Source: Streptomyces sp. NBC_01244 (GTDB taxonomy: Bacteria > Actinomycetota > Actinomycetes > Streptomycetales > Streptomycetaceae). From it: a DNA stretch of 64,000 bases. The position numbers and the translations under genes are program-made. The DNA is taken from assembly GCF_035987325.1 (NCBI RefSeq), contig NZ_CP108490.1, positions 123,537 through 187,536 on the forward strand. Reading direction: 5' to 3'. Below are positions 1 to 64,000 of the stretch, piece after piece. How positions within the stretch are numbered: position 1 is the first letter of the stretch; the number at the start of each line of letters is the position of its first letter. Under the pieces are notes generated by a model. It did no database searches, was not told the DNA's origin, and saw only the letters and a list, made by a program, of their open reading frames with translations.

Positions 1-325
1 AGCGGTGCACTACCGGGAGGCTGGCGCGGTTGGCGGCGGCAACCTCCGTGTTGTCGGTGCCGAGCGCACTGGACCAGATGACCAGGCTCGGGCTACCGGG
101 GAGCGCCCCGGTGTGGCCGATGCTGATCGTGGCACCGGCCGCTTGGAGGCGGTCGGTGACGGTGGTGGAGCGCACGTCCGAGCCGGTGACCGTCGAGCCC
201 CGCTGAGCCAGGAGCAGAGCGAGGGAGGACATCCCGGCCCCTCCGATACCCACGAAGTGGGGGCGGGAGGTGTCGAGGGGACCGTCGGGGACGGTCGGGA
301 TCGGAACGTGCTTGGTTTCGACCAC
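1..325 (-). CDS. murC: UDP-N-acetylmuramate--L-alanine ligase paralogue (MurC), N-terminal part
   Basis: The gene runs off the left edge, so only the first 108 codons are present. The translation contains PHFVGIGGAGMSSLALLLAQRG near residues 22-43 and TGSDV just after, the N-terminal nucleotide-binding Rossmann signature of Mur ligases (MurC type), followed by HTGALPGSPSLVIWSSAL. MurC adds L-alanine to UDP-MurNAc in cytoplasmic peptidoglycan precursor synthesis. The GTG start at 325 has a GGGAG ribosome site about six bases upstream. It lies among accessory genes rather than in a division cluster, so I infer a paralogue and not the housekeeping copy. The catalytic and ligase domains are outside the window. 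Confidence 0.8.
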   Translation of the reverse strand, partial: MVETKHVPIPTVPDGPLDTSRPHFVGIGGAGMSSLALLLAQRGSTVTGSDVRSTTVTDRLQAAGATISIGHTGALPGSPSLVIWSSALGTDNTEVAAANRASLPVVHR

Positions 326-401
326 AGCTACTCCCTTGAACGGATGGAAGCGGTATGGGGCCCGCCCCCGCGGATACGGGGCCGGGGTGGTGCGGCCCTG
401 G

Positions 402-602
402 TCAGCTGTAGATGGACGGGCCGGTGCGGCGGCGGTGCGCACGGACGGCGGCGATGGCGAAGGCGAGGGCCATCACCGACGGGCCGAGCGCGGGCAGCTC
501 GCCGTGCAGGAGCGGGGCGAGGGCGAACGGGGTCGCGGTGGCCGCGCTGACGGTCAGGAGGAAGGTGTCGTTGCGGAACTCGCGCCAGTGGTCGCGGAGC
601 AT
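402..602 (-). CDS. small hydrophobic protein, 66 aa
   Basis: The ATG at 602 has an AGAAGAGAG ribosome site. The product has a charged N-terminus (MLRDHWREF) and then two hydrophobic stretches, about residues 13-34 and 38-53, ending in a basic tail (RAHRRRTG). It probably sits in the membrane as a hairpin. The frame stays open upstream into a DUF6415-like remnant without a stop, so a longer 173-aa product from 923 cannot be excluded. A pair of GTGTC-N4-GACAC elements (625-665) lies 23 bp upstream, supporting separate transcription. No family is recognised. Confidence 0.55.
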   Translation of the reverse strand: MLRDHWREFRNDTFLLTVSAATATPFALAPLLHGELPALGPSVMALAFAIAAVRAHRRRTGPSIYS

Positions 603-923
603 GGGTGGCTCTCTTCTTTCTCGGGTGTCGCAGAACACTGCGGCTAGCGCGGTGTTGTACGACACGGTCTGCCGGGTAGTGGATCCGAGGCCGGGCCAGG
701 CAGGCCCCCCGACCCCGGAGCGGTCTGTGGGCCCCACGATCCGGTGGGCTTCTTCGCCCACGGCCCCCTCCGCGACGCTCAGCAGGTGCTCGGCGTACTG
801 GGCGTGGAAGGTCAGGCGGGCGGCCGGGGCGGAGCAGTTCCTCTTGAGGAGGTTGCGGGCTCCTTCGAGGGTGTCGGCGGCGATGCCGCACCGCGGAGCG
901 TTCGGCAGGGCGGCGAGCTGCAC
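603..923 (-). pseudogene. N-terminally truncated DUF6415-like remnant
   Basis: The reading frame from a GTG at 923 encodes GIAADTLEGARNLL, then SAPAARLTFHAQYAEHLL. This matches the C-terminal half of the longer gene at 1590-2075 (IADETLRYASQVL, then SPAARLLIHAKLADHV). The first part of the family is missing, the start has no clear ribosome site, and the frame runs into the next small gene. I read it as a decayed paralogue. A functional short protein remains possible because a GTGTC-type element lies just upstream at 954-967. Confidence 0.4.
625..665. promoter_or_regulatory. paired GTGTC-N4-GACAC operator, 27-bp repeat step
   Basis: GTGTCGCAGAACAC (625-638) and GTGTTGTACGACAC (652-665) start exactly 27 bp apart, 23 bp upstream of the 602 start on the minus strand. 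The same two-site layout occurs at 5788, 6568, 7276, 16860 and 26591. Such closeness to a start codon fits a repressor site. The binding protein is unknown. Confidence 0.55.
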
Positions 924-953
924 GGTGGTGTGGTGCGGCTCAGGCCGGCGACC

Positions 954-967
954 GTGTCGCCCGACAG
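954..967. promoter_or_regulatory. single GTGTC-N4-GACAC-like element
   Basis: GTGTCGCCCGACAG matches the recurrent element with one mismatch at the end. It lies 31 bp upstream of the GTG at 923 and just downstream of the stop at 988. At +27 only a weak half site (GGGTC at 981) is seen. Confidence 0.35.
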
Positions 968-987
968 CCCCAGTGGGGAGGGGTCGG

Positions 988-1194
988 TCAGGCCGGGTGG
1001 CTGGAGTCTGGCGGCGGGACTTCCGACCACCCGGGGTCGTCGGCCGCCAGGTCCGGAGCGGACACGGCGGGCAGCGCGTATGCCGAGGGCGCTACCTCCG
1101 AGAGGGCGAGGTAGCCGAGCAGGCCGTATGCGGTGGCTTGGCAGGCGATCAGCCCGAGGGTGAAGGCCTGCTCTGCCCGGTCTGCTAACGACAT
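988..1194 (-). CDS. small membrane-associated protein, 68 aa
   Basis: The ATG at 1194 is preceded by GAGGAG and GAGG, a strong ribosome site, so I prefer it to longer upstream starts. The product begins MSLADRAEQAF, has one hydrophobic segment near residues 12-35 (LGLIACQATAYGLLGYLAL) and a Pro/Asp-rich tail. A single-pass membrane protein is likely. No family is recognised. It belongs to the minus-strand series of short genes between 2075 and 400. Confidence 0.55.
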   Translation of the reverse strand: MSLADRAEQAFTLGLIACQATAYGLLGYLALSEVAPSAYALPAVSAPDLAADDPGWSEVPPPDSSHPA

Positions 1195-1292
1195 GTCCTC
1201 TAACTCCTCGGGTAGGGCGGTCCCGTCGCGTCTTTCGGCTCCGACAACCCGACGGGGGTGTCTGGTGGGGCGGGGGAGGCCGCCTGCGGTCC

Positions 1293-1306
1293 GTGCTGTA
1301 CGACAT
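1293..1306. promoter_or_regulatory. degenerate GTGTC-type element
   Basis: GTGCTGTACGACAT keeps the GACAT half and a GTG at the other half of the recurrent palindrome. It lies about 100 bp upstream of the 1194 start. No second copy is visible 27 bp away. Confidence 0.25.
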
Positions 1307-1411
1307 GCATCGGTAGTGGGGTTGGAGGGGCCCCTTCGGGTGTGTGGTCCCCGACGGGGCGGGGAGAGGCTCACATTCCGGGGACAGCTGCCGCGGAAGT
1401 TGTCGTGCGGC

Positions 1412-1570
1412 TCAGGCGGGCCGTGTCTCCGGACATGGGAACGGGTACTGGCTCTGGAGGGCCTCGGTGAAGCTGATGCCGGGGTGGCCGTCGTCGTCGT
1501 ACTCGAGCGCGTGCCGGTCGGCCTGGGTGAATGGTCCCAGGCCGAGACAGCGCGCCGGGTGCGTGTTCAA
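1412..1570 (-). CDS. short acidic hypothetical protein, 52 aa
   Basis: A TTG at 1570 opens a frame encoding LGLGPFTQADRHALEYDDDGHPGISF, ending in CPETRPA. The codons have the expected high GC third positions and the peptide looks protein-like rather than a shadow. The start is uncertain because no good ribosome site precedes the TTG, and the frame stays open into the end of the DUF6415 gene upstream. It could be a genuine small gene or the end of a decayed one. Confidence 0.35.
   Translation of the reverse strand: MNTHPARCLGLGPFTQADRHALEYDDDGHPGISFTEALQSQYPFPCPETRPA
1423..1436. promoter_or_regulatory. single GTGTC-N4-GACAT element
   Basis: GTGTCTCCGGACAT overlaps the 3' end of the short gene at 1412-1570 and lies upstream of the 988-1194 gene on the minus strand. 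It fits the recurrent element with one terminal change. Confidence 0.35.
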
Positions 1571-1589
1571 GCGGGGGGAATGGACACTG

Positions 1590-2075
1590 TCAGCGCACCC
1601 GTTCGGCGGCCTGCTCGGGGAGGCTCGCCCGGTGGGCCTGGGCGTAGCGGTGCACGTGGTCGGCGAGCTTGGCGTGTATCAACAGCCTTGCCGCGGGGCT
1701 GGGGCACTCCTTCCGGACCAGGACCTGGGACGCGTACCGCAGGGTTTCGTCGGCGATGTCCCGCCGCCTGCTGAACGGCAGCGAGGCAACGTACTTCTCC
1801 GCGTCTCGCAGGTCCTGGCTGATGTGGTTCCGCAGCCGCTCCACCACGGGTCCGGTGGTGGGGCCGCCGGGCGACCAGCGAGCCAGGCCCTGCGCGGTCT
1901 CGATGTCCGCGCTCAGAGCCGGCAGGTAGGTCGTGCCCTGCACACCGCTGGCAGGGTCCATAGGGACGAGGCCGCGCGGGGGGACGAGGCCGAGGTCCTG
2001 GTTCGGATGCGGACTGACCGCGTGCGCTCTGCTGGTGCTCTCGGGGGTCCTTACGTGCTCGGTCAGGCTCGCCAC
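1590..2075 (-). CDS. DUF6415-type protein, 161 aa
   Basis: The GTG at 2075 has GGAG seven bases upstream. After a variable N-terminus the protein has a helical region from about residue 65 (VERLRNHISQDLRDAEKYV), then IADETLRYASQVL and SPAARLLIHAKLADHVHRY. That layout resembles the actinomycete DUF6415 family, often found near specialised-metabolism genes; no biochemical role is established. It is transcribed divergently from the XRE regulator at 2407 and leads a minus-strand series of short genes. A truncated relative lies at 603-923. The family name is from memory of the pattern. Confidence 0.55.
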   Translation of the reverse strand: MASLTEHVRTPESTSRAHAVSPHPNQDLGLVPPRGLVPMDPASGVQGTTYLPALSADIETAQGLARWSPGGPTTGPVVERLRNHISQDLRDAEKYVASLPFSRRRDIADETLRYASQVLVRKECPSPAARLLIHAKLADHVHRYAQAHRASLPEQAAERVR

Positions 2076-2195
2076 AGTGGTGCTCCGTCCACGGGGAGGG
2101 GGTGATTGCCGCCCGACGTCCCGGGCTGCCGACTGCCGAGGAAGGGTTCCTCCGAGCTGCCGGGCGGCTCACATACACCGTGCTCCTGCTTCGAG

Positions 2196-2205
2196 TTGAA
2201 TTCAA
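2196..2205. promoter_or_regulatory. perfect 10-bp palindrome in divergent promoter region
   Basis: TTGAATTCAA sits between the divergent starts at 2075 (minus) and 2407 (plus). It is unusually AT-rich for this genome. It could be an operator for the adjacent XRE protein, but nothing in the sequence proves binding. Confidence 0.3.
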
Positions 2206-2258
2206 TCTGAACGCGACAGCCGTTGCACCCCAACGGCGGATTGGTATATGACGGACGC

Positions 2259-2405
2259 GAACCGACTTCAACTGGAGGCGCACCGGCAGGGTTTGGAATC
2301 GAACCGGGGGATCCCGGAGGTGAACCGGGGGTGTGCGGAGCCGAGCCCGGGTATCTCGGAGACGAACCGGCATGACCGCGAGACGAACCGATCGGAAGGG
2401 GAAGA
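2259..2405 (+). repeat. seven tandem 21-bp repeats just upstream of the XRE start
   Basis: GAACCG or a close variant recurs at 2259, 2280, 2301, 2322, 2343, 2364 and 2385, an exact 21-bp step, with GAG or GAA near the end of each unit. In the frame of the downstream XRE gene each unit reads as a heptapeptide of the form x-N-R-x-x-x-E, open from an ATG at 2248. The array ends one base before the preferred ATG at 2407. It may be a translated N-terminal heptad repeat or a DNA-level repeat in the leader. Confidence 0.7.
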
Positions 2406-2406
2406 G

Positions 2407-3273
2407 ATGGCGGCGAACGTCGGAGCGACGTTCCTCCGGATCATGCTGGGCGCGGAACTCACCCGCCTGAGGGAACGAGCCGGGTTGACGGGCGCGCAGG
2501 CCGCGAAGGCGGCTGGGTGTGCAGCATCTACCATCACGAACATCGAGAGCGGGACGAGCGGCTTCCGGCGCATAGAACAGCTCTCCGCCCTCTTGGGCGA
2601 GTACGAGCTCAGCCGGGACGAGCACGCGATGTTGATGGACTGGCACAAGCAGGCCAAGGCCGATGACTGGTGGACCGCCAGCGTTGCCGTCCTGCCTTCA
2701 GGCATGAACCTCTACCTTGCCCTGGAATCAGGAGCCGTTGGGGCGAAGTGGTGGGTCCCCGGGGTCGTCAACGGCTTGTGCCAGACCCCGGAGTACGCTC
2801 ACGCGCTGATCTTGGCGGCGAAGGAGGCCAACGACACCACGAACGAGTTCGTGGAGCACGCGGTCGACGTCCGCCTGAAGAGGCAGAAGCGCATCACCGA
2901 GGAGGGGATGAAACTCCACTGCGTCATGGAAGAGGCAGGGCTGACGAACACGGTCGGTAGCAGCGAAATCATGCGCGCCCAGCTGCGAGCCATCGCTGAT
3001 CTGACCGATTTGCCAAATGTGACGATTCAGATCATCCCGAAGAGGGCCCCCACCTATCGTGCGACGAGCGGTGGCTTCGGGATCTTCAGCTTCGACCCCG
3101 AGCAGCGCCTCGAACCAGCCGTTGCCAGTGCCACCGTGGATGGCAGCACGCGGGTCTCCTCCACACCGAGGTCGATCAAGCAGTTCGAGCGGCGGTTCGA
3201 AGCTTTGTCCCGGGGGGCGCTGCCCCCCTACGAAACTCCCGCGTTCCTGAAACAACTTTCACGAGAGGTATGA
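2407..3273 (+). CDS. XRE-family regulator with DUF5753 domain, 288 aa
   Basis: An N-terminal helix-turn-helix (about residues 12-65, LRERAGLTGAQAAKAAGCAA then STITNIESG) is followed by the DUF5753-type effector domain (residues about 100-280; VVNGLCQTPEYAHAL, RQKRI, IIPKRAPTY). Streptomyces carry many such regulators, usually paired with a DUF397 protein, as here four bases downstream at 3278. The ATG at 2407 has a GGAAGGGGAAGAG ribosome site. An ATG at 2248 in the same frame would add 53 residues made of seven heptads, so both forms are possible. It likely binds DNA near itself and is modulated by the DUF397 partner. Confidence 0.88.
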   Translation: MAANVGATFLRIMLGAELTRLRERAGLTGAQAAKAAGCAASTITNIESGTSGFRRIEQLSALLGEYELSRDEHAMLMDWHKQAKADDWWTASVAVLPSGMNLYLALESGAVGAKWWVPGVVNGLCQTPEYAHALILAAKEANDTTNEFVEHAVDVRLKRQKRITEEGMKLHCVMEEAGLTNTVGSSEIMRAQLRAIADLTDLPNVTIQIIPKRAPTYRATSGGFGIFSFDPEQRLEPAVASATVDGSTRVSSTPRSIKQFERRFEALSRGALPPYETPAFLKQLSREV

Positions 3274-3277
3274 CCAC

Positions 3278-3484
3278 ATGAGCACCACCCGCAACACCCG
3301 TACCGACGGCTGGTTCAAGTCCTCCTACAGCGGTGACCCCAACGGGGAATGCCTGGAGGCCAACTACCAGACCGCCGTGCCGGTCGTGGTCCGCGACTCC
3401 AAGCAGAACGGCGCGGTGACCCAGCCGATCCTGTCGTTCTCTGTCGACGCCTGGTCCGCGTTCACCGGCCACGTTGGCTCGTAG
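3278..3484 (+). CDS. DUF397 protein, 68 aa
   Basis: The protein has the DUF397 hallmark WFKSSYSGDPNGECLEA near residues 12-28, VVVRDSK in the middle and AWSAFTGHV at the C-terminus. It is full length for the family. The ATG is preceded by GAGAGG, and the upstream XRE/DUF5753 gene ends four bases earlier, so the two are one operon. DUF397 proteins act with their XRE partners, reported in some cases as antagonists of DNA binding. Confidence 0.92.
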   Translation: MSTTRNTRTDGWFKSSYSGDPNGECLEANYQTAVPVVVRDSKQNGAVTQPILSFSVDAWSAFTGHVGS

Positions 3485-3538
3485 CGCGCTGAGGGCAACC
3501 GCACCAGATCAGGAGGAGCCGGGCAGCCGGCCCAAGCC

Positions 3539-3577
3539 TTCGCGTGGTCGGCGTTCGCCGGCCACGTTGCTCAGTAG
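3539..3577 (+). pseudogene. remnant of a second DUF397 gene (last 12 codons)
   Basis: The frame reads FAWSAFAGHVAQ and then a stop. It repeats, with changes, the AWSAFTGHVGS end of the intact DUF397 gene at 3278-3484. Nothing upstream continues the match, so this is the tail of a deleted paralogue left by recombination between tandem copies. Confidence 0.55.
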
Positions 3578-3597
3578 TGCTGGGCATGGAGTGCGTA

Positions 3598-3632
3598 AGC
3601 CCCCCACCCCGTCGGAACCGGGGTGGGGGGCT
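3598..3632. terminator. strong bidirectional hairpin terminator
   Basis: A 13-bp perfect stem (AGCCCCCCACCCC, 3598-3610, with its complement at 3620-3632) encloses a 9-base loop. It lies downstream of the DUF397 gene and its remnant. There is no long U tract, as is usual in Streptomyces. Confidence 0.75.
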
Positions 3633-4040
3633 TCGCATAGTGCCGCCTGATGGCGCACGTCGTACGCCATCGGACGCGTAGTGCGACACCCTCAAGAGGG
3701 GGCGTCGCGCATCGGCGGGAGCAAGCTCACGCTGTGCCCGCACCGGCGTCATCAGCTACTTACCCGCGTTGACCAGACCGCGGAACCCTTCGGCCGCCTT
3801 CACTTGCCGCGTGCCGAGGAACTTGTTCCGGACGGAACGGTCTACGGAAGGCGAAGGGCCCTCCCAGTCGTCGTCCCCGACACTGGAGGGGCGGACTACG
3901 ACGAGCACTCCCCGAGCTCACGCAGCCGGCCAGTCCCGACTCGGCCCGGAGCCAGTACAGTCTGCGACGCCCCGTGTTCCAGAGGTTCCAACGTGTTCCT
4001 CTGCTGTTCGACTGCCGCCAGAGCACCGGAAGAGACTCCC
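3633..4040. other. noncoding stretch with promoter-region hairpins
   Basis: No convincing gene is seen. It contains an imperfect hairpin near 3682-3712 (GCGACACCCTC, a short loop, then GGGGGCGTCGC) and a perfect 12-bp palindrome GGAACTTGTTCC at 3828-3839. It probably holds the promoter of the gene starting at 4041. Confidence 0.4.
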
Positions 4041-4601
4041 GTGTCTGACCAGCACTCCCCCTCCTCATCCTCCCCCGACGAACACATCCCCGCCGCCTGT
4101 GAAGGCGGCCCGCGGGGCGAGCCCGAGGAGCGGCCGGGTGACGCCGGCGTGAAGCGCACTGCGCAGGAAGCCTTCGACCGGCTCGTAGAAGAGGTCGCCC
4201 GCGATGGGCTGGCCGCCGCTGAGGACAACATCTACGTCGATCTGCACTGGTACGGACTCGACCCCGAGGAACAGGCCTCGCTGCTCAGCCTGCTCTCCTC
4301 AGTGTGCTCGGGGCTCTCAGCGATCCCCAACGCCGAAGCCCACCGACACTTTCCCAAGGCCGCCTCCCTCTGCGCGCGGCTTATGAACGCCGCCGCCGAC
4401 CTGAAACTGCACAAGCGGGCGACGGGAACACAAGCGGGGATCGACCCGGCCGGTGAGGACGCCGCCGAGATCATGGCCGTGATGCGCGAGGTCTGGGCGG
4501 CCGATCCACAGTCCCAGAAGGAGACCGTGGTCGTCCTGATGGTGATGATGGGCGCGGCCTGGCAGACGGCCGCCGAGGTCGAGGCGATCTTTCACAAGTA
4601 G
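4041..4601 (+). CDS. hypothetical acidic protein, 186 aa
   Basis: The GTG at 4041 follows GGAAGAGA. The N-terminal 40 residues are low-complexity and Ser/Pro/Glu rich (SDQHSPSSSSPDEHIP), likely disordered. From residue 45 the protein is predicted mostly helical (AQEAFDRLVEEVARDGLAAA) and contains NIYVDLHWYGLDPEEQASLL. Near the C-terminus is a hydrophobic helix, KETVVVLMVMMGAAWQTAAE. No family is recognised. A larger frame extends upstream to 3681, but its composition there is not coding-like. Confidence 0.6.
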   Translation: MSDQHSPSSSSPDEHIPAACEGGPRGEPEERPGDAGVKRTAQEAFDRLVEEVARDGLAAAEDNIYVDLHWYGLDPEEQASLLSLLSSVCSGLSAIPNAEAHRHFPKAASLCARLMNAAADLKLHKRATGTQAGIDPAGEDAAEIMAVMREVWAADPQSQKETVVVLMVMMGAAWQTAAEVEAIFHK

Positions 4602-4717
4602 CCCGCGCCTGGTGTCGTGGGGCGCAGGCCGGTAGTCATGTCGCCCCACGCAGCCAAACTCCGCTCGTAGGGCCGCCGCGGCCTGCGCCTCAGAACGCGG
4701 CCGCCGTCACCGTCACC

Positions 4718-4731
4718 GTGTCCCCGGACAC
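4718..4731. promoter_or_regulatory. GTGTCC-CC-GGACAC element upstream of hemC
   Basis: GTGTCCCCGGACAC has perfect 6-bp arms and lies about 100 bp upstream of the hemC-like start at 4833. No 27-bp partner is seen; a weak copy (GTGCTCGCCGACAA) lies at 4775. It is the same core as the paired elements elsewhere in the window. Confidence 0.5.
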
Positions 4732-4832
4732 TGCCCGGCTCGGACCCCCTGCCGGTGGGGTCCGTCCTGTTTCCGTGCTCGCCGACAAGGTGACGGCAAC
4801 TGGGCTGCTCTGGCGGGCATATGGTGCGCGGC

Positions 4833-5777
4833 ATGACTCTCGAACGCATCACGATCGCGTCCCGTCCGTCCACGATGGCTCTCTTCCAGGCTGGGCAGGT
4901 CCGTGACCGGCTCGCGCACTGGTACCCGGGCACCGATGTCACGATCCTGCCCGTGTCCACGGAGGGCGACCGCTGGGCCGGCCGCCTGGCCGACCTCGGC
5001 GGCAAGGGGGCCTTCATCAAGGGCGTTGAGCAGGCCCTCCTCGACGGCCGCGCCGACCTCGCCGTCCACTGCCTCAAGGACATGCCCGGCGACACCGAGC
5101 CCACCGACGGGCTGACCGTCGTCGGCTACCCGGCCCGCGACGCCGTCAACGACGTCATGGTCACCGCCGGCGGGACCCGCATGCACCAGCTGCTCCCCGG
5201 CGCCCGGGTCGGTACCTCCGGGCCGCGCAGAGTGGCGCAGCTCGCCGCCTACAACCCCGCCCTCGTCACCGTCCCGGTACGGGGCAACGTCGACTCCCGT
5301 CTGCGGCTTCTCGCGGAACGGGATATCGACGCCCTGATCGTGGCACGGTGTGGCCTGGTACGTCTCCGCAGTGCGGACCCCCGGATCGGGGAGGGGATGG
5401 TGCTGGAGACGATCTCGACGGTGCGGATGCTGCCCGCCGTCGGGGCCGGGCTCCTGGCCCTGCAGACCCGTACCGATGACGAGGCCACCATCGCGGCCGT
5501 GTCCCGGCTGTGCGACGTGCACGCGGGGGCCGAGGCCGACGCGGAACGGACGATGCTCCGCGCGCTGGCCGGGCACTGCCTCGCCCCGATCGCCGGGCAC
5601 GCCGACACCGTCGTCCAGGGCAAGGAGCTGCGCCTGACCGGCGCCGTGTTCAGCCCGGACGGCAAGACCCGCTTGGAGTCCACCCTCCAGGGCCCCTCAC
5701 CCGAGGCCGTGGGCCACGGGGTGGCCGCCGACCTCCTCGCCCAGGGCGCCCGCCGCGTCCTGGACGACGCCCGCTGA
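4833..5777 (+). CDS. hemC: hydroxymethylbilane synthase (porphobilinogen deaminase) paralogue, 314 aa
   Basis: The enzyme condenses four porphobilinogen molecules to hydroxymethylbilane in heme and corrinoid synthesis. Family motifs are intact: LGGKGAFIKGVEQALL, DLAVHCLKDMP with the catalytic Asp, GTSGPRRVAQL, VPVRGNVDSRL, and the cofactor-attachment Cys in LAGHCLAPIAGHA near residue 240. Length is normal. It stands alone, away from hemA/B/D/L, among accessory genes and behind a GTGTCC-CC-GGACAC element. ATG 4833 aligns with the usual family start; ATG 4821 would add four residues; neither has a clear ribosome site. I infer an extra copy, perhaps insensitive to inhibition or serving a special tetrapyrrole demand. 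Confidence 0.85.
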   Translation: MTLERITIASRPSTMALFQAGQVRDRLAHWYPGTDVTILPVSTEGDRWAGRLADLGGKGAFIKGVEQALLDGRADLAVHCLKDMPGDTEPTDGLTVVGYPARDAVNDVMVTAGGTRMHQLLPGARVGTSGPRRVAQLAAYNPALVTVPVRGNVDSRLRLLAERDIDALIVARCGLVRLRSADPRIGEGMVLETISTVRMLPAVGAGLLALQTRTDDEATIAAVSRLCDVHAGAEADAERTMLRALAGHCLAPIAGHADTVVQGKELRLTGAVFSPDGKTRLESTLQGPSPEAVGHGVAADLLAQGARRVLDDAR

Positions 5778-5787
5778 CCCGCGGCCT

Positions 5788-5828
5788 GAGCTGCACGACA
5801 TGAGGTCGGCGCGGGTGTCGGGCGACAC
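5788..5828. promoter_or_regulatory. paired GTGTC-type operator, 27-bp step
   Basis: GAGCTGCACGACAT (5788-5801) and GTGTCGGGCGACAC (5815-5828; 8-bp arms when flanking bases are counted) are 27 bp apart. They lie 78 bp upstream of the GTG at 5906. Confidence 0.55.
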
Positions 5829-5905
5829 CCTTCCCGGCCACACCCGCCGGGGTTTGGCCGGAACTGCGAGGGTGCGCGCCCGCCAGGGCCCGTACCGTCA
5901 CCTGC

Positions 5906-6244
5906 GTGACAATCCGATCCATCGCCCATGCCCCGGCGCGCTCGCTGCCGGAGATCCCCAGGTGGATGGCCGACTGCACGGTGTGCCGAATACGAGTCGT
6001 GATCTGGCGGAACCTGTTCTGGGCCGTCCGAACGGAGACCGGGGTCCGACAGCGCAACAAGAGCGCCGAGGTCCTCGCCGAGCACATCGCGGTCTGCCAC
6101 CCCGAACAGCTACCCGACTACGACCTCGACTGCGGGTCCTGCGTCACCTACGGAACGCAGGTCAGCGCGTTCACCCCGGTCCTCCTGGACCGTGCGCACC
6201 GCGCCGAGCATCTCTTCAAGACGACCGCCGACGCCCGTAGCTGA
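5906..6244 (+). CDS. small Cys/His-rich protein, 112 aa
   Basis: The GTG at 5906 gives a protein with CTVC near residue 24, HIAVCH near 60 and CGSC near 77. This spacing of Cys and His pairs suggests a structural zinc site. The middle is aromatic and basic (RVVIWRNLFWAVRTE). No family is recognised. The paired GTGTC elements sit 78 bp upstream. A longer frame on the same strand from 5800 is a shadow with poor composition. Confidence 0.6.
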   Translation: MTIRSIAHAPARSLPEIPRWMADCTVCRIRVVIWRNLFWAVRTETGVRQRNKSAEVLAEHIAVCHPEQLPDYDLDCGSCVTYGTQVSAFTPVLLDRAHRAEHLFKTTADARS

Positions 6245-6361
6245 TTCGCTGCAACCGGCCCGGCATATTCACGAATTGGCGAACGGGTACCCCACGGGGC
6301 GCTACTGTCTCGCCTGTACCGATCGAGCGTGACCCACCTGTGGAAAGGGGGGTAATCCGTC

Positions 6362-6472
6362 ATGCGCGCATTCATCGCTGCCGCTGTCCTGTTTGTCGAC
6401 CCGGACGCGGCCGAAGAGATCGACGCCGAGGCCACCGACACGGAGGAGGAGGCCACCGAGGACGTCGCCTAG
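6362..6472 (+). CDS. very small acidic protein, 36 aa
   Basis: The ATG at 6362 is preceded by a purine-rich GGAAAGGGGGG. The peptide has a short hydrophobic start (MRAFIAAAVLFV) followed by an Asp/Glu/Thr-rich tail (EEIDAEATDTEEEATEDVA). Codon use is coding-like. It may be a membrane-anchored small protein. It overlaps no other good candidate. Confidence 0.5.
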   Translation: MRAFIAAAVLFVDPDAAEEIDAEATDTEEEATEDVA

Positions 6473-6567
6473 GGGTCGGCACCTGCCGAGTCTCCAGTCT
6501 GTACCGCTCAAACGGCATGGCCCCGGCACCCACTTCCTCGGACGGCACAGGGTTCCGGGGCCGCGCT

Positions 6568-6608
6568 GTGTCCGGCGACACTCCGTCGGCTCGCATGTCC
6601 CACGACAC
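6568..6608. promoter_or_regulatory. paired GTGTC-N4-GACAC operator, 27-bp step
   Basis: GTGTCCGGCGACAC (6568-6581) and ATGTCCCACGACAC (6595-6608) are 27 bp apart and end 24 bp before the ATG at 6632, the same position relative to the start as at 602. Confidence 0.6.
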
Positions 6609-6631
6609 TCATCACCTACCGGAGCACCGTC

Positions 6632-6955
6632 ATGCCCGTCTTCACCTCCGAGCACGAACCCGACACCGAGCACGAACCGAAGGTGTCCCACAAGAAGGTG
6701 GACGCCTACCTCCAGGCCCACCGCTTACAGATCATGCGCCGCCACCTGCGCGGACAGAAGATCCGCAGCATCGCCGAGCACTACGAGGTGTCCGTGACGG
6801 TGATGACCCGCCGGATCGACAAGTGGGAGCACGACGGCGAACTCGTCCGTGCCGCCCAGTTCCCCGCACCCCGCCCCCGGTTCACCCGGGCCGCCCTCGC
6901 GCCCGTCGAACCACCGGCCTGGCTCTACACCGGCGATGACGCCGACCTCTACTAG
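6632..6955 (+). CDS. small helix-turn-helix protein, 107 aa
   Basis: Residues about 19-67 (VDAYLQAHRLQIMRRHLRG, then KIRSIAEHYEVS and TVMTRRIDKWEHDGEL) look like a helix-turn-helix of the terminase-small-subunit or sigma-4-like kind. The N-terminus is acidic and the C-terminus Pro/Arg rich. The ATG follows GGAG. It has a paired GTGTC operator immediately upstream, so it could be an autoregulated binder of that element, but this is only inference. Its stop overlaps the 3' end of the convergent gene at 6952. Confidence 0.6.
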   Translation: MPVFTSEHEPDTEHEPKVSHKKVDAYLQAHRLQIMRRHLRGQKIRSIAEHYEVSVTVMTRRIDKWEHDGELVRAAQFPAPRPRFTRAALAPVEPPAWLYTGDDADLY

Positions 6956-7266
6956 CCGTCCTCGCCGGGGCTCGGCTTGCGGTGCCGCCCCCGCCCGCGC
7001 GACGGCACCGGCCCGCCGGCCGTCGGCCCCTCCTGCCTCGGCGGCGGCGGATACAGGATCTGTTGCGCCTGCGCGTAGTTCTCCGCGACCGTGTACGGCA
7101 ACCACTGGTAGCCATCCCACCGCTCAATCACCCGGGGCTTGTCCGGGTCCACATGCACGGCACGGGCCGGGCCCGGCACCACCGGCACCGCCCGCAGCCT
7201 GCCCACACGCTCCTGCTGACGGGCCAAATAGCCCTGCGCCCACGACTCCAGAGGTTCGTCGTCCAT
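6952..7266 (-). CDS. DUF6087-like protein, 104 aa
   Basis: The ATG at 7266 opens MDDEPLESWAQGYLARQ, then VGRLRAVPVVPGPARAVHV, DPDKPRVIERWDGYQWLPY and TVAENYAQAQQILYPP. The WDGYQW core with the flanking Arg/Pro pattern recalls the Streptomyces DUF6087 family, of unknown function. The C-terminus is Gly/Arg rich. A GTGTC pair begins 10 bp upstream at 7276, the closest of the set to a start codon. The family assignment is from memory. Confidence 0.6.
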   Translation of the reverse strand: MDDEPLESWAQGYLARQQERVGRLRAVPVVPGPARAVHVDPDKPRVIERWDGYQWLPYTVAENYAQAQQILYPPPPRQEGPTAGGPVPSRGRGRHRKPSPGEDG

Positions 7267-7275
7267 GACCGCGGA

Positions 7276-7316
7276 GTGTCCCACGACATGACCGCCGGCC
7301 GTGTGTCGGAGGACGC
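7276..7316. promoter_or_regulatory. paired GTGTC-type operator between divergent genes
   Basis: GTGTCCCACGACAT (7276-7289) and GTGTCGGAGGACGC (7303-7316) are 27 bp apart, between the minus gene starting at 7266 and the plus nuclease gene at 7385. A separate 16-bp perfect palindrome, GATGTTCGCGAACATC, lies at 7331-7346. Both could govern either gene. Confidence 0.55.
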
Positions 7317-7384
7317 TCGGCCCCGGTACGGATGTTCGCGAACATCTCCCGAACGGCCGAACGCGTGTACTACGCTCCCGGCTC

Positions 7385-8719
7385 ATGAAGCGAACCAGCG
7401 CCTTATTGGGCGCTCTCAGCGCTGCCCTTCTCCTCACCGCGACCCTCCCCGCGACCACGGCAACGGCCGCAAAACCGCCCGTGAAGGCCGTGTTCGGCGG
7501 GATCGTGGACGACCAGCACCCGGCCCTCCCCATCGGCTCCCGCCTCCCCGCCACCCTCCCCGCCACCCTCACCACCGCCCGCACGGCCGACGTTCCGGTC
7601 CCGCCGACGCTGACGAAGGCCCGCGAGGAAGCCGCGAAGAGCGAGATCACCCGGCCCCTGACCCCGCCCTCCGGAACGGTCGCCCTCGCCGGGCCGGTCC
7701 CGCACTCCACGCCGTTCGTGACGGTGAAGTGGTGCCGGGAGAACACCGACACCGACGGCAACGCCTCCATGGCGATGGACCGCTTCAACTGGTGCGCCGG
7801 GCGCGACAGCGTCATCTACTACATCGACGAGGAAGGCCAGGTCCAGGGCAACACCACGTTCCGGATGACCACCGCCGGACGCGGCGACAAGGGCTCCCGG
7901 AAGACGTTCTTCACCTCCGAGTTCTACAACTTCGTGGACTCGGGCGTCGTCCTCCCGGCCGCCCTGGTCCGCCTGGAACTCTCGTACAGCACCTCCGGCT
8001 ACTCCGACACGGACGGCTCGAACCCGGCCTGTGGCGTCGTCGGCAACTCCCCCACCACCGTGGCCGCCTGGCGTTCCGGTTCCACCGCCGTCTTCGAGAT
8101 CAACAGCAACGCGGCCGACGGCTACACCCCAGACAAGATCAGCCGGTGCACCGTCAACCAGCAGGGCCGGTCCGACCTCAACCTCGGCTGGGTGACCCTG
8201 CACTCCACCAACGTCCGTGCCGACTCCGCCTCGTACCTCGGGGTGGCCGGGGCGACGATCTTCTCGGACAAGTACGCGGCCCTGTGGGACTACACCCGCA
8301 GCGATCCGGCCGTGAACGAGGTCGCTCAGCACATCTACGACGCGCAGACCAACCCCGAGTCCACCTACCCGCCCAAGGTGGGCAAGTCCATCCCCGGGAG
8401 GATCGGCTCCGGCCGTCCGCTGCACTACGCAGCCAACGTGGTCTGGGACGTGGAGAACTACCAGCGTCGCAAGGACAATACGACCGCGAAGAACAACGCG
8501 TGCAAGGCCCTGTCACCGTCCGGGACCCCGGTGGGCAAGGAGTGCGACGAGTACCCCTTCGCGTCCACGATGGAGGGCGCCGGGCTCGGCGACGGCAACT
8601 TCTCCGTCCGCTACGTGACCTCGTCGGACAACAACACCGCTGGCCAGTGGCTCGCCACCTGGTACAAGGACGAGCGGGTCATCAACCGTGAGGGGTTCTA
8701 CCCCATCATCGGCGGCTGA
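7385..8719 (+). CDS. secreted NucA/NucB-type deoxyribonuclease, 444 aa
   Basis: A Sec signal peptide spans residues 1-29 (MKRTSALLGALSAALLLTA, cleavage near TATAA). The C-terminal part carries the NucA/NucB signature: ECDEYPFASTMEG near residue 382, then FSVRYVTSSDNNTAG and a final RVINREGFYPIIGG. The family comprises extracellular or membrane nucleases used in DNA uptake or nutrient release. The middle 300 residues have scattered Cys and no recognised domain. The preceding frame extends upstream to 7301, but the signal peptide fixes the ATG at 7385. A ComJ-like inhibitor gene faces it downstream. A 16-bp palindrome and a GTGTC pair lie in its promoter region. Confidence 0.8.
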   Translation: MKRTSALLGALSAALLLTATLPATTATAAKPPVKAVFGGIVDDQHPALPIGSRLPATLPATLTTARTADVPVPPTLTKAREEAAKSEITRPLTPPSGTVALAGPVPHSTPFVTVKWCRENTDTDGNASMAMDRFNWCAGRDSVIYYIDEEGQVQGNTTFRMTTAGRGDKGSRKTFFTSEFYNFVDSGVVLPAALVRLELSYSTSGYSDTDGSNPACGVVGNSPTTVAAWRSGSTAVFEINSNAADGYTPDKISRCTVNQQGRSDLNLGWVTLHSTNVRADSASYLGVAGATIFSDKYAALWDYTRSDPAVNEVAQHIYDAQTNPESTYPPKVGKSIPGRIGSGRPLHYAANVVWDVENYQRRKDNTTAKNNACKALSPSGTPVGKECDEYPFASTMEGAGLGDGNFSVRYVTSSDNNTAGQWLATWYKDERVINREGFYPIIGG

Positions 8720-8737
8720 CCTCGCACCATCCCCCCG

Positions 8738-8769
8738 GGGGGCCCGCACACGGTCGTGTGCGGGCCCCC
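8738..8769. terminator. strong hairpin terminator between convergent genes
   Basis: A stem of about 15 bp, rich in G and C (GGGGGCCCGCACAC with its complement), lies between the nuclease stop at 8719 and the convergent gene end at 8776. It should stop transcription in both directions. Confidence 0.8.
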
Positions 8770-8775
8770 GCTGTT

Positions 8776-9267
8776 TCAGCCCGTCAAGCGGTCCTCGAAG
8801 TCCTGGCCGTCCGGCAGGGGACCGGTCTGCCAGAAGCGGATCACGTACCGCTCCAGACCCTCGTACACGCCTCCCTGGGCGACGTCCTGGATTCCCTCGG
8901 CCGGGTAGGCCAGCTCCCGGCAGACCTGCACCCGGTAGAGGCCCGGCATCCCGAGCGCAACCGGCCCACCGGCGAACCCGTCGAAGAGCTGGTCGATCAG
9001 CAGGACTCCGGACCGGGACAGGATCGTCGCCTCGCCCACCACCGGCACCTTGGCCGGGTCCGGCTCCCCGTCCCACACTTCGACGGCCACCTCGGCGGCA
9101 TGGGTGTGCACGAGGCTCATCACGCGGACGCTGCTCTCCCCCACGCCCAGGCTGCCGTCTGTGGTCAGCGGCGGATTAGCGTGCTCATCCCACTCGAAGT
9201 CCTGCACCACGAACTGGTGGTGAGAGATCTCTACGTTCCGCTCGGCGGTCACTAACACTTTGCTCAT
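8776..9267 (-). CDS. ComJ-like nuclease inhibitor, 163 aa
   Basis: Near the N-terminus is VEISHHQFVVQDF, closely similar to the ISYHQFTV start of Bacillus ComJ (Nin), the protein inhibitor of NucA. Further on are SRSGVLLIDQLFDG, GMPGLYRVQVCREL and a C-terminal RYVIRFWQ. ComJ is shorter, about 130 aa. The gene lies tail-to-tail with a NucA/NucB-type nuclease, as expected for a nuclease-inhibitor pair. I therefore infer that it protects the producer. The ATG at 9267 is preferred over the GTG at 9288 because a purine-rich site (GTGAGAAAG) precedes it. Confidence 0.6.
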   Translation of the reverse strand: MSKVLVTAERNVEISHHQFVVQDFEWDEHANPPLTTDGSLGVGESSVRVMSLVHTHAAEVAVEVWDGEPDPAKVPVVGEATILSRSGVLLIDQLFDGFAGGPVALGMPGLYRVQVCRELAYPAEGIQDVAQGGVYEGLERYVIRFWQTGPLPDGQDFEDRLTG

Positions 9268-9373
9268 GACCGGACACTTTCTCACCAATCTGCCCCTGCC
9301 AGGTGAGGAACAGCACCGGTGCCGGCCGCGGTGCTTGACGGGCTGCCGATCGGCGGCCCCGGGAGTCGGTCGG

Positions 9374-9691
9374 CTACCGGGCCTTCTTGGCCTGTTCGAT
9401 CAGGGCGGCGCCGACGTCATCGGCCTTGGCGGCGGTGAGGCGGTCTTCGAGCCCGTCGACCGCCGTCAGGCGCGGGCCGAGCCGCTTGAGGTTCTTGTCG
9501 ATGCCCTCGCTGGCGGCCTTTTTCCACGGGTCGGCGCCCAGCTCCCGGCCCTCGGCGCGGGCGGCGGCGAGACGGTGGTCGGCGGCGGCGTTCACCAGGG
9601 CCCGTTCCATGGTCGCGGCCGCGAACATGGCCTTCCCGAGGTAGCGGTGGGCCTGCTGTATCAGCTCGATTTGGGTCTGCTCGATCGTCAC
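9374..9691 (-). CDS. helical hypothetical protein, 105 aa
   Basis: The GTG at 9691 encodes MTIEQTQIELIQQAHRYLG, then a long, mostly helical Ala/Arg/Glu-rich protein with MFAAATMERALVNAAADHRL, ending in a Lys-rich tail (EQAKKAR). It may form a coiled coil. The upstream frame ends four bases before this start, so the two minus-strand genes are probably co-transcribed. No family is recognised. Confidence 0.6.
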   Translation of the reverse strand: MTIEQTQIELIQQAHRYLGKAMFAAATMERALVNAAADHRLAAARAEGRELGADPWKKAASEGIDKNLKRLGPRLTAVDGLEDRLTAAKADDVGAALIEQAKKAR

Positions 9692-9694
9692 GGC

Positions 9695-9997
9695 TCAGTA
9701 TGACCGTGGCCGACCACCGCCTGGAGAGGTGAACGACCGCACCTTCGCCAGCGCAGGTTCCGCGGCAGGTGCCCGAGAGCACCCGGCGGGGGAGGAGGTG
9801 CCCGAGATCACCGCGGCGACCGACGAGGTGGGGGTCCGCCACCTGCACGTCGGCCGGGCGAGACGATTGAAGGCGTATCCGGCCCCGGCGGCGGCCGCGA
9901 AGTAGGCCAGGCGCTGCCAGTCGCGCCATGATCCCGCCTCTTCCGGTTCCGGGTCGGGTTCGGTGGCGGCAGCCGGAACGGTGACGATGCGAATCAG
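9695..9997 (-). CDS. hypothetical protein with single membrane helix, about 100 aa
   Basis: This frame reads VTVPAAATEPDPEPEEAGSW, then RDWQRLAYFAAAAGAGYAFN and RLARP. That looks like a cytoplasmic acidic segment followed by a membrane-associated helix. Third-position GC is high in the first two thirds. No ATG, GTG or TTG opens it; a CTG at 9997 lies five bases after GGGAGG, an unusual but possible start. It ends four bases before the next minus-strand gene. A 58-residue plus-strand frame (9729-9905) competes and I consider it weaker. Confidence 0.4.
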   Translation of the reverse strand: MIRIVTVPAAATEPDPEPEEAGSWRDWQRLAYFAAAAGAGYAFNRLARPTCRWRTPTSSVAAVISGTSSPAGCSRAPAAEPALAKVRSFTSPGGGRPRSY

Positions 9998-10008
9998 GAA
10001 GTCCTCCC

Positions 10009-10449
10009 GTGTACTTTGCCGCTGCCGCCCCGGGCCCGTGGCTCGGGGACATCGGATACCCCGGCGCCGCGCTCGCCGTGACCGTCCTCATGATCGCCTT
10101 CCTCAAGAAGAACCCGAAGAAGAAGATCGGGCAGGCCGCCGCCGCCGCCCTCATGTCGTTCATCGCCGCGTCCCTCTACCAGGCCGCGGGCGGACCATGG
10201 CAGGCCCCGGCCGACTCGCTGATGCGGCTGATCGACAACCTGAGGGAGTCCAACCCGGTGTTCGCCGGAGTCGGCTACGCCGCCCTGTGCATCGCGGTCA
10301 CCCTCGTGATCGTCCTCTTCAACCTCACCGCCCGCCGCAGCGCGTTCGCCGGGTTCCTCGCCGCCCCCCTCTACAACGCGGCCGGCGCCGGGTACGCGAT
10401 GGTCGCCCAGTTCGTCGCCACCGGACTCGCCGCCCTCATCCACCTGTAG
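10009..10449 (+). CDS. integral membrane protein, 146 aa
   Basis: The GTG at 10009 follows AGGAAG. Hydrophobic segments occur near residues 10-32, 42-58, 86-106 and 112-145 (GYPGAALAVTVLMIAFL, AAAAALMSFIAASLY, VGYAALCIAVTLVIVLF, and the C-terminal FVATGLAALIHL), separated by basic loops (KKNPKKK). It appears polytopic, with four segments. The next gene starts nine bases after its stop, so they form an operon. Pairs like this occur on actinomycete mobile elements, but no transfer gene is visible here. Confidence 0.7.
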   Translation: MYFAAAAPGPWLGDIGYPGAALAVTVLMIAFLKKNPKKKIGQAAAAALMSFIAASLYQAAGGPWQAPADSLMRLIDNLRESNPVFAGVGYAALCIAVTLVIVLFNLTARRSAFAGFLAAPLYNAAGAGYAMVAQFVATGLAALIHL

Positions 10450-10458
10450 GAGCCCGAC

Positions 10459-11121
10459 GTGAACATCAGCAAGGAAGTCGAGTTCGCCGGGTCCTACCTG
10501 CGGGCCCTGTGGGACGGCTCCAACGTCATGGCCTCCTGGCTCTGGAAGATCACCTTCACAGGAGACTGGAAGCTGCGCCTCCTCATCGCCGCGTGGGGCG
10601 TCTGGACCCTCTACGTGAAGTGGGACGACATACCCGAAGACGCCTCGTACCGGTCCATGCTCGTTGCTGCGGCTCTCGCCCTGTGGATGATCATCGCCCT
10701 CGTCGTCGCCCACCGGAACCTGGCCGCATCCGACACCGCCGACGACCAGGAACCCGACGAGAGCTCGGGGGAGGGAACCGTCCCCGAAGACACCGATCCC
10801 GACGCCGAAGAAGAGGCCGAACCCGGGCCTCAGACCCACCTGATGGACCGCGAAAGCTTCGTCCTCCTCACTCGCTCACTGATCGCCCCGGGGACCGTCG
10901 GAGTCCATCTCGCGACCCTGGACAAGGCCCTGGGGGAGAAGGGGAGCGCCCGTAAACACGCCGACTTCCACGGCATCACCGTACGCCGCCAGGTGTCGGT
11001 GAAAGGGGACAACCTGACCGGGATCAGGGCCTCGGACCTACCCTCCCCCGAGGTCGCCAGGGCCGTCGATCTCACCCCCACCGAGCCCCGCATCACCAAC
11101 ATCCAAAACGACTTCTCCTGA
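10459..11121 (+). CDS. membrane protein with acidic linker, 220 aa
   Basis: The start follows GGAG. Two hydrophobic segments (LRLLIAAWGVWTLYV and MLVAAALALWMIIALVVAH, about residues 38-53 and 68-86) are followed by a strongly acidic linker of about 40 residues (EPDESSGEGTVPEDTDPDAE) and a globular cytoplasmic end (SFVLLTRSLIAPGTVGVHL, ITVRRQVSVKGDNLTGI). No family is recognised. It shares an operon with the membrane protein upstream. Confidence 0.65.
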   Translation: MNISKEVEFAGSYLRALWDGSNVMASWLWKITFTGDWKLRLLIAAWGVWTLYVKWDDIPEDASYRSMLVAAALALWMIIALVVAHRNLAASDTADDQEPDESSGEGTVPEDTDPDAEEEAEPGPQTHLMDRESFVLLTRSLIAPGTVGVHLATLDKALGEKGSARKHADFHGITVRRQVSVKGDNLTGIRASDLPSPEVARAVDLTPTEPRITNIQNDFS

Positions 11122-11259
11122 CCCCCTTCCGGGCCCCCTCTCCCCCCCACTTCCGCACCCCGCCCGACCTCAGCCCCCAGAAACCGCAGCTCACACCGCA
11201 CTCTTGCCACTCTGCTAGCCAGAATTCTGGCCGCCCGCTCTGGCCCCGAGGAGCCTCTC

Positions 11260-11514
11260 GTGTATTACCGATATCGGCCCTGGTGCTCCGCCTGCCGGAT
11301 CTACGTCACCACCCACCGAATGCCCCGCAGCAAGGCGATCGCCGCCCGCGACCAGCACCGCGCCGACGTCCACGGCGGCGGAGCCGGACACCGCGATCTC
11401 CTCATCCGGTCCAAGCCCAACGCCGGGGCCGACCTCGTCCACATCGCCTGGATCGGTGCAGCCCTCGGCGTGCTCTCCGCGTGGCCGTGGCTGCGCCACT
11501 TCCTCGGCCTGTAG
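11260..11514 (+). CDS. small protein with CxxC and C-terminal membrane helix, 84 aa
   Basis: The GTG at 11260 follows GAGGAG. The N-terminus has WCSACRIYVTTHRM, a CxxC motif next to His, then a His-rich linker (RDQHRADVHGGGAGHRD) and a C-terminal hydrophobic helix, IAWIGAALGVLSAWPWL. It may be a tail-anchored metal-binding protein. It lies downstream of the two membrane protein genes and could belong to the same transcription unit. Confidence 0.6.
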   Translation: MYYRYRPWCSACRIYVTTHRMPRSKAIAARDQHRADVHGGGAGHRDLLIRSKPNAGADLVHIAWIGAALGVLSAWPWLRHFLGL

Positions 11515-11601
11515 CCCGCGGCAGGTGCGGGAGAGCACCCCGCCAGCGGCTGTGCTCTGCGCCAGCTCGGCTGGGTGGGACCCGTGCGGCCGGCCGGTCG
11601 G

Positions 11602-11745
11602 GCTCTCCCACGACTACGTCCAGAAGACGCCCATGACGTCCTGGAACGCGGAGGCGCCGCCGGTGCCGAGGTAGGGCCCGGAGTCCTGGCGGATGTTGGC
11701 CCTCTGCCCGTAGCGGTCAGGCGTCGGCCAGGGCCCAGGCGCAGC
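11602..11745 (-). pseudogene. possible 3' remnant of an unknown gene
   Basis: A minus-strand frame without a start reads PDRYGQRANIRQDSGPYLG, then TGGASAFQDVMGVFWT and a stop. The composition is protein-like and the third positions are GC rich, but the frame overlaps the end of the gene at 11717-12058 and cannot begin. It looks like the tail of a deleted gene. Confidence 0.25.
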
Positions 11746-12058
11746 GGCCCGGGTGCTGGTCGTAGAGCCAGCAGTGGTCGTTATCGAGGTCGCCCGGATC
11801 GTTCCGGGGGGCTTCGCAGTGGTCGAAGACCGAGATCTCGTACTTCGTGGTCCAGCCCTTCCAGCGGATCCAGGAATGTAGGCCTTCGGCGAAGGGCATC
11901 ACTTCGGTCCCACACAGCGGCTCGGCGTGGTGCTCCTCCTCGTAGAGCTCGTGCCCGCCCTCAAGCTCGCACCGGTGCCAGCCCGGCTGGACGGGGGCAC
12001 TGTGGGGAAGAAATATCCGGGCGGCGCAGCGAGGCTGGCCCGGGGTCGACTCGTTCAC
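11717..12058 (-). CDS. Cys/His-rich hypothetical protein, 113 aa
   Basis: From a GTG at 12058 the protein contains HRCELEGGHELYEEEHHAEPLCG near residues 28-50 and, later, DHCEAPRNDPGDLDNDHCWLY and GRCAWA. The repeated Cys and His suggest metal binding. No family is recognised. It is divergent from the membrane protein at 12139, and the 80-bp gap contains an inverted TTGACA/TGTCAA pair. Confidence 0.55.
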   Translation of the reverse strand: MNESTPGQPRCAARIFLPHSAPVQPGWHRCELEGGHELYEEEHHAEPLCGTEVMPFAEGLHSWIRWKGWTTKYEISVFDHCEAPRNDPGDLDNDHCWLYDQHPGRCAWALADA

Positions 12059-12138
12059 GACACCACCCTTGACACGTCACCGGTGCCCCTGTCAACACCA
12101 CCACCGGCAAACCGACATGAGGCGCTAGCGTCGATTCC

Positions 12139-12441
12139 ATGCTGATCTGGTCATTCATCCTCGCGGGCGTCGGACTGACCGGGCTGTGGCTCCAGGGCTC
12201 TGGCCGCTGGTACGGGTGGGCGTTCACCATCGTCGGTCAGACCGCGTGGATCGCCTACTCCCTGCTCTTCGGGCAATGGGGCTTTCTCCTGGGCACCGCC
12301 GGCTACCTGTTCGTCGCCACCCGGAACCTGCGCCGCTGGCTGCGCATCGACCGTGATGGCCGGAGCACCCCCGGAATGGTCACCGATCCGACGTGCGCCT
12401 GCCCCTGTGCGTGCGGAACCCGGGCTGCCGCAGCGGCGTAG
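12139..12441 (+). CDS. small polytopic membrane protein, 100 aa
   Basis: Three hydrophobic helices are visible (IWSFILAGVGLTGLWL, WAFTIVGQTAWIAYSLLFG, WGFLLGTAGYLFVAT), followed by a basic segment (RNLRRWLRIDRDGR) and a Cys-rich end (CACPCACG). Small three-helix membrane proteins of this type are common in Streptomyces, with unknown role. The ATG at 12139 fits the start of the first helix. Confidence 0.65.
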   Translation: MLIWSFILAGVGLTGLWLQGSGRWYGWAFTIVGQTAWIAYSLLFGQWGFLLGTAGYLFVATRNLRRWLRIDRDGRSTPGMVTDPTCACPCACGTRAAAAA

Positions 12442-12450
12442 ACGCCCGCT

Positions 12451-12876
12451 CTACGGAGCTGCGGCGAAGACGGCGTTATCCGGAAGCCTGCCGCGAAACG
12501 CGGCCGGGATGCTGCCCATGAGCCACAGGCGCTCCGTGGAGTGCACGGTGCCAGGGTCGTCCAGCAAGGCGTAGTGGTGGACCTCCAACCCGACGTACCC
12601 GATCTCCGGCGGGAACCCCTGCTCCTCGGACCACGACAGGTAGTGGCGGCCGTCGATCCGCAGCACGCGGCGCCCGTCCGGGTCCTGGTCCCCGAGAAAC
12701 CGGTAGCCCACGCACGTCAGCCAGGCATCGCAGGAGGAACACACCCGGTACGCCGCGCACCGCGCGCCGACCCCCCGGATGCCCTGGTCGGTCCCCTTGT
12801 ACGGGCACAACTTGCAGTCGAACACCTTGTACCGCTTGGGCTCCCGTACGGGCCGCCGCTTTAACCACTGCTCCAT
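12451..12876 (-). CDS. Cys-rich putative zinc protein, 141 aa
   Basis: The ATG at 12876 follows GGAAGGCGG. The protein has FDCKLCPYKGTD near residue 20 and CAAYRVCSSCDAWLTCVGY near 40-58, enough Cys pairs for one or two zinc ribbons. The rest includes RRVLRIDGRHYLSWSEEQGF. No family is recognised. It converges with the gene at 12139-12441, ending ten bases from that stop. Confidence 0.6.
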   Translation of the reverse strand: MEQWLKRRPVREPKRYKVFDCKLCPYKGTDQGIRGVGARCAAYRVCSSCDAWLTCVGYRFLGDQDPDGRRVLRIDGRHYLSWSEEQGFPPEIGYVGLEVHHYALLDDPGTVHSTERLWLMGSIPAAFRGRLPDNAVFAAAP

Positions 12877-13020
12877 GCGTCCGCCTTCCACGTGCTGGTC
12901 GGCTCACGAAGTTACCGGCCTGCGGCGGGTGGCGTACGACAGTCAGCCGGCCGAGGGAGGTGGGCAACTGGAATGCGGCGGAATCATGCCGCAGAGCTGG
13001 CTATCGGCCCACACTGGTTC

Positions 13021-13596
13021 ATGACCAACTTCCTGACCAGCCTCACGAACGTGCTGTCGGGCGTCAGCTGGGGCCCGGTGTCTGGCTGGCTGACCCTGCT
13101 CGTCATCCTTATGGCTGCCAAGAACCTGCGCATTACCGCACGCCAGGACAAGGACAACGAGCTCAAGCCGGCACGGCTCGTCACGCTTGTCGGCAGCGCC
13201 AGCCGAGAGGGTTACCGCCATGGTGACCTGCATGTGATCCTCGCCGTCTCCAATGACGCGGAGGGCCCCATCGTCGATTGCAGACCCCTCATCTACTTCG
13301 CACCCGAGGGTGGCTGCCGGGAAGCGCTGTCCTACGGGATGTGCGGATCCGAAGATGATGCCGAGCACCGCATTCTCGGCGGTCAGAGCAAGAGGTTCAG
13401 TCTGCACTTCCCCGCCGATTGCGAACTTGGCGGGGACGCCCCCTTCTTGTACGGATTGGAGTTCACCGACATGGCAGGGCTGCGGTGGCGCCGGATCGGC
13501 GGGGCTCAGCCCACCCGTCTGGTTGGTGCGGACGCCGAGGTGTGCCCGCTCGTCCGTGACTTCGACCACGCACAACGCGGGAACCTGTGCTCCTAA
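13021..13596 (+). CDS. membrane-anchored hypothetical protein, 191 aa
   Basis: An N-terminal hydrophobic helix (WGPVSGWLTLLVILMAA, about residues 15-33) is followed by a globular part with strand-rich character: LVTLVGSASREGYRHGDLHV, ILAVSNDAEGPIVDCRPLIY and a conserved-looking FLYGLEFTDMAGLRWRR. The start is uncertain: ATG 12973 has a GGAGG 12 bases upstream and would add 16 residues, while ATG 13021 opens directly before the helix. No family is recognised. Confidence 0.6.
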   Translation: MTNFLTSLTNVLSGVSWGPVSGWLTLLVILMAAKNLRITARQDKDNELKPARLVTLVGSASREGYRHGDLHVILAVSNDAEGPIVDCRPLIYFAPEGGCREALSYGMCGSEDDAEHRILGGQSKRFSLHFPADCELGGDAPFLYGLEFTDMAGLRWRRIGGAQPTRLVGADAEVCPLVRDFDHAQRGNLCS

Positions 13597-13664
13597 CGTG
13601 CCCCTACGGCATCCTTCCGCCGTATTCCGGCTGCCTACCAGGGAGCACCGAGGCTCCGTACTGC

Positions 13665-13751
13665 CAGGTCACCGCCTTGGGCGATAACGTGCGCACGTTA
13701 TCGCCCAAGGCGGTGACCTGCTGTGACCAGGGATAACGTGCACACGTTAAT
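13665..13751. promoter_or_regulatory. 56-bp perfect palindrome plus second copy of its core
   Basis: Bases 13665-13720 form an uninterrupted palindrome with 28-bp arms and no loop, centred on GATAACGTGC/GCACGTTATC. The core recurs at 13732-13751 as GATAACGTGCACACGTTAAT, centred 49 bp downstream and ending five bases before the ATG at 13757. Two copies of a TAACGTG-type operator over the start region suggest tight repression of the SprT-like gene. Alternatively the long palindrome is a terminator for the gene ending at 13596. Confidence 0.6.
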
Positions 13752-13756
13752 GAATC

Positions 13757-14635
13757 ATGACCGACAGCCCCGAGCACGGCTCCCGCCTCGTCGCCACCTT
13801 CGAGAACGCCTGGGACGCGATCCGTTCCCGCCACCCAGACGTTCCCGAAGTCCTCGTCGTCGCCGGGCGCGCACTGGACAACAAGGACCACCACTGGGGC
13901 CACTTCGCCTACCACCCCGCAGGCGTCTGGAGCGTCGGCCGCACCGGGGACGACCTACGCCCCGAGCTGTACGTCTCCGGAGAGGCCGTCTCCGAGGGCG
14001 GCCGGGCGGTGATGCGCGTCCTGCTCCACGAGGCCGCCCACGGCCTGGCCTACGCCCGCGGCCTCAAGGACACCTCCAACTCCTGCCGCTACCACAACCG
14101 CACGTTCGTGGACTTGGCCGACGAGCTCGGTCTTCTCTCCCCCACCGTCCCCGACCCCGTCATCGGCTTCTCCGACTCCACCGTCCCCGACACCACGGCC
14201 GCCGAGTACGCGGCGGTGATCGCCGTACTGGACGACCCATCCCTCCCCTACGCTGACCATCTCCGCACCCGGCGCGTCATCGCCGCCGAGCGCGACCAGA
14301 GGATCTACGCCCGGCACCAGCTCGAAGTCCGCCAGCGCGACAAGCGAATCAAGCTCGAAGAGAAGCAGTTCGCCAACGAAATGCGCCGCCTTGACCGTCT
14401 CATCTCCAGCCTCGACATCGAGTGGGAGAACGCCGAGGAAGAGCCGTCGACGCGGGCGGGGAAGCGGGTCACCGCCGTGTGCTGCTGCACCCCCTCGCGT
14501 CGCCTGCAGCTCACTCCCCGCTCGCTGACGGATGGCCCGATCCTGTGCGGCCTGTGCATGAAGCCCTTCAGGTCCTCGGTACCACTGCCCGCTCCGCGCC
14601 CACCGGGCCGCCAACCCACCAGGACCTCGCTCTGA
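13757..14635 (+). CDS. SprT-like zinc metalloprotease, 292 aa
   Basis: The HExxH motif is LLHEAAHGLAYARG near residue 95, with a following CRYHNRTFVDLADELGL that supplies a probable further metal ligand. The C-terminal third has a coiled stretch (RQRDKRIKLEEKQFANEMRR) and a Cys cluster (AVCCC and ILCGLC) typical of the zinc ribbon that ends SprT/Spartan-like proteins. The family cuts DNA-protein crosslinks or serves related roles. The ATG is close to an operator repeat and has no ribosome site, suggesting a leaderless message. Confidence 0.75.
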   Translation: MTDSPEHGSRLVATFENAWDAIRSRHPDVPEVLVVAGRALDNKDHHWGHFAYHPAGVWSVGRTGDDLRPELYVSGEAVSEGGRAVMRVLLHEAAHGLAYARGLKDTSNSCRYHNRTFVDLADELGLLSPTVPDPVIGFSDSTVPDTTAAEYAAVIAVLDDPSLPYADHLRTRRVIAAERDQRIYARHQLEVRQRDKRIKLEEKQFANEMRRLDRLISSLDIEWENAEEEPSTRAGKRVTAVCCCTPSRRLQLTPRSLTDGPILCGLCMKPFRSSVPLPAPRPPGRQPTRTSL

Positions 14636-14706
14636 CCGGGCGGGCCGCACTGAAGGCTGCCGTTCATCTGCTCGCGCCTGCTTTGTCGTCCTTCGCCTGA
14701 TTCCGA

Positions 14707-14747
14707 GGTGAGGTGGAGCACCGCCGGCCGCGGTGCTCCACCTCACC
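14707..14747. terminator. long hairpin terminator between convergent genes
   Basis: An 18-bp perfect stem (GGTGAGGTGGAGCACCGC and complement) encloses a 5-base loop between the SprT-like gene and the convergent small gene at 14743. It overlaps the last codon of the latter. Confidence 0.85.
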
Positions 14748-14964
14748 CAGACGCTTCGGCGGCCTGCCCGCCAGGCTCGGACCCGCCCTGGGTGAAGCCC
14801 TCGAACGAGGGGCCGGTCTCGTACGGAATGAACCCGCCCCGGATCGGCGAGGCGTTACTCTCCAAGGCGAGCAGCGCGGGCAGGCCGCCATCGTGCAGCG
14901 CCGCGTGCTCGGGGTCCGACCACCACGCGGCGGGACGGGGCTTGCGCTCACTGGGTCGCTTCAT
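14743..14964 (-). CDS. small hypothetical protein, 73 aa
   Basis: From ATG 14964 the protein reads MKRPSERKPRPAAWWSDPEH, then LPALLALESNASPIRGGFIP and a Gly/Glu-rich end. It has a basic N-terminus and no membrane segment. Because it lies downstream of the integrase-like gene on the same strand it may be co-transcribed. No family is recognised; the much longer frame running through it upstream is a shadow of the integrase-like gene. Confidence 0.5.
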   Translation of the reverse strand: MKRPSERKPRPAAWWSDPEHAALHDGGLPALLALESNASPIRGGFIPYETGPSFEGFTQGGSEPGGQAAEASG

Positions 14965-15041
14965 ACCCGCCAGTGTGACAAAACCCAACCCGCGGCGGGT
15001 GACGAACAGCATCTGCGCCGGCGAGGTGCTGCTCGCGACCT

Positions 15042-16070
15042 TCATCCGTCGGTCTGGTCGTCCTGGTCTTTGGGGTGTTTGCCGGGGGGTGGGGTGGCGG
15101 CGATGAAGTCGGCGGAGAGGCGGCCGACGTGGGGGGCGAGTTCTTCGTGGGTGGCGACGACGGCGCGCACGATGCGGTTGATGGTGTCGGAGCGGGCCAT
15201 GCGGGCGCCTCTGGCGCGGGCGGCCGACGTGGTCAGGAGGGCGCCCCGGCTGGGGAAGGTGTGGTGCTTGGGGTTGGTGATCCGGCCGAAGACGGGGTCG
15301 GGTTCCAGCGTCCCGGCGCGGGTGAGGCCGGTGTAGGTGTCGAGGATGCGGGCGGCGTCGCGGCTGATGGTCACCACCACGGTGCCGGTGTTGTCGCCGG
15401 TCTTGGGGCGGATCTTCCAGGTGGTGCGGTGGCCTTCGTTGGTGCCGTCTTCGACGTCGAGGGCGAGGATCGATCCGGGGCGCAGTTTCTCGTGGCCGAA
15501 GTAGCCGTTGAGCAGGAGGTAGATGACGGCGCGGTCGCGGAGGGCGTCGCGGCCGGTGAGGCGGTCGGCGGCTTGCATGAGCCAGCGGGGGCCGTCGCCG
15601 CGCAGGCCGGTGCGCAGCGGGTCGGTGGGGACGACGGCTCCGGTGAGGGCGGCGCGGGTGATGTCGGGGCTGATGCCGTCGGCGATGCCCAGCGCCAGGA
15701 GGTGCTGGTAGAAGGAGCGGACGGCGGAGACCATGACGCCCCGGGTGGCGAGCGGTCGGGCGGAGTGTTCCTCGCCGATCCAGTCCCCGATCAGGAGGCG
15801 GTCCAGGGTGTACGGGTCGTAGCCGGCGCGGTCGCACCAGCGCAGCCAGTTGGTGACGTAGCCCCGGTAGTGGCGGCGGGCTTCGGGGGAGAAGGCTCCG
15901 GACTCCAGGTGGTAGGGGGAGTCGTCGGCGGTCCAGTCGGCGAGGCGTACCCAGGAGTCGTGGGCGTACGGGCAGGGTTCGCTTTCGTCCGGGCCGCAGG
16001 TCGTGCTGTGGAGGTGGTTCGTCACACCACCACACCCTACCTTCTTAAGTGTGGTAACGGCCCTAGCCAT
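15042..16070 (-). CDS. phage-integrase-like protein lacking canonical catalytic residues, 342 aa
   Basis: The N-terminal half resembles the SAM-like core-binding domain of tyrosine recombinases (RRHYRGYVTNWLRWCDRAGY, SAVRSFYQHLLALGIADGIS). The second half has RDRAVIYLLLNGYFGHEKLR and SILALDVEDG, positioned like the catalytic fold. However, the usual Arg after TG(L), the HxxR box and the C-terminal Tyr cannot be placed, so it may be inactive or diverged. ATG 16070 lies inside an inverted repeat; starts at 16076, 16100 and 16109 are also possible and none has a good ribosome site. Confidence 0.6.
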   Translation of the reverse strand: MARAVTTLKKVGCGGVTNHLHSTTCGPDESEPCPYAHDSWVRLADWTADDSPYHLESGAFSPEARRHYRGYVTNWLRWCDRAGYDPYTLDRLLIGDWIGEEHSARPLATRGVMVSAVRSFYQHLLALGIADGISPDITRAALTGAVVPTDPLRTGLRGDGPRWLMQAADRLTGRDALRDRAVIYLLLNGYFGHEKLRPGSILALDVEDGTNEGHRTTWKIRPKTGDNTGTVVVTISRDAARILDTYTGLTRAGTLEPDPVFGRITNPKHHTFPSRGALLTTSAARARGARMARSDTINRIVRAVVATHEELAPHVGRLSADFIAATPPPGKHPKDQDDQTDG

Positions 16071-16181
16071 CCACATTGATACCGGTTGGTGGCTGATCAC
16101 GGATGTCACGGTGCACGAAGGCGGCGCGGGGCTCGCGCACTTGAGGTGAGATGGTGGTGGCTAGGGCCGTTACCACACTTA
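16046..16181. repeat. 24-bp perfect inverted repeat around an 88-bp spacer
   Basis: Bases 16046-16069 are the exact reverse complement of 16158-16181 (core GGCTAGGGCCGTTACCACAC). The left copy encodes the first residues of the integrase-like protein (ARAVTTL), and the right copy encodes the same peptide on the plus strand from 16151. The 88-bp spacer could be invertible, or the right copy may be a broken duplicate of the gene start. Confidence 0.7.
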
Positions 16182-16396
16182 GAGATTGGGGAGCGAACGC
16201 ACTCCAAGACCCTGCATCACAGCGCAGCCTCTCGAATCCCGGAGCACCGAACACGGGCAACCGCGGCAGGACGACCACCTCTCCGAGGGCGGGCACAGAA
16301 AACGACCGGCCCGCACGGTGCCGAAGAAGAGGGCGGGTACCCGGCATCCTCCGCGAGCCCTCGCCAAGATCGCAGACCCGGTGCACCGCACCCTAG
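16151..16396 (+). pseudogene. inverted partial copy of an integrase-like 5' end
   Basis: The frame starts MVVARAVTTLRDWGANALQD and shares ARAVTTL with the minus-strand integrase-like gene, thanks to the inverted repeat. After about residue 30 it becomes Arg/Pro/Ser-rich with poor coding character (TTTSPRAGTENDRPAR) and stops at 16396. I interpret it as a remnant rather than a gene. Confidence 0.35.
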
Positions 16397-16528
16397 ACCG
16401 AACCACCCCACCGGCCCCAAAACCGGATCCCATCCGCGAGACGGCCACCGGATCGGGTGAACCCCAGTCAGCCTCGGTCCACATTCGGGAGAATGGCCCT
16501 CAGCGCCACCCGCGAGACTAGGACCCCC

Positions 16529-16801
16529 ATGGACACCAGGCCCCACTTCACCATGACCGCCGAGCAGCACCGCCGCCTCGCCGAGCTGACGGTTCAGGTC
16601 CGCCAGGCCATCGCCGACGCCCCCGCGTCCGCCTACGAACACTGGCAGCTGCTCCCAGAACTCCAGGGCGCCTTCGCGCTGGCGGACTGGGAGCGGGCCG
16701 TGTTCCACAACCGCCTCCAGGACCTGCTGCTGGCCGTGGAGACGACGCTGGGGCTCCCGCCACAGAATCTCCCACGTACCTCCTTCGCGCCCCGCGGGTG
16801 A
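16529..16801 (+). CDS. helical hypothetical protein, 90 aa
   Basis: The ATG at 16529 follows AGGA. The protein (MTAEQHRRLAELTVQVRQAI, SAYEHWQLLPELQGAFALAD, WERAVFHNRLQDLLLAVETT) is all-helical with heptad-like Leu spacing. No family is recognised. Codon use is strongly coding-like. Confidence 0.6.
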   Translation: MDTRPHFTMTAEQHRRLAELTVQVRQAIADAPASAYEHWQLLPELQGAFALADWERAVFHNRLQDLLLAVETTLGLPPQNLPRTSFAPRG

Positions 16802-16859
16802 CCGCTGGCCTCGAAGAGCAACTGGTCTCCGATCGCCCGTGCCAGACGGTAGGTTCGGA

Positions 16860-16900
16860 GTCTCGAAGGACACCGGCGCCGGCGAAGTGTCGCAGGACAC
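16860..16900. promoter_or_regulatory. paired GTGTC-type operator, 27-bp step
   Basis: GTCTCGAAGGACAC (16860-16873) and GTGTCGCAGGACAC (16887-16900) start 27 bp apart and end 31 bp before the GTG at 16931. Confidence 0.6.
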
Positions 16901-16930
16901 CCACCGCGGGCAGAAGGCGGGGAGCGGGCA

Positions 16931-17281
16931 GTGGAGAACCAGGTGCGGGGCCTCGCTGACTTCGCCACGCTCGTCGGGCTCATGTCCCGGCCTCCCGACG
17001 ACGAGCACGCCGAATCGGACACTGCCGCGTTCGTGAGCAGCCTGACCCGCGAGCAGGCGGTCGCCATGGCCATCGGCGGGACGGACGTCCTCGCCGGTCT
17101 CTTCCACGCCTTCGCCCGCCACGCCCACGAGCACGACATGACCGGCGGCACGCTCCTGATCGAGTCCACGAAGGCGTCCCCGGACGTCCCCGACTCTGTC
17201 CTCGCCGACGAGATTCGCGAGGACCTGACCGAACTCGCCCGATCCCTCGCGCTGCGCACGGCGGTGGTCGGCCATGGATGA
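16931..17281 (+). CDS. hypothetical protein, 116 aa
   Basis: From the GTG at 16931 the protein is predicted helical, with LADFATLVGLMSRPPDDEH, FVSSLTREQAVAMAIGGTDV and LAGLFHAFARHAHEHDMTGG, and a His-rich middle (FARHAHEHD). It carries a paired GTGTC operator just upstream. Its stop overlaps the ATG of the following decayed gene at 17278, as in a coupled operon. No family is recognised. Confidence 0.6.
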   Translation: MENQVRGLADFATLVGLMSRPPDDEHAESDTAAFVSSLTREQAVAMAIGGTDVLAGLFHAFARHAHEHDMTGGTLLIESTKASPDVPDSVLADEIREDLTELARSLALRTAVVGHG

Positions 17282-17691
17282 GCATTAACCGAATCCGGGA
17301 CCTGTCCCCCGGCGACCTCGACGCCTCGCAGGCGCTCCTGCAGCTCGCGCGGCCACCTGCCACTCCTTCCCGAGATCCGCTCGTGGCCCCTATGCCCACA
17401 GACGGCTTCCCGTTCGACCGAAGGACTGACCCGTGCCCGACCGACCCGAGATCGTCTGCATCTGCGGCTCCATCCAGTTCGCGGACGCCTCGCCTGGAGC
17501 GAGGACGATGGCGCCTGCGAGGGTCAGGTCGCGGTTGGCCGCTCGCATCTGAGTGGCGGGAGATCGCGCTGGACCACCGCACCCAGGAGGGCTCGTACGA
17601 CGACACGTTCGACTTCAGCATGACCCGCTGGGGTCCCGGGTACACCGCCGGGATGCACAAGCTCCGCACCCGGTTCTCCATCACCATCTGA
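17278..17691 (+). pseudogene. composite remnant of two genes
   Basis: The open frame joins unrelated pieces. In a different frame, a GTG near 17433 begins MPDRPEIVCICGSIQFAD, the typical opening of actinomycete nucleotide-deoxyribosyltransferase-like proteins, but it breaks after about 18 codons. The 3' part reads EWREIALDHRTQEGSYDDTF, then MTRWGPGYTAGMHKLRTRFS, and stops. Coding potential changes frame in between, so I treat the region as debris from deletions. Confidence 0.45.
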
Positions 17692-17757
17692 CCTTCCGGG
17701 CGGGGGTGTGGGACGCTCTCGCGACGGACAAGTCCATAAACATGTTGGGGGCGTTGG

Positions 17758-18156
17758 GTGGAATCGTTTTTTGACCGGGTCTCAGGGATCTGGCCTGCGG
17801 GCCGCCGTGACCTCCACTGGCACCTCTTGCCGACGCCTGAGGAGGCGCTCGCCCTCGCGGCGCCGTACACCGGATTCTTCCGGCCCGGGCTGCCGGGCGT
17901 GCCGCTGCACCGCATCCACTGCACCCTCCTGCACACCGTCGGCCTGCCCTTCGAGGGCGTCGACCTGGACGCCCTCCTCGATGACGTCGAAGGCTGGGCG
18001 CGGCAGGTACAGCCCTTCACCATCACCTTCGACCGGCCCGCGATCGGGAACGTCGCGGTGGAGCTGGATGGCCTACGCCGCCGCGGTCGCCGCCCGCTCC
18101 GCTACCCGCCCTCGCCCACAGACCCACACCGACTGATTCCGGGGACAGACCCATGA
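17758..18156 (+). pseudogene. truncated 2'-5' RNA ligase family gene
   Basis: The GTG at 17758 opens MESFFDRVSGIWPAGRRDLH, and the first HxT-type motif is present (HRIHCTLLHTVGLP near residue 52), followed by PFTITFDRPAIGNVAVELDG. The second HxT/S motif and the C-terminal half of the fold are missing; after about residue 105 the sequence degenerates into Arg/Pro. Full members are 170-250 residues. An intact relative lies at 35513-36250. Confidence 0.5.
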
Positions 18157-18210
18157 CGTGTGGAGATGCCATGCAGTTGATGATGTCCTGGACCTGACCG
18201 CTGAAGACGA

Positions 18211-18738
18211 TCAGCACACTCCGGGTGGGGCTTTGGGCCCGCAGTAGAGGATGCCCCCGAAGTAGACGCTGTCGATCGCAGGGTTGAGGGTCACGGTGAC
18301 AGCGCCCTTGGGGAGCCATTTCAGGTCGTTGCTCTCCGCGACCTCGCCGGTAGCGTTCGTCCCCTCGCCACTGATGAGGCGTCCTGTGGCGTGGAGACCG
18401 CTGGTGATTTCGCCGTCGGCGGCCCAGGTGTCACAGGGCGTGCGGTTTTCCTCTGCGCAGTTGTAGTAGGTCCGTCCGCCGGCCTCGAAGGAACCGTCCT
18501 GGGCAATCGTGAGATAGCGGCCGTGTCCGCTCCATTCTCCGGCGAAGAGGGAGGGGTCGACCGGGTGCGGGCTGGGCGAGGAGATGGCTGACGGGCCGTC
18601 CGGAGCGGGGCTGCTGACGGCGGGTGGCTGGTCTGAGGGGTGGACGTCGGAGCAGCTGGTGGCCAGGGTGGATGCCGTCGCAACGGCCATGGCCATGGTG
18701 GCGAGTCGCCGTGGCCGGTGGCGTCGGAGCAGGTACAT
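18211..18738 (-). CDS. putative lipoprotein, 175 aa
   Basis: The ATG at 18738 has GAGG five bases upstream. A basic N-terminus (YLLRRHRPRRL) and hydrophobic segment end in a lipobox-like LATSC with the Cys near residue 30, so the protein should be lipid-anchored outside the membrane. A Pro/Ser linker precedes the folded part (FAGEWSGHGRYLTIAQDGSF, YYNCAEENRTPCDTW). It lies just after the STAND-NTPase gene on the same strand, 39 bases downstream, and might share its transcript. Confidence 0.7.
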   Translation of the reverse strand: MYLLRRHRPRRLATMAMAVATASTLATSCSDVHPSDQPPAVSSPAPDGPSAISSPSPHPVDPSLFAGEWSGHGRYLTIAQDGSFEAGGRTYYNCAEENRTPCDTWAADGEITSGLHATGRLISGEGTNATGEVAESNDLKWLPKGAVTVTLNPAIDSVYFGGILYCGPKAPPGVC

Positions 18739-18776
18739 GGGGACCTCACTTGCTCGTGGGACGGTGGAGGTTGGGG

Positions 18777-21700
18777 TCATCTGGGACGGCCGCAGGGGGC
18801 CTGGTAGTCGATGTCGGGGAGGTACTGCTTCCAGGTGGGGGCGCCCAGTGGCATTCCGGTCGCGTCACACAGCCGCTGGAGGAGTGTCTCGGTGGCGGTG
18901 TCGCGGACCACGATCGTCCCCGGGGATCCGGCGCTGAGGAGGAATCTGCCGCCGTCGGCCCGCAGTGATGTGAGTGCGGCGTGATTCTCACTGTCGCTGT
19001 CCAGTGGGAGGAAGTCTGCGGTCACGGTGGTGTGCTCGGGGGTGGACACGTCCCACAGGTGCACTCCGCCTCCGTCGTCCATGCCTGCCAGAGCTGTGCC
19101 GTCTGGGCTAAATCGCAGAGACCGGAGCGGGCCGGTGGCGCCGGAGGCCGTCCCGAGCCGCTTGGGCGCGGCGAGCTGCCGGATGTCCCACAGGGTGAGT
19201 AGGCCGTCGGCGCCGGAGGAGGCGAGCAGCCGCTGCCGCGGGGATACTGCGGTGGCGGTGACCTGGCTGAGCCGTGCCGTCAGCGCGGTCAGTGCGGTCG
19301 GGTGGTCGGGGTCGCTCAGGTCCCAGAGTTGGCTGTCGGCGTCGGCATTGTTCAGGGAGGCGCCTTCGCTGACGGAGAGCACGGTGTTGCTCGGGTCGAA
19401 GCTAATGACCGGGTGCCCGCGGCCGTTGGTGGGAACGGCGCCTCGCACGGCTGGGTGGGCTGGATCGGTCACGTCCAGTAGGCGCAGCTCATTGGAGTTG
19501 AGGGCCGCCGTGAGCATCCGCCCGTCCGGGCTGAAGGTCACTTCGACCCGCGCCGACGAGGTCGAGCGTCCGATTCCGGTTGAACTGATCGCGATCGGAT
19601 TCCGGGGATCGGCGACGTCCCACAGGGACACGGTGGCGACCACGTTGCCTCCCTCCTTGGCCGCTCTGGGCCGGCCGATCGCCAGCAGGTGCCCGTGCAG
19701 AGCGACGGAGGTCATTCCGGCCACTTCGGTTCCGCTCTCGCGGGTCGCATCCAGCTGGGCGGCAGGTTGCGGTTCACGAGGATTGCTCAGATCCCACAGA
19801 AGGGCGCCGTCGTGTGTGCCGGTCGCCAGGAGGCGGCCGTCCTCGGCGACCGCCGCCGCCGGCGTCAGCTTCAGCTGCGGCCACTGGGGATGGGTCACCG
19901 TGGCCAGGGCGGATCGGACCGCGCCGCCACCGATGTCCCAGAGTTCGACGCGGTCCGTCGCGGTCAGGGTCCGGTGGTCCGACCGGCCCAGGGTGGCCAG
20001 GGTTCGGCCGTCGGGGGTGAAGGCCAGGGCAGCGCTGCCGCCTTTCAGCGCGGGTAGTTCCACCGGATGCTCGGGGGTGGTGAAGCCCCACAGCTTGGTG
20101 TCACCGAACTCGGGAGTCGCTTGCGTCACCGCGAGCGTCCTGCCGTTCGGGCTGAAGGCCAGGGCGGCCGAGGTCCCGCCCTGTTTGTCGAGCACCCTCG
20201 GCGCTGCGAGGCTGCGCGGGTCGCTGACGTCCCACAGGTGGACGGTCTCGCCGTCGCCGGCTGTCGCGAGGGAGCGGCCGTCCGGGGCGAAGGCGACCGC
20301 GCGCGCCGTGTTCGGCGGCTGGGTGCCTACCCGTCCAAGGGGGTGTTGGGGGTCGGCCAGGCTCCACAGCCGCACGCCGCGCGCCAGGTCCGCGGCGGCT
20401 ACCGTACGACCGTCCGGGCTGACGGCCACGCCTGACGCCTGTCCTGTGTCGGCTTCAGGGAGGGACAAGAGCCGGGGCCGGGCCCGGTCTGTGAGTTGCC
20501 ATGCCCTCACGTTGCGGTCCCAGCCAATGGCGGCAAGCGTGCGGCCGTCCTGGGAGAGCACCAGGCCGCGGACCGGCCCGGACGGGCCGGTCACCTCGGC
20601 CAGCCGCTGTGGCCGGTCGGGGTGTGCGGTATCCCAGAGCCCGATCGCCCCCTGACTGGACCCCACCGCCATGAGACTCCCGTCCGCCGTGAGCGCGACG
20701 GCCGTGCTCGTGCCCCCAACGGGCACAGCGGCCAGGAACGCGTGGTCGGTGAGACTCCACAGGCGTGCCGTCCTGCCCCCGGCGACTGCGAGCAGCCCCC
20801 CGCCCGAGCTGAGTGCGGTGGCCTCGGGGTCGGCGATGGTCCCCGGCAGGGGCAAGGCCGCGAGGAGGGCGTTGTAGGTGTCCCTGGTCGGGGCGAGCCG
20901 GAAGGCGGCGATGCGCAGTTGCTTGGCCCGGTCCGGCTGAGCGGCATCCAGCTCGGCAGCTTCCCCGACGAGCTTTCTCGCGAGGTTGGCACGGTGCTGG
21001 GCGCTGCTGTCCTGGCTCCGCTGTACGGCCACGACGACTGCGGCCGCGGCCACGACCAGCGCCATGCACAGGGCCGCGAACCGGACGCTGCGCCTGCGTC
21101 GTTCACGTGCCCGCACGAGCCCGCTGTGCCGGACGAAGTCGGCTTCCTCGTCCGGTATCTGCTCCGCCCGGGTCCCGAGCCAGCGCCGCGCCTCGTCGAG
21201 CCGACGCCGGTCCAGGATCAGACCGGGAGACCGGCCCTGTTCCCGCCAGATCCGCATGGTGCGCCGGAGGTCCTCCTGCCAGCTGCGGAAGGCGCGGTTA
21301 TCCTCGACCCAGCTGCGTAGCCGTGGCCAGCTCTCCACCAGTGCCTGGTGGGCCAGTTCGGCGGTGTCCAGCCCGTTCGGGCGGCGGGTCACCACGACCA
21401 GTCGGGTGCTGGCCAGACGGTGGATCAGCGACCAGTCATGATCGGAGAACTGGGTTCGGTCGGCGACCCGGAGGGTGTCGGGGCCGCGTTCCCCGGCATC
21501 CAGCTGTTCGGCAGGGCGGACCAGCTGGATAAAGATCCTCTCCAGAGCCTCGCGCTCCGACTCGTCCGCCCATCCCCACAGGGTGCGCTCCGCATTGTTG
21601 ACCAGCGCTCCCTCGACCCCGCCGAGTTCCTGGTAGGCGGCGGCAGTGAGTACGCCATACTCCTGCCGTTGCCACAGCTGGCTCAGGGTGTACTCCAGCA

Positions 21701-23117
21701 TTGGCAGTGCCGCCGCACCGGACGGGGTGTCGCGCAGCAGCTGCTCGACCAGGCCGTCGGCGTAGCGGATGCCGGCATGCCCCTCCAGCGGGAGGGTGAG
21801 GGCCGCGTGCAGCTGGTCCCGTGTCATCGGCGCCACCACGACGTGGGTCGTCTCCCATGCAGCACGCAGGACGGGGAGCTGCTCGATCTGTGACAGAAAG
21901 TCGATCCGGGCGACGACGACGGCCTGGGCGGGCCTGCTTCCGTCGGTCCGCCGGGCGGTCAGGACGCCCAGCATCGTGTCCAGCTTGCGTGCGGTCTCTG
22001 GCGCGTCCGCGAGCAGGGTCTCGAACTGATCGACGACAAGGAGGAGCTTGGATGGTCCGGGATGCCGGGCCAAGGTCTGTTCGAGTGCGGTGCGCAGCCC
22101 GTGCTCGTCCCCCAGCTGGCGGGCTAGGGCGCTCCAGCGCTCGCCCCAGTGCGGTGTGCTCGTATCCGCGTCACCGGCGGAGGCCAAGGCCCAGGCGAGC
22201 AGCTCCTCGGCGGTCAGCCTCAGCCCGTGGGGAATCCGGGCGATCAGGTGGGTGGTGTTGCCGAGGTGTGCCAGGAGGCCGGCGCTGGTGAGGGAGGACT
22301 TGCCGACGCCGGAGGCGCCGAGCACCGGCAGCACGGGAACCTGCTGCTCCTCCAGAAGTTCGAGCAGGCGGCGTGTCTCGTGGCCTCGTCCGTGGAACAC
22401 CGCCTGGTCCTGCTCGGTGAACGGCAGAAGTTCGCGGAAGGGGCTATCAGCCAGCAGGCGGGAGCGTAACTGTGGCCATTCACGGGCCAGCGACTCCACC
22501 GTCAGCGCGTAGCCGGTCCGTCGCCGCTGGTCTCCTTCGACCGCGACGACGACACCGATGACGCCGTGGAACTGCTCGTCCCATACGGGCGCCCCGCTGA
22601 AGCCACCGGCCAGCGGGAACCCGGCGGTCTCGTCGCAGGTGAGCTGCCACCAGCCGGTGCCCTCGCGACCCTCGATGGTGCCCCGGGTCCAGATCCCGGC
22701 ATCCTTGCTGCCGCCTGGCCCCGAGTACCTCGGAAACCCGAACGCACGCCAGCGGTGGCCGGTCAGTTGGTCCGACTCCAGAACCCGCAGGGCGACCGTG
22801 CCGGTCGGAGGCGTGTCGTCCAGTCGCAACACGGCGACGTCGCCGCTGTTGTCGGCGGCCACCGGAACGCTGAACTGAACGCTGGCCGCCACCTGGGGAC
22901 AGCCGGGGAGCAGCGGGAAGTCGACCGCGACGGGGAACTCCAGAGGCAGGGCCTGGTCGTCTGGGATGCCCGCGATGGCGGCGACGACGTGCGAGCAGGT
23001 GAGCAGGAGCTGACCAGAAATCAAGAACGCGGCCCCCACCGGGCGCCCACCGTCGAGGACACGCGCCATCCCGCGCTCCCAGACCGGTGAGTCCCGCTCG
23101 TCCGGCGGCCGGCTCAT
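18777..23117 (-). CDS. trypsin-like protease / STAND NTPase / WD40 protein, 1446 aa
   Basis: Domains in order: trypsin-like peptidase, residues about 1-230 (LLLTCSHVV His, DNSGDVAVLRL Asp, GGFSGAPVW Ser); STAND-type P-loop NTPase, about 250-560 (Walker A GASGVGKSSL, Walker B LLLVVDQFETLL); a single membrane helix near residue 690 (FAALCMALVVAAAAVVVAV); then about thirteen WD40-like units (typical: VAFAPDGRSLATAGDGETVH LWDV), enough for two propellers. The C-terminus has the usual LQRLCDATGMPL and YLPDIDYQAPC. Such proteins are proposed sensors in conflict or signalling systems of multicellular bacteria. The ATG overlaps the stop of the upstream trypco1 gene (ATGA), so they are translationally coupled. 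Confidence 0.9.
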   Translation of the reverse strand: MSRPPDERDSPVWERGMARVLDGGRPVGAAFLISGQLLLTCSHVVAAIAGIPDDQALPLEFPVAVDFPLLPGCPQVAASVQFSVPVAADNSGDVAVLRLDDTPPTGTVALRVLESDQLTGHRWRAFGFPRYSGPGGSKDAGIWTRGTIEGREGTGWWQLTCDETAGFPLAGGFSGAPVWDEQFHGVIGVVVAVEGDQRRRTGYALTVESLAREWPQLRSRLLADSPFRELLPFTEQDQAVFHGRGHETRRLLELLEEQQVPVLPVLGASGVGKSSLTSAGLLAHLGNTTHLIARIPHGLRLTAEELLAWALASAGDADTSTPHWGERWSALARQLGDEHGLRTALEQTLARHPGPSKLLLVVDQFETLLADAPETARKLDTMLGVLTARRTDGSRPAQAVVVARIDFLSQIEQLPVLRAAWETTHVVVAPMTRDQLHAALTLPLEGHAGIRYADGLVEQLLRDTPSGAAALPMLEYTLSQLWQRQEYGVLTAAAYQELGGVEGALVNNAERTLWGWADESEREALERIFIQLVRPAEQLDAGERGPDTLRVADRTQFSDHDWSLIHRLASTRLVVVTRRPNGLDTAELAHQALVESWPRLRSWVEDNRAFRSWQEDLRRTMRIWREQGRSPGLILDRRRLDEARRWLGTRAEQIPDEEADFVRHSGLVRARERRRRSVRFAALCMALVVAAAAVVVAVQRSQDSSAQHRANLARKLVGEAAELDAAQPDRAKQLRIAAFRLAPTRDTYNALLAALPLPGTIADPEATALSSGGGLLAVAGGRTARLWSLTDHAFLAAVPVGGTSTAVALTADGSLMAVGSSQGAIGLWDTAHPDRPQRLAEVTGPSGPVRGLVLSQDGRTLAAIGWDRNVRAWQLTDRARPRLLSLPEADTGQASGVAVSPDGRTVAAADLARGVRLWSLADPQHPLGRVGTQPPNTARAVAFAPDGRSLATAGDGETVHLWDVSDPRSLAAPRVLDKQGGTSAALAFSPNGRTLAVTQATPEFGDTKLWGFTTPEHPVELPALKGGSAALAFTPDGRTLATLGRSDHRTLTATDRVELWDIGGGAVRSALATVTHPQWPQLKLTPAAAVAEDGRLLATGTHDGALLWDLSNPREPQPAAQLDATRESGTEVAGMTSVALHGHLLAIGRPRAAKEGGNVVATVSLWDVADPRNPIAISSTGIGRSTSSARVEVTFSPDGRMLTAALNSNELRLLDVTDPAHPAVRGAVPTNGRGHPVISFDPSNTVLSVSEGASLNNADADSQLWDLSDPDHPTALTALTARLSQVTATAVSPRQRLLASSGADGLLTLWDIRQLAAPKRLGTASGATGPLRSLRFSPDGTALAGMDDGGGVHLWDVSTPEHTTVTADFLPLDSDSENHAALTSLRADGGRFLLSAGSPGTIVVRDTATETLLQRLCDATGMPLGAPTWKQYLPDIDYQAPCGRPR

Positions 23118-23440
23118 CCGCCGCTCTCGCGGCGGCTCCACTCCAGCTCAAGGGTGAAGTGTGCGTCGCCGGCCGCCTTGGCTACGACGAGCCCCGCCTC
23201 CGTCGTGATCTTGATCCCGAACTCGGCCCGGATGTGGTCGGGCTGCCTGGGCAGGTCGGCCAGCCGCTCCAGCAGAACCCCGGCGACATGCCGCACCCGG
23301 GCCAGGCCGGACTCGAAGGTTTCAGCCGACGACTCGATCAGCGCCTCTCCCCGAGTCGCCCGCAGGACCCCGGAGCCCTGCCCCTCGGGCAGCTCCACGA
23401 CCATGCTCTCGCCGTTCTCGAAAGGCACACTCAGGTACAT
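23114..23440 (-). CDS. trypsin-co-occurring domain 1 (CU044_2847-type) protein, 108 aa
   Basis: The protein has the family pattern: an N-terminal strand region (MYLSVPFENGESMVVELPEG), a helical middle (SAETFESGLARVRHVAGVLL), and the diagnostic end HIRAEFGIKITTEAGLVVAK followed by AAGDAHFTLELEW. These small proteins accompany trypsin-like proteases in predicted conflict systems, and here the stop overlaps the protease-STAND gene start by four bases. The ATG at 23440 follows AGGGGAA; a longer frame upstream to 23656 is not coding-like. Confidence 0.85.
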   Translation of the reverse strand: MYLSVPFENGESMVVELPEGQGSGVLRATRGEALIESSAETFESGLARVRHVAGVLLERLADLPRQPDHIRAEFGIKITTEAGLVVAKAAGDAHFTLELEWSRRESGG

Positions 23441-23770
23441 ACGACAGTTCCCCTGACTGATCGTCAAGCCGCTTCGGCAGGGGCACGTTACCCCGATCAT
23501 CGCCGTGCGGACAGGTGAATCCCGGCCTCCCCCGGGACCGGCACCGGGAACGACGGCTGCCACGGGTGCTCCGTACGCAAATGGCACCGCCTGCCGTGCA
23601 GAGCTGGCCACTTGGACATGAGAGAACGATCTGCGATCGAACTGACCATCAGTCACGCTTGGTCATCCCGAAATGTTGATCAGAATCTCTTCTGGTGGCC
23701 ACCGATAGATGACATGAACGACTGAAACGCGGAGCGGGTCTGGTCGTTTCCAATCCCCAACAATGGGGGG
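23441..23770. other. promoter region with no gene
   Basis: This 330-bp stretch is less GC-rich around 23640-23790 than its surroundings and holds no convincing gene. It should contain the promoter of the trypco1-protease operon. Confidence 0.4.
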
Positions 23771-23983
23771 CTATTCAGAGAGTTCCGATACCCGACTGCA
23801 CCATCATCGGAGGGCTCCGACAGCATCGAGAGCGGGAGCCTGAAGGCCGCGCTCGCGGCCCTCGGTGGCCCGCTCTCCGGTACCGTCCTCGCGGATCGTC
23901 TCCACCTCGTTGAGCAGTGGCACGACGGCACGCAGATCCTGTGGGAGCCGATCGCCGAAGTCTCTCTGGGAGCGGCGGTGTGA
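23771..23983 (+). pseudogene. 5'-truncated gene remnant
   Basis: The frame reads ESGSLKAALAALGGPLSGTV, then LADRLHLVEQWHDGTQILWE and PIAEVSLGAAV before a stop. It is clearly coding-like from about 23820 but has no start codon and no coding character further upstream. It ends by overlapping the next gene's GTG, so it was once the upstream member of that operon. The function of the parent gene is unknown. Confidence 0.45.
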
Positions 23984-24294
23984 CCGGCTTTCCCGGGCTG
24001 CGCCCGATGACCGGCGACGCGGTCGAGATCAGGGCCGAAGGCACGGTCATGAAGATGGCCGGGCCGATCGTGTGCCAGGGCTTCAAGCCCGCCGAAGGCG
24101 GCCAGCTCGCGGTGAAGCTGACGCTGCCCGACGCCGACCCGCAGCAGCGCCGCACGCTTTCGTGGTGCAAGACCTTCTCGTTCACCCTCTTCGTCGGCGG
24201 CGCGGTCCTCTACTCCTCTCCTCCCCGGCTGAAGGTGCGGGAGATCCAGCGGGACGGTGACGGCGCCCTGGCCGTAACCGGCTCCCCGAGCTGA
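23980..24294 (+). CDS. hypothetical beta-rich protein, 104 aa
   Basis: The GTG at 23980 overlaps the stop of the upstream remnant (GTGA). The protein reads MTGFPGLRPMTGDAVEIRAE, MKMAGPIVCQGFKPAEGGQL, AVKLTLPDADPQQRRTLSWC and FSFTLFVGGAVLYSS. It has no signal peptide and looks like a small strand-rich domain. With its upstream partner truncated, it may be an orphan. Confidence 0.5.
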   Translation: MTGFPGLRPMTGDAVEIRAEGTVMKMAGPIVCQGFKPAEGGQLAVKLTLPDADPQQRRTLSWCKTFSFTLFVGGAVLYSSPPRLKVREIQRDGDGALAVTGSPS

Positions 24295-24406
24295 ACCCTG
24301 TGCCCGCCGACGCGCTGGCGAAGTGTGCTGAGGCCAGCCCCGGCGCTGTCCGCGGCGCGCGGCACCGTCGAGGGTCGGCGCCTTCCGAAGCTCGGTGCCC
24401 GCGGCT

Positions 24407-24420
24407 GCGTCCGGGGACAC
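24407..24420. promoter_or_regulatory. single GTGTC-type element
   Basis: GCGTCCGGGGACAC lies 18 bp upstream of the ATG at 24438. One arm matches perfectly and the other has one change. A clear second copy at 27 bp is not seen. Confidence 0.4.
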
Positions 24421-24437
24421 CCCGGTAGGCTGCGGGG

Positions 24438-24863
24438 ATGGAGCAGATACCGACGTTCTCGCAGCTCAAGGCCGAACCAGTGGTCGTCGGCCACGGCAAC
24501 GGCCTCGGACCCTGCCTGATCCTCACCCACGACGGCCATCGGGACAACGCTTTCCCCCACGCCACCGGCATGGTCCCCATGGCCGACCCCACGCCCCGGG
24601 AATCCGGCTGGGAGTGCTGGATCGGCGACGACGGCCACGCGAACCTGCGCTACGGCGGCGAGGACCTGGTGACCGGCATCCACTTCGAGCGGACTTGGCT
24701 TCGCCGCTTCGCCGAACGTGCTCTCTGCCACGTCCTGTACCTCCCTGCGGTCGGCCCGGGCGCTGGCATCGACCGCGCCATCGAGCAGAGCCTGGCGATC
24801 GCGACGCAGGCGGGCTGGTGGGCCCCTGCTCCCCTCATCCCCGCGCCTCTCCCCGCCCGCTGA
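24438..24863 (+). CDS. hypothetical protein, 141 aa
   Basis: The protein starts MEQIPTFSQLKAEPVVVGHG, followed by GPCLILTHDGHRDNAFPHAT, ECWIGDDGHANLRYGGEDLV and a Pro-rich end. It may be a small alpha/beta domain. Start choice rests on the ATG following CGGGG and a GTGTC-type element 18 bp upstream. No family is recognised. Confidence 0.6.
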   Translation: MEQIPTFSQLKAEPVVVGHGNGLGPCLILTHDGHRDNAFPHATGMVPMADPTPRESGWECWIGDDGHANLRYGGEDLVTGIHFERTWLRRFAERALCHVLYLPAVGPGAGIDRAIEQSLAIATQAGWWAPAPLIPAPLPAR

Positions 24864-24928
24864 GCAGCTGACTCCCGCTGCGGAATGACCGATCAGGTAC
24901 TAGTCATGGCGCCCGGTTGACCGGAAAG

Positions 24929-25378
24929 ATGAACGGACGACCCGTACGCCTACGGAACGGGGCGCACGAACGGGCGGGGGCCGGACCGGTGGTGTGGTGG
25001 GTGGAGCAGCGTCACCAGGACAGCCACGACCCCAGGTCAACATCTCTTTACGCCGTGCACCGCTTCCGCGACCTCGACGGCGCCGGGCGCCGCTTCCACT
25101 GGTCGCCGGCGCAGGTGGAGCAGGCGGTGGCCAGCGCGGTGGTCTACCCGATCGACGGCCGCGAGCACCAGGTGCGGGCCCGGCCGATCCCTCCCTCCGC
25201 CTCAATCCGTTCGGCCACCGCCCCCTTCCGCCTGTTGATACACGAGAACGGGCGGGCGGAGGAGCACCGGTTCGAGAGCGGGCCGACGGGTGAAGAGTTG
25301 ACGGCGGTGATCGCCGAGCTTACGGCGCGCGCAGCCGGGGCCGTTGCCGGGGTGTCCCGGCACACCCCGGCCGACTGA
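24929..25378 (+). CDS. hypothetical protein, 149 aa
   Basis: From ATG 24929 (GGAAAG just before it) the protein contains VVWWVEQRHQDSHDPRSTSL, YAVHRFRDLDGAGRRFHWSP and FRLLIHENGRAEEHRFESGP, and ends Ala-rich. A TTG at 24917 would add four residues. No family is recognised; Arg and His are frequent, so nucleic-acid contact is possible. Confidence 0.55.
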   Translation: MNGRPVRLRNGAHERAGAGPVVWWVEQRHQDSHDPRSTSLYAVHRFRDLDGAGRRFHWSPAQVEQAVASAVVYPIDGREHQVRARPIPPSASIRSATAPFRLLIHENGRAEEHRFESGPTGEELTAVIAELTARAAGAVAGVSRHTPAD

Positions 25379-25664
25379 AGGTCGGCGGGGACATCCCGCA
25401 CCCTGCGAGCTCACCGGGAACCCGTCGGCCCCCTTCCGGCACCGGAACCGAACACCGCACCTCAGGGCTGACTGCCTGTTTCTGATCCCACGGCCGAGAC
25501 CTCTCGCTACCCTTGGAAACAAGGCCCTCCAGGCCGCATTCGCGGCCGTCAACGCCACCCCTCGGTCGAGTTCACCACGGTGAACTCGACCTCAGTCACT
25601 CGGGCCACCCGTGCCTGGCCTCGGTGTCCTAGATCAGACACCAGCCGCAAGGTAGCGAGGTGAT
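25379..25664. other. noncoding region with palindrome and inverted-repeat arms
   Basis: No gene is seen. It holds the left arms of two inverted repeats whose right arms lie beyond the next gene (25471-25489 and 25613-25655), and a near-perfect palindrome at 25564-25591 with 13-bp arms (GGTCGAGTTCACC) and a 2-base centre. The palindrome could be an operator or a terminator for the gene ending at 25665. Confidence 0.6.
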
Positions 25665-26584
25665 CTAGGCGTCGGGCCCCCACAGCTGCGCCCGGACCGT
25701 CGCGAGGAACACCCGGCGGGCCTCGGCGTACTCGGCGCGCACCATCCGGTAGTCGTGCAGGTAGTTGGCCAGCTGGGTATCGGCGTGGTTGGCGCCTCGT
25801 ATGTCGCCGTCCGGGACGGCGTCCCGCAGGAACCGCTGATGCGCGACGGCCACGCCCTGGTCGGCCAGGCGGAGAACCTTCCCGAACACCGTCCTGGCCA
25901 GCGTCCCGACCTCGGGGCCGCCGGCCAGGCGGACTTCGGCCAGTGACTCGCGGATCTTCCCGGCACGCGCTCGCAGGGGCTGGGGAAGCTCCGAGGTCTC
26001 GTCGGTCTCGTTTCCTTCCCAGCGGCCGGGCTCCAGGTCCGCAGGGTCGGCCGAGTAGACGTCGCACGCCACCAGCAGGGCACTGATGTCCTTCAGGAAC
26101 GCGAGGTATGCGGTGTGCTGGGCGGTGCGCAGGTCGGCGGCCCGGTCGTGGTCGGCCTTCGCGTTGAGCTGGGCGCGCTGTTCGTCGAGCGTGAGGCGGG
26201 TCAGCTCACGGGTAGAGCGGATGTTGACCGCGCCCATGACGATGGTGACGACAATGGTGACCAGGGCGCCGATCAGGAACGGGAAGTAGCTCGGGCTCGG
26301 CGCGGCCGGAGCCGGCGCGGGGGCCATGGTCGCCGCGAGGATCGCTGTCAGGGTCATGCCGGGGAGCGTAGGTGCGGGTGCGGGCGGGTGGCGGGGACTT
26401 GAGCTGGTTCAGAGCGTCGCCCGTAGCTACCTTGCGGCTGGTGTCCGAGCTAGGACATCAAGGCCTGCCTCGGGAGTTCCGTTCGCGGAACCGTCACCGT
26501 GACCGTTCTCCGAACGGGTCAGTCTCGCCCTGCACTTCCACCTCTGTCGCTGACCTGCACGGATAGGGATCAGAAACAGGCAGT
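25471..26584. repeat. nested inverted repeats flanking one gene
   Basis: The outer arms, 25471-25489 and 26566-26584, are a perfect 19-bp inverted repeat (ACTGCCTGTTTCTGATCCC). The inner arms, about 25613-25655 and 26423-26469, are roughly 85 percent identical over 43-47 bp and share CTACCTTGCGGCTGGTGTC. Between them lies the single gene 25665-26357. The spacing between inner and outer arms differs on the two sides, so this is an old inverted duplication or the ends of a small element. Confidence 0.65.
25665..26357 (-). CDS. membrane-anchored helical protein, 230 aa
   Basis: One N-terminal hydrophobic helix (FPFLIGALVTIVVTIVMGAV, residues 25-44) follows a Pro/Ala stretch. The rest is cytoplasmic and helical: TRELTRLTLDEQRAQLNAKA, AYLAFLKDISALLVACDVYS and FLRDAVPDGDIRGANHADTQ. 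The layout is typical of small membrane-bound actinomycete proteins of unknown role. The gene is enclosed by nested inverted repeats, suggesting it moved as a unit. Confidence 0.65.
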   Translation of the reverse strand: MTLTAILAATMAPAPAPAAPSPSYFPFLIGALVTIVVTIVMGAVNIRSTRELTRLTLDEQRAQLNAKADHDRAADLRTAQHTAYLAFLKDISALLVACDVYSADPADLEPGRWEGNETDETSELPQPLRARAGKIRESLAEVRLAGGPEVGTLARTVFGKVLRLADQGVAVAHQRFLRDAVPDGDIRGANHADTQLANYLHDYRMVRAEYAEARRVFLATVRAQLWGPDA

Positions 26585-26590
26585 GAGAGG

Positions 26591-26631
26591 GTGTCCGGCG
26601 ACACTGCGGCTGGTTCAGTGTCCGGCGACGC
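26591..26631. promoter_or_regulatory. paired GTGTC-N4-GACAC operator, 27-bp step
   Basis: GTGTCCGGCGACAC (26591-26604) and GTGTCCGGCGACGC (26618-26631) are 27 bp apart. The second overlaps the last codons of the minus-strand gene at 26615. No convincing gene start lies immediately to the left, so the target here is unclear; the inverted-repeat unit may have displaced it. Confidence 0.5.
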
Positions 26632-27655
26632 TCTCCGCGGCGGACACCGCCGCCTTCTTCCTCTTCCGGCTGGGCGCCGGGGCGGTGGGGGCGGCCCACA
26701 GGCCACGGCCCGGTTGCACGGCACGCCCTGCCTTCTTGAGGCGGTTGAGGCGGTTGCGGGTGTTCTCCACCTCCCGGCTGTCCACCTCGCGGCCGAGGGT
26801 GGCGCCGAGGGCCTGGGCGACGTCGCCGGCGGTCAGAGGCTCCACCGCGGCGGCAAGGACCTTGTAGGTGAGCTCGGTGAGGTTCGCGTCATCTGCCCCG
26901 GCCTCCTGCGCCTTCGCCTGCGCCGGGATCACCACCGCCTCCCCGGCGGGCTCAGCCAACGTGCCGGTCTTCACCCGGTCCGGCTTCCCCGCCTGGACCT
27001 CCGACACCCCCCGGATCGCCTCCTGCCCGGCTGCGGGCCCGCCTTCGGACGGCGGCGCGTAGCCACTGGCGAGGCTGTAGGTGGCCTCCGGGGCGCGGGG
27101 CGCGGCGTACCAGGAGGAGGCGTGCGTCTCCGCCCTCGCCGCCTGCTGGGCGTCGAGGTCGGCGAACCAGGACGTGTTCGCCGTGCTCTCCGGGGCCGGG
27201 CCGGGGGTCTGGAGGTCGTCGGCGTCGAACAGGGGGTCCTGCGGGATCTCCGCGCGCTCTGGGTCCGGCAGGGCCTCGACGGTCTCTGCCGCCGGGGCGC
27301 CCTGGCCCTCGCCCCCGATCGGTTCCTCGGCGATGATGCCGTAGTCGGCCGGGCCCGCGCCCACGCGCTCACAGGCGGCGCGGAGGTCGTTGGCGACGTT
27401 CTCGTGGGTGCCGGGGATGATGCCGAGGGCGGAGAGCTGAGCCAGGAGGCGGCGGCTGTTCCCCGCCCGCGCGTCGACCGGTGCCGGTTGCCCGGTGACG
27501 CGGGCTAGTTCCTCGCGGGCAATGTGCAGGCGCTCGACCCGGGTGGTGCGCTGCATGATGGTGTTGGCGAGAGCCCGGATCTTCCTCTCCGCGTCGTCCA
27601 GGGCGACGAGCTCGTCGCGGTAGGCGAGCTCAAGACTCTTCGCGGATGCGTCCAC
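26615..27655 (-). CDS. hypothetical protein with C-terminal winged-helix-like domain, 346 aa
   Basis: The GTG at 27655 follows AGGGA. The N-terminal 90 residues are a coiled helical region (AYRDELVALDDAERKIRALA, RVERLHIAREELARVTGQ). A long acidic and Pro-rich linker follows. The C-terminal 90 residues (LTELTYKVLAAAVEPLTAGD, VAQALGATLGREVDSREVEN, NRLNRLKKAGRAVQPGRGLW) look like a winged helix of the kind found in regulators and restriction-linked proteins. A DNA-binding role is inferred from that domain alone. Confidence 0.6.
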   Translation of the reverse strand: MDASAKSLELAYRDELVALDDAERKIRALANTIMQRTTRVERLHIAREELARVTGQPAPVDARAGNSRRLLAQLSALGIIPGTHENVANDLRAACERVGAGPADYGIIAEEPIGGEGQGAPAAETVEALPDPERAEIPQDPLFDADDLQTPGPAPESTANTSWFADLDAQQAARAETHASSWYAAPRAPEATYSLASGYAPPSEGGPAAGQEAIRGVSEVQAGKPDRVKTGTLAEPAGEAVVIPAQAKAQEAGADDANLTELTYKVLAAAVEPLTAGDVAQALGATLGREVDSREVENTRNRLNRLKKAGRAVQPGRGLWAAPTAPAPSRKRKKAAVSAAESVAGH

Positions 27656-27911
27656 GGGTGATTCCCTACGGTGGGTGCGGGGTTGATGTTCCGCACCCTA
27701 CCCAGCGTGGGGCGGCGTTCATGACTGAATGCCCGCTTTCTTGTGGGGGCGGGCATCTCCTCAAAGGACCTTTACTGTTCGGCACCCACCGGCTGGCGGG
27801 GCATGGTGGAGTACAACGACCTTCCTCCATCCGTGAGCCGATACCGGGCCTGCGCATCCCGTGGTCGTGGAAGACTTGCCCGTACTTCAAGTTCCCGGCG
27901 AAGGGCGCGAA

Positions 27912-28421
27912 ATGACCGACGGACCCTCGGTATACGACCTGTTGGCCGGCACCAGCGAGGAGAAGAACCTTGCCAAAGACCTTGCCGGGGTCGTGGACTT
28001 CCTCAGCCGCTTCCTCGGCGCTGCCGAGGACGGGAACTGGTACTACGCCAACCAGACGGCCGACCAGCTGCGCGACAGCGTCGAGAGGTTCCAGCGGCGC
28101 CTAACGGACACCGTCCCCGACAGCCGCGGCGGTGTCGAGCGCGACGAGGACGGCCGGGTTGTACGCCGATTCGCCGCTCCCGACGCCGACGGGAAGCGGG
28201 TCCACCAGGCCGCCACCGCGTTCGTGCAGTCGTACGCGGCCGGGCGGTCCCTGTTCCCGATCGACGGCCTGGAGGACGAGCAGGTCAAGGCCCAGCTCCT
28301 GGCAGACCTGAAGCGGAATGCTGACCTGCGTGCCGCGATGGACGCCGGCGACGCCGAAGAGCTCTCCCGGCTCACCGGCCGCAAAGTCACCATCGTGCAG
28401 GGTCCCGATGGCGGTCGCTAA
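27912..28421 (+). CDS. helical hypothetical protein, 169 aa
   Basis: From ATG 27912 the protein is helical with high charge: NLAKDLAGVVDFLSRFLGAA, WYYANQTADQLRDSVERFQR and VKAQLLADLKRNADLRAAMD. The final residues, GRKVTIVQGPDGG, overlap the start of the next gene by 14 bp. A frame open to 27861 gives an earlier start without a better ribosome site. No family is recognised. Confidence 0.6.
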   Translation: MTDGPSVYDLLAGTSEEKNLAKDLAGVVDFLSRFLGAAEDGNWYYANQTADQLRDSVERFQRRLTDTVPDSRGGVERDEDGRVVRRFAAPDADGKRVHQAATAFVQSYAAGRSLFPIDGLEDEQVKAQLLADLKRNADLRAAMDAGDAEELSRLTGRKVTIVQGPDGGR

Positions 28422-29160
28422 CCGCTCTGCCCGCCTCCGGCGGCTGGCCAGCGCGCTGACCGGGCAGTTCGGCCTGCCCTGGGGCCCTGGTGCGATCGAG
28501 CCCCGCTACGACGAGGCCCGCCGCGAGTGGAACTTCGCGTGGCGGGACGGCCCCACTGTGGCGCAGGTGCGACGCGCCGCCAAGTCGGCCGAGCCCGAGG
28601 CGGCCGAAGGGCTGCTGTACGAGCGGACGCTGTCGCAGGAGACGTACGCCCTCGGGGTGCTGCGCCTCACCCTGGACGCCTCCCCGGCCGACAAGGACTT
28701 CCAGAGCCCCGGGATTCACCCCTTCGACGTCGAGAAGTTCTTCGAGAAGACGAGGAACCCCAAGGCCCGCGGGCGCGAGGTGGCGATCGTGGCCAACATC
28801 GTCGCGCAGTCCAAGGCCTCCGGCGGCCCGGGATGGGGCGGTGAGTCCCAGGTGATCTGCGATCACGTCGCGAAGAAGGGGATCGCCGGGTTCCTCGCCG
28901 GTGTCGAGCTGACGCAGGTCGAGGCCCTGACTCAGCGCTACGCCAGTGGCGACGCAGAGCGCGCGTGGCGCCGCCGCATGGCCGCCCTGACCCCGCTGGA
29001 AGCATTCAGCGCCGTGCAGGCGGACGAGCAGCCCCCCGCGGCCGCGGTAGAAGCCGCACTCGCCCTCCTGCCCGAGCTGCACGCGGCGCTCGACACCGCA
29101 GCGGACCGGCTTCGTACCCGTACGTCCCACCACGAGGTCCCGCAGGGTCCTGGCCCTTGA
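28408..29160 (+). CDS. hypothetical protein, 250 aa
   Basis: The ATG at 28408 lies within the end of the previous gene, so the two are coupled. The protein has a basic N-terminus (MAVANRSARLRRLASALTG), then EPRYDEARREWNFAWRDGPT, ALGVLRLTLDASPADKDFQS and VAKKGIAGFLAGVELTQVEA. The C-terminal third is helical. No family is recognised. The next, frameshifted gene starts with a TTG overlapping its stop. Confidence 0.6.
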   Translation: MAVANRSARLRRLASALTGQFGLPWGPGAIEPRYDEARREWNFAWRDGPTVAQVRRAAKSAEPEAAEGLLYERTLSQETYALGVLRLTLDASPADKDFQSPGIHPFDVEKFFEKTRNPKARGREVAIVANIVAQSKASGGPGWGGESQVICDHVAKKGIAGFLAGVELTQVEALTQRYASGDAERAWRRRMAALTPLEAFSAVQADEQPPAAAVEAALALLPELHAALDTAADRLRTRTSHHEVPQGPGP

Positions 29161-29400
29161 GTAAGAGCGCCGCGCCGTCGGGCTCGCCCCGCGATCGGCT
29201 CAAAGTGGGAGGTCCGCCTGGACGAGGAGGCCAAGCGTCGGGTCAGCGAGTTCGCCGCCGGACGTCCCCGGGCGGACGTGCTGCGCGAGCTGATCGCTGC
29301 CGGGCTGAACGCCTCGGCCCCACCTGAGCAACAGGGTGGCGCAGACTGCGACTCTGCGGGTTCCGCGGCGCCAGCCACCGGTAGCGTGTGGAGCAGGTGA
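29157..29400 (+). pseudogene. ribbon-helix-helix-like gene with one-base frameshift
   Basis: The TTG at 29157 overlaps the previous stop (TTGA). It reads LSKSAAPSGSPRDRLK and then loses frame. From about 29206 the +1 frame continues WEVRLDEEAKRRVSEFAAGR, then PRADVLRELIAAGLN, a pattern like short DNA-binding ribbon-helix-helix or CopG-type proteins, to the stop at 29400. The total length is 3n+1, so a single extra base near CTCAAAGTGGGAG splits the gene. A real mutation, programmed shift or sequencing error are all possible. Confidence 0.5.
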
Positions 29401-29420
29401 AGGCGTGAGGGGAGAGCGGG

Positions 29421-29630
29421 TTGAGCGGGTTCGGGCAGTGGCTGGCCGCCTTCGAGGGGGAGGGCTCGGCGATCGGGGATCTCGCGCGAGACGCCGCGGC
29501 GGATCCCCTCTGGCCGGACGGGCCTGACGAGATCGACGTCTTCCGGGAACACCTGGAGGAACTCGGCGTCATGGAGGCCGCCCTGGAGACGCTGGGGCGG
29601 GCCTGGGAGCAGTACGAGGTGTGGAGCTGA
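29421..29630 (+). CDS. YozE/SAM-like protein, 69 aa
   Basis: The start is a TTG with GAGGGGAGAGCGGG upstream. The sequence FGQWLAAFEGEGSAIGDLAR, DAAADPLWPDGPDEIDVFRE and HLEELGVMEAALETLGRAWE matches the YozE pattern (WL, a GDLA core, a Pro/Asp turn and a final helix). YozE-type proteins are small sterile-alpha-motif-like domains, role unknown. Its stop overlaps the next gene. Confidence 0.6.
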   Translation: MSGFGQWLAAFEGEGSAIGDLARDAAADPLWPDGPDEIDVFREHLEELGVMEAALETLGRAWEQYEVWS

Positions 29631-30382
29631 AGCGCCGGCGCGCGAAGGCGGGGAAGGCGCGCCGCCGGAAGAGTCCACCGCGACCGCCGGGTCCGCGCTG
29701 CCCGCGGTGCCCCTCGACGTACGTGCGGGTGTGGGTGCCGGGGCCGCAGGTCGAGGTCCTGGTGGACGTGGCTCGGCCGGGGGCCGGGGTGCTGGAGGCG
29801 CAGGTCCACGCCGACGACATCCCGCACACCGGGGAGCGGTTGATGGCGATGTGCGCGCTGTGCGAGGCGGATCTGGGGTACCGGCCGCGTCAGCACGGCC
29901 GGCCCGCCTACGCCGCGGCGGTGGCCGCGATCGAGGAGGGGCCCTGGCCGCGGGCGCGGGACTGGCAGGTCGCCGATCTGGACACGGACTTCTTCGCGAC
30001 CGCGCTGCAGCGGCGGATCGACGCGTACGACGAGGAGCTGACGGGTGAGCCGGGCTTCCGCTACGGCGGCTCCGGGGAGTACGACCCGCCGGGGCAGGGC
30101 GCCCCCGAGCGTGGTCAAGGCGTTGACCACGCACCGTCAGGCCCGGTGCCGGGTGTGGGTGGTCAACGCGTTGACCACCCACCGACCGTGGAGGAGGCAG
30201 TCCAGGCGGTGCTGGCCGCGCGCACGGCAAAGGCAGCGGCGCTGGAGGTGTTGGGGGTGGCGCTGCGCGCGGAGTACGTGCCGGGCGGCGGGCGGGATCT
30301 GTCGCGTCGGGCGGCGCCCGCGATGTCGCGCCCGCTGGTGCTGCGGGCGCTCGCTGGAGTTCTTCAGGAGCAGGCCGAATAG
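29621..30382 (+). CDS. hypothetical protein with CxxC site, 253 aa
   Basis: The GTG at 29621 overlaps the YozE-like stop by ten bases. The N-terminus is very basic (ELKRRRAKAGKARRRKSPPR), followed by PRCPRCPSTYVRVWVP, a CxxC pair, and CALCEADLGYRPRQHGR, a second pair, which together may bind zinc. A Gly/Pro linker includes two copies of GQ-x-VDH, encoded by two large DNA palindromes (30111-30130 and 30157-30180). A helical end follows. No family is recognised. Confidence 0.55.
   Translation: MELKRRRAKAGKARRRKSPPRPPGPRCPRCPSTYVRVWVPGPQVEVLVDVARPGAGVLEAQVHADDIPHTGERLMAMCALCEADLGYRPRQHGRPAYAAAVAAIEEGPWPRARDWQVADLDTDFFATALQRRIDAYDEELTGEPGFRYGGSGEYDPPGQGAPERGQGVDHAPSGPVPGVGGQRVDHPPTVEEAVQAVLAARTAKAAALEVLGVALRAEYVPGGGRDLSRRAAPAMSRPLVLRALAGVLQEQAE
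30111..30180. repeat. two near-identical palindromes inside a gene, 48 bp apart
   Basis: GTGGTCAAGGCGTTGACCAC (30111-30130) and a 24-bp perfect palindrome centred on GTCAACGCGTTGAC (30157-30180) share the core GTGGTCAA-x-GCGTTGACCAC. They lie in the linker-coding part of the gene at 29621. Repeated palindromes of this size look like protein-binding or partition sites more than codon coincidence. Confidence 0.6.
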
Positions 30383-30614
30383 GCTGCCCCCTGACATTCC
30401 GCATTACCACTCCGTAGCGACCTCGGGCCGCCTTCGACTAATTCCATGATTTCTCCCTCCCGAGTGTCTCGAAGCGGATATGGTCGTCTTGCTAGATCCT
30501 CTGCCGCGTGGCGCGTTGGGTGGTGCCCCTGGACAGGCAACTCGGGAATTCGACCCCGGGTGCCATCACCAGGGGTACGCGTCCGGTGTGCTCCGAAGAG
30601 GAGGAAGGGCACTC

Positions 30615-30755
30615 ATGGGTGCCGAACAGGCGAGCGGTCGCAAGCGGGAGCGGCTGAGGCGGGTGCTGGCCCAGGTTCACCGGGCGGCGCTCGCCGCGGT
30701 TCCGTTGGCGGAGCTGGTCGTCGCGGGCGCGACCGTGGTCGCGCTGCTCCGGTAG
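30615..30755 (+). CDS. very small protein with hydrophobic end, 46 aa
   Basis: The ATG at 30615 follows GAGGAAGG. The peptide is basic at the N-terminus (GAEQASGRKRERLRR) and ends in a hydrophobic helix (AALAAVPLAELVVAGATVVA), so it may be tail-anchored. A terminator follows four bases after its stop, which supports a real, monocistronic gene. Confidence 0.55.
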   Translation: MGAEQASGRKRERLRRVLAQVHRAALAAVPLAELVVAGATVVALLR

Positions 30756-30758
30756 CCG

Positions 30759-30785
30759 GCCGGGCCTGTGTTCACCAGGCCCGGC
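30759..30785. terminator. hairpin terminator
   Basis: A 10-bp stem (GCCGGGCCTG and complement) with a 7-base loop follows the small gene at 30615-30755. Confidence 0.75.
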
Positions 30786-31469
30786 GGCCGTCCGGGGGGT
30801 GAGGTCCGTCGCGGTTGTCCGCGGCGGGCCTTCGCCGTTACGAGCGTCGTAACGTGGGCTCGTACGCTGTGACACATGAGAGTCTACAGCTCGTGTATTC
30901 CCAGGGGCCTGGTATTACCAAATTTAGCTCGGCGGATTCTTATGTGGTGAATCCATATCTACGTTTTCCGTGGGTATTTGGTTCGTGATCGTACGTCCAC
31001 GGTGTTCCTGGAATATGTAATCGGTGCTTTGTGGGCCGGTTTGGTCCGCTGCGTCTCCGGTAAGCTTTCTGCGGGTCATACAGCGCCTCGCCGCGTGCAT
31101 ATCGCCTGGTCGGAGGGTGGTCACCTCCTAACGGCAGTAGGTGGTACGTCGGTTCCCCCGGAGCTGCCGGCGCCGCGGCCCGGCAGGCGACCACCCCTCA
31201 ACGTTACGGGGTGGTCGCCCGCCGGGCCGCCCGAGACGGCGATTCTGGCAGCGACTGTCAGAATATCGACCCACAGAACGGCACCGTGTGCGGCCGAACG
31301 TGGAGCCGCCCGCGTGATGGGATCTCCGACGCGCGAGAGGCTGTCAGCGGGCCGCGTGCGGCTTCGGCGGCTCCCGGAACCCCTCTAAGGCCGTCGCGCT
31401 CCCCCCGTCGGCGGCCCGCTACGCCCCCGTCCAGCTTTGTTTCACTTACTAAGGGTGCGCTCGCCGGGG
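30786..31469. other. 684-bp noncoding region with AT-rich island and large hairpin
   Basis: No gene is supported. Bases about 30870-31060 are visibly AT-richer than the rest of the window and contain several short A/T runs. Bases 31176-31231 form a 23-bp stem with one mismatch (left arm starting GCGGCCCGGCAGGCGACC) around a 10-base loop. It could hold promoters, a replication or attachment site, or foreign DNA next to the integrase gene. Confidence 0.4.
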
Positions 31470-32054
31470 TCAGGCCGCTGCGCGGCGGCGTGGCGGCAGG
31501 GTGTCCAGCAGCGCCCATACCCTGCGGCCTTCGTCCGAGGCCTCGGTGCCGCAGGACGCGGTGCCCTCGACGGCGGCGAGTTCGGCGAGCAGGTCGCCCT
31601 GGGGGTCGGCGGCCGTGTGGGAGAGGACGACGACGAGGACCATGCCGTTCTGGTCGGCGAGGTGGACGCTGATCCGTTTGCCCTCGTCGGCGACGGCGGC
31701 GCCCACCAGCAGCCGTACGACGGTGTCCACCGTGGTGTCCTCGGGCCGGGTGTAGCCCCAGCCGCGTACGGTGGCGGTGACCTTGTCGACGGCCTTCTTC
31801 GCGGCCCAACGGTCCCCGGTCAGGACCCAGTTCGCGACGCGGCGGTTGCGGACTTCCATGCGGGTGGACGCGGCCAGTGGCCGGGACTCCCCCAGGCCGG
31901 GCGGGATGAGGGACTTCGTCGGCGGCTTGCTCGGGTTGTCCGGTACGGGGGTGGACGGCGGGTTCGGCCGGTCCGGGTACACCGGGCGCGGTTGAGGAGA
32001 CGGTGTCCTGGGCGGGTAGTCCGGCCGGTGCTTCGACTCCGTCGACTCGCTCAC
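31470..32054 (-). CDS. hypothetical protein with degenerate ATPase-like C-terminus, 194 aa
   Basis: The GTG at 32054 follows GGCGAGGAG. The first 65 residues are Pro/Ser-rich and disordered (DYPPRTPSPQPRPVYPDRPN). The second part (RRVANWVLTGDRWAAKKAVD, TTVDTVVRLLVGAAVADEGK, RISVHLADQNGMVLVVVLSH) follows the secondary structure of anti-sigma-type HATPase domains but lacks clear N and G boxes. It is divergent from the integrase gene, a common arrangement on actinomycete integrative elements. Function is unknown. Confidence 0.55.
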   Translation of the reverse strand: MSESTESKHRPDYPPRTPSPQPRPVYPDRPNPPSTPVPDNPSKPPTKSLIPPGLGESRPLAASTRMEVRNRRVANWVLTGDRWAAKKAVDKVTATVRGWGYTRPEDTTVDTVVRLLVGAAVADEGKRISVHLADQNGMVLVVVLSHTAADPQGDLLAELAAVEGTASCGTEASDEGRRVWALLDTLPPRRRAAA

Positions 32055-32258
32055 CGGGTTCTCCTCGCCTTGGCCGATCTTCACTGCCCATCCTGGCACT
32101 GTTCGCCGCCTCGCGGGAGGCCTTCGGGCCAATCCGGCCCGTTGCCGGAGGATCGCTTCCAGGATTCCTCATAATGTTTGTTATGTGGATCGCTAGAACG
32201 GGTCCTGCGGGGGAGTCCGACGGACGCGAGGATCGGTCAGGCGCTACGCTGCCCGATC

Positions 32259-33395
32259 ATGGGCGAAGGCGAATTGGCGATCATCACACGAGGCGGCGGT
32301 CAGCTCACCGTGCCGGCCGGGCCGAGAGCGGAGGAGTCCTTCCTCGCGGCCCGCACGCGGCTCGGGAGCGTACGGCCGCGCGATGCGCGCACCCGCCGCC
32401 TCGGTGAGCCGCGGTACCGCATGGACCTCCTCACGGAACTGTGCGACGAGGAGACCGCGGTCGAGGTGATGCACTGGCTCACCAACACCCGGATCGGGTC
32501 GGACCAGTCGGCGCGGGACTACGCGGACGACCTGCGGCACTGGGCGGCCGTGGTCCGCGAGGAGCTCGGACTGTTCCCCATGTCGTTCCGGGACATCAGC
32601 CCCGAGTTGGTGCGCGTGTGGCGCCTCTCGGAGGAGTCCCGCGTGCGCGCCGACGGCTCCCGACGCATCTCCGACCGTACGATCCTGCGCCGCCTGTCGA
32701 CGGTGTCCTCCCTGTACGCGTACGCCCGTTGGCGAACCGGCGACAAGACGATCATCTCGCCCGTGGCGAAGTTCGACCGGCCGCAGATCGACCCGAAGGA
32801 CGAGTCGACGGCGACACCGATCCTGGAAAAGGAGGAGCTGCAGGAGCTCATCTCGGCGGCACGCACCGCCCGGGAGGCATTCGTCCCGGCGACGATCTAC
32901 ACGTTCGCCGGGCGGGTCACCGAGTGCTGCACGACCCGACTGGAGAAGATCGAGCAGCGCGGCGGGCGCCGTCACCTGGACGTGCTCCGCAAGCGCTCCA
33001 AGGGCCGCATGTGGGGTGTGCCGGACGGATTGGAGCAACTGGCCGACGTCGTCCTCGCCGGCCGGTCCTCCGGGGCACTGATGCTGGATGACCAGGGGCG
33101 GGAGATGGACCGGCACGCGGTCAACGACCTCCTCGCGCGCCTCGGGAAGCGGGCCGGTGTCATGGAAGGCCGGGACGTCACCGCGCACGTCCTGCGCGCC
33201 TCGTGCCTGACCCACAAGCACGACGAGGGCACCTCCTTGGAGGACATCCAGGAGTTCGCCGACCACGTCCACATCGAGACCACCAGGCGCTACATCCGGC
33301 GCCGGATGGACCAGGTCGCCCGGCTCGCACACGCCGATGAGGCGATGGCGACGGTCCTGCCGGCCGTCGCCCGCTGGCTCCCAGAAGCAGCCTGA
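32259..33395 (+). CDS. tyrosine recombinase (site-specific integrase), 378 aa
   Basis: The C-terminal catalytic domain has the expected residues in order: Arg in TIYTFAGRVTECCTTR, Lys in VLRKRSKGR, the HxxR box HVLRASCLTH, His in FADHVHIETT, and the nucleophile Tyr in TRRYIRRRM. The N-terminal part is a SAM-like core-binding domain (RDYADDLRHWAAVVREEL). It would cut and rejoin DNA at attachment sites. ATG 32259 is chosen because the frame further upstream is not coding-like. No attachment-site duplication could be identified by eye. Confidence 0.85.
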   Translation: MGEGELAIITRGGGQLTVPAGPRAEESFLAARTRLGSVRPRDARTRRLGEPRYRMDLLTELCDEETAVEVMHWLTNTRIGSDQSARDYADDLRHWAAVVREELGLFPMSFRDISPELVRVWRLSEESRVRADGSRRISDRTILRRLSTVSSLYAYARWRTGDKTIISPVAKFDRPQIDPKDESTATPILEKEELQELISAARTAREAFVPATIYTFAGRVTECCTTRLEKIEQRGGRRHLDVLRKRSKGRMWGVPDGLEQLADVVLAGRSSGALMLDDQGREMDRHAVNDLLARLGKRAGVMEGRDVTAHVLRASCLTHKHDEGTSLEDIQEFADHVHIETTRRYIRRRMDQVARLAHADEAMATVLPAVARWLPEAA

Positions 33396-33467
33396 ACGCG
33401 CCTGCGGCGGGTGAGCAGCAGCCCGAACTCATCAGCTTGCCCTTACGGAAGCGGATACGGTGACGGC

Positions 33468-34103
33468 ATGCGGATGGATCGCGATTTCGAAGCTTGTACG
33501 TTCGTGGTCGTCGGCCTTGAGCTAGTACGGGAGTTCGGCACGGTCAGGGTGGCCAGCGTCGCCGCTCTGGCCATTCAGGGGACCGGCTGGACACCCCAGT
33601 GGCGTGTCCACGCCCGCGTTGCGGGTGCCGCGGAGGTTGCGAAGCCCGCGTCGGAAAGGGAGGACGTGTCGGCGGGCTCGGTCGGAGCGGCCCTCGCCGA
33701 GATCGAACGACGTCTGACCGAAACTCCGCACCTCGTGGTGGCACGCCTGGGCGCAGTGGAGGCCGCGACCTTCTGGGAGCACCGAGCCTTCTGTCCCCGC
33801 TTGGCCTCCCTGATGGTGTGGGATGCCATGCGCTTGGCACAGATCACGTGTCCGTCGGTGGCCGAAGTATCGGAGCAGACGCTGGCCGCGGCGCTGGGTG
33901 TGGACCTTCCCGGGGCCGGGTCAGCCCTTACGCAGAGGGTGTGGGCCACGTCGGAGATCTGCCATCGTGCGGTCGCGAGGGGGGTGGCGGCCGGCCGGTG
34001 GTCGACTCTGCGCCAGGTTGAGGATCGTGTGGGCAGGCGCCCACGGCCGGTGGAAGAGCACTTCCTGCCCACCGGCCCTGTCCAGGAGAGCCTCTTCGAC
34101 TAG
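33468..34103 (+). CDS. DnaQ-like exonuclease-fold protein with lost active site, 211 aa
   Basis: The order of elements recalls DnaQ/DEDD exonucleases: an N-terminal strand TFVVVGLELV (where DnaQ has D-x-E, only the second acidic residue remains), HLVVARLGAVEAATFWEHRA in the place of the VxHNxxFDxxFL segment, and ALTQRVWATSEICHRAV in the place of the last Asp-bearing helix. Several catalytic Asp are absent, so it is probably not a nuclease. The link is by pattern only. The next gene, a regulator, lies 84 bp downstream. Confidence 0.35.
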   Translation: MRMDRDFEACTFVVVGLELVREFGTVRVASVAALAIQGTGWTPQWRVHARVAGAAEVAKPASEREDVSAGSVGAALAEIERRLTETPHLVVARLGAVEAATFWEHRAFCPRLASLMVWDAMRLAQITCPSVAEVSEQTLAAALGVDLPGAGSALTQRVWATSEICHRAVARGVAAGRWSTLRQVEDRVGRRPRPVEEHFLPTGPVQESLFD

Positions 34104-34187
34104 CCGGGCGAGGCCCCTTTCGGGCCACGGATTGCTGTTCTGCTTGCGCTCGGAGTCCGGGCCCTGATGCTGTGGAGGATGGGCCGG

Positions 34188-35483
34188 ATGAGAGTTCCGC
34201 AGTACCGTACGACGAACTTCAAAATGGAAGTCCGCCGCCGCCGTTGGACGAACACGGTGACGATCGAGCGGTGGGCTCGGGCTCGTGTGGAGCTCGCGGA
34301 GATCGACGCGGATCCGGCGTTGCTGACGGTGGATTTGCCATCGCGGACGCTGGACCGGTGGATGACGGGCGAGGTATCGCCGGCCGGGCCGCGGGCAGAG
34401 CGGGCCCGGATCCTGGAGCACCTGTTTCAGCTCCCCGTGGAGTGGCTGTTCCGTACCTACGACGAACAGGCCCCTGCGTACACAGGCACATCGGAGCAAG
34501 GCGGGGTGCCCTCGCTGACTGGGTGGGACAGCCCGAAGTCGATCCTCGACGGGCCACGGGGGGCTTCCTCGCAGGCGGTGGATCAGGGGCTCCTGGTGCT
34601 GGCCCGGGATTCCATTGCCGCGATCGTGGACCGCTACGAGCTGGGAGGGCCCGCCCAGCTCGTAGGCGAGGCCAGGTTGGTGCGGCGGATGCTGGGGGTG
34701 ATGCTCGGTGGACGGGCGAGCGGTGTGGTGCAGCACCGTGAGCTGATGACGCTGGCGGCCCAGGCGTCAGGGCTGCTGGCCTACATGGCGGTGAACTGCG
34801 GTGAGCAGAAGACGGCCGGCGCGTTGTGCCGGGAGGCCGACCAATTTGCCGAGGAGGCCGGTGCGCTGTGGCTTCGGCAGTGGGTGGCCGGGACCCGGTC
34901 CCTGAACTTGTACTACGCGAAGCAGTACGTTGCGGCGGACGCGGCGGCCGCCGCCGGGATCGCGCTGGCTCCGGCGGACCCCCAGGCGATCCGGCTGATG
35001 GCCAACGGGCGGGCCCGTGCTCTGGGCCGGCTCGGGGAACGTTCTGAGTCGCACCGGATGATCGAGGAGGCGCTGCAGCTGAGCGAGGACCAGGCCCGGC
35101 TACCGCCGGGGCTGACCTCGTGTATCTCCTTCGCCCCCTACAGTCGGGCCCGGACGGTCGCGAACGCGGTGACTGCCTACTTGTCGGCCGGGGATGCCAA
35201 GCGAGTCCTGCTGCTTGCGCCGCAGGTGCAGAACGTGGCGGTGTCCGCGCAGTCGCCCTGGACGCAGGCGCTGGTCGGTCTGGATGTCGCGACTGCGCTG
35301 GTGCAGCCGCCGGGGGCGGAGGTGGAGGAGGCCATGAGGGTGGGCCGTGAAGCCTTGTCGTCTGGGGCGGCCCCGATCCAGTCGGTCCGTCAGCGGGCCG
35401 GTGAGCTGCTGGAACTGGGACAGCGGTGGCGCGGAGTCAGGGCCGTAGGCGAGTATGCGGCGCAGGTGCAGGAGTTGCGCTGA
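34188..35483 (+). CDS. TPR-containing XRE-type regulator, 431 aa
   Basis: The ATG at 34188 has GGAGG nine bases upstream. The N-terminal 75 residues (WTNTVTIERWARARVELAEI, LPSRTLDRWMTGEVSPAGPR) resemble the diverged helix-turn-helix of large actinomycete XRE/TPR regulators. The rest is a run of helix pairs typical of tetratricopeptide repeats (LMTLAAQASGLLAYMAVNCG, AGALCREADQFAEEAGALWL, ANGRARALGRLGERSESHRM). Such proteins often control nearby metabolic or conflict genes. The 2'-5' RNA ligase-like gene begins 30 bp downstream. Confidence 0.65.
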   Translation: MRVPQYRTTNFKMEVRRRRWTNTVTIERWARARVELAEIDADPALLTVDLPSRTLDRWMTGEVSPAGPRAERARILEHLFQLPVEWLFRTYDEQAPAYTGTSEQGGVPSLTGWDSPKSILDGPRGASSQAVDQGLLVLARDSIAAIVDRYELGGPAQLVGEARLVRRMLGVMLGGRASGVVQHRELMTLAAQASGLLAYMAVNCGEQKTAGALCREADQFAEEAGALWLRQWVAGTRSLNLYYAKQYVAADAAAAAGIALAPADPQAIRLMANGRARALGRLGERSESHRMIEEALQLSEDQARLPPGLTSCISFAPYSRARTVANAVTAYLSAGDAKRVLLLAPQVQNVAVSAQSPWTQALVGLDVATALVQPPGAEVEEAMRVGREALSSGAAPIQSVRQRAGELLELGQRWRGVRAVGEYAAQVQELR

Positions 35484-35512
35484 CGTGCCGGGCCGGCCGT
35501 CATGATGCATGG

Positions 35513-36250
35513 GTGGAGAGGGCGACACACGTGGTGATGCTGGAGACGGACCCGAAGGCGTTCCCGCCCGCGCCGCCGGCCTCGCTGGACGATGCGAGGG
35601 TGCTGCTGGAAGCCGACTGGGCGGCGTTCTGCGGTATCGGCCGGATGTCCGACCACTGGGCCCGGCCGGGGTGGAGCCCCAGGCACAGGGCCTACTACTG
35701 GATGCTCGTTCCCTCAGGTGCGGGCGGGCTCGCGGAGGAGGCGCTGGCCTGCCAGGAGTTGCTGGCGGAACTTGGGATGGATCCGGTGCCCGCGGAGGGG
35801 CTCCACGTCACCATGGCCAAGATCGGCAACCGTGACCAGGTCACCCGTGCCCAGCTGGATGTCCTGGCCGCTTCGGTCCGCGGCACTCTGGGGGCGCCGT
35901 TCCGGGTGGCGGCGCATCCCATGGCCGGGTCGCGCGGGGCGATCCGGTTCACGCTGGCCCCGTGGAGAGACCTGGTCGCGGTCCATGCGGCGCTGACGCA
36001 GGCCGGGGAGCATGCCGGTGTGCCGGGCGGGCGGCCTACCGCCGGGTTCCGCCCCCACCTGGGGATCCTCTACAACAACCGCGACCGTGACGCGGCCGCG
36101 CCCATCCGGGCGGTCGGCACGCTACGGGACCGTGGCCCGGCCGAGTTCACCGTGGACGCTGTGCAGCTGGTCGAGCTGCGCCGCGAGGCACGGAGCTACC
36201 GCTGGGACACCGTGCACGAGATTGCTCTGGACGGACAGGATCGCCCCTGA
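35513..36250 (+). CDS. 2'-5' RNA ligase / phosphodiesterase family protein, 245 aa
   Basis: Two HxT/HxG motifs at about residues 100 and 180 (GLHVTMAKIG and FRPHLGILYNN) mark the 2H phosphoesterase superfamily that acts on 2'-5' or cyclic phosphodiester bonds in RNA. The N-terminus (YWMLVPSGAGGLAEEAL) also fits actinomycete members. The start is the GTG at 35513; an ATG eight codons later is an alternative. A truncated relative lies at 17758-18156. It converges with the aldo/keto reductase gene. Confidence 0.75.
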   Translation: MERATHVVMLETDPKAFPPAPPASLDDARVLLEADWAAFCGIGRMSDHWARPGWSPRHRAYYWMLVPSGAGGLAEEALACQELLAELGMDPVPAEGLHVTMAKIGNRDQVTRAQLDVLAASVRGTLGAPFRVAAHPMAGSRGAIRFTLAPWRDLVAVHAALTQAGEHAGVPGGRPTAGFRPHLGILYNNRDRDAAAPIRAVGTLRDRGPAEFTVDAVQLVELRREARSYRWDTVHEIALDGQDRP

Positions 36251-36271
36251 CGCACTCCGGCGCCGGGAGGT

Positions 36272-37345
36272 TCACAGCGCGGGTTCGTGGACGAGTGCGG
36301 GGCCGGCATCACGCAAGGCCCGGCGGATGCGCTGATAGGCCGCCGCAACGAAGACGAGGTCTTCCTCGGTCAGGGGCGGACCGAGGTCGAACAGGTCACG
36401 GACCTGCGCGGGGCTGGTGAATCCTGCGGTCACGACCGTGTGGTCGGGCTGCTGCAGGCTGTGCCTCAGAGCGACGCGCATCAGGGCCGCCGGCGATCCG
36501 CCGAACCGTTCACGCAACGGGGCCAGCCCCTGGCCGATGATCCCCAGCCCCGTCTTCTGGAACCAGGCGCTGTCCTGGCGGTGGTCTCCCAGCGAGAACG
36601 ACGGGGGACGCATGCTGTGGTGCTTTCCCGTCAGCAGTCCCTGAGCCAGGGGTTCGGTGAGCAGGAGGGCGACGCCGCGGCGTGCGGTGAAGGACACGAT
36701 GTCCTCGCCGCCGATGAGGACGGGCTCGCTCAGCGGGCTTGCCCTGGAGGAGATCACGTCCGGATTGACCAGCTCGAAGATGCGGCGGAACCGAGGAGCC
36801 GTTGCGACCGGGGCCTGATCGTCACAGGCCCTCGGGTGGGGGCCACGGATCCCCACCGCCCCTATCAAGCCCGCAGCACGCAGCGACTCAAGCTGAACGG
36901 CGACGTCGGGGAGGTACCGGTCGTTGGGTCCGAAGTCCAGGGTGTGGAGGAAGAGGACGTCCAGACGTCCGACGCCGAGGTTGGCCAGGGACTGCTCAAC
37001 CTGGTGGACCAGGCGCGGCGCGGCGTAGGGGTGTGGTGCGGTGCCGCGGACGGAGCCGGCCGCGCCTGCGATGCGTACGCCGGTGATCCCGGACTCTCGC
37101 AGGGCCCGGCCCAGGAGCCGCTCGGAATGGCCGTAGCCGAAGATGTCGGCGGTGTGGAACAGGTCCGCTCCCAGTTCCAGCGCGGTGCGCAGGCTCGCGA
37201 GGGCGACGGTGTCCTTGATCCGGCCCCATCCGATGGAATGCCCCATGCTGACGGCCGGCCCGCCGATCGGCCAGCAGCCCATCGCGAGCGGCTTGACGCT
37301 CAGGCCGGGTGCGAGGTGGCGTGAGGTGAGGTCGGGGGGAATCAT
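36272..37345 (-). CDS. aldo/keto reductase, 357 aa
   Basis: The (beta/alpha)8 reductase pattern is clear: PLAMGCWPIGG at the N-terminus, LFHTADIFGYGHSERLLGRA with catalytic Asp and Tyr, VLFLHTLDFG with His, and VVTAGFTSPAQVRD near the cofactor site. Where most members have a Lys (typically ATKxG), this one has RIAGAAGSV, so one catalytic residue appears missing and activity is uncertain. The ATG overlaps the stop of the ATPase gene upstream (ATGA). Confidence 0.8.
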   Translation of the reverse strand: MIPPDLTSRHLAPGLSVKPLAMGCWPIGGPAVSMGHSIGWGRIKDTVALASLRTALELGADLFHTADIFGYGHSERLLGRALRESGITGVRIAGAAGSVRGTAPHPYAAPRLVHQVEQSLANLGVGRLDVLFLHTLDFGPNDRYLPDVAVQLESLRAAGLIGAVGIRGPHPRACDDQAPVATAPRFRRIFELVNPDVISSRASPLSEPVLIGGEDIVSFTARRGVALLLTEPLAQGLLTGKHHSMRPPSFSLGDHRQDSAWFQKTGLGIIGQGLAPLRERFGGSPAALMRVALRHSLQQPDHTVVTAGFTSPAQVRDLFDLGPPLTEEDLVFVAAAYQRIRRALRDAGPALVHEPAL

Positions 37346-37785
37346 CCGGTCGGCTTCGCGGACAGGTCGAACACGGCGCTCACGCCCGTTCCGCCGCCGG
37401 GCACGGTCTGTGCGAACCAGCCGGCGGCCAAGGCGCTGACGAGGAGGAGTCCGCGCCCGTCGGTGTCCTGCGGGCCGGCAGTTCGGGCCGTGACGGTACG
37501 TGGGTCGTCGCCGCGGTCGCAGACGGTCAGTACGGCCAGGGCTGTGCCGTAGACCTCCAGGACGAGGCGGTCGGCTCCCGGGGTGTGCTTCTGCGCGTTG
37601 GTGACGAGCTCGCTTGCGACGAGGGCAACTTCGTCGGCGTAGGGGGACGAGTCGAGCGCTGCATGAACGAATCGGCGTGCGACGCGTACCGGCGCGGCGC
37701 AGGTGGACAGGTCGCTGCGGTGGGTGCGGGGTGGGTGTCCCCCGCTGAGGGAGACCAAGTCGAGCAGCGGTGCGGTGGACGGCAT
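37342..37785 (-). CDS. anti-sigma-type ATP-binding protein (HATPase_c_2), 147 aa
   Basis: The protein has the RsbW/SpoIIAB-like N box VALVASELVTNAQKHTPGAD near residue 55 and G-box regions (VCDRGDDPR and DGRGLLLVSALA). Streptomyces carry many such orphan serine-kinase-like proteins, which may bind sigma or anti-anti-sigma factors. The N-terminus is Pro/His rich. It is coupled to the aldo/keto reductase by a four-base overlap. An inverted repeat at 37884-38003 lies in its promoter region. Confidence 0.8.
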   Translation of the reverse strand: MPSTAPLLDLVSLSGGHPPRTHRSDLSTCAAPVRVARRFVHAALDSSPYADEVALVASELVTNAQKHTPGADRLVLEVYGTALAVLTVCDRGDDPRTVTARTAGPQDTDGRGLLLVSALAAGWFAQTVPGGGTGVSAVFDLSAKPTG

Positions 37786-37883
37786 CGTGATCTCCCTCAG
37801 GCGCGGTAGGCGGGCCCAGAACGGCTGCCACCGTCCGAGATCCCCTGCTCCTGCGTACGGTCACGCGTAGCGGAGCGGGTCCG

Positions 37884-38003
37884 CTACGCCGCCAGCACGC
37901 CGCTTCTCTACCCACTCCCCTATACCCAAATGCTCTCAAAACGCATCAGTCTAGGGCGAAGTGGGTACGGGGGCGCGCTCGAAACGGCGTGCTGGCGGCG
38001 TAG
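37884..38003. repeat. 120-bp segment bounded by perfect 19-bp inverted repeats
   Basis: CTACGCCGCCAGCACGCCG at 37884-37902 is exactly reverse-complemented at 37985-38003. The 82-bp interior is AT-richer and carries TACCCACT inverted as well. It looks like a small MITE-type element or an invertible promoter segment about 100 bp upstream of the 37785 start. No target duplication is visible. Confidence 0.5.
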
Positions 38004-38323
38004 TGCGCGCAGGCGCGGGTGGGTGACGGTGGATGCCCCCATCCCCGCGGGACACCAGGACAGAGTCCTCACCGAGCATGGCGCTGACGTGAGCGCCTCG
38101 CGAGGTACGCGGGCTTCGCCATCACGCCGGCCGGGAGCCGCTCATGAGTAGGACGCCCGCAAGGTACCTGGTGCCGAACGGGGTGCAGGCAGGTACCCCG
38201 CTGCGAGGACGCCTACGGTCGTCTGTAAGGGTGCCCGGTCGCCTCCCCTGTCACCGGCCGGCCTCTTGGCCTGCCGGGTGCGCCGCGCCCGAGCCCTGCA
38301 TCTGTTGGGCGACATGTCCCCCC

Positions 38324-38524
38324 GTGCACGGGTTCATTGCCATCAGCCAGACCGCGGCGACCTGCGACGGCCGCCTCCACGAGTCCCAGCTGGGCAACTA
38401 CGCTGCGCTGCGCGTCGGCCTCTTACTCCTCCGTGCCGAGATCGAGATCCCCCGCACCCTGGTCGTGCCCCGCCTCCGCCAGCAGGCGCTGCTGGGGTGG
38501 GCCTTCGCAGGCGCTCCTGGACCG
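38324..38524 (+). pseudogene. possible 3'-truncated gene remnant
   Basis: From a GTG at 38324 the frame reads MHGFIAISQTAATCDGRLHE, then SQLGNYAALRVGLLLLRAEI and EIPRTLVVPRLRQQALLGWA with strong GC third positions. Past about 38500 it merges into the antisense of the regulator gene that ends at 38525, so its own 3' end is missing. No family is recognised. The rest of 37786-38323 holds no convincing gene. Confidence 0.3.
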
Positions 38525-39838
38525 TTACGCGACAGCGTGCAGCAGCTGCGGTACGCCTTCAGCCGTGCGGTAGGGGGTGAAGGCGGGAACCAGGTCGCGG
38601 ACAAGCTGGACGCACCGCGGCGCGCCGATCCGTTCCGCGAGCCGGAGCGCTTCCAGGGCATCGGCGGCCGCTGCCTCGGGTTCTCGGCGGATCAAGTGGC
38701 CTTGCGCGCGATAAGCCAGGAATACCCCGCGGGTCTTGTCTCGGCTCGGCGGGAGGAGTGCTTGGCCTTCGGCGATGAGGCGGTGTGCCTGGGTGGTGTC
38801 GCCGAGGTCGAGGAGGCAGCGCCCCGAGTCCACGGCGAGGTCGGCTGCGGAGAGCCAGGAGCACCAGGCCGGTACGGGGTCAGGTGTGGTGGTGTTGAGG
38901 AGGTGCTCGGCGGCGTTCAGGGCCCGGAGGGTTGCGCTCCTCTCGCCCTGCGCTGCCAGTGCCCGGGCGAGCCGCAGTTGAAGGAGCGAGCGGGCGGCGG
39001 GGTGCTGGGTGCGGCTCTGCGCGCGTTCCAGGATGTGGGCGGCCGTGCGGGGGTCGTCACGCCACGAAGCCTGGTAGGCGAGGTCGCTCAGGAGGGCGGC
39101 GCCCATGTCGCGGTCGCCGCTGGCGTGAGCGCTGTGGAGGCCAGCGATCCAGAACCGGCTGGCCTCACCGTGGAGTCCGTGGTCGAAGCGGTGCCAGGCC
39201 ACGGTCTGGCTGAGGTGCGCGGCCAGGGCGTGGAGCCGCAGGCCGAGCACGGGGCTGTAGCGGCCGTCGGCGATGAGGTCGGTCACGGTCGCCAGGTGGG
39301 CGACGATCAGCGGCGCGGTGTGCTGCCGTTCCTGAGTGGCCAGGCTCGTCAGCCGTGCACTGGTCTCCTCCAGGAGGGCGACGAGGTCTTCGCCGATGGG
39401 TTTCCCCTGGGTTCTGTCCGTGGCCTCCAGCCACGTGTCGGCGGCCGCCCAGGTACCGGCCAAGGTGATCAGGGCTGTGCTGGAGATCGCGGACAGGACA
39501 AAGCGACGGGATCGCTCCATGGATGCTCTCAATGCTTCTCGCAGGGCCGGCACGGTACTGGCGGGGCCCAGGGGGGTCATTCCGGCGTCGGGCAGCCAGT
39601 TCGGCCACGCCTTCACGTCGACGAACTCCGGGGGGATCCCGAACACCTCGGCGATGTACTCCTGGGAGTCGGCGTCGGGCCTGACACCGGCGACCTCCCA
39701 TTTGCGGACACGCTGCTTGTCCACGCCGGATCGCAGCCCTCGTCGTGCGGCGGCCGCGCAGATCGCTCGGGCGAGATCGACGCCGGTCATGCCGACTGCG
39801 GCGCGCGCCAGTGCCAGGGGGTGGGTGTTCTCAGCCAC
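38525..39838 (-). CDS. XRE/TPR transcriptional regulator at cluster border, 437 aa
   Basis: The N-terminal helix-turn-helix-like region (LARAAVGMTGVDLARAICAA, VDKQRVRKWEVAGVRPDADS) is followed by TPR-type helices (LHALAAHLSQTVAWHRFDHG, GASRFWIAGLHSAHASGD in part, LRLARALAAQGERSATLRAL). Such proteins often regulate adjacent biosynthetic clusters in Streptomyces. The GTG at 39838 is preferred over the TTG at 39850. It is divergent from the long plus-strand operon starting near 39936, and two direct repeats lie between them, so it is the best candidate for pathway-specific control. Confidence 0.7.
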   Translation of the reverse strand: MAENTHPLALARAAVGMTGVDLARAICAAAARRGLRSGVDKQRVRKWEVAGVRPDADSQEYIAEVFGIPPEFVDVKAWPNWLPDAGMTPLGPASTVPALREALRASMERSRRFVLSAISSTALITLAGTWAAADTWLEATDRTQGKPIGEDLVALLEETSARLTSLATQERQHTAPLIVAHLATVTDLIADGRYSPVLGLRLHALAAHLSQTVAWHRFDHGLHGEASRFWIAGLHSAHASGDRDMGAALLSDLAYQASWRDDPRTAAHILERAQSRTQHPAARSLLQLRLARALAAQGERSATLRALNAAEHLLNTTTPDPVPAWCSWLSAADLAVDSGRCLLDLGDTTQAHRLIAEGQALLPPSRDKTRGVFLAYRAQGHLIRREPEAAAADALEALRLAERIGAPRCVQLVRDLVPAFTPYRTAEGVPQLLHAVA

Positions 39839-39888
39839 GTCGTCATCCAATCAGCAGCGCCGGTGCTGAGCGTAGCGATGAACCGGCC

Positions 39889-39909
39889 GGGACTACCCGC
39901 GGGACTACC
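39889..39909. promoter_or_regulatory. direct repeats in the divergent cluster promoter
   Basis: GGGACTACC occurs at 39889-39897 and 39901-39909, a 12-bp step, midway between the regulator start and the operon. This is a candidate operator for the divergent XRE/TPR regulator. Confidence 0.4.
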
Positions 39910-39935
39910 GACAACTCCTTACGGGAGAGGTCCAG

Positions 39936-40097
39936 TTGATCGACACTCGGTCATCCCAGCGATCACTCATGGCCGCGGCAGGTGCCGGCGGCTCGACGCC
40001 GGGCTTCCCCGTTCCCCAGCGATTGGCCCCGGTTGGGGCCGCGCAGAGCACCACCGAGATCGTCCACGCCTGTGTCACCTCGAAGGATGCCCCGTGA
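39936..40097 (+). CDS. short peptide at the head of the biosynthetic operon, 53 aa
   Basis: A TTG at 39936 follows GGGAGAGG by five bases and encodes IDTRSSQRSLMAAAGAGGST, then FPVPQRLAPVGAAQSTTEIV and HACVTSKDAP. An ATG at 39969 would give 42 residues but has no ribosome site. The stop overlaps the GTG of the next tiny frame (GTGA). No family is recognised. It may be a leader peptide, a small functional protein or a degenerate reading frame. Confidence 0.35.
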   Translation: MIDTRSSQRSLMAAAGAGGSTPGFPVPQRLAPVGAAQSTTEIVHACVTSKDAP

Positions 40098-40171
40098 AGC
40101 TGACCACCCCCTCCACACGGCAGAACAGCCGGACCGCCTGTCCGGGCTCGGCACGGGCGGCGGCGTCGTGA
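40094..40171 (+). CDS. 25-aa frame linking leader and DUF6624-like gene
   Basis: The GTG at 40094 overlaps the preceding stop and the stop overlaps the GTG of the next gene, both as GTGA. The peptide is MKLTTPSTRQNSRTACPGSA followed by RAAAS. It has a single Cys. The chain of overlaps is the main reason to list it; on its own a frame of this size is weak evidence. Confidence 0.25.
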   Translation: MKLTTPSTRQNSRTACPGSARAAAS

Positions 40172-40752
40172 CCGCCGAGTTCCGTACGCCGGCCCGCCCT
40201 GATCTCGCGCAGGACCTGATCGGCCGTGTCGAGGCCGCAGGAGCGACGTGGCGGGCTGCGGGTCATGAGCGCGAGGCCGCGCCGCAGGATGTCCTGCACG
40301 CGGCCCGGCACAGCATCGCCGCCGACGCACAGGCCCTGCGCCGGATCGCCGCCCAGCTGTGTTCCTGGCCCGGGCGGACGCTGATCGGCGCGGAAGGCAG
40401 CCAGGCGGCCCTGACCATCGCCTTGCACTGTGACCACGACCCGGCCTTCCAAGTCACCCTGCTGCGGATGCTCGCCGAGGCCGTACGCCGCGGCGAGGCG
40501 ACATCGGCGCAGTGGGCGCACCTGCACGACCGGTGCCTGGTGCGCAGCGGGCGTGCCCAGCAGTTCGGGACGCAGTACTGGCTGCGTGAGGGACGGCTCG
40601 AGATGTATCCCGTCGCCGATCCCGAGTCCCTCGGCAAGCGACGGGCCGATGTCAGCCTCCCGCCGCGCGGCGACCTGATCGCCCTGCTGGAGAGACGTCA
40701 CGTTCCGCACAACGGGACGGGCGATGTCACGAACGAAAGGTCTGTGGCGTGA
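40168..40752 (+). CDS. DUF6624-like protein, 194 aa
   Basis: The core GAEGSQAALTIALHCDHDPA, FQVTLLRMLAEAVRRGEATS, QWAHLHDRCLVRSGRAQQFG and TQYWLREGRLEMYPVADPES fits the DUF6624 pattern: Ala and His/Asp after a Gly-rich turn, a DR pair, FGTQ and a final D-P-RR segment. The molecular function is not established for the family. The GTG at 40168 overlaps the frame before it and the stop overlaps the kinase-like gene after it. Confidence 0.6.
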   Translation: MTAEFRTPARPDLAQDLIGRVEAAGATWRAAGHEREAAPQDVLHAARHSIAADAQALRRIAAQLCSWPGRTLIGAEGSQAALTIALHCDHDPAFQVTLLRMLAEAVRRGEATSAQWAHLHDRCLVRSGRAQQFGTQYWLREGRLEMYPVADPESLGKRRADVSLPPRGDLIALLERRHVPHNGTGDVTNERSVA

Positions 40753-41498
40753 ACACCTCCGAGCCGGCGTCAACCGGCCGCGTTGGCCGTTCTCGTGCGC
40801 GGGGACGGGAACTTCGGGTCCTCGTCGACGGCGTCGACATGGCCGGGAAGTCGACCCTGGTGAGGGCCCTGGTCGCCGAGCTGGAAGGGCGCGGCGTCCC
40901 GGCTGTCCGGCACCGGGGCATGCTCGCCGGCCTGCACCCCCTCCAACCACTGCTGCGGCAGCTCTCGTCCGCCCGGCAGCCGGACAGCTGGTGGACGACC
41001 ACCGCGTACGTGATCGGCGGGTTCCTGCTCGACGGGATACTCGTCCACATCTTCCCTCCGCGGCCGCGAGGCCACGTGATCGTCCAGGACGGCTATGGGG
41101 ATCGCACCGTGGCGTTCGGGATGGCCGGCGGGCCCTACCTGGCGGCGGTACTCGCTCTGCGATGGCCTCGCACCTTCGCCCGGTTCGACCTTGCCGTCTT
41201 CCTCCACGCCTCACCCGAAGCACGGGCAGCCCGTCTGGCTCAAGGCCGGGAGCACATCGATGTCCGTGACGAACGCACCGTCGAAGACCAGGCGTTCACC
41301 GACCGGTTCCACGCCTTCCACGTTCAAGGGATGGGCCGCCGCCACGACCAGCTCATGGTGATCGACAGCAGTCTGCGCACGCCGGCCGACATGGCGCGGG
41401 AGATCGCGGACCGCCTGCTCACCGAGCACGCCGTGCCCGGTGCCGGCGCCGGACGCGCCGACACCGCACCGCACCCTGCGCTGAAGGAGCTCACGTGA
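40749..41498 (+). CDS. thymidylate-kinase-like P-loop enzyme, 249 aa
   Basis: The Walker A motif is VDGVDMAGKSTLVRAL near residue 27, in the style of dTMP kinases. Other family features are HVIVQDGYGDRTVAF in the place of the DR(Y/H) segment, LAVFLHASPEARAARL and a Lid-like Arg-rich stretch (EHIDVRDERTVEDQAF). It probably phosphorylates a nucleotide or small-molecule intermediate rather than dTMP, given its place in a biosynthetic operon. Start and stop overlap neighbours by four bases (GTGA), so translation is coupled. Confidence 0.75.
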   Translation: MNTSEPASTGRVGRSRARGRELRVLVDGVDMAGKSTLVRALVAELEGRGVPAVRHRGMLAGLHPLQPLLRQLSSARQPDSWWTTTAYVIGGFLLDGILVHIFPPRPRGHVIVQDGYGDRTVAFGMAGGPYLAAVLALRWPRTFARFDLAVFLHASPEARAARLAQGREHIDVRDERTVEDQAFTDRFHAFHVQGMGRRHDQLMVIDSSLRTPADMAREIADRLLTEHAVPGAGAGRADTAPHPALKELT

Positions 41499-42829
41499 CC
41501 CCTTCCGATCTGTCGTCCGCCCCGCTCGGCGGCCGCGACCGCACATGGCACCCCTGGAGCCCGATCCAGCAGACGCAGCGGCTGATGCTGGTCTCCGGCC
41601 GCGGCTGCCACGTCCGGGACGACCACGGCCGTAACTATCTCGACCTGCGGGCGGGCACCTTGAACGCCACCGTGGGCTACGGCCACCCGGCGGTGGTCGA
41701 AGCGATGCGCGACCAGGCGAGCCGGCTGATGACCTGGGACCTCGCCGAGGTGTCCACGCCTCCGGCGCGACAGCTGGCCGACCGGATCGCGGACCTGCTG
41801 CCTGAGCCGCTGGAGTTCACCCTGTTCTGCAACTCGGGGTCGGAGGCGACCGAGGCTGCGGTGAAGATCGCCCGGATGTGGCACCGCCTTCAGGGGCGCC
41901 CGGAGCGGACCGTGGTGATGTCCTTCGCCGACGGCTACCACGGGGCGACGACCGCGGGCATCGCTGCGACGGCCTCGCCGTTCCGGCGGGAGGGCGCCGG
42001 GCCTCTGCCCGAGGGGTACGCCCACCTGGCCACCCCGCGCTGTGCGGCGTGCGCGGCTGGCGAGACCCACGACGGGTGCCGGGTCCCCGGGGCCGTCGAG
42101 TGGGAGGAGCAGATCCTGGCCGTCGGCCCGCAGTCGGTCGCCGCGGTACTGGTCGAGCCGATCCTCAGCGTGGGCGGGGTCATCGTCCCTGCGGCCGGGG
42201 AGTTGGCCGCGCTGCGCGCCGTGTGCGACCGCTACGGGATCCTGCTGATCGCGGACGAGGTTGCGACCGGGTTCGGCCGCACGGGCCGCATGTTCGGCTT
42301 CGAGCACGACCTCGGCGCCGCCGGTGCGGCTCCGGACATCATCACCACGGCCAAGGGCCTGACCGGCGGGTACGCGCCGCTGGCCGCCGTGACGGTGCGC
42401 GCAGACATCTACGCGGACTTCGCCCGCGACCCGCTGCTGGGCGGACTGCGGCACGGCCACACCACGGGCGGGCATGCGACGGCCTGCGCCGCGGCCCTTG
42501 CTGTCCTGAACATCGTCGAGCACGACAAGCTCGTCCTGGCCGCGGCCGCGCGCGGCACGCAGCTCCTGGACGCGCTGGCTCCGCTGAAGCAGCAGCATGT
42601 GGTGCGGGACGTGCGGGGCCTGGGCCTGCTGATCGGCGTCGAGATGGCCTCGATGGAGCTGGCCGTACTGGTCGCCCGTGCCGCGCAGGAGCAGGGCGTC
42701 CTGATCCGGGCCTTCGGTCCGGTCCTGACCGTAGCCCCTCCACTGATCATCAGCGAGGCGGAGGCCGAGGACGGCGCGCGCACGCTGACGCAGGCGATCT
42801 CCAACGTGAGTGCGGGCGGTGCACGATGA
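41495..42829 (+). CDS. class III PLP-dependent aminotransferase, 444 aa
   Basis: Key motifs: LDLRAGTLNATVGYGHPAVV, FCNSGSEATEAAVKIAR, SFADGYHGATTAGIAATASP, LLIADEVATGFGRTGRMFGF, and the PLP Lys in IITTAKGLTGGYAPLAAV. The HTTGGHATACAAALAVL segment is also typical. Class III enzymes transfer amino groups from or to omega-amines, semialdehydes or keto sugars. Residues about 178-192 include three Cys (PRCAACAAGETHDGC), a feature of some subfamilies. It is coupled to both neighbours, which are a kinase-like enzyme and a nucleotidyltransferase. Confidence 0.9.
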   Translation: MTPSDLSSAPLGGRDRTWHPWSPIQQTQRLMLVSGRGCHVRDDHGRNYLDLRAGTLNATVGYGHPAVVEAMRDQASRLMTWDLAEVSTPPARQLADRIADLLPEPLEFTLFCNSGSEATEAAVKIARMWHRLQGRPERTVVMSFADGYHGATTAGIAATASPFRREGAGPLPEGYAHLATPRCAACAAGETHDGCRVPGAVEWEEQILAVGPQSVAAVLVEPILSVGGVIVPAAGELAALRAVCDRYGILLIADEVATGFGRTGRMFGFEHDLGAAGAAPDIITTAKGLTGGYAPLAAVTVRADIYADFARDPLLGGLRHGHTTGGHATACAAALAVLNIVEHDKLVLAAAARGTQLLDALAPLKQQHVVRDVRGLGLLIGVEMASMELAVLVARAAQEQGVLIRAFGPVLTVAPPLIISEAEAEDGARTLTQAISNVSAGGAR

Positions 42830-43575
42830 CCGGGATCCGCGACACCGTGATCCTCCCGCTGGCGGGTCGTGGTTCCCGGCTGGGACTGCCCACGCCGAAA
42901 GAGCTGCTGCCGATCGGGCCGGGCCGCGTCGCCCTGGACGACACCCTGGATCTGCTGGCGCCGCACGCGGGCCGGCTGCGGCTCGTCGCGGTCCTCGGGG
43001 AGGACCGGGAGCCGACCGCGCGTCACCTGGAGCGCCGCTGTCTCGAGATGAAGCTGCCGCTCGCGGTGGTCCGGCAGGACCCGGCCCTGCCGGAGTCGAC
43101 AGGCGCGGTCCTGGGCGCTGCGCCCTGGTACGGGCCCGCGAACCTGGTCCTCCTCGCCGACCAGGTTCTGCACGCCCCGGCCCCGACGGCTGTCGGTAAG
43201 GCCCTGGACCTGATCCACGCCGGACAAGAGTCGGTGTTCCTGGCCTCCATGGAGGACGACGCCGAGCGCCTGGCCGCGGACGGGTCCCTTCACGTCGCGC
43301 GGGACGCGGGCGGGTTGCTGCGGGTCACCGACTTCGCCGACAAGCCCGGCCTGTCGGGCGTGGAGCGGTTCAACGCGGTCTGGTTCGGCTACGCCTTCGC
43401 CCCCAGCGCGGCGCAAGAGTTCGTCGGCGCGCTGCACCAGGCGACCCTCGGCCAGGCCGAGCGCCCGCACCAGCTGGACGCCGTTCTTCGGGCGGCGGCC
43501 GTCGAGGTCGGTCCGTTCACCGACCTGGGAACGTGGCCCGCGGTCACCGCTCACTGGACGGGGGCCTCCTCATGA
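42826..43575 (+). CDS. sugar-type nucleotidyltransferase, 249 aa
   Basis: The N-terminal loop ILPLAGRGSRLGLPTPKELL is the GxGTRxxPxTxxxPK signature of NTP transferases, here shortened (G-R-G-S-R-L). LVLLADQVLHAPAPT matches the metal-binding Asp region. The family activates sugar phosphates or polyols as NDP or CDP derivatives. Next to a GT-B glycosyltransferase and an aminotransferase, it may supply an activated (amino) sugar. The ATG overlaps the aminotransferase stop. Confidence 0.8.
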   Translation: MTGIRDTVILPLAGRGSRLGLPTPKELLPIGPGRVALDDTLDLLAPHAGRLRLVAVLGEDREPTARHLERRCLEMKLPLAVVRQDPALPESTGAVLGAAPWYGPANLVLLADQVLHAPAPTAVGKALDLIHAGQESVFLASMEDDAERLAADGSLHVARDAGGLLRVTDFADKPGLSGVERFNAVWFGYAFAPSAAQEFVGALHQATLGQAERPHQLDAVLRAAAVEVGPFTDLGTWPAVTAHWTGASS

Positions 43576-44813
43576 GCCGGATCGGGATCCTCGCCGGGCC
43601 GTACCCGGTCGATGACCAGCTCGGCGGGATCGGACTGCGCCTATGGGAGATCGCCCAGGTCCTCGCCGACGCCGGCCACGAGGTCACCGTCTGCGCACCG
43701 CGCCCTTCGGCGTTCACCCACCCGGGTGTCACCGTGGTCGCCGGACGGCCGGAGGAGGTCGCCGCGTCCAGCGATGCGCTGATCAGCACCGACCTGCCCG
43801 ACACGGCAGTCCTGCTGGCCGCCTACGAGAGCGGCACGCTGCTGGCGGTGGAGAACGCGCCGCCCATCGAGCACCTCCACTTCGACTCCTTCGCCGGAGC
43901 TGACGCGGACGCCCTGTACCGGGACACGGTCGCGCGATGGCGGCTTCAGCTGCTCCTCGCCGACCATCTGCTGGTCCGCTCGGAGGCGGAGCGCGCCTCG
44001 ACGCTGGGCGCTCTGGTCGCGGCGGGCAGGATGTCGGCTCTGCACCACAGGGCCGGCGCCGACTTGGCGGGCCTGGTGAGCCTGGTGCCGATCGGCTACA
44101 ACCGGCACTCCCTCCAAGCGGCCGACGCCGCCGCCGTGCGCGAGGAGGGGGTGTGCGAGCTGCTGTGGAACGGCGGCGTGTGGGACTACTGCCACCCCTC
44201 CCCCGTCCTGCACGCGCTCGCGGTGGATCGCACCAGCGGCTTCACGCTGCGGCTGCTGTACGCGCCGCCGCCCGGCCGGCTCGAACCGCTGCTCGCCCAG
44301 GCCGCCGAACTCGGCGTGGAAGACCGGCTGATCCTGCCAGACGGTCCGGTGGCGCACCGGGCGCGGGACGGGTGGGTGAAGGCCGCCCGCGCCGTGGTGA
44401 TCACCGGCGGGCGGACGGCGGAGAACATGACCTGCCACCGGCTTCGGCTGCGTGATGCCGCCCTGTACCGGCTGCCTGTGGTCGTCGACGGTTACGGCGC
44501 CACCGGCGACGTGGTCGCCGCGCTCGGGATCGGCCCGGTCGTCGACCCCGACCACCCCCAGGCCCTGGCCGCCGCGCTGCGCCGGGCGGTTGCCGACGGC
44601 CCGGACCGGGCGCGCTACCTCGACGCCCTGGATGACGCTCGCAGCCCCCGCCGGGGCCGGTTCGCCCTGGAGCGGCATCTCAACCCGCTCCTGGCGCTGC
44701 TGGAGTCCGGGCGCCGGGCCCCGGACCGCACTGAGCGCCACCACCTGGACACCATCCACGCCCTGCTCACCCAGCACCCGGGACTGCGCGAGCAGGCCCC
44801 GGCCGTGATCTGA
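43572..44813 (+). CDS. GT-B-type glycosyltransferase, 413 aa
   Basis: The N-terminus RIGILAGPYPVDDQLGGIGL, RLWEIAQVLADAGHEVTVCA has the Gly-rich start of GT4-like glycosyltransferases. Later segments (LVPIGYNRHSL, CELLWNGGVWDYCHPSPVLH, RLILPDGPVAHRARDGWVK, RLPVVVDGYGATGDVVAALG) correspond to the C-terminal Rossmann domain and donor site. An E-x7-E motif is not obvious. It probably attaches the sugar made by the neighbouring enzymes. It is coupled by overlap to the nucleotidyltransferase gene. Confidence 0.75.
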   Translation: MSRIGILAGPYPVDDQLGGIGLRLWEIAQVLADAGHEVTVCAPRPSAFTHPGVTVVAGRPEEVAASSDALISTDLPDTAVLLAAYESGTLLAVENAPPIEHLHFDSFAGADADALYRDTVARWRLQLLLADHLLVRSEAERASTLGALVAAGRMSALHHRAGADLAGLVSLVPIGYNRHSLQAADAAAVREEGVCELLWNGGVWDYCHPSPVLHALAVDRTSGFTLRLLYAPPPGRLEPLLAQAAELGVEDRLILPDGPVAHRARDGWVKAARAVVITGGRTAENMTCHRLRLRDAALYRLPVVVDGYGATGDVVAALGIGPVVDPDHPQALAAALRRAVADGPDRARYLDALDDARSPRRGRFALERHLNPLLALLESGRRAPDRTERHHLDTIHALLTQHPGLREQAPAVI

Positions 44814-44839
44814 CCCTCGCCTGCGGAAGGACCGCGCTC

Positions 44840-45700
44840 ATGCCCACCCCGCTCATCACCCGGACCGCCACCGATGTCCGGCAGATGCCCGCCTTCTCCA
44901 CCACCCCCGCCCCGCCGATCGAGGCCACCGCCTGGAACCTGCCGGACACCACCGTGCGGCAGCTCGTCGCCGACAGCTACCAGCGCCGCGGGTACGCCAT
45001 CGTGCACGTGCCCGGTGTCGTGCCCTGCGCCGAGGACCTGCGGAAGCTGTCCGCCGCGCTGCAGCTGGGCGAGGTGTTCACCCCGCCTCTGTACACCGCG
45101 AGCAGCCACACCACCGCCTCCGGCGTCAGCCAGCTCACCGCGGCGTCCGGAGGCGACCACCCCTTCCAGGACCGGGCCGGACAGAACATCCACTGCGACG
45201 GCACGCTCCAGGCCCTCGGCCAGATCCGCACCACGATCATGCTGTGCGTGAGCGCGGCGGCCAACGGCGGCGTCTCCTACCTGGTCAACCTCGTGGACGC
45301 CTACGCCGACCTGCGCCGCGTGGACCCGGAGGCCGCCGAGCAGCTCGCCCACGCGACCGCCCTCGTGCGGACCTCCACGTTCGCCTCCGGGCACTCCACG
45401 GCAGGGCCGGCCTTCGCCCGGGAGAACGGCGGTTCCTGGACCACCCGCTACAGCCGGACGGCCACCGACTCCTACCACCCCACCGCCGGTGGTGAGGCCG
45501 CCATGGAGCGGGCCCTGGCGTTCCTCGACGCCGCGGCCCAGGCGGGCAGCGCCTTCCGCAGCGAGTTCACCCTCAGGGCGGGCCAGGCCCTGGTCCTGGC
45601 CAACGACCGCCTGGGGCACGGCCGTACTCCGTTCCATGACGACCCGAGCGCCCCGCGCCTGCTGCTGCGCGCCCTGTTCACCCTCCGCCCGCTCGCGTGA
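44840..45700 (+). CDS. Fe(II)/2-oxoglutarate-dependent oxygenase, clavaminate-synthase-like, 286 aa
   Basis: Iron ligands are visible as the HxD motif in GQNIHCDGTLQALGQ near residue 118 and a distal His in NDRLGHGRTPFHDD near 256; the 2-oxoglutarate-binding Arg follows in APRLLLRALFTLRPL. The overall size and the GYAIVHVPGVVPCAEDLRKL start match the TauD/CAS-like group, which hydroxylates or desaturates amino acids and related small molecules. It has its own gap of 26 bp before the ATG, with GGAAGGA upstream. Confidence 0.82.
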   Translation: MPTPLITRTATDVRQMPAFSTTPAPPIEATAWNLPDTTVRQLVADSYQRRGYAIVHVPGVVPCAEDLRKLSAALQLGEVFTPPLYTASSHTTASGVSQLTAASGGDHPFQDRAGQNIHCDGTLQALGQIRTTIMLCVSAAANGGVSYLVNLVDAYADLRRVDPEAAEQLAHATALVRTSTFASGHSTAGPAFARENGGSWTTRYSRTATDSYHPTAGGEAAMERALAFLDAAAQAGSAFRSEFTLRAGQALVLANDRLGHGRTPFHDDPSAPRLLLRALFTLRPLA

Positions 45701-45725
45701 TCCGACACCGTTAGGACTCCAGGCC

Positions 45726-47051
45726 ATGACCCTGCCCGTTCCCAGCGGAGCCGACCTGCTGACCCGCAGCCTCGACGTGCTGCGCACCCACCAGGAGCGC
45801 TCCGAGCGCACCCTCAGCCTCATCCCGGCCGAGAACATCATGACGCCGCTCGCCCGGCTGCCCTTCCTCGCCGACCTCGCCGCCCGCTACATGTTCGACG
45901 AGCACACGGACCCGGCCGTCGGCGACTGGCGTTTCCCCGCCGGCAAGGAGGCCGCCTGGCTGGAGACCGGCCTCACGGTCCCGCTGCTGCGCCACCTGAC
46001 CGGCGCCGCCACCGTGAACGTCCGGCCCCTGTCGGGGCTCCACGCGATGCAGATGGTCCTCGCCGGGCTCGGCGGGCCGCCCGGCAGCACGATCGCCTGC
46101 CTCGCCCCCGGCCAGGGCGGGCACTACGCCACCGCGGACATCGCACGGCAGCTGGGCTACACCCCCGTCCACCTCCCCGGACGCGGCATGCACAACCTGG
46201 ACACGAAGGAGCTCGCTGGCTTCCTGAGCAAGCATCGCCCGAGCCTGGTCTACGTCGACCAGTGCCACGCCCTCACCAGCCTCGACGTCACCCCGCTCGC
46301 CGACGCCATTAAGTACGGCGGCTTGCCCACGGTCCTGCACGTGGACATCTCCCACACCCTCGGCCTGGTCCTCGGCGGCGCGCTGCCCAACCCGCTCGCC
46401 TGCGGGGCGGACAGTCTCTCGGCGTCCACCCACAAGTCCTTCCCCGGACCGCAGAAGGGCATCATCGCCACCCGCACCGCCGCCACCGGGCAGCGGATCA
46501 CGCAGATCCAGCCCCGCGCGGTGTCCAACCACCACTTCGCCGCGGTCGCCGCCCTCGGCCTCTCCCTGGCCGCCTTCGCCGACCGTGCGGGCACGTACGC
46601 ACAGGCCGTCATCGCCAACGCACGGATGCTGGGCAAGGAACTCGCCCACAGCGGATGGAGCCTGGCAGGCTCGGAGTTCGGCTACACGCGCACCCACCAG
46701 CTGTGGGTCACCCACACCCCCCAGCCCACCGCCCGGGCCGCCGCCGCCCGCCTGTACGAGGCGGGCCTGCACGTGAACTGGCTCACCGACCTGCCCGTGG
46801 GCCCGGCGCTGCGCCTGGGGCTGGCTGAGGCGACATGGCTGGGGCTCGGCGCCCAGGACATGCGGCGCCTGGCGCAGATCATGACCGCCGCGGCCGACGA
46901 GAGCGTCCCGCTGTCGGAACTCGCCGACCGGACCGCCGCGTTGCGGCCCGGCCCCGGCCGCCGCTACCCGTTCGCGCCCCGCCTTGAAGGGGACGCCGCC
47001 CGAACGGCGGGCGCCGGCGTGCAGGCTGTTCTCGCCGAGGTGACGTCATGA
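45726..47051 (+). CDS. SHMT-like PLP enzyme (hydroxymethyltransferase/aldolase type), 441 aa
   Basis: Serine hydroxymethyltransferase motifs are present: LSLIPAENIMTPLARLPFLA, VNVRPLSGLHAMQMVLAGLG, VLHVDISHTLGLVLGGALPN, and the PLP Lys in LSASTHKSFPGPQKGIIATR. In antibiotic pathways such proteins often act as threonine aldolases or transaldolases, or transfer one-carbon units, making beta-hydroxy amino acids. The C-terminal GPALRLGLAEATWLGLGAQD is also family-like. It is followed by a coupled aminotransferase (ATGA overlap). Confidence 0.85.
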   Translation: MTLPVPSGADLLTRSLDVLRTHQERSERTLSLIPAENIMTPLARLPFLADLAARYMFDEHTDPAVGDWRFPAGKEAAWLETGLTVPLLRHLTGAATVNVRPLSGLHAMQMVLAGLGGPPGSTIACLAPGQGGHYATADIARQLGYTPVHLPGRGMHNLDTKELAGFLSKHRPSLVYVDQCHALTSLDVTPLADAIKYGGLPTVLHVDISHTLGLVLGGALPNPLACGADSLSASTHKSFPGPQKGIIATRTAATGQRITQIQPRAVSNHHFAAVAALGLSLAAFADRAGTYAQAVIANARMLGKELAHSGWSLAGSEFGYTRTHQLWVTHTPQPTARAAAARLYEAGLHVNWLTDLPVGPALRLGLAEATWLGLGAQDMRRLAQIMTAAADESVPLSELADRTAALRPGPGRRYPFAPRLEGDAARTAGAGVQAVLAEVTS

Positions 47052-48379
47052 GCTCGCTGATCGCTCCCGTGAGCGAGGACGCGCCGTGCGTGGCCGTCTA
47101 CCGCGAACTGCGCGACGGGGTCTCCGCGGCCAGCGCGCAGATCGGGTACGGCTACAACCTGTTCCCCACCGCCCCGGCCACGCACCGCTTCCTGCACCGG
47201 GCCCTGACCGTCTGCGCGCGGGCCGGCCGCCTCCACGAGTACGGCACCGCCGACGACGCCCGCGACCGCGCCCTGGCCGCCGCGCTGGCAGGCGCCTACC
47301 TGGGCGTCGACCTGGAGGGCGAGCAGGTCATCTTCACCAACGGCGCCACCGAAGGGATCGGGCTGGTCACCAGGTGGCTGGCCGCGTGCGACGCCGGACT
47401 GGTGCTGCCGGCGCCCTGCTACTACGCCTTCGAGCAGACCCCGCGCCGGTGGGGCGGTACGGTCCTGGGCCGCTACCGGCACGACGGTGCCGTCCATCCC
47501 ACCGGGGAGAGCGCCTCCCACACCGCGGTGGTGGAGATCTTCCCCAACGGCGTCACCGGCACCTTGTACACCCCGCCGCCGGTCGCGGCCGACTTCCGGG
47601 TCGTCGACGTCGTCTTCCTCGCCGGAGGCACCGGAGCCGACCCGCACCAGGTCACCGACCGCGTCCGCACCACCCTGTCCGGCCAGGTGTCGGACACCGC
47701 CGTCCTCATGACCCCGTCGAAGGACCTGTGCATCCCCGGGGTCCGGCCCGGCCTGCTGATCAGCGGCCACACCTCCCTCCTCGACGCGGTCCGTGACGAC
47801 CTCTTCGACCGCACCGCCTCCTCCAACCCGCTCACCGGACAGGTCGTCCTGCTCTACCTGACGATCCTGCTGCTCGCCGAAGCCGCTCACGACCGCGACA
47901 GCACCGCGTTCTCCCGCCGCCACCAGTGGATCGCACGCCAGTACGCGAACCACCGGGTCCTCACCGTCCCCTCCGAGGCGGACTGCCGCGCCATCGTCGA
48001 GCACCTGGACGCCATGAGCGCGCACTTCGCCCGCGGGTTCGACCTGCTGACCGGGCACGCCGGTGACCTCCTGGAGACCGGCGACCACCTTCGCCCGGTC
48101 TCCGGATACTCGCTGCTGCCCCGCCTCGTCGCCGACCTGGACCACCCCGACGAGACCGTCGCCTGGGTCAACGCCGTCGGCCGGCAGTTCGACCTCAAGG
48201 TCAACGCGCACCTCCTCTTCGGTGGCACCAAGGAGTCCTGGCAGCACCTGTACCCCGGGCCGCCGCGCCTGCGCGTCAACGTCTCCGTCCCGCACGAGGA
48301 CCTGCTGCACACCCTCGGCCTTCTGCGCGAGGCGCACCGCGGCGTCGTCGTGCCGGCGCCCCGGAAGGAGGCGGCGTAG
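47048..48379 (+). CDS. class I/II aminotransferase-fold PLP enzyme, 443 aa
   Basis: IFTNGATEGIGLVTRWLA resembles the phosphate-binding NGATE motif, APCYYAFEQTPRRWGG the aromatic ring-stacking region, and AVLMTPSKDLCIPGVRPGLL carries the likely PLP Lys in the S-K-D-x(n)-G-x-R-x-G signature. The conserved Asp region is VVDVVFLAGGTG. Substrate is unknown; with an SHMT-like partner it might process an amino acid side chain. Its start overlaps the SHMT-like stop, and the next gene starts directly after its stop. Confidence 0.75.
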   Translation: MSSLIAPVSEDAPCVAVYRELRDGVSAASAQIGYGYNLFPTAPATHRFLHRALTVCARAGRLHEYGTADDARDRALAAALAGAYLGVDLEGEQVIFTNGATEGIGLVTRWLAACDAGLVLPAPCYYAFEQTPRRWGGTVLGRYRHDGAVHPTGESASHTAVVEIFPNGVTGTLYTPPPVAADFRVVDVVFLAGGTGADPHQVTDRVRTTLSGQVSDTAVLMTPSKDLCIPGVRPGLLISGHTSLLDAVRDDLFDRTASSNPLTGQVVLLYLTILLLAEAAHDRDSTAFSRRHQWIARQYANHRVLTVPSEADCRAIVEHLDAMSAHFARGFDLLTGHAGDLLETGDHLRPVSGYSLLPRLVADLDHPDETVAWVNAVGRQFDLKVNAHLLFGGTKESWQHLYPGPPRLRVNVSVPHEDLLHTLGLLREAHRGVVVPAPRKEAA

Positions 48380-50101
48380 ATGACGGCCCTGACCGACCTG
48401 CTCACCTCGACCGCCGACCAGTTCCCGGACCGCATCGCCCTCGCCGACGACCAGAGCGAACTCACCTACGCCGAGCTCGCCGCAGCCGCCCGGCACACCG
48501 CGGCCCGCCTGCGGGCCGCGGACCCCGCCGCCGGCCCGGTCCTGCTGGCGCTCCCCCCGGGCACCGCCTGGGTGACCGCTCTCCTGGGGGCGTGGCACGC
48601 CGGCAGCCCGGCCGTCCCCCTCGACGTGACGCACCCGGCCCCACGGCTGCGCCAGATCGCGTCCGGCTGCCGGGCCACCACCATCCTCACCTCCGACGGC
48701 AACGCGCCCGCGTGGGCCGACGGCCTCACCGCGCTCGCCCCGGCCACCCGCCCCGCACCGTCCGGCATCGTGATGCTGGAAGGGTGCGCGGACGAGGAGC
48801 GGGCCGCCTGCATCTGGCACACCAGCGGCAGCACCGGCGCCCCCAAGCCCGTCCAGGTTCCTCACCGCGCGGTCGCCGCCCGCGCGACGGTACTGCCGCT
48901 CTGGTCCGGCCTCACGCACACCGACCGGATCGCCCAGCTGACCGCCCTCACCTTCGACGCCGTGCTGTGGGAAGTCCTCGGCGCGCTCACGACCGGGGCC
49001 CGGCTCCAGATCGCCGCGCCGTCCGCCCGTGTCCCCGGCCCGGCCCTGCCCCGCTTCCTGGCCGCCCACCGCATCACCGCGTTCACCGGCACCCCGACCT
49101 ACCTGGCCGCCGCCCCCTTCGCCGACCTGCCCCGCCTGCGCCGCATCGTGCTCGGCGGCGAAGCACTCCACCCGGGCCCGCTGGCGAAGTGGATCGGCCG
49201 CTACGACGTGGCCAACGCCTACGGCCCCACCGAGACCTGCGTGGACGCCATCGTCAACGAGCACCTCCACCCGGACGAGGACCCCGTCCCCATCGGCCGA
49301 CCGCTGCCCGGTGTGCGCGCCTGGGTCCTCGACGAGCTCCAGCAGCCGGTACCGGCCGGACAGGCCGGGGAGCTCTACCTCGGGGGCCAGGGCCTGGCCA
49401 CCGGCTACCTGAACCGGCCCGAGGAGACCGCCCACGCCTTCCTCCGCCTCCGCCTGCCCGGCTCGGACGGTGAGGACCGGGTCTACCGCACCGGGGACCG
49501 AGTGCGGCAGCTTCCCGACGGCCGGTACGTCTTCCTCGGTCGCGCCGACGGCCAGCTCAACCTCGGCGGTGTCCGCCTCGAGCCCACCGAGGTCGAACGA
49601 GCCGCCACGAAGGTGCCGGGCGTACGGGCCGCCGTGCTGCTGACCGACAAGGGGACCAGCGGCCGGGACCGGCTCGTCCTGTACGTGGAAACGGACGACA
49701 CCGGCCTGCCGGCCCGGCTGCGTGCGCAGTTGGCGGGCCAGCTGCCGCCCTCGGCCGTCCCGGCACTCATCGTCGCGCGCCCGTCCCTGCCCTGGACCTC
49801 CTCCGGGAAGATCGACCGCCGCGCCCTCACCGACCCCGCCGCCGAACCTGCCGCATCGACCCCGCGGTTGCTGGGGCCGACGCTGCCGGAGGACGTCGCG
49901 GGCTGGTGGCAGGAGCAGACGGGCACCCCGGCCGCCGACGCCGACGACTTCTTCGTCGCCGGCGGCGACTCCCTCGGGGCCCTGCTCCTGCTCCAGCGGA
50001 TCAACGGTGCGCACGGCACGGAGATCACCCTCGACCGGTTCTACGCCGACCCCACCACCCGGTTCCTCAGCACCGTGTTGTCCCCTGGGAGGACGTCATG
50101 A
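48380..50101 (+). CDS. NRPS adenylation-carrier didomain, 573 aa
   Basis: Adenylation core motifs: CIWHTSGSTGAPKPVQVPH (A3), LTFDAVLWEVLGALTTG (A4, with the Asp that binds an alpha-amino group), NAYGPTETCVDAI (A5), YRTGDRVRQLPDGRYVFLGR (A7) and SSGKIDRRAL (A10). A carrier domain follows at about residues 500-573 with FFVAGGDSLGALLLL, Ser being the phosphopantetheine site. By position I read the pocket as D-A-W-T-V-G-A-V-D-K, suggesting an alpha-amino acid but not a definite one. No condensation domain is in the window, so the loaded amino acid is likely modified or transferred by free enzymes. Confidence 0.88.
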   Translation: MTALTDLLTSTADQFPDRIALADDQSELTYAELAAAARHTAARLRAADPAAGPVLLALPPGTAWVTALLGAWHAGSPAVPLDVTHPAPRLRQIASGCRATTILTSDGNAPAWADGLTALAPATRPAPSGIVMLEGCADEERAACIWHTSGSTGAPKPVQVPHRAVAARATVLPLWSGLTHTDRIAQLTALTFDAVLWEVLGALTTGARLQIAAPSARVPGPALPRFLAAHRITAFTGTPTYLAAAPFADLPRLRRIVLGGEALHPGPLAKWIGRYDVANAYGPTETCVDAIVNEHLHPDEDPVPIGRPLPGVRAWVLDELQQPVPAGQAGELYLGGQGLATGYLNRPEETAHAFLRLRLPGSDGEDRVYRTGDRVRQLPDGRYVFLGRADGQLNLGGVRLEPTEVERAATKVPGVRAAVLLTDKGTSGRDRLVLYVETDDTGLPARLRAQLAGQLPPSAVPALIVARPSLPWTSSGKIDRRALTDPAAEPAASTPRLLGPTLPEDVAGWWQEQTGTPAADADDFFVAGGDSLGALLLLQRINGAHGTEITLDRFYADPTTRFLSTVLSPGRTS

Positions 50102-52269
50102 CCTCGCCGATCCGTGGACTGCTCGTCGACGTCGACGGTGTCTTGAGGCTGTGGCCGCGGCGCAGCGCGATCAAGGCCGCCCTGGACTGCGGCCTGCCCG
50201 AGCAGGCCGTCCGCCGGGTCGCCTACGACGGCGGCTTCGACCTGGCGCACCACGGCGTGTGGAGCCACGAGCAGTGGGTGGACCAGGTCACCACGCGCCT
50301 GACGGAGGAGTTCGGCGCGGCCGGGAAGCGGGCCGCGGAGCTGTGGGCGGCCGACCGCGGGGATGCCGATCCGGCGATGGCCGACCTGCTGCGGCGGGCC
50401 CGGGCGGCCGGGCTGGTCATCTGCGCCCTCACCAACAACACCACCGTCGTCGCAGCCGATCTGGAGCTGCACGGGCTCGCCGACGTGTTCGACCACGTCG
50501 CCAACTCCGCGGAGATCCGGGTGACCAAGCCCGCCCCCGGCGCCTACGAGGCGGCGCTGGCGCTGATGGACCTGCCGGCCGGGCAGGTCGCCTTCACCGA
50601 CGACAGCCGGGCCAACGTCACCGCCGCCCTCCACGTGGGACTGCACGCCCACCACTACACCCGCGCCGAGGAGTTCGAACGGTTCCTCGCCGACCTCGGC
50701 ATCACCCTCCCCCCGGCGGCCGGCCAGCCTGCGGCCCGGGTCGCGGGCGTGCCCGCCGGGACGGCGCCGCCCGCCGGCCACGCGGAAGCCGATGAGGCGA
50801 CCACGGTGGCGACCCGCTACCTGGCCACCGGCCTGCCCCCGGCGGTGCTCGCCGACCGCCTGGCCGCGCACGACCCGGCCCTCACCGTGGTGCCGCTCGG
50901 CCCTGACGCCCTCGCCACCGTAAACGCCGCCGGAACCCTGACCACCTGGCGGCTGCTCCCGCACAGCGCGGACCCCAGGGCTGCCGCCGGACACGTGGAC
51001 GCCTGGGCGGAAGCGGCCGGTGACGTGGACGCCGAACACCTGCCGCCCTGGCTTCCCGCCACCCGTGCGGCGGCCGCCGGACGCGCCGACGACCTGCTCC
51101 ACCACACCGGCTGGGCCCTTTACCAGCTCGCCGCCGCCGACGCCGGCGGTGACCCGCTGGCCGCCGCGACCCATCTGGATACCGTCCGCCAGCACCTCAC
51201 CGTGCTGGCCACCCTCCTCTTGCGGCACCAGAAGGCGCCCTGGCCCGGCGCCACGGCCTCCCGCTACCTCACCCCGACCATCCGCGAGGCACTGACCGCC
51301 TCGCTGCGCGCGGACCCCACCGCCCGAGCCGGGCTCGCCGCCGGCCTCCGGCCGCTGCTCGGTCTCCTGCGCCACCTGCGGCAGATGACCCAGCTCGTCC
51401 TGGACACCACCAGCGCCTGGCCGTGGCCGCACACCGCGGCCTCGCTCGCCCCGCTGCTCGACGGGCCCCCGGACCTGACCGCCCAGGCCCTCGAAGACCC
51501 CCTCTACACACCAGCCCTGGCCGCGGTATACGACCGGCACCGCCCCCTGGCACAGCCCATGGCCGACGCCCTTCGCATCTGGGCCGCGACGGAGCTGTCT
51601 GGGTGCGATGTCGTGGAGCTGGGCGCGGGGACCGGGCGGATCACCCGGCAGCTCGCCGGGCCGGGACCCGCGTCCTACCGGGCCATCGAACCGTCCATCG
51701 CCATGGCCGCCCACCTGCGCAACGCACACCTTGCGGGCGTCGAGGTCGTCGAGGCCGACGCGCTGCTGCTCCCCCTGCCCGCGCTCGGCGCCGACGTCGT
51801 CGTCGAGCACGAGGCACTCCAGTTCGCCGCCGATCCGCTGCTCGCCGCCGACGAGGCGCTGCGCGTCCTTCGTCCGGGCGGCCGCCTCGTCCGGCTACTG
51901 CTGCACCCGACCGGTCCGCACCCGCTCGCCGGCATCGACGCCGCCTACCGGCAGGCGGCGTTCGCCGACGGCCCGCGCCCGCTGTTCTTCGGCAAGGGCA
52001 CCGACCAGCGCATCACCGCCCACCTCGCCGCCCGCGGGCGACCCACCCAGAACCGGACGCTGGCGGAGTTCATCCAGCACCGCACCGTCGAGCAGGCTCT
52101 TGCCGCGCTCGCGGACCGGGCCTGGCCCTACCAGCACCAGCTCACCGACCCCGCCCACCAGGACGGCATGGCGGCCGCCCGGCAGGAAGCCGCCCGCCTG
52201 CCCAAGAGCGTGTCCGTTCCCTACGTACTACGCGCCCTGATCACGCCCGCTGACCAGGAGGACCGCTGA
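50098..52269 (+). CDS. HAD-family hydrolase fused to SAM methyltransferase, 723 aa
   Basis: Residues about 1-210 are a HAD phosphatase-like domain with all four motifs: LLVDVDGVLR, ICALTNNTT, RVTKPAPGAYEAAL and VAFTDDSRANV. Residues about 230-480 form a helical region with no recognised domain (VLADRLAAHDPALTVVPLG, HLDTVRQHLTVLATLLLRH). Residues about 490-723 are a methyltransferase with VVELGAGTGRITRQL near 505, VEVVEADALLLPLP and ADVVVEHEALQFAADPLL. I infer removal of a phosphate and methylation of the same intermediate. The ATG overlaps the didomain stop (ATGA). Confidence 0.8.
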   Translation: MTSPIRGLLVDVDGVLRLWPRRSAIKAALDCGLPEQAVRRVAYDGGFDLAHHGVWSHEQWVDQVTTRLTEEFGAAGKRAAELWAADRGDADPAMADLLRRARAAGLVICALTNNTTVVAADLELHGLADVFDHVANSAEIRVTKPAPGAYEAALALMDLPAGQVAFTDDSRANVTAALHVGLHAHHYTRAEEFERFLADLGITLPPAAGQPAARVAGVPAGTAPPAGHAEADEATTVATRYLATGLPPAVLADRLAAHDPALTVVPLGPDALATVNAAGTLTTWRLLPHSADPRAAAGHVDAWAEAAGDVDAEHLPPWLPATRAAAAGRADDLLHHTGWALYQLAAADAGGDPLAAATHLDTVRQHLTVLATLLLRHQKAPWPGATASRYLTPTIREALTASLRADPTARAGLAAGLRPLLGLLRHLRQMTQLVLDTTSAWPWPHTAASLAPLLDGPPDLTAQALEDPLYTPALAAVYDRHRPLAQPMADALRIWAATELSGCDVVELGAGTGRITRQLAGPGPASYRAIEPSIAMAAHLRNAHLAGVEVVEADALLLPLPALGADVVVEHEALQFAADPLLAADEALRVLRPGGRLVRLLLHPTGPHPLAGIDAAYRQAAFADGPRPLFFGKGTDQRITAHLAARGRPTQNRTLAEFIQHRTVEQALAALADRAWPYQHQLTDPAHQDGMAAARQEAARLPKSVSVPYVLRALITPADQEDR

Positions 52270-54170
52270 TGCCCCACCTTCCCGCCGGATACCGCTGGGC
52301 GTCCACCCTCACCGAAGCCGCCCGGCTGCTGGACGAGGCAACCGTGCCCGTCCTTCGGCCCGATGACACCGGACGCGCCGAACGGTGGGCGGACATCCTG
52401 CACACCTACCCAGCGCCCGGCCTGTTCTCGAGCGGGCCGCCGCACGCCGCGGTGGTGAGCCTGGCGGGCCACGAGGACCTGGGCGAGCTCGTCGCCCGCG
52501 CGCTCGGCCGCCCCCACCACGTCCTCGACCCGGCCCAGCTCCAGGACGCTGCAGCCCTCGGGCCCGACGGAGGCAGCGTCCTCGTCGTCGCCCGCTCCCG
52601 CGCGCTCACCCTGAGCGTTCTGATGCCGCTCCTGGACGCCCTGGCTCGGCAGAACACCCTCGCCGGGTTCCTCACCGGCCGCGACGACGCCGCCTGCACC
52701 TTCGCCGCCGCCAAACTCCTCGCCGCCCACCCCGCCCAGACCGGACCCGCGCGCACCGCGTTCCTGGACGGCACCACCGGACTGACCCACCTCCTCACTG
52801 CCGGGCACCCCGACCAGCGCAGCAACCAGGCCGACGTCCTGGCCGGCGCCTGGGACAGCGTCCTGGTCGACGCCCACGGCTCCGCCGCACACGCCTCCCT
52901 CGGCACCGTGACCCTGTGCGGGCTGAGCGGACCGGCCGAACACGGCCCCGACGGGACACCGCTGGCCGGCGGGTGCACGCCCACCGCCTGCAAAACCGAC
53001 CCCGCCCGCCGCACCCGCCCCCTCGCCCCGCACGACCTGCGCGCCCGCGTCCTGGGCCTGTTCGTGTGCAACGCGATCACCCTGGGCGAAGCCGAGCAGT
53101 ACCCCTCCGACGTGAACCTCGCTCTGGACGCCGTCGAGGGCCACCCCCAAGCGGTCCTCGGACTGCTGCGCGGCGACCTGGACACCAGCGGCCACGAACC
53201 CCGCCTGACCGCTGCGAGCCTGCACTCCGGCGCCCGCCTAGGCGAGATCACAGCGCTGCTGGATACCGACGGCCACCGCCGGGGCATCCGCGGCCCCTCC
53301 GCGATCCTCCTCGGCGACCCCGAACAGCAACTCCACGAGCCCGACACCACGCTCGCCGCGCCCGCCCCGGCGGCCCCCGCGAGCGGCAGGCCGCTCGCCG
53401 ACGCCGAGGCTCTGAGCGGCTGGCGGGTCCGGCTGGCCGACGCCGAGGCCCTCGAACAGGGGTTGTACGCCTCCCTAGACCGGCGCCCCGACGCGGACCT
53501 GTCCGCCTGCGTTAAGGAGATGACCTCCTACCGGCAAACCGCACTGGAGACGCTCCTGGCCGCCGCCCGCGCGCCGGACGAGAGGTGGGAGGAGCGCGTC
53601 GAGGAGCAGAGCCTTCAGTGGGGGCGCGCCGTCCTTGGGATCCTCAGCCGTACCCGCGGCGGCGCGTTCTCCCGGCAGCTCACCGCCGCCCGCACCCACC
53701 ACCGCACCTCGCACTGGGCGCCCGCGCCCGCGTGCGGATACTGCCGCGCGCCCCGGGAGTTCGAGCACCTGACCAGCCCGCTCGGCCTGACCGACCGGCG
53801 TACCCTGCGCTGCCCCAAGTGCGGACCCGCACTCAGCCTCCCGACGACCCTGGACCCCCTCGACATCACCGTCCCGCCCGCCCTCCGCCCGGGTCAACCC
53901 GCCGAGATCCACATCACTTTCCCAGAAGAGGCCCGTGGCCTGGTCGCCGTCCATCTGCGGCCCCGCTCCACCCGGCGCGGCTCGTACGATCACGCAGATC
54001 TGCCCGTCGCCCCCGGCCGGCACACGATCGCCCTCACCCCTCCCTCCACGGACACGCACCTGGAACTGGACCGCCTCTGGGTCGTGCACGCGGACCGCTT
54101 CCACGTCGCCTACCACCAGCAGCGCCTCCCCCTCCTGCCCCACACCCGCACCACAGGCCACCAGCAGTAA
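52269..54170 (+). CDS. large protein of unknown function with possible His-Cys protease signature, 633 aa
   Basis: No family is recognised with confidence. Near residue 202 is VLVDAHGSAAHASLGTVTLC, a His-Gly-Ser arrangement, and near 270 is VLGLFVCNAITLGEAEQ; together they recall the His...Cys dyad of caspase/CHAT-type peptidases. At about 490-518 two CxxC pairs (CGYCRAP and LRCPKCG) suggest a zinc ribbon. The rest is Ala/Arg rich. The ATG shares a base with the HAD-methyltransferase stop. A role in processing or transferring the carrier-bound amino acid is possible but unproven. Confidence 0.5.
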   Translation: MPHLPAGYRWASTLTEAARLLDEATVPVLRPDDTGRAERWADILHTYPAPGLFSSGPPHAAVVSLAGHEDLGELVARALGRPHHVLDPAQLQDAAALGPDGGSVLVVARSRALTLSVLMPLLDALARQNTLAGFLTGRDDAACTFAAAKLLAAHPAQTGPARTAFLDGTTGLTHLLTAGHPDQRSNQADVLAGAWDSVLVDAHGSAAHASLGTVTLCGLSGPAEHGPDGTPLAGGCTPTACKTDPARRTRPLAPHDLRARVLGLFVCNAITLGEAEQYPSDVNLALDAVEGHPQAVLGLLRGDLDTSGHEPRLTAASLHSGARLGEITALLDTDGHRRGIRGPSAILLGDPEQQLHEPDTTLAAPAPAAPASGRPLADAEALSGWRVRLADAEALEQGLYASLDRRPDADLSACVKEMTSYRQTALETLLAAARAPDERWEERVEEQSLQWGRAVLGILSRTRGGAFSRQLTAARTHHRTSHWAPAPACGYCRAPREFEHLTSPLGLTDRRTLRCPKCGPALSLPTTLDPLDITVPPALRPGQPAEIHITFPEEARGLVAVHLRPRSTRRGSYDHADLPVAPGRHTIALTPPSTDTHLELDRLWVVHADRFHVAYHQQRLPLLPHTRTTGHQQ

Positions 54171-54227
54171 CCGGCCCGGCCGGACACCGGCCGGGGGTCA
54201 GCACCGAGAACACAAGAGAGACACACC

Positions 54228-54782
54228 ATGATCATCTGGGTCAACGGTCCCTTCGGCGGCGGCAAGACCACCGCCGCCCGCCGGCTCCACCAGCAGCTCT
54301 CCACCAGCCTGATCACCGACCCCGAGGAGATCGGCTTCGTCCTGCGCAAGAGCATCGGCGACCACCCCGCCCGGGAGAAGGACTTCCAGGACTACCCGGC
54401 CTGGCGCACCCTGGTCGCCAGCCTCTGCGCCGAGCTCGACCGCCAGACCCAGGGCGGCCCGGTCATCGCCCCGATGACGCTGCTGCGCCACGAATACGCC
54501 GAGGAGATCTTCGACGCCCTGGCCAAGGCCGGCGCCGAGGTGCACCACCTCCTCCTGCACGCCGACTCCGACACGATCCGGGCCCGCATCGAGTCGAGCA
54601 TGGAATTCCCCGGTGACGAAGAGCGCAGCGAGAAGGTTCGTGTCTTCCGGCGCCGCAAGCTGGCCGACTACGAGCAGGCGTACGCGACCTGGCTGGGAGA
54701 GCGGGCCGACGTGATCGATACCACCGCGCTCACCCCGGACCAGGTCGTCGCGAAGGCCCTCACCCTCCTGAACCTGCCGTGA
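54228..54782 (+). CDS. TmrB-like P-loop ATPase, 184 aa
   Basis: The start IIWVNGPFGGGKTTAARRLH and the segments ITDPEEIGFVLRKSIGDH, DFQDYPAWRTLVASLCAEL and VIAPMTLLRHEYAEEIFDAL follow Bacillus TmrB, the tunicamycin-resistance ATP-binding protein, very closely in order and spacing. TmrB is thought to bind the antibiotic rather than pump it. Here it may give self-protection or phosphorylate an intermediate. Its stop overlaps the next kinase gene (GTGA). Confidence 0.8.
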   Translation: MIIWVNGPFGGGKTTAARRLHQQLSTSLITDPEEIGFVLRKSIGDHPAREKDFQDYPAWRTLVASLCAELDRQTQGGPVIAPMTLLRHEYAEEIFDALAKAGAEVHHLLLHADSDTIRARIESSMEFPGDEERSEKVRVFRRRKLADYEQAYATWLGERADVIDTTALTPDQVVAKALTLLNLP

Positions 54783-55663
54783 CCAGCGATGCGATAGCAA
54801 GGATGGCCGGGCCGGCCGAGGTCGTCGCCGACCACAGTTGGCCCGGCACGTCCACCACGGTGCTCCGCCTGCGGGCCGCCGACGGACAGCAGATGATCCT
54901 CAAGGCCAACACCAGCACCGACAGCTTCCGGCGAGAGCACGCGGCCCTCTCCCGCTGGGCCCCGGCCCTCGGCGAGAGCGCGCCTCAACTGCTCGACGTC
55001 GACGAGGACGCGCAGCTGCTGCTGATGACCGCGGTCACCGGCCATCCTCTGCAGTCCCTCACCCTCACCGGCTCGCAGGAGCACCGCGCCTACGAGCGGG
55101 CCGGCGCCCTGCTCGCCCGCTTCCACGACACCGCGCCCCGGACCGTCCTGCCCGCCTTCGGCGCCGAACGCGCCGCGTACATCCGCGCCCAGCTGACCGA
55201 CGGCACCCGCCCCCTGACCGGCGCCGACCTCACGGTCCTTGACGAGGCACTGCACCTGCTGGAAGCCCTCCCCGCCCAGAAGGCGCAGCCCTCCCATCTC
55301 GACTTCACCAGCCGCAACGTCCTGTGGAACACCGAAGCAGAGGCGGGCGTCATCGACTTCGAGACCAGCCGCTACGAGGCCGTGGGCCGGGACTTCCTAC
55401 GGATCACCCAGCGCACCCTCTATCACCGCCCGGACCTGCGCACCGCGTTTTACCGGGGGTACGGCCGTGAACCGGAGCGGGCCGAGAGCGAGCTGATGCG
55501 AATCTGCACGGTCACCGACGCCGCCGCCATCGTCGTCACGGCCACCGCCCGCGGCCAGCACGCCTTCGCCACCGAGGCCCGCAGCGTCCTGACCGCCGCC
55601 GTACGCGCCTGGCCCGCCCCGGCGCCGGGGACCGCCATCCCGCACGGACGGAGACCCTTATGA
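54779..55663 (+). CDS. APH-type phosphotransferase, 294 aa
   Basis: The Brenner motif is PSHLDFTSRNVLWN near residue 180, followed by GVIDFETSRYEAVGRDFL, both diagnostic of the aminoglycoside/choline kinase superfamily. The N-lobe has MILKANTSTDSFRREHAAL. Such enzymes inactivate antibiotics or phosphorylate biosynthetic intermediates. It is coupled to the TmrB-like gene and to the phosphoesterase gene after it, suggesting a phosphorylate-then-dephosphorylate step for self-protection. Confidence 0.85.
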   Translation: MTSDAIARMAGPAEVVADHSWPGTSTTVLRLRAADGQQMILKANTSTDSFRREHAALSRWAPALGESAPQLLDVDEDAQLLLMTAVTGHPLQSLTLTGSQEHRAYERAGALLARFHDTAPRTVLPAFGAERAAYIRAQLTDGTRPLTGADLTVLDEALHLLEALPAQKAQPSHLDFTSRNVLWNTEAEAGVIDFETSRYEAVGRDFLRITQRTLYHRPDLRTAFYRGYGREPERAESELMRICTVTDAAAIVVTATARGQHAFATEARSVLTAAVRAWPAPAPGTAIPHGRRPL

Positions 55664-56850
55664 CACCCCCACCGCGCGCCGGCGTGAAGGGGTCCATCAC
55701 CGCGACCACCGACTTCCACTCCACCCTCGGCCGCGCCCCCGACCTGGCCGCTGCGCTGCACCGGGCCCGCTCCACCAGCCTGATCGTCGACAGCGGCGAC
55801 TTCTTCGAGGGCTCCCACTACCCCGTGACCCGGGGAACCGTCGAGCAGCGCATCCTCACCGAGCTGTACGACGTGATCGCCCCCGGCAACCACGGCTGGC
55901 CCCACTACACGACCCCACCACTTCGCGATCTGACCGTCTGCGCCAACGTCATCGACCCGCACACAGGTGAGCTGTTCTTCCGCCCGCTCCACCTGGCCGA
56001 ACTGTCCGGGCGAACCATCGCGATCACCGCCGTCATCGGGCCGAACGCCTTCACGAGCATCGCCCCCGACCTACGCTCCGGGCAGGCGGTCACGGACCCC
56101 GCCTCGGCCCTGCAACTGCTCTACGACCGCCACCGACGGGACGTCGACGACTGGGTCCTGCTCAGCCACCAGGGCTACCAACGAGACCGGGAACTGGCCA
56201 GCCGCTGCACGTTCCTCAACCTCGTTCTCGCCGGCCACTGCCACAGCTCCCACACCGGACCCGAAGCGGCAGGCACCGCCATCCTGATGAAGGCGCCCGA
56301 GTTCGGCAGAGGAACCGCCACCGCCCACCTCCACCGAGGCCGGTGGACAGCCAGCGTCGAACCGGCGGCCCCACTGCCGCTCCCTGCCGAGCTGTCCTGG
56401 CTGGCCACGTCCGTCGGGGAGGCAGAGGCGGCGCTGGACGAGGTCGCGATCCGGCCGAGCAGGTACTGGAGGGGTCGTACGCCCACCGCGCAGGAGATCC
56501 TGCGCCGCGTGGCCGCCGGGCTGCGTCAGCAAACCGGCCTCGGCGTCATCCTCAACACCAGCGCCTTGAACTCCCGCCCTATCGGCGACACCTTGACTCA
56601 CCGAGAGGTGGGCGCGCTGGTTCCCTACGACAACCGCCTGCTGCATACGGGACCCTCACCCGCCCTTGGCCCCCGATCGATTCTCGACCTGGAGGAACGC
56701 TTCGGCCCTCTCGTCATCGACGCTCCGGCACGGAACGCCCCGCTGATCACCACGGACTACCTGGCGCAGCAACTCACAGCGATCCGCCCGCACACCGTCA
56801 CCCTGCGCCACGCCGTTCTGTCAGAGCTGACTTCTAGAGGCAGGTGGTGA
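55660..56850 (+). CDS. 5'-nucleotidase-type metallophosphoesterase, 396 aa
   Basis: Metal-binding motifs in order: ITATTDFHSTLGRAPD (DxH), IVDSGDFFEGSHYP (GD), IAPGNHGWPHY (GNH), WVLLSHQGYQRD and LAGHCHSSHTG. The C-terminal third (ILNTSALNSRPIGDTLTHRE, VGALVPYDNRLLHTG) matches the substrate-binding domain of UshA-type 5'-nucleotidases. No signal peptide is present, so it should act in the cytoplasm, removing phosphate from a nucleotide-like intermediate. Its ATG overlaps the kinase stop. Confidence 0.8.
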   Translation: MTPPPRAGVKGSITATTDFHSTLGRAPDLAAALHRARSTSLIVDSGDFFEGSHYPVTRGTVEQRILTELYDVIAPGNHGWPHYTTPPLRDLTVCANVIDPHTGELFFRPLHLAELSGRTIAITAVIGPNAFTSIAPDLRSGQAVTDPASALQLLYDRHRRDVDDWVLLSHQGYQRDRELASRCTFLNLVLAGHCHSSHTGPEAAGTAILMKAPEFGRGTATAHLHRGRWTASVEPAAPLPLPAELSWLATSVGEAEAALDEVAIRPSRYWRGRTPTAQEILRRVAAGLRQQTGLGVILNTSALNSRPIGDTLTHREVGALVPYDNRLLHTGPSPALGPRSILDLEERFGPLVIDAPARNAPLITTDYLAQQLTAIRPHTVTLRHAVLSELTSRGRW

Positions 56851-56895
56851 CATGCGTGCGACCGAGATTCATCGATGGCGGACGAGCGCGGGAGA

Positions 56896-57008
56896 TGGCG
56901 GATCTTGAGCGCGACCGCCGACCGACGCGGTCACCTGCGGCGATGCCTTCAGCCTCGGGATCGTCGGTGGCAAGATCCGCCAACTATCGCCCTCAAGATC
57001 CGCCAACT
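56896..57008. repeat. short IS-end-like repeats in a 287-bp gap
   Basis: TGGCGGATCTTGAG at 56896-56909 recurs inverted at 56992-57008 (CTCAAGATCCGCCAACT), and part of it again at 56971-56985. Such repeated, oppositely oriented motifs are typical of insertion-sequence ends. The gap from 56851 to 57137 otherwise holds no gene. It is probably a small remnant element. Confidence 0.45.
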
Positions 57009-57137
57009 GTTCTTCTCTGCGCACCGGTGACCTGCGCGGATATACGCGCGTCCCGCCAGCTACCGTACTCGGTCACAACGCGGACCATCCTGTCGCGGAA
57101 CCATGCCGAGAGGGCCCAGCAGGAGCAACGGCCTTGG

Positions 57138-57698
57138 TCAGTCTGCCTGGGCTGGAGCACTGATCGCTCGGCCGATGCGTGGCCCGACGAGACGCTCCGC
57201 CAGATCCAGCGGGTACCAGGCGGCGCCGGTCACCTCGGATTCCTGGATACGTCCGACCTCGGCTCCGTCCGTCGCGAAGGCATAGCCGATGTCCAGGTGA
57301 TAGTGCTCCGGCTCGCCCTTCTCGGGCCTGGCCGGCACCTGGCCGAACTCGACGTACGCGGGCATCGCCGAGACCGGGACGACCTGTGTGGGGTCGATGC
57401 CCGTCTCCTCCGAGAGCTCCCGCAGGGCCGCATCAAGCAGCGTCCCGTCGGTCGGCTCGAGATGCCCGCCTGGCTGCAAAGTGAGGCCGTAGGCCCGATG
57501 CTCAATCAGCAAGACCTCGGCACCTCCCCGGACCAAGAGCGCGCCGGCGGTCACGTGCACGGGGAAGGTTCGCCGCGAGGCGAACCCGTGGCCTTCATCC
57601 AGCAAGCGAAGCGGTTCGGCCAGCTGCCCGGCCTCGTCGGGGTGGAGCTCCAGGTAAGCGGCGAGTACGCCCACGATCGCGGAGTCAGTGATCGCCAC
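57138..57698 (-). CDS. Nudix hydrolase, 186 aa
   Basis: The Nudix box is GGHLEPTDGTLLDAALRELS, then EETGID, near residues 78-103; the first acidic position is Asp instead of the usual Glu. Upstream AGALLVRGGAEVLLIEHRAY is the expected beta-strand. The family cleaves nucleoside diphosphates linked to another group. It is on the minus strand, opposite to the operon. It may be part of the cluster, releasing or detoxifying a nucleotide-linked intermediate, or only a neighbour. Confidence 0.85.
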   Translation of the reverse strand: MAITDSAIVGVLAAYLELHPDEAGQLAEPLRLLDEGHGFASRRTFPVHVTAGALLVRGGAEVLLIEHRAYGLTLQPGGHLEPTDGTLLDAALRELSEETGIDPTQVVPVSAMPAYVEFGQVPARPEKGEPEHYHLDIGYAFATDGAEVGRIQESEVTGAAWYPLDLAERLVGPRIGRAISAPAQAD

Positions 57699-58066
57699 AG
57701 GTCTTCACCTTCCCTTCAGCGCGAAGAGGAGAGCGGCCGGGATCGACCGCGCGAAGGCGGCCTCCAGTCATGTGCACAGTCAGCTCCACAGGGGTCCGTG
57801 TGGTGTGAGGAGCCCCGCACTCTACAAGCGGACCGGGCCCGATCCGCTCCAACTCGCCCGTGGCCTTGCAGCGCTTGGGACCCTCGGCGATTCGGCCAAC
57901 CCCCTTTGGTGTCAACGGCGTTACAGGAAACGGGTCGGTGTAGATCCCACGGTCCGCCCGGCGCTCTATTCGGGGAGTTCGAGGCCGTCCGAAATACGTG
58001 TGTTCGAAAAATGGGGGCTCTCGTTGAGCCTCCGACAGCGTCCGAACGACGACCCAGGGGGACCCG
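57699..58066. other. intergenic region with divergent promoters
   Basis: No gene is supported in these 368 bp. It separates the minus-strand Nudix gene and the plus-strand ABC transporter and should contain both promoters. No clear palindrome or repeat was seen. Confidence 0.4.
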
Positions 58067-59956
58067 ATGACCACGTCCGAAGCACACAGCAAACCGGCCA
58101 GTGCTCCGCCTCCGCCGCCTCCGGCGGAGATCACCTACAGCGGGCAGTACTCCGTCAATCCGCTCGCCGAGGTCTCCTTCCGGAAGATGTGCGCCACGCT
58201 TCCGTCGGTCCTGGCCCGGATCGGCCGCCTGTCGTGGCAGACCGACCGGCAGGCCGTACGGCTCCTGATCGGGTGCCAGGTCGTCACGGGCGTATCCGCC
58301 GCAGTCCTGCTGGCCGCCACCGCCCGCGCGATGGGACCCGTACTCGGCGCCGGAAGCGCCGGCGACCGTCTCCACGGGGCGCTGCCCGCGCTGCTCGTGG
58401 TCGCGCTCGCCGCCACGATGAACCGCGTCGCGGGGGCCGTGGCCACGTACGCCGGGCGGCGGATCACCCCGCTGCTGACCTCGGAGACCGACAGTGCCCT
58501 GGTCGAGGCGGTCTGCCGGGTCGAGGCCTCCGCCTACGCCGGGGACGGCTTCTCCGACCGGCAAGAGGCGGCCGAGATGGGGGTGGTGCGCACCCACGTG
58601 ATGGTCACCGACGCCCAGCGCTTCATGTCCTCGCTGATCCGCCTGGTCACCGCGGGCAGCGTCCTGTCGGTGCTCAACGTCATGATGTTGCCCCTGCTGC
58701 TCCTGGCCGTGCTCCCCGCCGGCATCGGCGCCGTGCTCACTGCCCGTGTCGACTACGAGATCCACTACTCGAACATCAGCGACCGCAACGTGCGCGGGAT
58801 GATGCGCTGGTGGGCCACCGCATCCCAGTATGGGGACGAGGTCCGCGCCAACTCGATGACGGACTACCTCGTCTACTGGTATCGGGCCCTGTCCGACCGG
58901 TGTGACCGGCGGAACCTGGCCGCCGCACCGCGGACCCTGCGGATCTCCCTGCTGTCCGCGCTGGCCGGCGGCGTCTTCCTCCTCGCGACGTGGGGCGCAC
59001 TGGCCTGGCTCGCCGTGACCGGCCGGATCGAACCCGCCATCGCCGCCACGGCCGTCATCGCCGTCCAGGCCGCGCTCGCCGCCCTGTCCCAGGTCATCAT
59101 CAACGGCGCCGCGATCTTCCACACCAGCCTGTACCTCACCGACATGCAGTCCTTCCTCGACGAGGCCGCCGCCCTTACTCCCCAGCGCGGACCGCACGAG
59201 ATCACCGGCCCGGTCGAGCAGATCCGGCTCGACGAGGTCGCCTACCAGTACCCGGGCAAGGACAAGCCCGCGGTCGACGGCGTCTCCCTCACCCTGGAGC
59301 GAGGCCAGATCCTCGCAATCGTCGGAGCGAACGGCTCCGGGAAGTCCACCCTGACGCGACTGATCACCGGGATCTACCTCAGTGACAAAGGCAGGGTCAC
59401 CTGGAACGGAACCGACCTCGCCGACACCGACCCGGCCACGGTCTGGCGCCTGACCGGTCTGGTGCCGCAGGAATTCGCCAAGTGGCCGTGGCGGGTGCGC
59501 GAGAACATCACCCTCGGCCAGCCCCGCACCCACGACGACGGCCCCGTGTGGGAGGCCATCGATGCGGTCGGCCTGCGCAAAGCCGTCGAAGACCTCCCCA
59601 ACGGGCTGAACAGCCTCCAGGCCCGCGACATCTGGGGAGGCATCACTTTCTCCGGCGGGGAGTGGCAGCGCGAGGCGTGCGCCCGGGCCCTGTACCGCAA
59701 GCCCGACCTGTTGATCTTGGACGAGCCGACTTCTCAGATGGACCCACGAGGTGAGCACCTGATCTTCGAGCGGATCAAGGCCATCGCCGCCGACCGGATC
59801 ACCATCATGGTCACCCACCGCCTGGAGAACACCCGGATCGCGGACCACATCATCGTGCTCGAAGACGGCCGGATTTCCGAACAGGGCCGCTACGACGATC
59901 TTGTCCACGGCGGCGGGACCTTCGCCGAGCTCCTCGCACTCTCCCAGGACCGCTGA
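58067..59956 (+). CDS. ABC transporter, fused membrane and ATPase domains, 629 aa
   Basis: The N-terminal half has hydrophobic segments (LLIGCQVVTGVSAAVLLAAT, ALPALLVVALAATMNRVAG, VLSVLNVMMLPLLLLAVLPA, GGVFLLATWGALAWLAVTG). The C-terminal ATPase domain has Walker A AIVGANGSGKSTLTRLI, Q-loop LVPQEFAKWPW, signature FSGGEWQREACA, Walker B LLILDEPTSQMDP and switch His in VTHRLENT. The half-transporter layout suggests a homodimeric exporter. A Pro-rich N-terminus precedes the first helix. With the disrupted MFS gene nearby it is likely the main exporter of the product. Confidence 0.9.
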   Translation: MTTSEAHSKPASAPPPPPPAEITYSGQYSVNPLAEVSFRKMCATLPSVLARIGRLSWQTDRQAVRLLIGCQVVTGVSAAVLLAATARAMGPVLGAGSAGDRLHGALPALLVVALAATMNRVAGAVATYAGRRITPLLTSETDSALVEAVCRVEASAYAGDGFSDRQEAAEMGVVRTHVMVTDAQRFMSSLIRLVTAGSVLSVLNVMMLPLLLLAVLPAGIGAVLTARVDYEIHYSNISDRNVRGMMRWWATASQYGDEVRANSMTDYLVYWYRALSDRCDRRNLAAAPRTLRISLLSALAGGVFLLATWGALAWLAVTGRIEPAIAATAVIAVQAALAALSQVIINGAAIFHTSLYLTDMQSFLDEAAALTPQRGPHEITGPVEQIRLDEVAYQYPGKDKPAVDGVSLTLERGQILAIVGANGSGKSTLTRLITGIYLSDKGRVTWNGTDLADTDPATVWRLTGLVPQEFAKWPWRVRENITLGQPRTHDDGPVWEAIDAVGLRKAVEDLPNGLNSLQARDIWGGITFSGGEWQREACARALYRKPDLLILDEPTSQMDPRGEHLIFERIKAIAADRITIMVTHRLENTRIADHIIVLEDGRISEQGRYDDLVHGGGTFAELLALSQDR

Positions 59957-60098
59957 CCGGCCTCACCTCCGCCAGACCCGCCGTCGGCCAACGCGGCCAG
60001 CCCAACAAGGAGAACTCGTTGCTCCCCCACCTCGCCACACCCCACGGCCCTGCGTCCTGCCCTTCGGGCTCCGAGTGCTCGAGTAGGGGGTCCGCCCG

Positions 60099-60983
60099 AT
60101 GAGGCAGCCGAAGCCGCTGCCGGCGGCGGTGCGGGGGTGGGCGGAGCAGCGGATCGGGCCCATCGTCTCCGTCCGGGACGCCTCGCACGACTGGGACCGT
60201 TCCCGGGTGTGGGAGGTGGAGGGCGCGGACGGCGTGCACCGGTACGTGAAGGTCTCGCCCTCGGTGAAGTTCTTCACCCGTGAGGGCCGCGCGTACAGGC
60301 ATGTCGTCCCCGCCCTCGGCCACAGTCGGGCGCCTCGCCTGATCGACAGCCGGGCCGAGGACCTGGCCCTGCTTCTCTCCGCGGTCCCCGGTGCCCCGGC
60401 GAAGGAGCTCGGCCTGTCCGACAGCGACTGGCGGGCCGTACACCAGCAAGCCGGTGTGCTGTGTGCCCGGCTCCACGAGGCTGGGGAGCTCGGCCGGGCC
60501 GATCGGGTGGAGGCGGAAGCCTCTCTGGAGGCCGCCGCCGACGGGGCGGAGAAGTACTTGGCCCGCGCCGGTGCCCGGCTCACCGACGGCGAGCAGCAGC
60601 TGGTCCGCGACCACGCCGCCCAGCTGCGCCGCGTCGGACCAGTGCCTGTCGGATTTGTCCACGGCGACAACCAACCCAGGAACTGGCTGTTTTCCGACGG
60701 CGTGCTCGCTCTTATCGACTTCGAACGGACTCGGCCTGCCGCCCGGGTCCAGGATCTCGTCATCTTGGCGGTCACCCAATGGGTCGACCATCCGGACCGC
60801 GAGCGGGCGTTCCTCTCGTCCTACGGGCGCGCCCTCAGCGACGCCGAGCGGCATGCCCTGCGCTGCCTGACGGCGCTGGACGCGGTCAACTGCTTGTCCT
60901 GGGGTCCGGACAACGGGGACGAGCTGGTCACGGCCCGGGGCCGGCGGACCCTGGACCGGCTGATGAGGGAGGGCGGGTCGTGA
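60099..60983 (+). CDS. second APH-type phosphotransferase, 294 aa
   Basis: Motifs GFVHGDNQPRNWLFSDGV and LALIDFERTRPAARVQDL identify the kinase catalytic loop and metal-binding Asp. The N-lobe has HRYVKVSPSVKFFTREGRAY with the likely ATP-binding Lys. It is a different subfamily from the APH-type gene at 54779. A possible role is inactivation of the end product inside the producer. Confidence 0.85.
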   Translation: MRQPKPLPAAVRGWAEQRIGPIVSVRDASHDWDRSRVWEVEGADGVHRYVKVSPSVKFFTREGRAYRHVVPALGHSRAPRLIDSRAEDLALLLSAVPGAPAKELGLSDSDWRAVHQQAGVLCARLHEAGELGRADRVEAEASLEAAADGAEKYLARAGARLTDGEQQLVRDHAAQLRRVGPVPVGFVHGDNQPRNWLFSDGVLALIDFERTRPAARVQDLVILAVTQWVDHPDRERAFLSSYGRALSDAERHALRCLTALDAVNCLSWGPDNGDELVTARGRRTLDRLMREGGS

Positions 60984-61029
60984 GCAAGCTTTCCCTGAGC
61001 GTCTGGGGCGTCCGAAGCGGTGGAGGCCG

Positions 61030-62574
61030 GTGACTGCCCCCGCCGAGTTGGCGAAGGCGCCGCGATGGACGTCACGGGCCCTGCGGCTGCTGGTCGCGAG
61101 CGAATGCGCGAGCCTGTCGGGATCGGCGGTCAGCGCCGTCGCGATCCCGACTCTGGCCGTGCTTGTGCTCCACGCCTCCGCCCTCCAGATCGCCGTGCTC
61201 GCCTTCCTCGGACAGCTGCCGAACGCGATCGTCGCGCTCCCCGCGGGCGCTCTCTCGGACCGCCACCGCAAGCGCCCGCAGATGATCGGCGCCGATATCG
61301 CGGCCGCGCTGGCCCTCGCGACCGTCCCGGCCGCGGCCGTGGCCGGCGTGCTCACCATCGGGCAGATGTACGCGGTCGCCGTCGTCCTGGGCATCGCCAA
61401 GATCGTGCACAGCGCGGCTTCGATCAGCTACCTGCCCGTCCTCGTCGAGCCCCGCTACCTCCAGCGCGCTAACGGGCGCCTCGGTGCGGCCTCGTCGGTC
61501 GCCGACAGCCTGGGAAGCAACCTGGGCGCCGCGCTGATCGCCGCCGTCGGCGCGGCCCGCTCGGTGATCGTCGATGCCCTGTCCCACCTCGTCTCGGCCT
61601 TCCTGGTCTGGCGCATCCGCACCCCCGAGCCCGCCACCGTGCGGCCCCAGGGCCGGCGCAGCCTCGCACGGGACATCCGTGAGGGACTGCACTACGTGGC
61701 CGGGCAGCCCACGATCCGTACGGTGATCGCGGCGTTGTCCACGCTCAGCTTCGGGCTGGCGATCATGAACACCTACTGGGCGTACTTCCTCCTCGCCGTT
61801 CTCGCCGTCACCCCGACGGCATTCGGCGTGATCATGGGCGTCGGAGGCGTCGGCAGTCTGGCCGGAGCACTCCTCGCCCCGACGATCGCCTCCCGCATTG
61901 GTATCGGGCCGACGATCATCATCGGATTCGCCGTCAGCCCCCTGACACAGGTGCCCCTCCTGCTCGCCGGGCCCGGCCTTGGCTGGCAGGCCGCCCTCGC
62001 CCTGACCTTGTCCGTACAGCTGTTCTGGGCAACTGCGTCCGGAACGAGTCAACGGTCCCTCCGGCAGACCATTTGCGAGCCCGGCTTCCAGGGGCGGATG
62101 CAAGCCGCCAGCACCACGATGACCGCCGGCATCCGCCCGCTCTGTAGGGTCCACGGATTCGTGAGCAATGTCAGCTGATCATGAGCACTGTCCGAGCAAT
62201 TCCGCGGTTTGGTGAGCAATGGATCTCGTGACCTGCGGCTTCCTCGAAGCGTGCGACCGCGAAGTCCGTACTGGCTGGGCCGGATTGCTCATGATCCGCC
62301 GCCGGACCCTGCCGCCAGCACTGCTCATGACCGCCAACACCGCAGGTCAGGAGCTCGCGGCTGCTCACGAATCCCCGGACCCTACACGCTCGCCGCCGCG
62401 GCCGCCGGCGCCCTGGCCCTCTACCTCGGCGTACGCACCACCCTCACGATCGGCGCGCTCTTCCAACTCATCCCCGTCGCCATCCTGCTCCTCTCCCCTG
62501 TCCGCACCATGCGGGACATGCCCGCCCCGCCCCCGCGCCCAGCCCTGCCCTCCGCCCGCGAAGGATCGCCGTGA
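61030..62574 (+). pseudogene. MFS transporter gene disrupted by a 244-bp MITE
   Basis: Part one (61030-62142) encodes a 12-helix-type major facilitator: LRLLVASECASLSGSAVSAV, LSDRHRKRPQMIGADIAAAL with the loop-2 DRxxRRP-like motif, FGLAIMNTYWAYFLLAVLAV. The frame is broken after TMTAGIRPL. Part two (62392-62574) continues AAAAAGALALYLGVRTTLTI, GALFQLIPVAILLLSPVRTM. Removing the insert and one 5-bp target copy restores a single 431-codon frame, and the end overlaps the next gene by four bases. As read, the insertion leaves a 382-residue product with 16 altered end residues. Confidence 0.8.
62143..62386. mobile_element. MITE-like element, 244 bp, with 5-bp target duplication
   Basis: Terminal inverted repeats of about 27 bp (TGTAGGGTCC then GGATTCGTGAGCA, two or three mismatches) bound the element, and CGCTC is duplicated at 62138-62142 and 62387-62391. 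Inside are several direct and inverted copies of GAGCAATG/GCTCATGA. There is no transposase gene. It therefore moved by a transposase supplied elsewhere. The exact target duplication and intact flanking frame show a fairly recent insertion. Confidence 0.85.
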
Positions 62575-63155
62575 CAACGACCTCGACCTCGACCGCCGCG
62601 TACTGGGACCCCCACTGGGCCCAAGGCCGCCGCTACCGGCAGCTCGACGACACCGAGACCAGGCTGATGGACCAGCGCCTCGGCCCCGGCCGGGGACGGC
62701 CCGCCCTCGACATCGGCTGCGGCGACGGCACCCTGACCCGCCACCTCCACAACCAACTGGGATACCGCACCACCGGCATCGACTGCTCCCCCAGCGCCCT
62801 CGCCCTCGCCGCCGCCCAGGACTCCCCGGAATCCCCCGGGCCGCTGTGGAGACGCTTCGACGTCGGGGCCGACGACCTGACCGCCTTGCCGGAGCCCGCG
62901 TACGCGGTCATCACCTGCCGCCTCGTCTACCGGTGGATCGACGACAAGCCTGCCTTCGTCAACCGAGTCCGCCGCCTCCTGGTACCCGGCGGAACCTTCT
63001 GGGTCGTCGCCGAGATCACCGGCCGCCGGGAGAACAACGACCCGCTCCAAAGCCTCGGCATCAGCCCGGCCGAGGCCGAGATCCTCACCGCGGGCTGGTC
63101 CGTCGTCCGCACCCACGACCTTGACGTACTCCGCTGCTACGCCCTGCGCCCCTGA
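62571..63155 (+). CDS. SAM-dependent methyltransferase, 194 aa
   Basis: Motif I is ALDIGCGDGTLTRHL near residue 45, with GYRTTGIDCSPSALALAAAQ (motif II acidic residue) and LLVPGGTFWVVAEI (motif post III). The protein is a class I methyltransferase of modest size. The GTG overlaps the end of the original MFS frame (GTGA), so it was part of the same operon before the insertion; translation from this start may now depend on the truncated message. Confidence 0.82.
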   Translation: MTTTSTSTAAYWDPHWAQGRRYRQLDDTETRLMDQRLGPGRGRPALDIGCGDGTLTRHLHNQLGYRTTGIDCSPSALALAAAQDSPESPGPLWRRFDVGADDLTALPEPAYAVITCRLVYRWIDDKPAFVNRVRRLLVPGGTFWVVAEITGRRENNDPLQSLGISPAEAEILTAGWSVVRTHDLDVLRCYALRP

Positions 63156-63184
63156 CCCACCCCACCCTCCTGGAGGACACGTTG

Positions 63185-64000
63185 ATGGACATCGAGAAGC
63201 AGACCGCCAAAGTCTGGACGACCTACGGGGCGCACCAGCTCACCGTCCGCCCGGACCTGCCGGAGATCGAGCGGTGGGACTGGGGCGTCGCCGACACCGG
63301 GCCCGGCATCGAGAGCCTCGGGGACGTGGCAGGGCTCCGCATCCTCGACCTCGGCAGCGGAGTGGGCCGACACGCCGCCCGCCTGGCCGCACTGGGCGCC
63401 GACGTCACCGGGGTGGATGCCTCCCCCACCCAGCACGAGCGCGCCGTCACCCGATACCCGACCGCTCCCGGGCTTCGCTTCGTGTGCGCCGACGCCGTCG
63501 ACCACCTGCGGGACGCAACCCCGTACAACCTCATCTACTCCGTCAACGGGCTGCCGTTCCTGGACCCCAGCCGGCTCTTGCCCGTGCTGGGCAATGCCCT
63601 GAAGCCCGGTGGGCGCCTCCTGTTCTCCGCGCTGCACACCACCTCCGCCGGCGCCGGACCTTCCACGGCCGCCACCCCACGCCCGGAGCTCCTGCGACTG
63701 CCCGGCACCGACCAGACCCACCCCGTCCACATGTGGGTCCTGACCACCCAGCTGTGGGAGGACCTCCTGGTCGAGCACGGCCTGACCCTGGAGAAGGCCA
63801 CGGCGATCGACGCGCCGCAGCCGGACAACCAGGCCTCCTACCGGCTCTACGAGGCCCGGCGTCCGCAAAGGGTGGCGAGCCGCCAGCGCACCAGTACTCC
63901 ACCGCCTCCGAACGCGTTCGTGGGGGTCGGCGTGATCGTCCAGGGACCAGATGGTGTCCTGCTGGGCCAGCACCGTCGTGGAACTTTCGAGTTGCCCGGC
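63185..64000 (+). CDS. methyltransferase fused to Nudix domain, cut by window end
   Basis: The ATG at 63185 follows GGAGG. Residues about 1-215 form a methyltransferase (LRILDLGSGVGRHAARLAAL, VTGVDASPTQHERAVTRYP, ALKPGGRLLFSALHTT). After a short Pro linker, from about residue 243, a Nudix domain begins (AFVGVGVIVQGPDGVLLGQH, RRGTFELPG). The frame is open to the last base. The fusion suggests that methylation and cleavage of a nucleotide-linked group act on one intermediate. The Nudix box lies beyond the window. Confidence 0.75.
   Translation, partial: MDIEKQTAKVWTTYGAHQLTVRPDLPEIERWDWGVADTGPGIESLGDVAGLRILDLGSGVGRHAARLAALGADVTGVDASPTQHERAVTRYPTAPGLRFVCADAVDHLRDATPYNLIYSVNGLPFLDPSRLLPVLGNALKPGGRLLFSALHTTSAGAGPSTAATPRPELLRLPGTDQTHPVHMWVLTTQLWEDLLVEHGLTLEKATAIDAPQPDNQASYRLYEARRPQRVASRQRTSTPPPPNAFVGVGVIVQGPDGVLLGQHRRGTFELPG

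Follow-up and report, generated by a model that had tools for sequence, protein, structure and literature searches.

In the gene clusters for A-90289, caprazamycin and muraymycin, the aminoribosyl-5'-C-glycyluridine (ADR-GlyU) core of these inhibitors of MraY (translocase I), a family that blocks assembly of the bacterial cell wall, is made by enzymes of the LipO, LipM, LipN, LipL and LipK types. Two kinase-like genes, Cpz27 (TmrD-like) and Cpz12, are reported for the A-90289/caprazamycin/liposidomycin subgroup (lip, cpz and lpm clusters; PMC9814697). Mur24, LipJ and SphL are described as lysine-dependent PLP enzymes that transfer an aminocarboxypropyl group from SAM (PMC10491745). In the pseudouridimycin pathway the aldehyde is reportedly made by the flavoenzyme SapB, and the product of SapH is 5'-amino-5'-deoxyuridine, i.e. 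the LipO reaction (PMC10127198).

The window investigated here, a stretch of 64 000 nucleotides from Streptomyces sp. NBC_01244, contains a 14-gene operon that probably directs the synthesis of a nucleoside antibiotic built on the ADR-GlyU core. By sequence, its class III aminotransferase, nucleotidyltransferase, glycosyltransferase, 2-oxoglutarate (2OG) oxygenase and serine hydroxymethyltransferase (SHMT)-like genes correspond to the LipO/M/N/L/K core. The operon shares this logic, a LipJ-family enzyme and the presence of two kinase-like genes with the lip, cpz and lpm clusters. It differs from them in lacking a second 2OG oxygenase (Cpz10/LipG) and a LipP phosphorylase, in possessing its own free adenylation-carrier didomain (A-PCP), a HAD-methyltransferase fusion and a 633-aa protein (U633), and in a LipJ-family enzyme that is only 38 % identical. 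To our knowledge, the lip and cpz clusters contain no free A-PCP, HAD-methyltransferase fusion or U633.

The muraymycin (mur) cluster and an uncharacterized cluster on plasmid p1 of Rhodococcus sp. 2G resemble the operon in their TauD, transaldolase, aminotransferase, nucleotidyltransferase, glycosyltransferase and Mur24-type enzymes and in an adenylation domain; the Rhodococcus cluster also has the TmrB-like kinase and a methyltransferase. Counterparts of nine of the 11 core genes were found on p1, if its methyltransferase is taken as equivalent to the fused domain. Gene order differs, however, and the Rhodococcus cluster adds a thymidine phosphorylase, a condensation protein and an Orn/DAP/Arg-decarboxylase-like protein (the last on a sub-threshold Pfam match).

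Organization of the operon and its flanks

The genes of the operon and the neighbouring genes are as follows.

38525–39850, minus strand: regulator-like gene (helix-turn-helix appearance by eye), divergent from the operon and outside the region covered by the earlier note
40168–40752, plus strand: DUF6624 protein, first gene of the operon (PF20329, E 1.9e-19)
40749–41498, plus strand: thymidylate-kinase-like P-loop protein (PF02223, E 2e-6)
41495–42829, plus strand: class III aminotransferase, proposed uridine-5'-aldehyde aminotransferase of SapH/LipO type (best PDB sequence match 7qzj)
42826–43575, plus strand: sugar nucleotidyltransferase-like protein in the LipM position (sub-threshold IspD match only)
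43572–44813, plus strand: GT-B glycosyltransferase, proposed ADR transferase in the LipN position (PF13439, under the cut-off)
44840–45700, plus strand: TauD/2OG Fe(II) oxygenase of LipL/Cpz15 type, proposed to convert UMP to uridine-5'-aldehyde (PF02668, E 2e-22)
45726–47051, plus strand: SHMT-like L-threonine transaldolase of LipK type, proposed to make 5'-C-glycyluridine (homology and tree)
47048–48379, plus strand: class I aminotransferase of the LipJ/Mur24 PLP family, proposed SAM aminocarboxypropyl transferase (profile search, alignment and tree)
48380–50101, plus strand: stand-alone A-PCP (PF00501, E 9e-63; PF00550; PF13193)
50098–52269, plus strand: HAD phosphatase-like and methyltransferase fusion (PF00702, residues 5–181; PF08241, residues 507–598)
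52269–54170, plus strand: U633, with predicted caspase/gingipain-like domain, helices, zinc-ribbon-like cysteines and beta-sandwich domain
54228–54782, plus strand: TmrB-like P-loop kinase, proposed 3''-O-phosphotransferase of Cpz27 type (PF13671, AAA_33)
54779–55663, plus strand: APH-family kinase 1 (PF01636, E 7e-22)
55660–56850, plus strand: UshA-like metallophosphoesterase ('5'-nucleotidase'), last gene of the operon (PF00149, E 2e-5; NF041198 below the cut-off)
57138–57698, minus strand: flanking Nudix protein (PF00293, E 4e-16)
58067–59956, plus strand: flanking ABC exporter (PF00005)
60099–60983, plus strand: flanking APH-family kinase 2 (PF01636)
61030–62178, plus strand: flanking MFS transporter (PF07690)
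62571–63155, plus strand: first of two methyltransferases (Pfam)
63185–64000, plus strand: second methyltransferase (Pfam), followed in the same protein by the beginning of a Nudix domain (by eye) that is cut by the window end

The genes between 40168 and 56850 are tightly packed: eight of the 13 junctions are 4-base overlaps and the other five lie between an overlap of 1 base and a gap of 57 bases. The earlier note had read 39936–64000 as one coupled operon; the genes it listed lie where it placed them, but the operon ends at 56850, after which the minus-strand Nudix gene intervenes, separated from its neighbours by 287 and 368 bp. Both Nudix domains that it reported were recovered, one by Pfam and the other by eye in the translation behind the second methyltransferase, where Pfam gave the methyltransferase only. 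The ABC and MFS transporter genes were absent from its list. No condensation, thioesterase or polyketide domain was detected among the called genes scanned, which included part of the left half of the window, in line with the same note. All 14 operon genes are open, and they were found by a codon-usage gene caller that had been trained on most of the same genes.

The product of the regulator-like gene has 64 % identity over 432 aa to that of an equivalently placed gene beside the operon on plasmid pSCL3 of Streptomyces clavuligerus. That counterpart is annotated as hypothetical, and the gene in the window gave only a sub-threshold TPR match in Pfam. A short DUF6624 gene flanks the S. clavuligerus operon too. 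The thymidylate-kinase-like protein is conserved in S. umbrinus and S. prunicolor (73–74 % identity), with no counterpart found in the S. clavuligerus stretch. The metallophosphoesterase gave a 116-aa match in S. umbrinus but no match in the stretch from S. clavuligerus or at the locus of S. prunicolor; the latter ends about 1.3 kb past the APH gene. The ABC exporter was unmatched in the stretches of all three other operons and is not conserved with the core. The termini of contig C3 (first and last 6 kb) shared no repeat at E 1e-3, which leaves linear-plasmid telomeres without support.

Distribution of the cluster type

An 11-gene core was colinear in S. clavuligerus pSCL3, S. prunicolor and S. 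umbrinus, i.e. in all three other operons read (57–77 % identity), so that the grouping is more than chance. These loci are uncharacterized; no match of gene order to a characterized cluster, which the earlier note had named as grounds for abandoning its reading, was found among the loci and publications compared. The match lists of the class I aminotransferase, U633 and the SHMT-like enzyme had 13 contigs in common, including that of the window (contigs equated by their length), and protein searches placed the cluster type in strains of Embleya, Sphaerisporangium, Kitasatospora, Streptacidiphilus and Peterkaempfera. A scan of genome contigs yielded one locus, that of S. prunicolor. A 2017 genome-mining paper reports that no secondary-metabolite cluster had been identified on pSCL3 (PMC5702194).

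The combination of enzymes had been considered unfamiliar in the earlier note. This finds no support in the core, where five genes match the ADR-GlyU enzymes already in print and one more matches the LipJ/Mur24 step; the whole set, with the free A-PCP, the HAD-methyltransferase and U633, had no match in the literature searched, in agreement with that note, and no description of the cluster type was found in the open-access literature searched.

Proposed core nucleoside enzymes

Lip-type assignments involved direct sequence comparison with LipJ-type proteins and one UniProt transaldolase only. Among PDB sequences the class III aminotransferase was closest to SapH of the pseudouridimycin pathway (7qzj, 351 bits; runner-up 256, a 95-bit lead), and its Trp21 and Lys287 align with Trp32 and Lys289 of SapH. 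The TauD enzyme stands in place of SapB; its His118-x-Asp120 and His260 were conserved in all six aligned proteins. The nucleotidyltransferase, which is kept in all three other operons, has 30 % identity over 186 aa (E 1e-6) to a Rhodococcus p1 protein that is itself only a sub-threshold NTP_transf_3 match. The glycosyltransferase has 28–33 % identity to proteins in three other loci (L036, L014 and L037).

The transaldolase has 43 % identity to a UniProt L-threonine:uridine-5'-aldehyde transaldolase (reference P0184), possesses the lysine (Lys237) and, in the tree, branched apart from SHMT (SH-aLRT 100). It was sister to the clade of the uridine-5'-aldehyde reference and not nested inside it (SH-aLRT 92, short tree search), and joined first with clades that contain an NRPS-linked member; the tree therefore does not fix its aldehyde.

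By sequence and its PLP lysine the class I aminotransferase is a member of the LipJ/Mur24 family. Its profile reached aminotransferases of strains SANK 60405 (38 %), SN-1061M (38 %) and NRRL 30471 (34 %), Lys225 was invariant in all 18 aligned sequences, and the enzyme formed its own clade in a four-clade tree. In 392 genomes of the genus and 395 of relatives, LipJ-like matches at E 1e-30 were confined to the present operon type and to three preQ0-like clusters. A search of these genomes for a full A-90289-type cluster gave nothing beyond these two kinds of locus. As the preQ0-like clusters lack the ADR-GlyU core, the class I enzyme alone is no proof of glycyluridine.

The TmrB-like kinase, which has 34 % identity to a Rhodococcus p1 kinase-like protein with the P-loop motif aligned, is proposed to be a small Walker kinase of Cpz27 type on the basis of its AAA_33 match and this motif. 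APH-family kinase 1 is kept in all three other operons.

A-PCP, HAD-methyltransferase and U633

The carrier serine of the A-PCP is Ser531. Its adenylation code, at positions that we take to follow PheA numbering, reads about DAWTVGAVD in an alignment anchored by eye, with orthologues varying at the final position; this hints at a hydrophobic residue, on which we do not rely. The middle of the HAD-methyltransferase (about residues 200–480) had no Pfam match.

U633, an unknown protein in the earlier note, matched no Pfam or NCBIfam family; it represents an undescribed protein family, and a sample of 150 Streptomyces genomes gave relatives in 15 of them. Residues from about 57 to 359, and a distant relative, are predicted from structure models to adopt a gingipain/caspase-like (clan CD) fold. 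The gingipain match comes from a second look with VIA-align, in structural alignments at 7–18 % sequence identity; Foldseek alone gave no caspase-like protein among the best 50 matches for either model, only beta-sandwich or other unrelated domains. Cys267 was present in all 36 sequences, whereas the clan CD histidine position (His203) was His in 25, Asp in eight and Asn in three. The domain has its predicted fold in common with gingipains, separase and Craspase TPR-CHAT and differs from them in extra conserved cysteines and in the 11 sequences with Asp or Asn. Unlike those proteins, the U633 family sits in biosynthetic clusters, and a peptidase role is putative.

Of 13 loci with distant U633 relatives, 10 also encode an adenylation or an amino-acid-ligase protein. 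LAL_C2 amino-acid-ligase proteins were present in eight (seven above the Pfam cut-off), which are not independent, since L064–L067 are one recurring cluster type and L042, L062 and L063 look alike. A role for U633 as a strictly NRPS-linked substitute for condensation was considered when the first three relatives proved to be adenylation-adjacent, and was dropped when ten more loci brought the count to only five of 13; the link is not strict.

Proposed product and route

The 2OG oxygenase and the L-threonine transaldolase expected of an ADR-GlyU cluster are present by homology, as adjacent genes with conserved ligands and lysine, and so are LipO-, LipM- and LipN-type genes together (the first SapH-like, with Rhodococcus p1 counterparts at 28–30 %). 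No LipP-type pyrimidine phosphorylase, expected as well, was found, and the operon is therefore taken as a variant of the ADR-GlyU clusters, not as a plain member. Searched by tblastn with two query enzymes, the window gave no match for a pyrimidine/thymidine phosphorylase, and neither did the stretches from S. clavuligerus, S. umbrinus and S. prunicolor; PF00591 matches in the present genome were only on the chromosome, where the candidate is a cdd-deoA-like pair.

From the homology, conservation and colinearity described above we infer a route, with reactions, order of steps, product and roles for the HAD, methyltransferase, APH and U633 proteins all proposed, following pathway logic set out in PMC4902027 and PMC9814697. 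The TauD enzyme would convert UMP to uridine-5'-aldehyde, and the transaldolase would join this aldehyde to the glycine unit of L-threonine, giving glycyluridine. A second aldehyde would be converted by the SapH/LipO-type aminotransferase to 5'-amino-5'-deoxyuridine, which would become the attached aminoribose through an off-operon phosphorylase (perhaps the chromosomal DeoA-like enzyme), the nucleotidyltransferase and the glycosyltransferase. The LipJ/Mur24-type enzyme would place an aminocarboxypropyl arm from SAM on the glycyl amine. No Mur23-like decarboxylase is present in the operon and the Rhodococcus-type decarboxylase-like protein had no tblastn match in the window, so that within this route the arm would retain its carboxylate. 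The methyltransferase domain would methylate a nitrogen. Phosphorylation of the aminoribose by the TmrB-like kinase, and perhaps also by the APH kinase, would keep the compound harmless until the HAD domain removed the phosphate. The free A-PCP would supply an amino acid for attachment, possibly with help from the caspase-like U633. Such a product is a more precise form, by homology, of the aminoacylated sugar or nucleoside that had been suggested from the DNA alone.

Against the ADR-GlyU reading, the nucleotidyltransferase and glycosyltransferase match the Rhodococcus cluster at only about 30 %. A nucleoside cluster with the same uridine-5'-aldehyde, transaldolase and SAM-arm chemistry and another amino sugar, or none, would need no phosphorylase, as would suit its absence from all four loci, and related transaldolase, TauD and glycosyltransferase genes are accompanied by deoxysugar-type genes in NBC_00467 (by annotation) and NBC_01237 (by eye). 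We nevertheless consider this unlikely, as the aminotransferase is specifically near SapH, whose substrate is a nucleoside 5'-aldehyde, and the Rhodococcus cluster combines the same four genes with a phosphorylase. An ordinary beta-hydroxy-amino-acid peptide cluster, in which the transaldolase would act on an aldehyde other than a nucleoside, with its product carried by the A-PCP and the remaining genes accessory, seems very unlikely: one member of the nearest transaldolase clades, in NBC_01361, is NRPS-associated, and both a free A-PCP and amide-ligase links among the relatives of U633 suit peptide making, but the joint presence in one operon of a SapH-like aminotransferase, a TauD enzyme like those of nucleoside-type loci and a LipJ/Mur24 enzyme would go unexplained. 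A decayed or silent cluster without a product can be set almost wholly aside, for although the cluster type decays elsewhere (a 20-kb stretch of G224 keeps the kinase alone, at 88 % identity, beside broken U633 pieces), the 14 genes are open here and the catalytic residues checked are kept.

Implications

ADR-GlyU nucleosides, the probable product class, are among the leads for MraY inhibitors, none of which had been approved for clinical use as of 2022 according to PMC9814697. The cluster type sits in S. clavuligerus, the industrial producer of clavulanic acid, and its occurrence in S. prunicolor, S. umbrinus and other genera makes it testable in other strains. More speculatively, and with the odds well against it, U633 may found an undescribed biosynthetic family of caspase/gingipain fold that makes or breaks amides on carrier-bound or ligase-made aminoacyl groups; here it would replace a condensation domain in passing the amino acid of the A-PCP to ADR-GlyU, giving an uncharacterized class of MraY inhibitor. 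U633 offers a concrete entry to the question of what family-less caspase-fold proteins do.

Organization of the operon and its surroundings

The window forms the final 64 kb of a contig of 187,536 bases in a 10-Mb genome. The main features of the cluster region are as follows.

38525-39850, minus strand: regulator-like gene, divergent from and facing the operon
40168-56850, plus strand: 14-gene operon, with 4-base overlaps at eight of its 13 junctions
63185-64000, plus strand: methyltransferase fused to a Nudix domain (the latter recognized by eye), cut by the contig end

A Nudix gene on the minus strand lies 3' of position 56850, followed by spaced-out transporter, kinase and methyltransferase genes. 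Upstream of the cluster, a phage-type integrase gene (32421-33395, plus strand) is a sign of mobility. The window also encodes a 1420-aa protein with trypsin-like, nSTAND1 NTPase and WD40 repeat regions (18777-23039, minus strand) and, on what is a small contig, a porphobilinogen deaminase (4821-5777, plus strand) that is possibly an accessory copy.

Conservation of the core genes

Eleven core genes were colinear in the window, plasmid pSCL3 of S. clavuligerus DSM 738, S. umbrinus and S. prunicolor NBRC 13075, with identities between the window and the three other loci of 57-77 % (best segments). They comprise, in order, the class III aminotransferase, nucleotidyltransferase, glycosyltransferase, TauD (2OG) oxygenase, SHMT-like enzyme, class I aminotransferase, adenylation-carrier didomain (A-PCP), HAD-methyltransferase fusion, the 633-aa protein U633, TmrB-like kinase and APH kinase. 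The thymidylate-kinase-like gene was found at three of these four loci (window included), being absent in S. clavuligerus, and the metallophosphoesterase and the genes downstream of it fell outside the shared core. The regulator-like gene was 64 % identical to a gene facing the pSCL3 operon. According to PMC5702194, pSCL3 was not known up to 2017 to carry any secondary-metabolite cluster.

Thirteen contigs, identified by their lengths and including the window's own, were shared by the matches listed for U633 (33 proteins), the SHMT-like enzyme (best 120 of 153) and the class I aminotransferase (44); the genera named among them were Streptomyces, Embleya, Sphaerisporangium, Streptacidiphilus, Kitasatospora and Peterkaempfera. 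Relatives of U633 also occurred in a recurring Streptomyces cluster (loci L064, L065, L066 and L067) together with an amino-acid ligase and, by eye, radical-SAM-like and MFS-like genes; L065 additionally encoded a methyltransferase and a nucleoside-deoxyribosyltransferase-like protein.

Core enzymes assigned by homology to a proposed nucleoside pathway

The SHMT-like enzyme scored 165 bits as a fluorothreonine transaldolase and 155 bits as SHMT, both below the model cut-offs. Its best PDB match was 7k34, a 'threonine aldolase' (ObiH), and it was 43 % identical to a UniProt L-threonine:uridine-5'-aldehyde transaldolase. In a quick tree of 33 rows it was distant from SHMT and belonged to a sister clade of that uridine-5'-aldehyde transaldolase reference. 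The chromosome of this genome has another transaldolase-like gene, 40 % identical, within the stretch 7170001-7190000. Transaldolases belonging to the uridine-5'-aldehyde clade are also encoded on two Streptomyces plasmids (NZ_CP107895.1 and NZ_CP108509.1), at loci with TauD-like, glycosyltransferase-like, APH and deoxysugar-type genes (the last annotated in the former and assigned by eye in the latter), and these represent another nucleoside cluster type. An alignment of the window's TauD enzyme with five further sequences, of which three came from other nucleoside-type loci, showed that its His-x-Asp and His residues are retained.

Among PDB sequences, the class III aminotransferase matched 7qzj best (351 bits, the runner-up scoring 256), which is SapH from pseudouridimycin. 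Its Trp21 and Lys287 align with Trp32 and Lys289 of SapH (a chain-numbering offset of 10, counted from the alignment), which is weak evidence alone, because the HPW motif is common in this class of enzymes. SapH is described as converting uridine-5'-aldehyde to 5'-amino-5'-deoxyuridine, the same reaction as that of LipO (PMC10127198).

The profile search with the class I aminotransferase reached aminotransferases of Streptomyces sp. SANK 60405, SN-1061M and NRRL 30471, below about thirty closer relatives (40-100 % identical), few of whose clusters were examined. The first two strains are known as producers of A-90289 and liposidomycin, respectively. NRRL 30471 is given as a muraymycin strain (PMC4902027). 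Our reading is that the enzymes of the three strains are LipJ and Mur24, which the database records name only 'aminotransferase'. Mur24, LipJ and SphL are described as moving aminocarboxypropyl from SAM onto a substrate amine (PMC10491745). Lys225 was invariant in all 18 aligned sequences, and a quick tree of 24 rows gave four clades, namely LipJ, Mur24, the window's operon type and a set from preQ0-like clusters. Members of the fourth clade were found at L027 (G349:C35 1-20000), L029/L030 (G015:C1) and L031/L032 (G290:C1), in clusters of preQ0/7-deazaguanine appearance, judged by eye from QueC/D/E-like genes and accompanied by ORFs resembling glycosyltransferase, HAD and RT proteins. The enzymes of this clade may possibly place a SAM-derived aminocarboxypropyl arm on a deazapurine product.

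Comparison with a Rhodococcus plasmid and proposed pathway

The circular plasmid p1 of Rhodococcus sp. 2G (NZ_CP018064.1, 93053-118258) encodes a TauD enzyme, nucleotidyltransferase-like and glycosyltransferase-like proteins, a class III aminotransferase, thymidine phosphorylase and a TmrB-like kinase, as well as an NRPS, LipJ-like, decarboxylase-like and transaldolase-like enzymes, a methyltransferase and a condensation protein. This locus has the look of a muraymycin-like aminoribosyl-glycyluridine (ADR-GlyU) cluster that includes thymidine phosphorylase and a Mur23-like decarboxylase. It has counterparts for nine of the 11 core genes (27-34 % identity, its methyltransferase being counted against the fused domain), whereas U633 and the APH kinase are without one.

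The ADR-GlyU steps catalysed by LipL, LipK, LipO, LipP, LipM and LipN are laid out in PMC4902027. Cpz15 is reported to convert UMP to uridine-5'-aldehyde, and the branch enzymes named are Cpz10 for caprazamycin and Mur23 for muraymycin (PMC9814697). The shared steps are present in the window's operon, with one 2OG oxygenase, and tblastn with the Rhodococcus decarboxylase gave no hit there; the arm should therefore keep its carboxylate. No phosphorylase was detected by tblastn in the window or in the S. clavuligerus, S. umbrinus and S. prunicolor stretches. This step would be supplied elsewhere, a chromosomal cdd-deoA-like pair being the best candidate. The HAD-methyltransferase fusion may both add a methyl group and remove phosphate, A-PCP may load an amino acid, and U633 may have a part in the pathway.

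Cpz27, described as a Walker kinase that shares 24 % identity with the tunicamycin-resistance protein TmrD, phosphorylates the aminoribose 3''-OH; the authors of that study, contrary to earlier reports, consider self-resistance through the aminoribose phosphate unlikely yet not excluded (PMC9814697). In a decayed copy of the cluster (L043, G224:C7 84001-104000), an intact TmrB-like kinase 88 % identical to that of the window adjoins U633 fragments, and a search of this 20-kb stretch for the other core genes gave no match. Retention of the kinase fits a protective role, in this single case.

Searches of mainly open-access literature for the cluster, its enzymes and caspase-like proteins found no description of it, subscription literature lying mostly outside their scope, and novelty of the product is thus not proven. 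The earlier note had called the gene set unfamiliar, which holds for the set as a whole but not for the core, which matches the known ADR-GlyU kind. U633 represents one undescribed protein family with a predicted caspase fold. Judged by its genes, the cluster is real and conserved. Its kind, that of the ADR-GlyU nucleosides, is known, and the combination surrounding the core is new.
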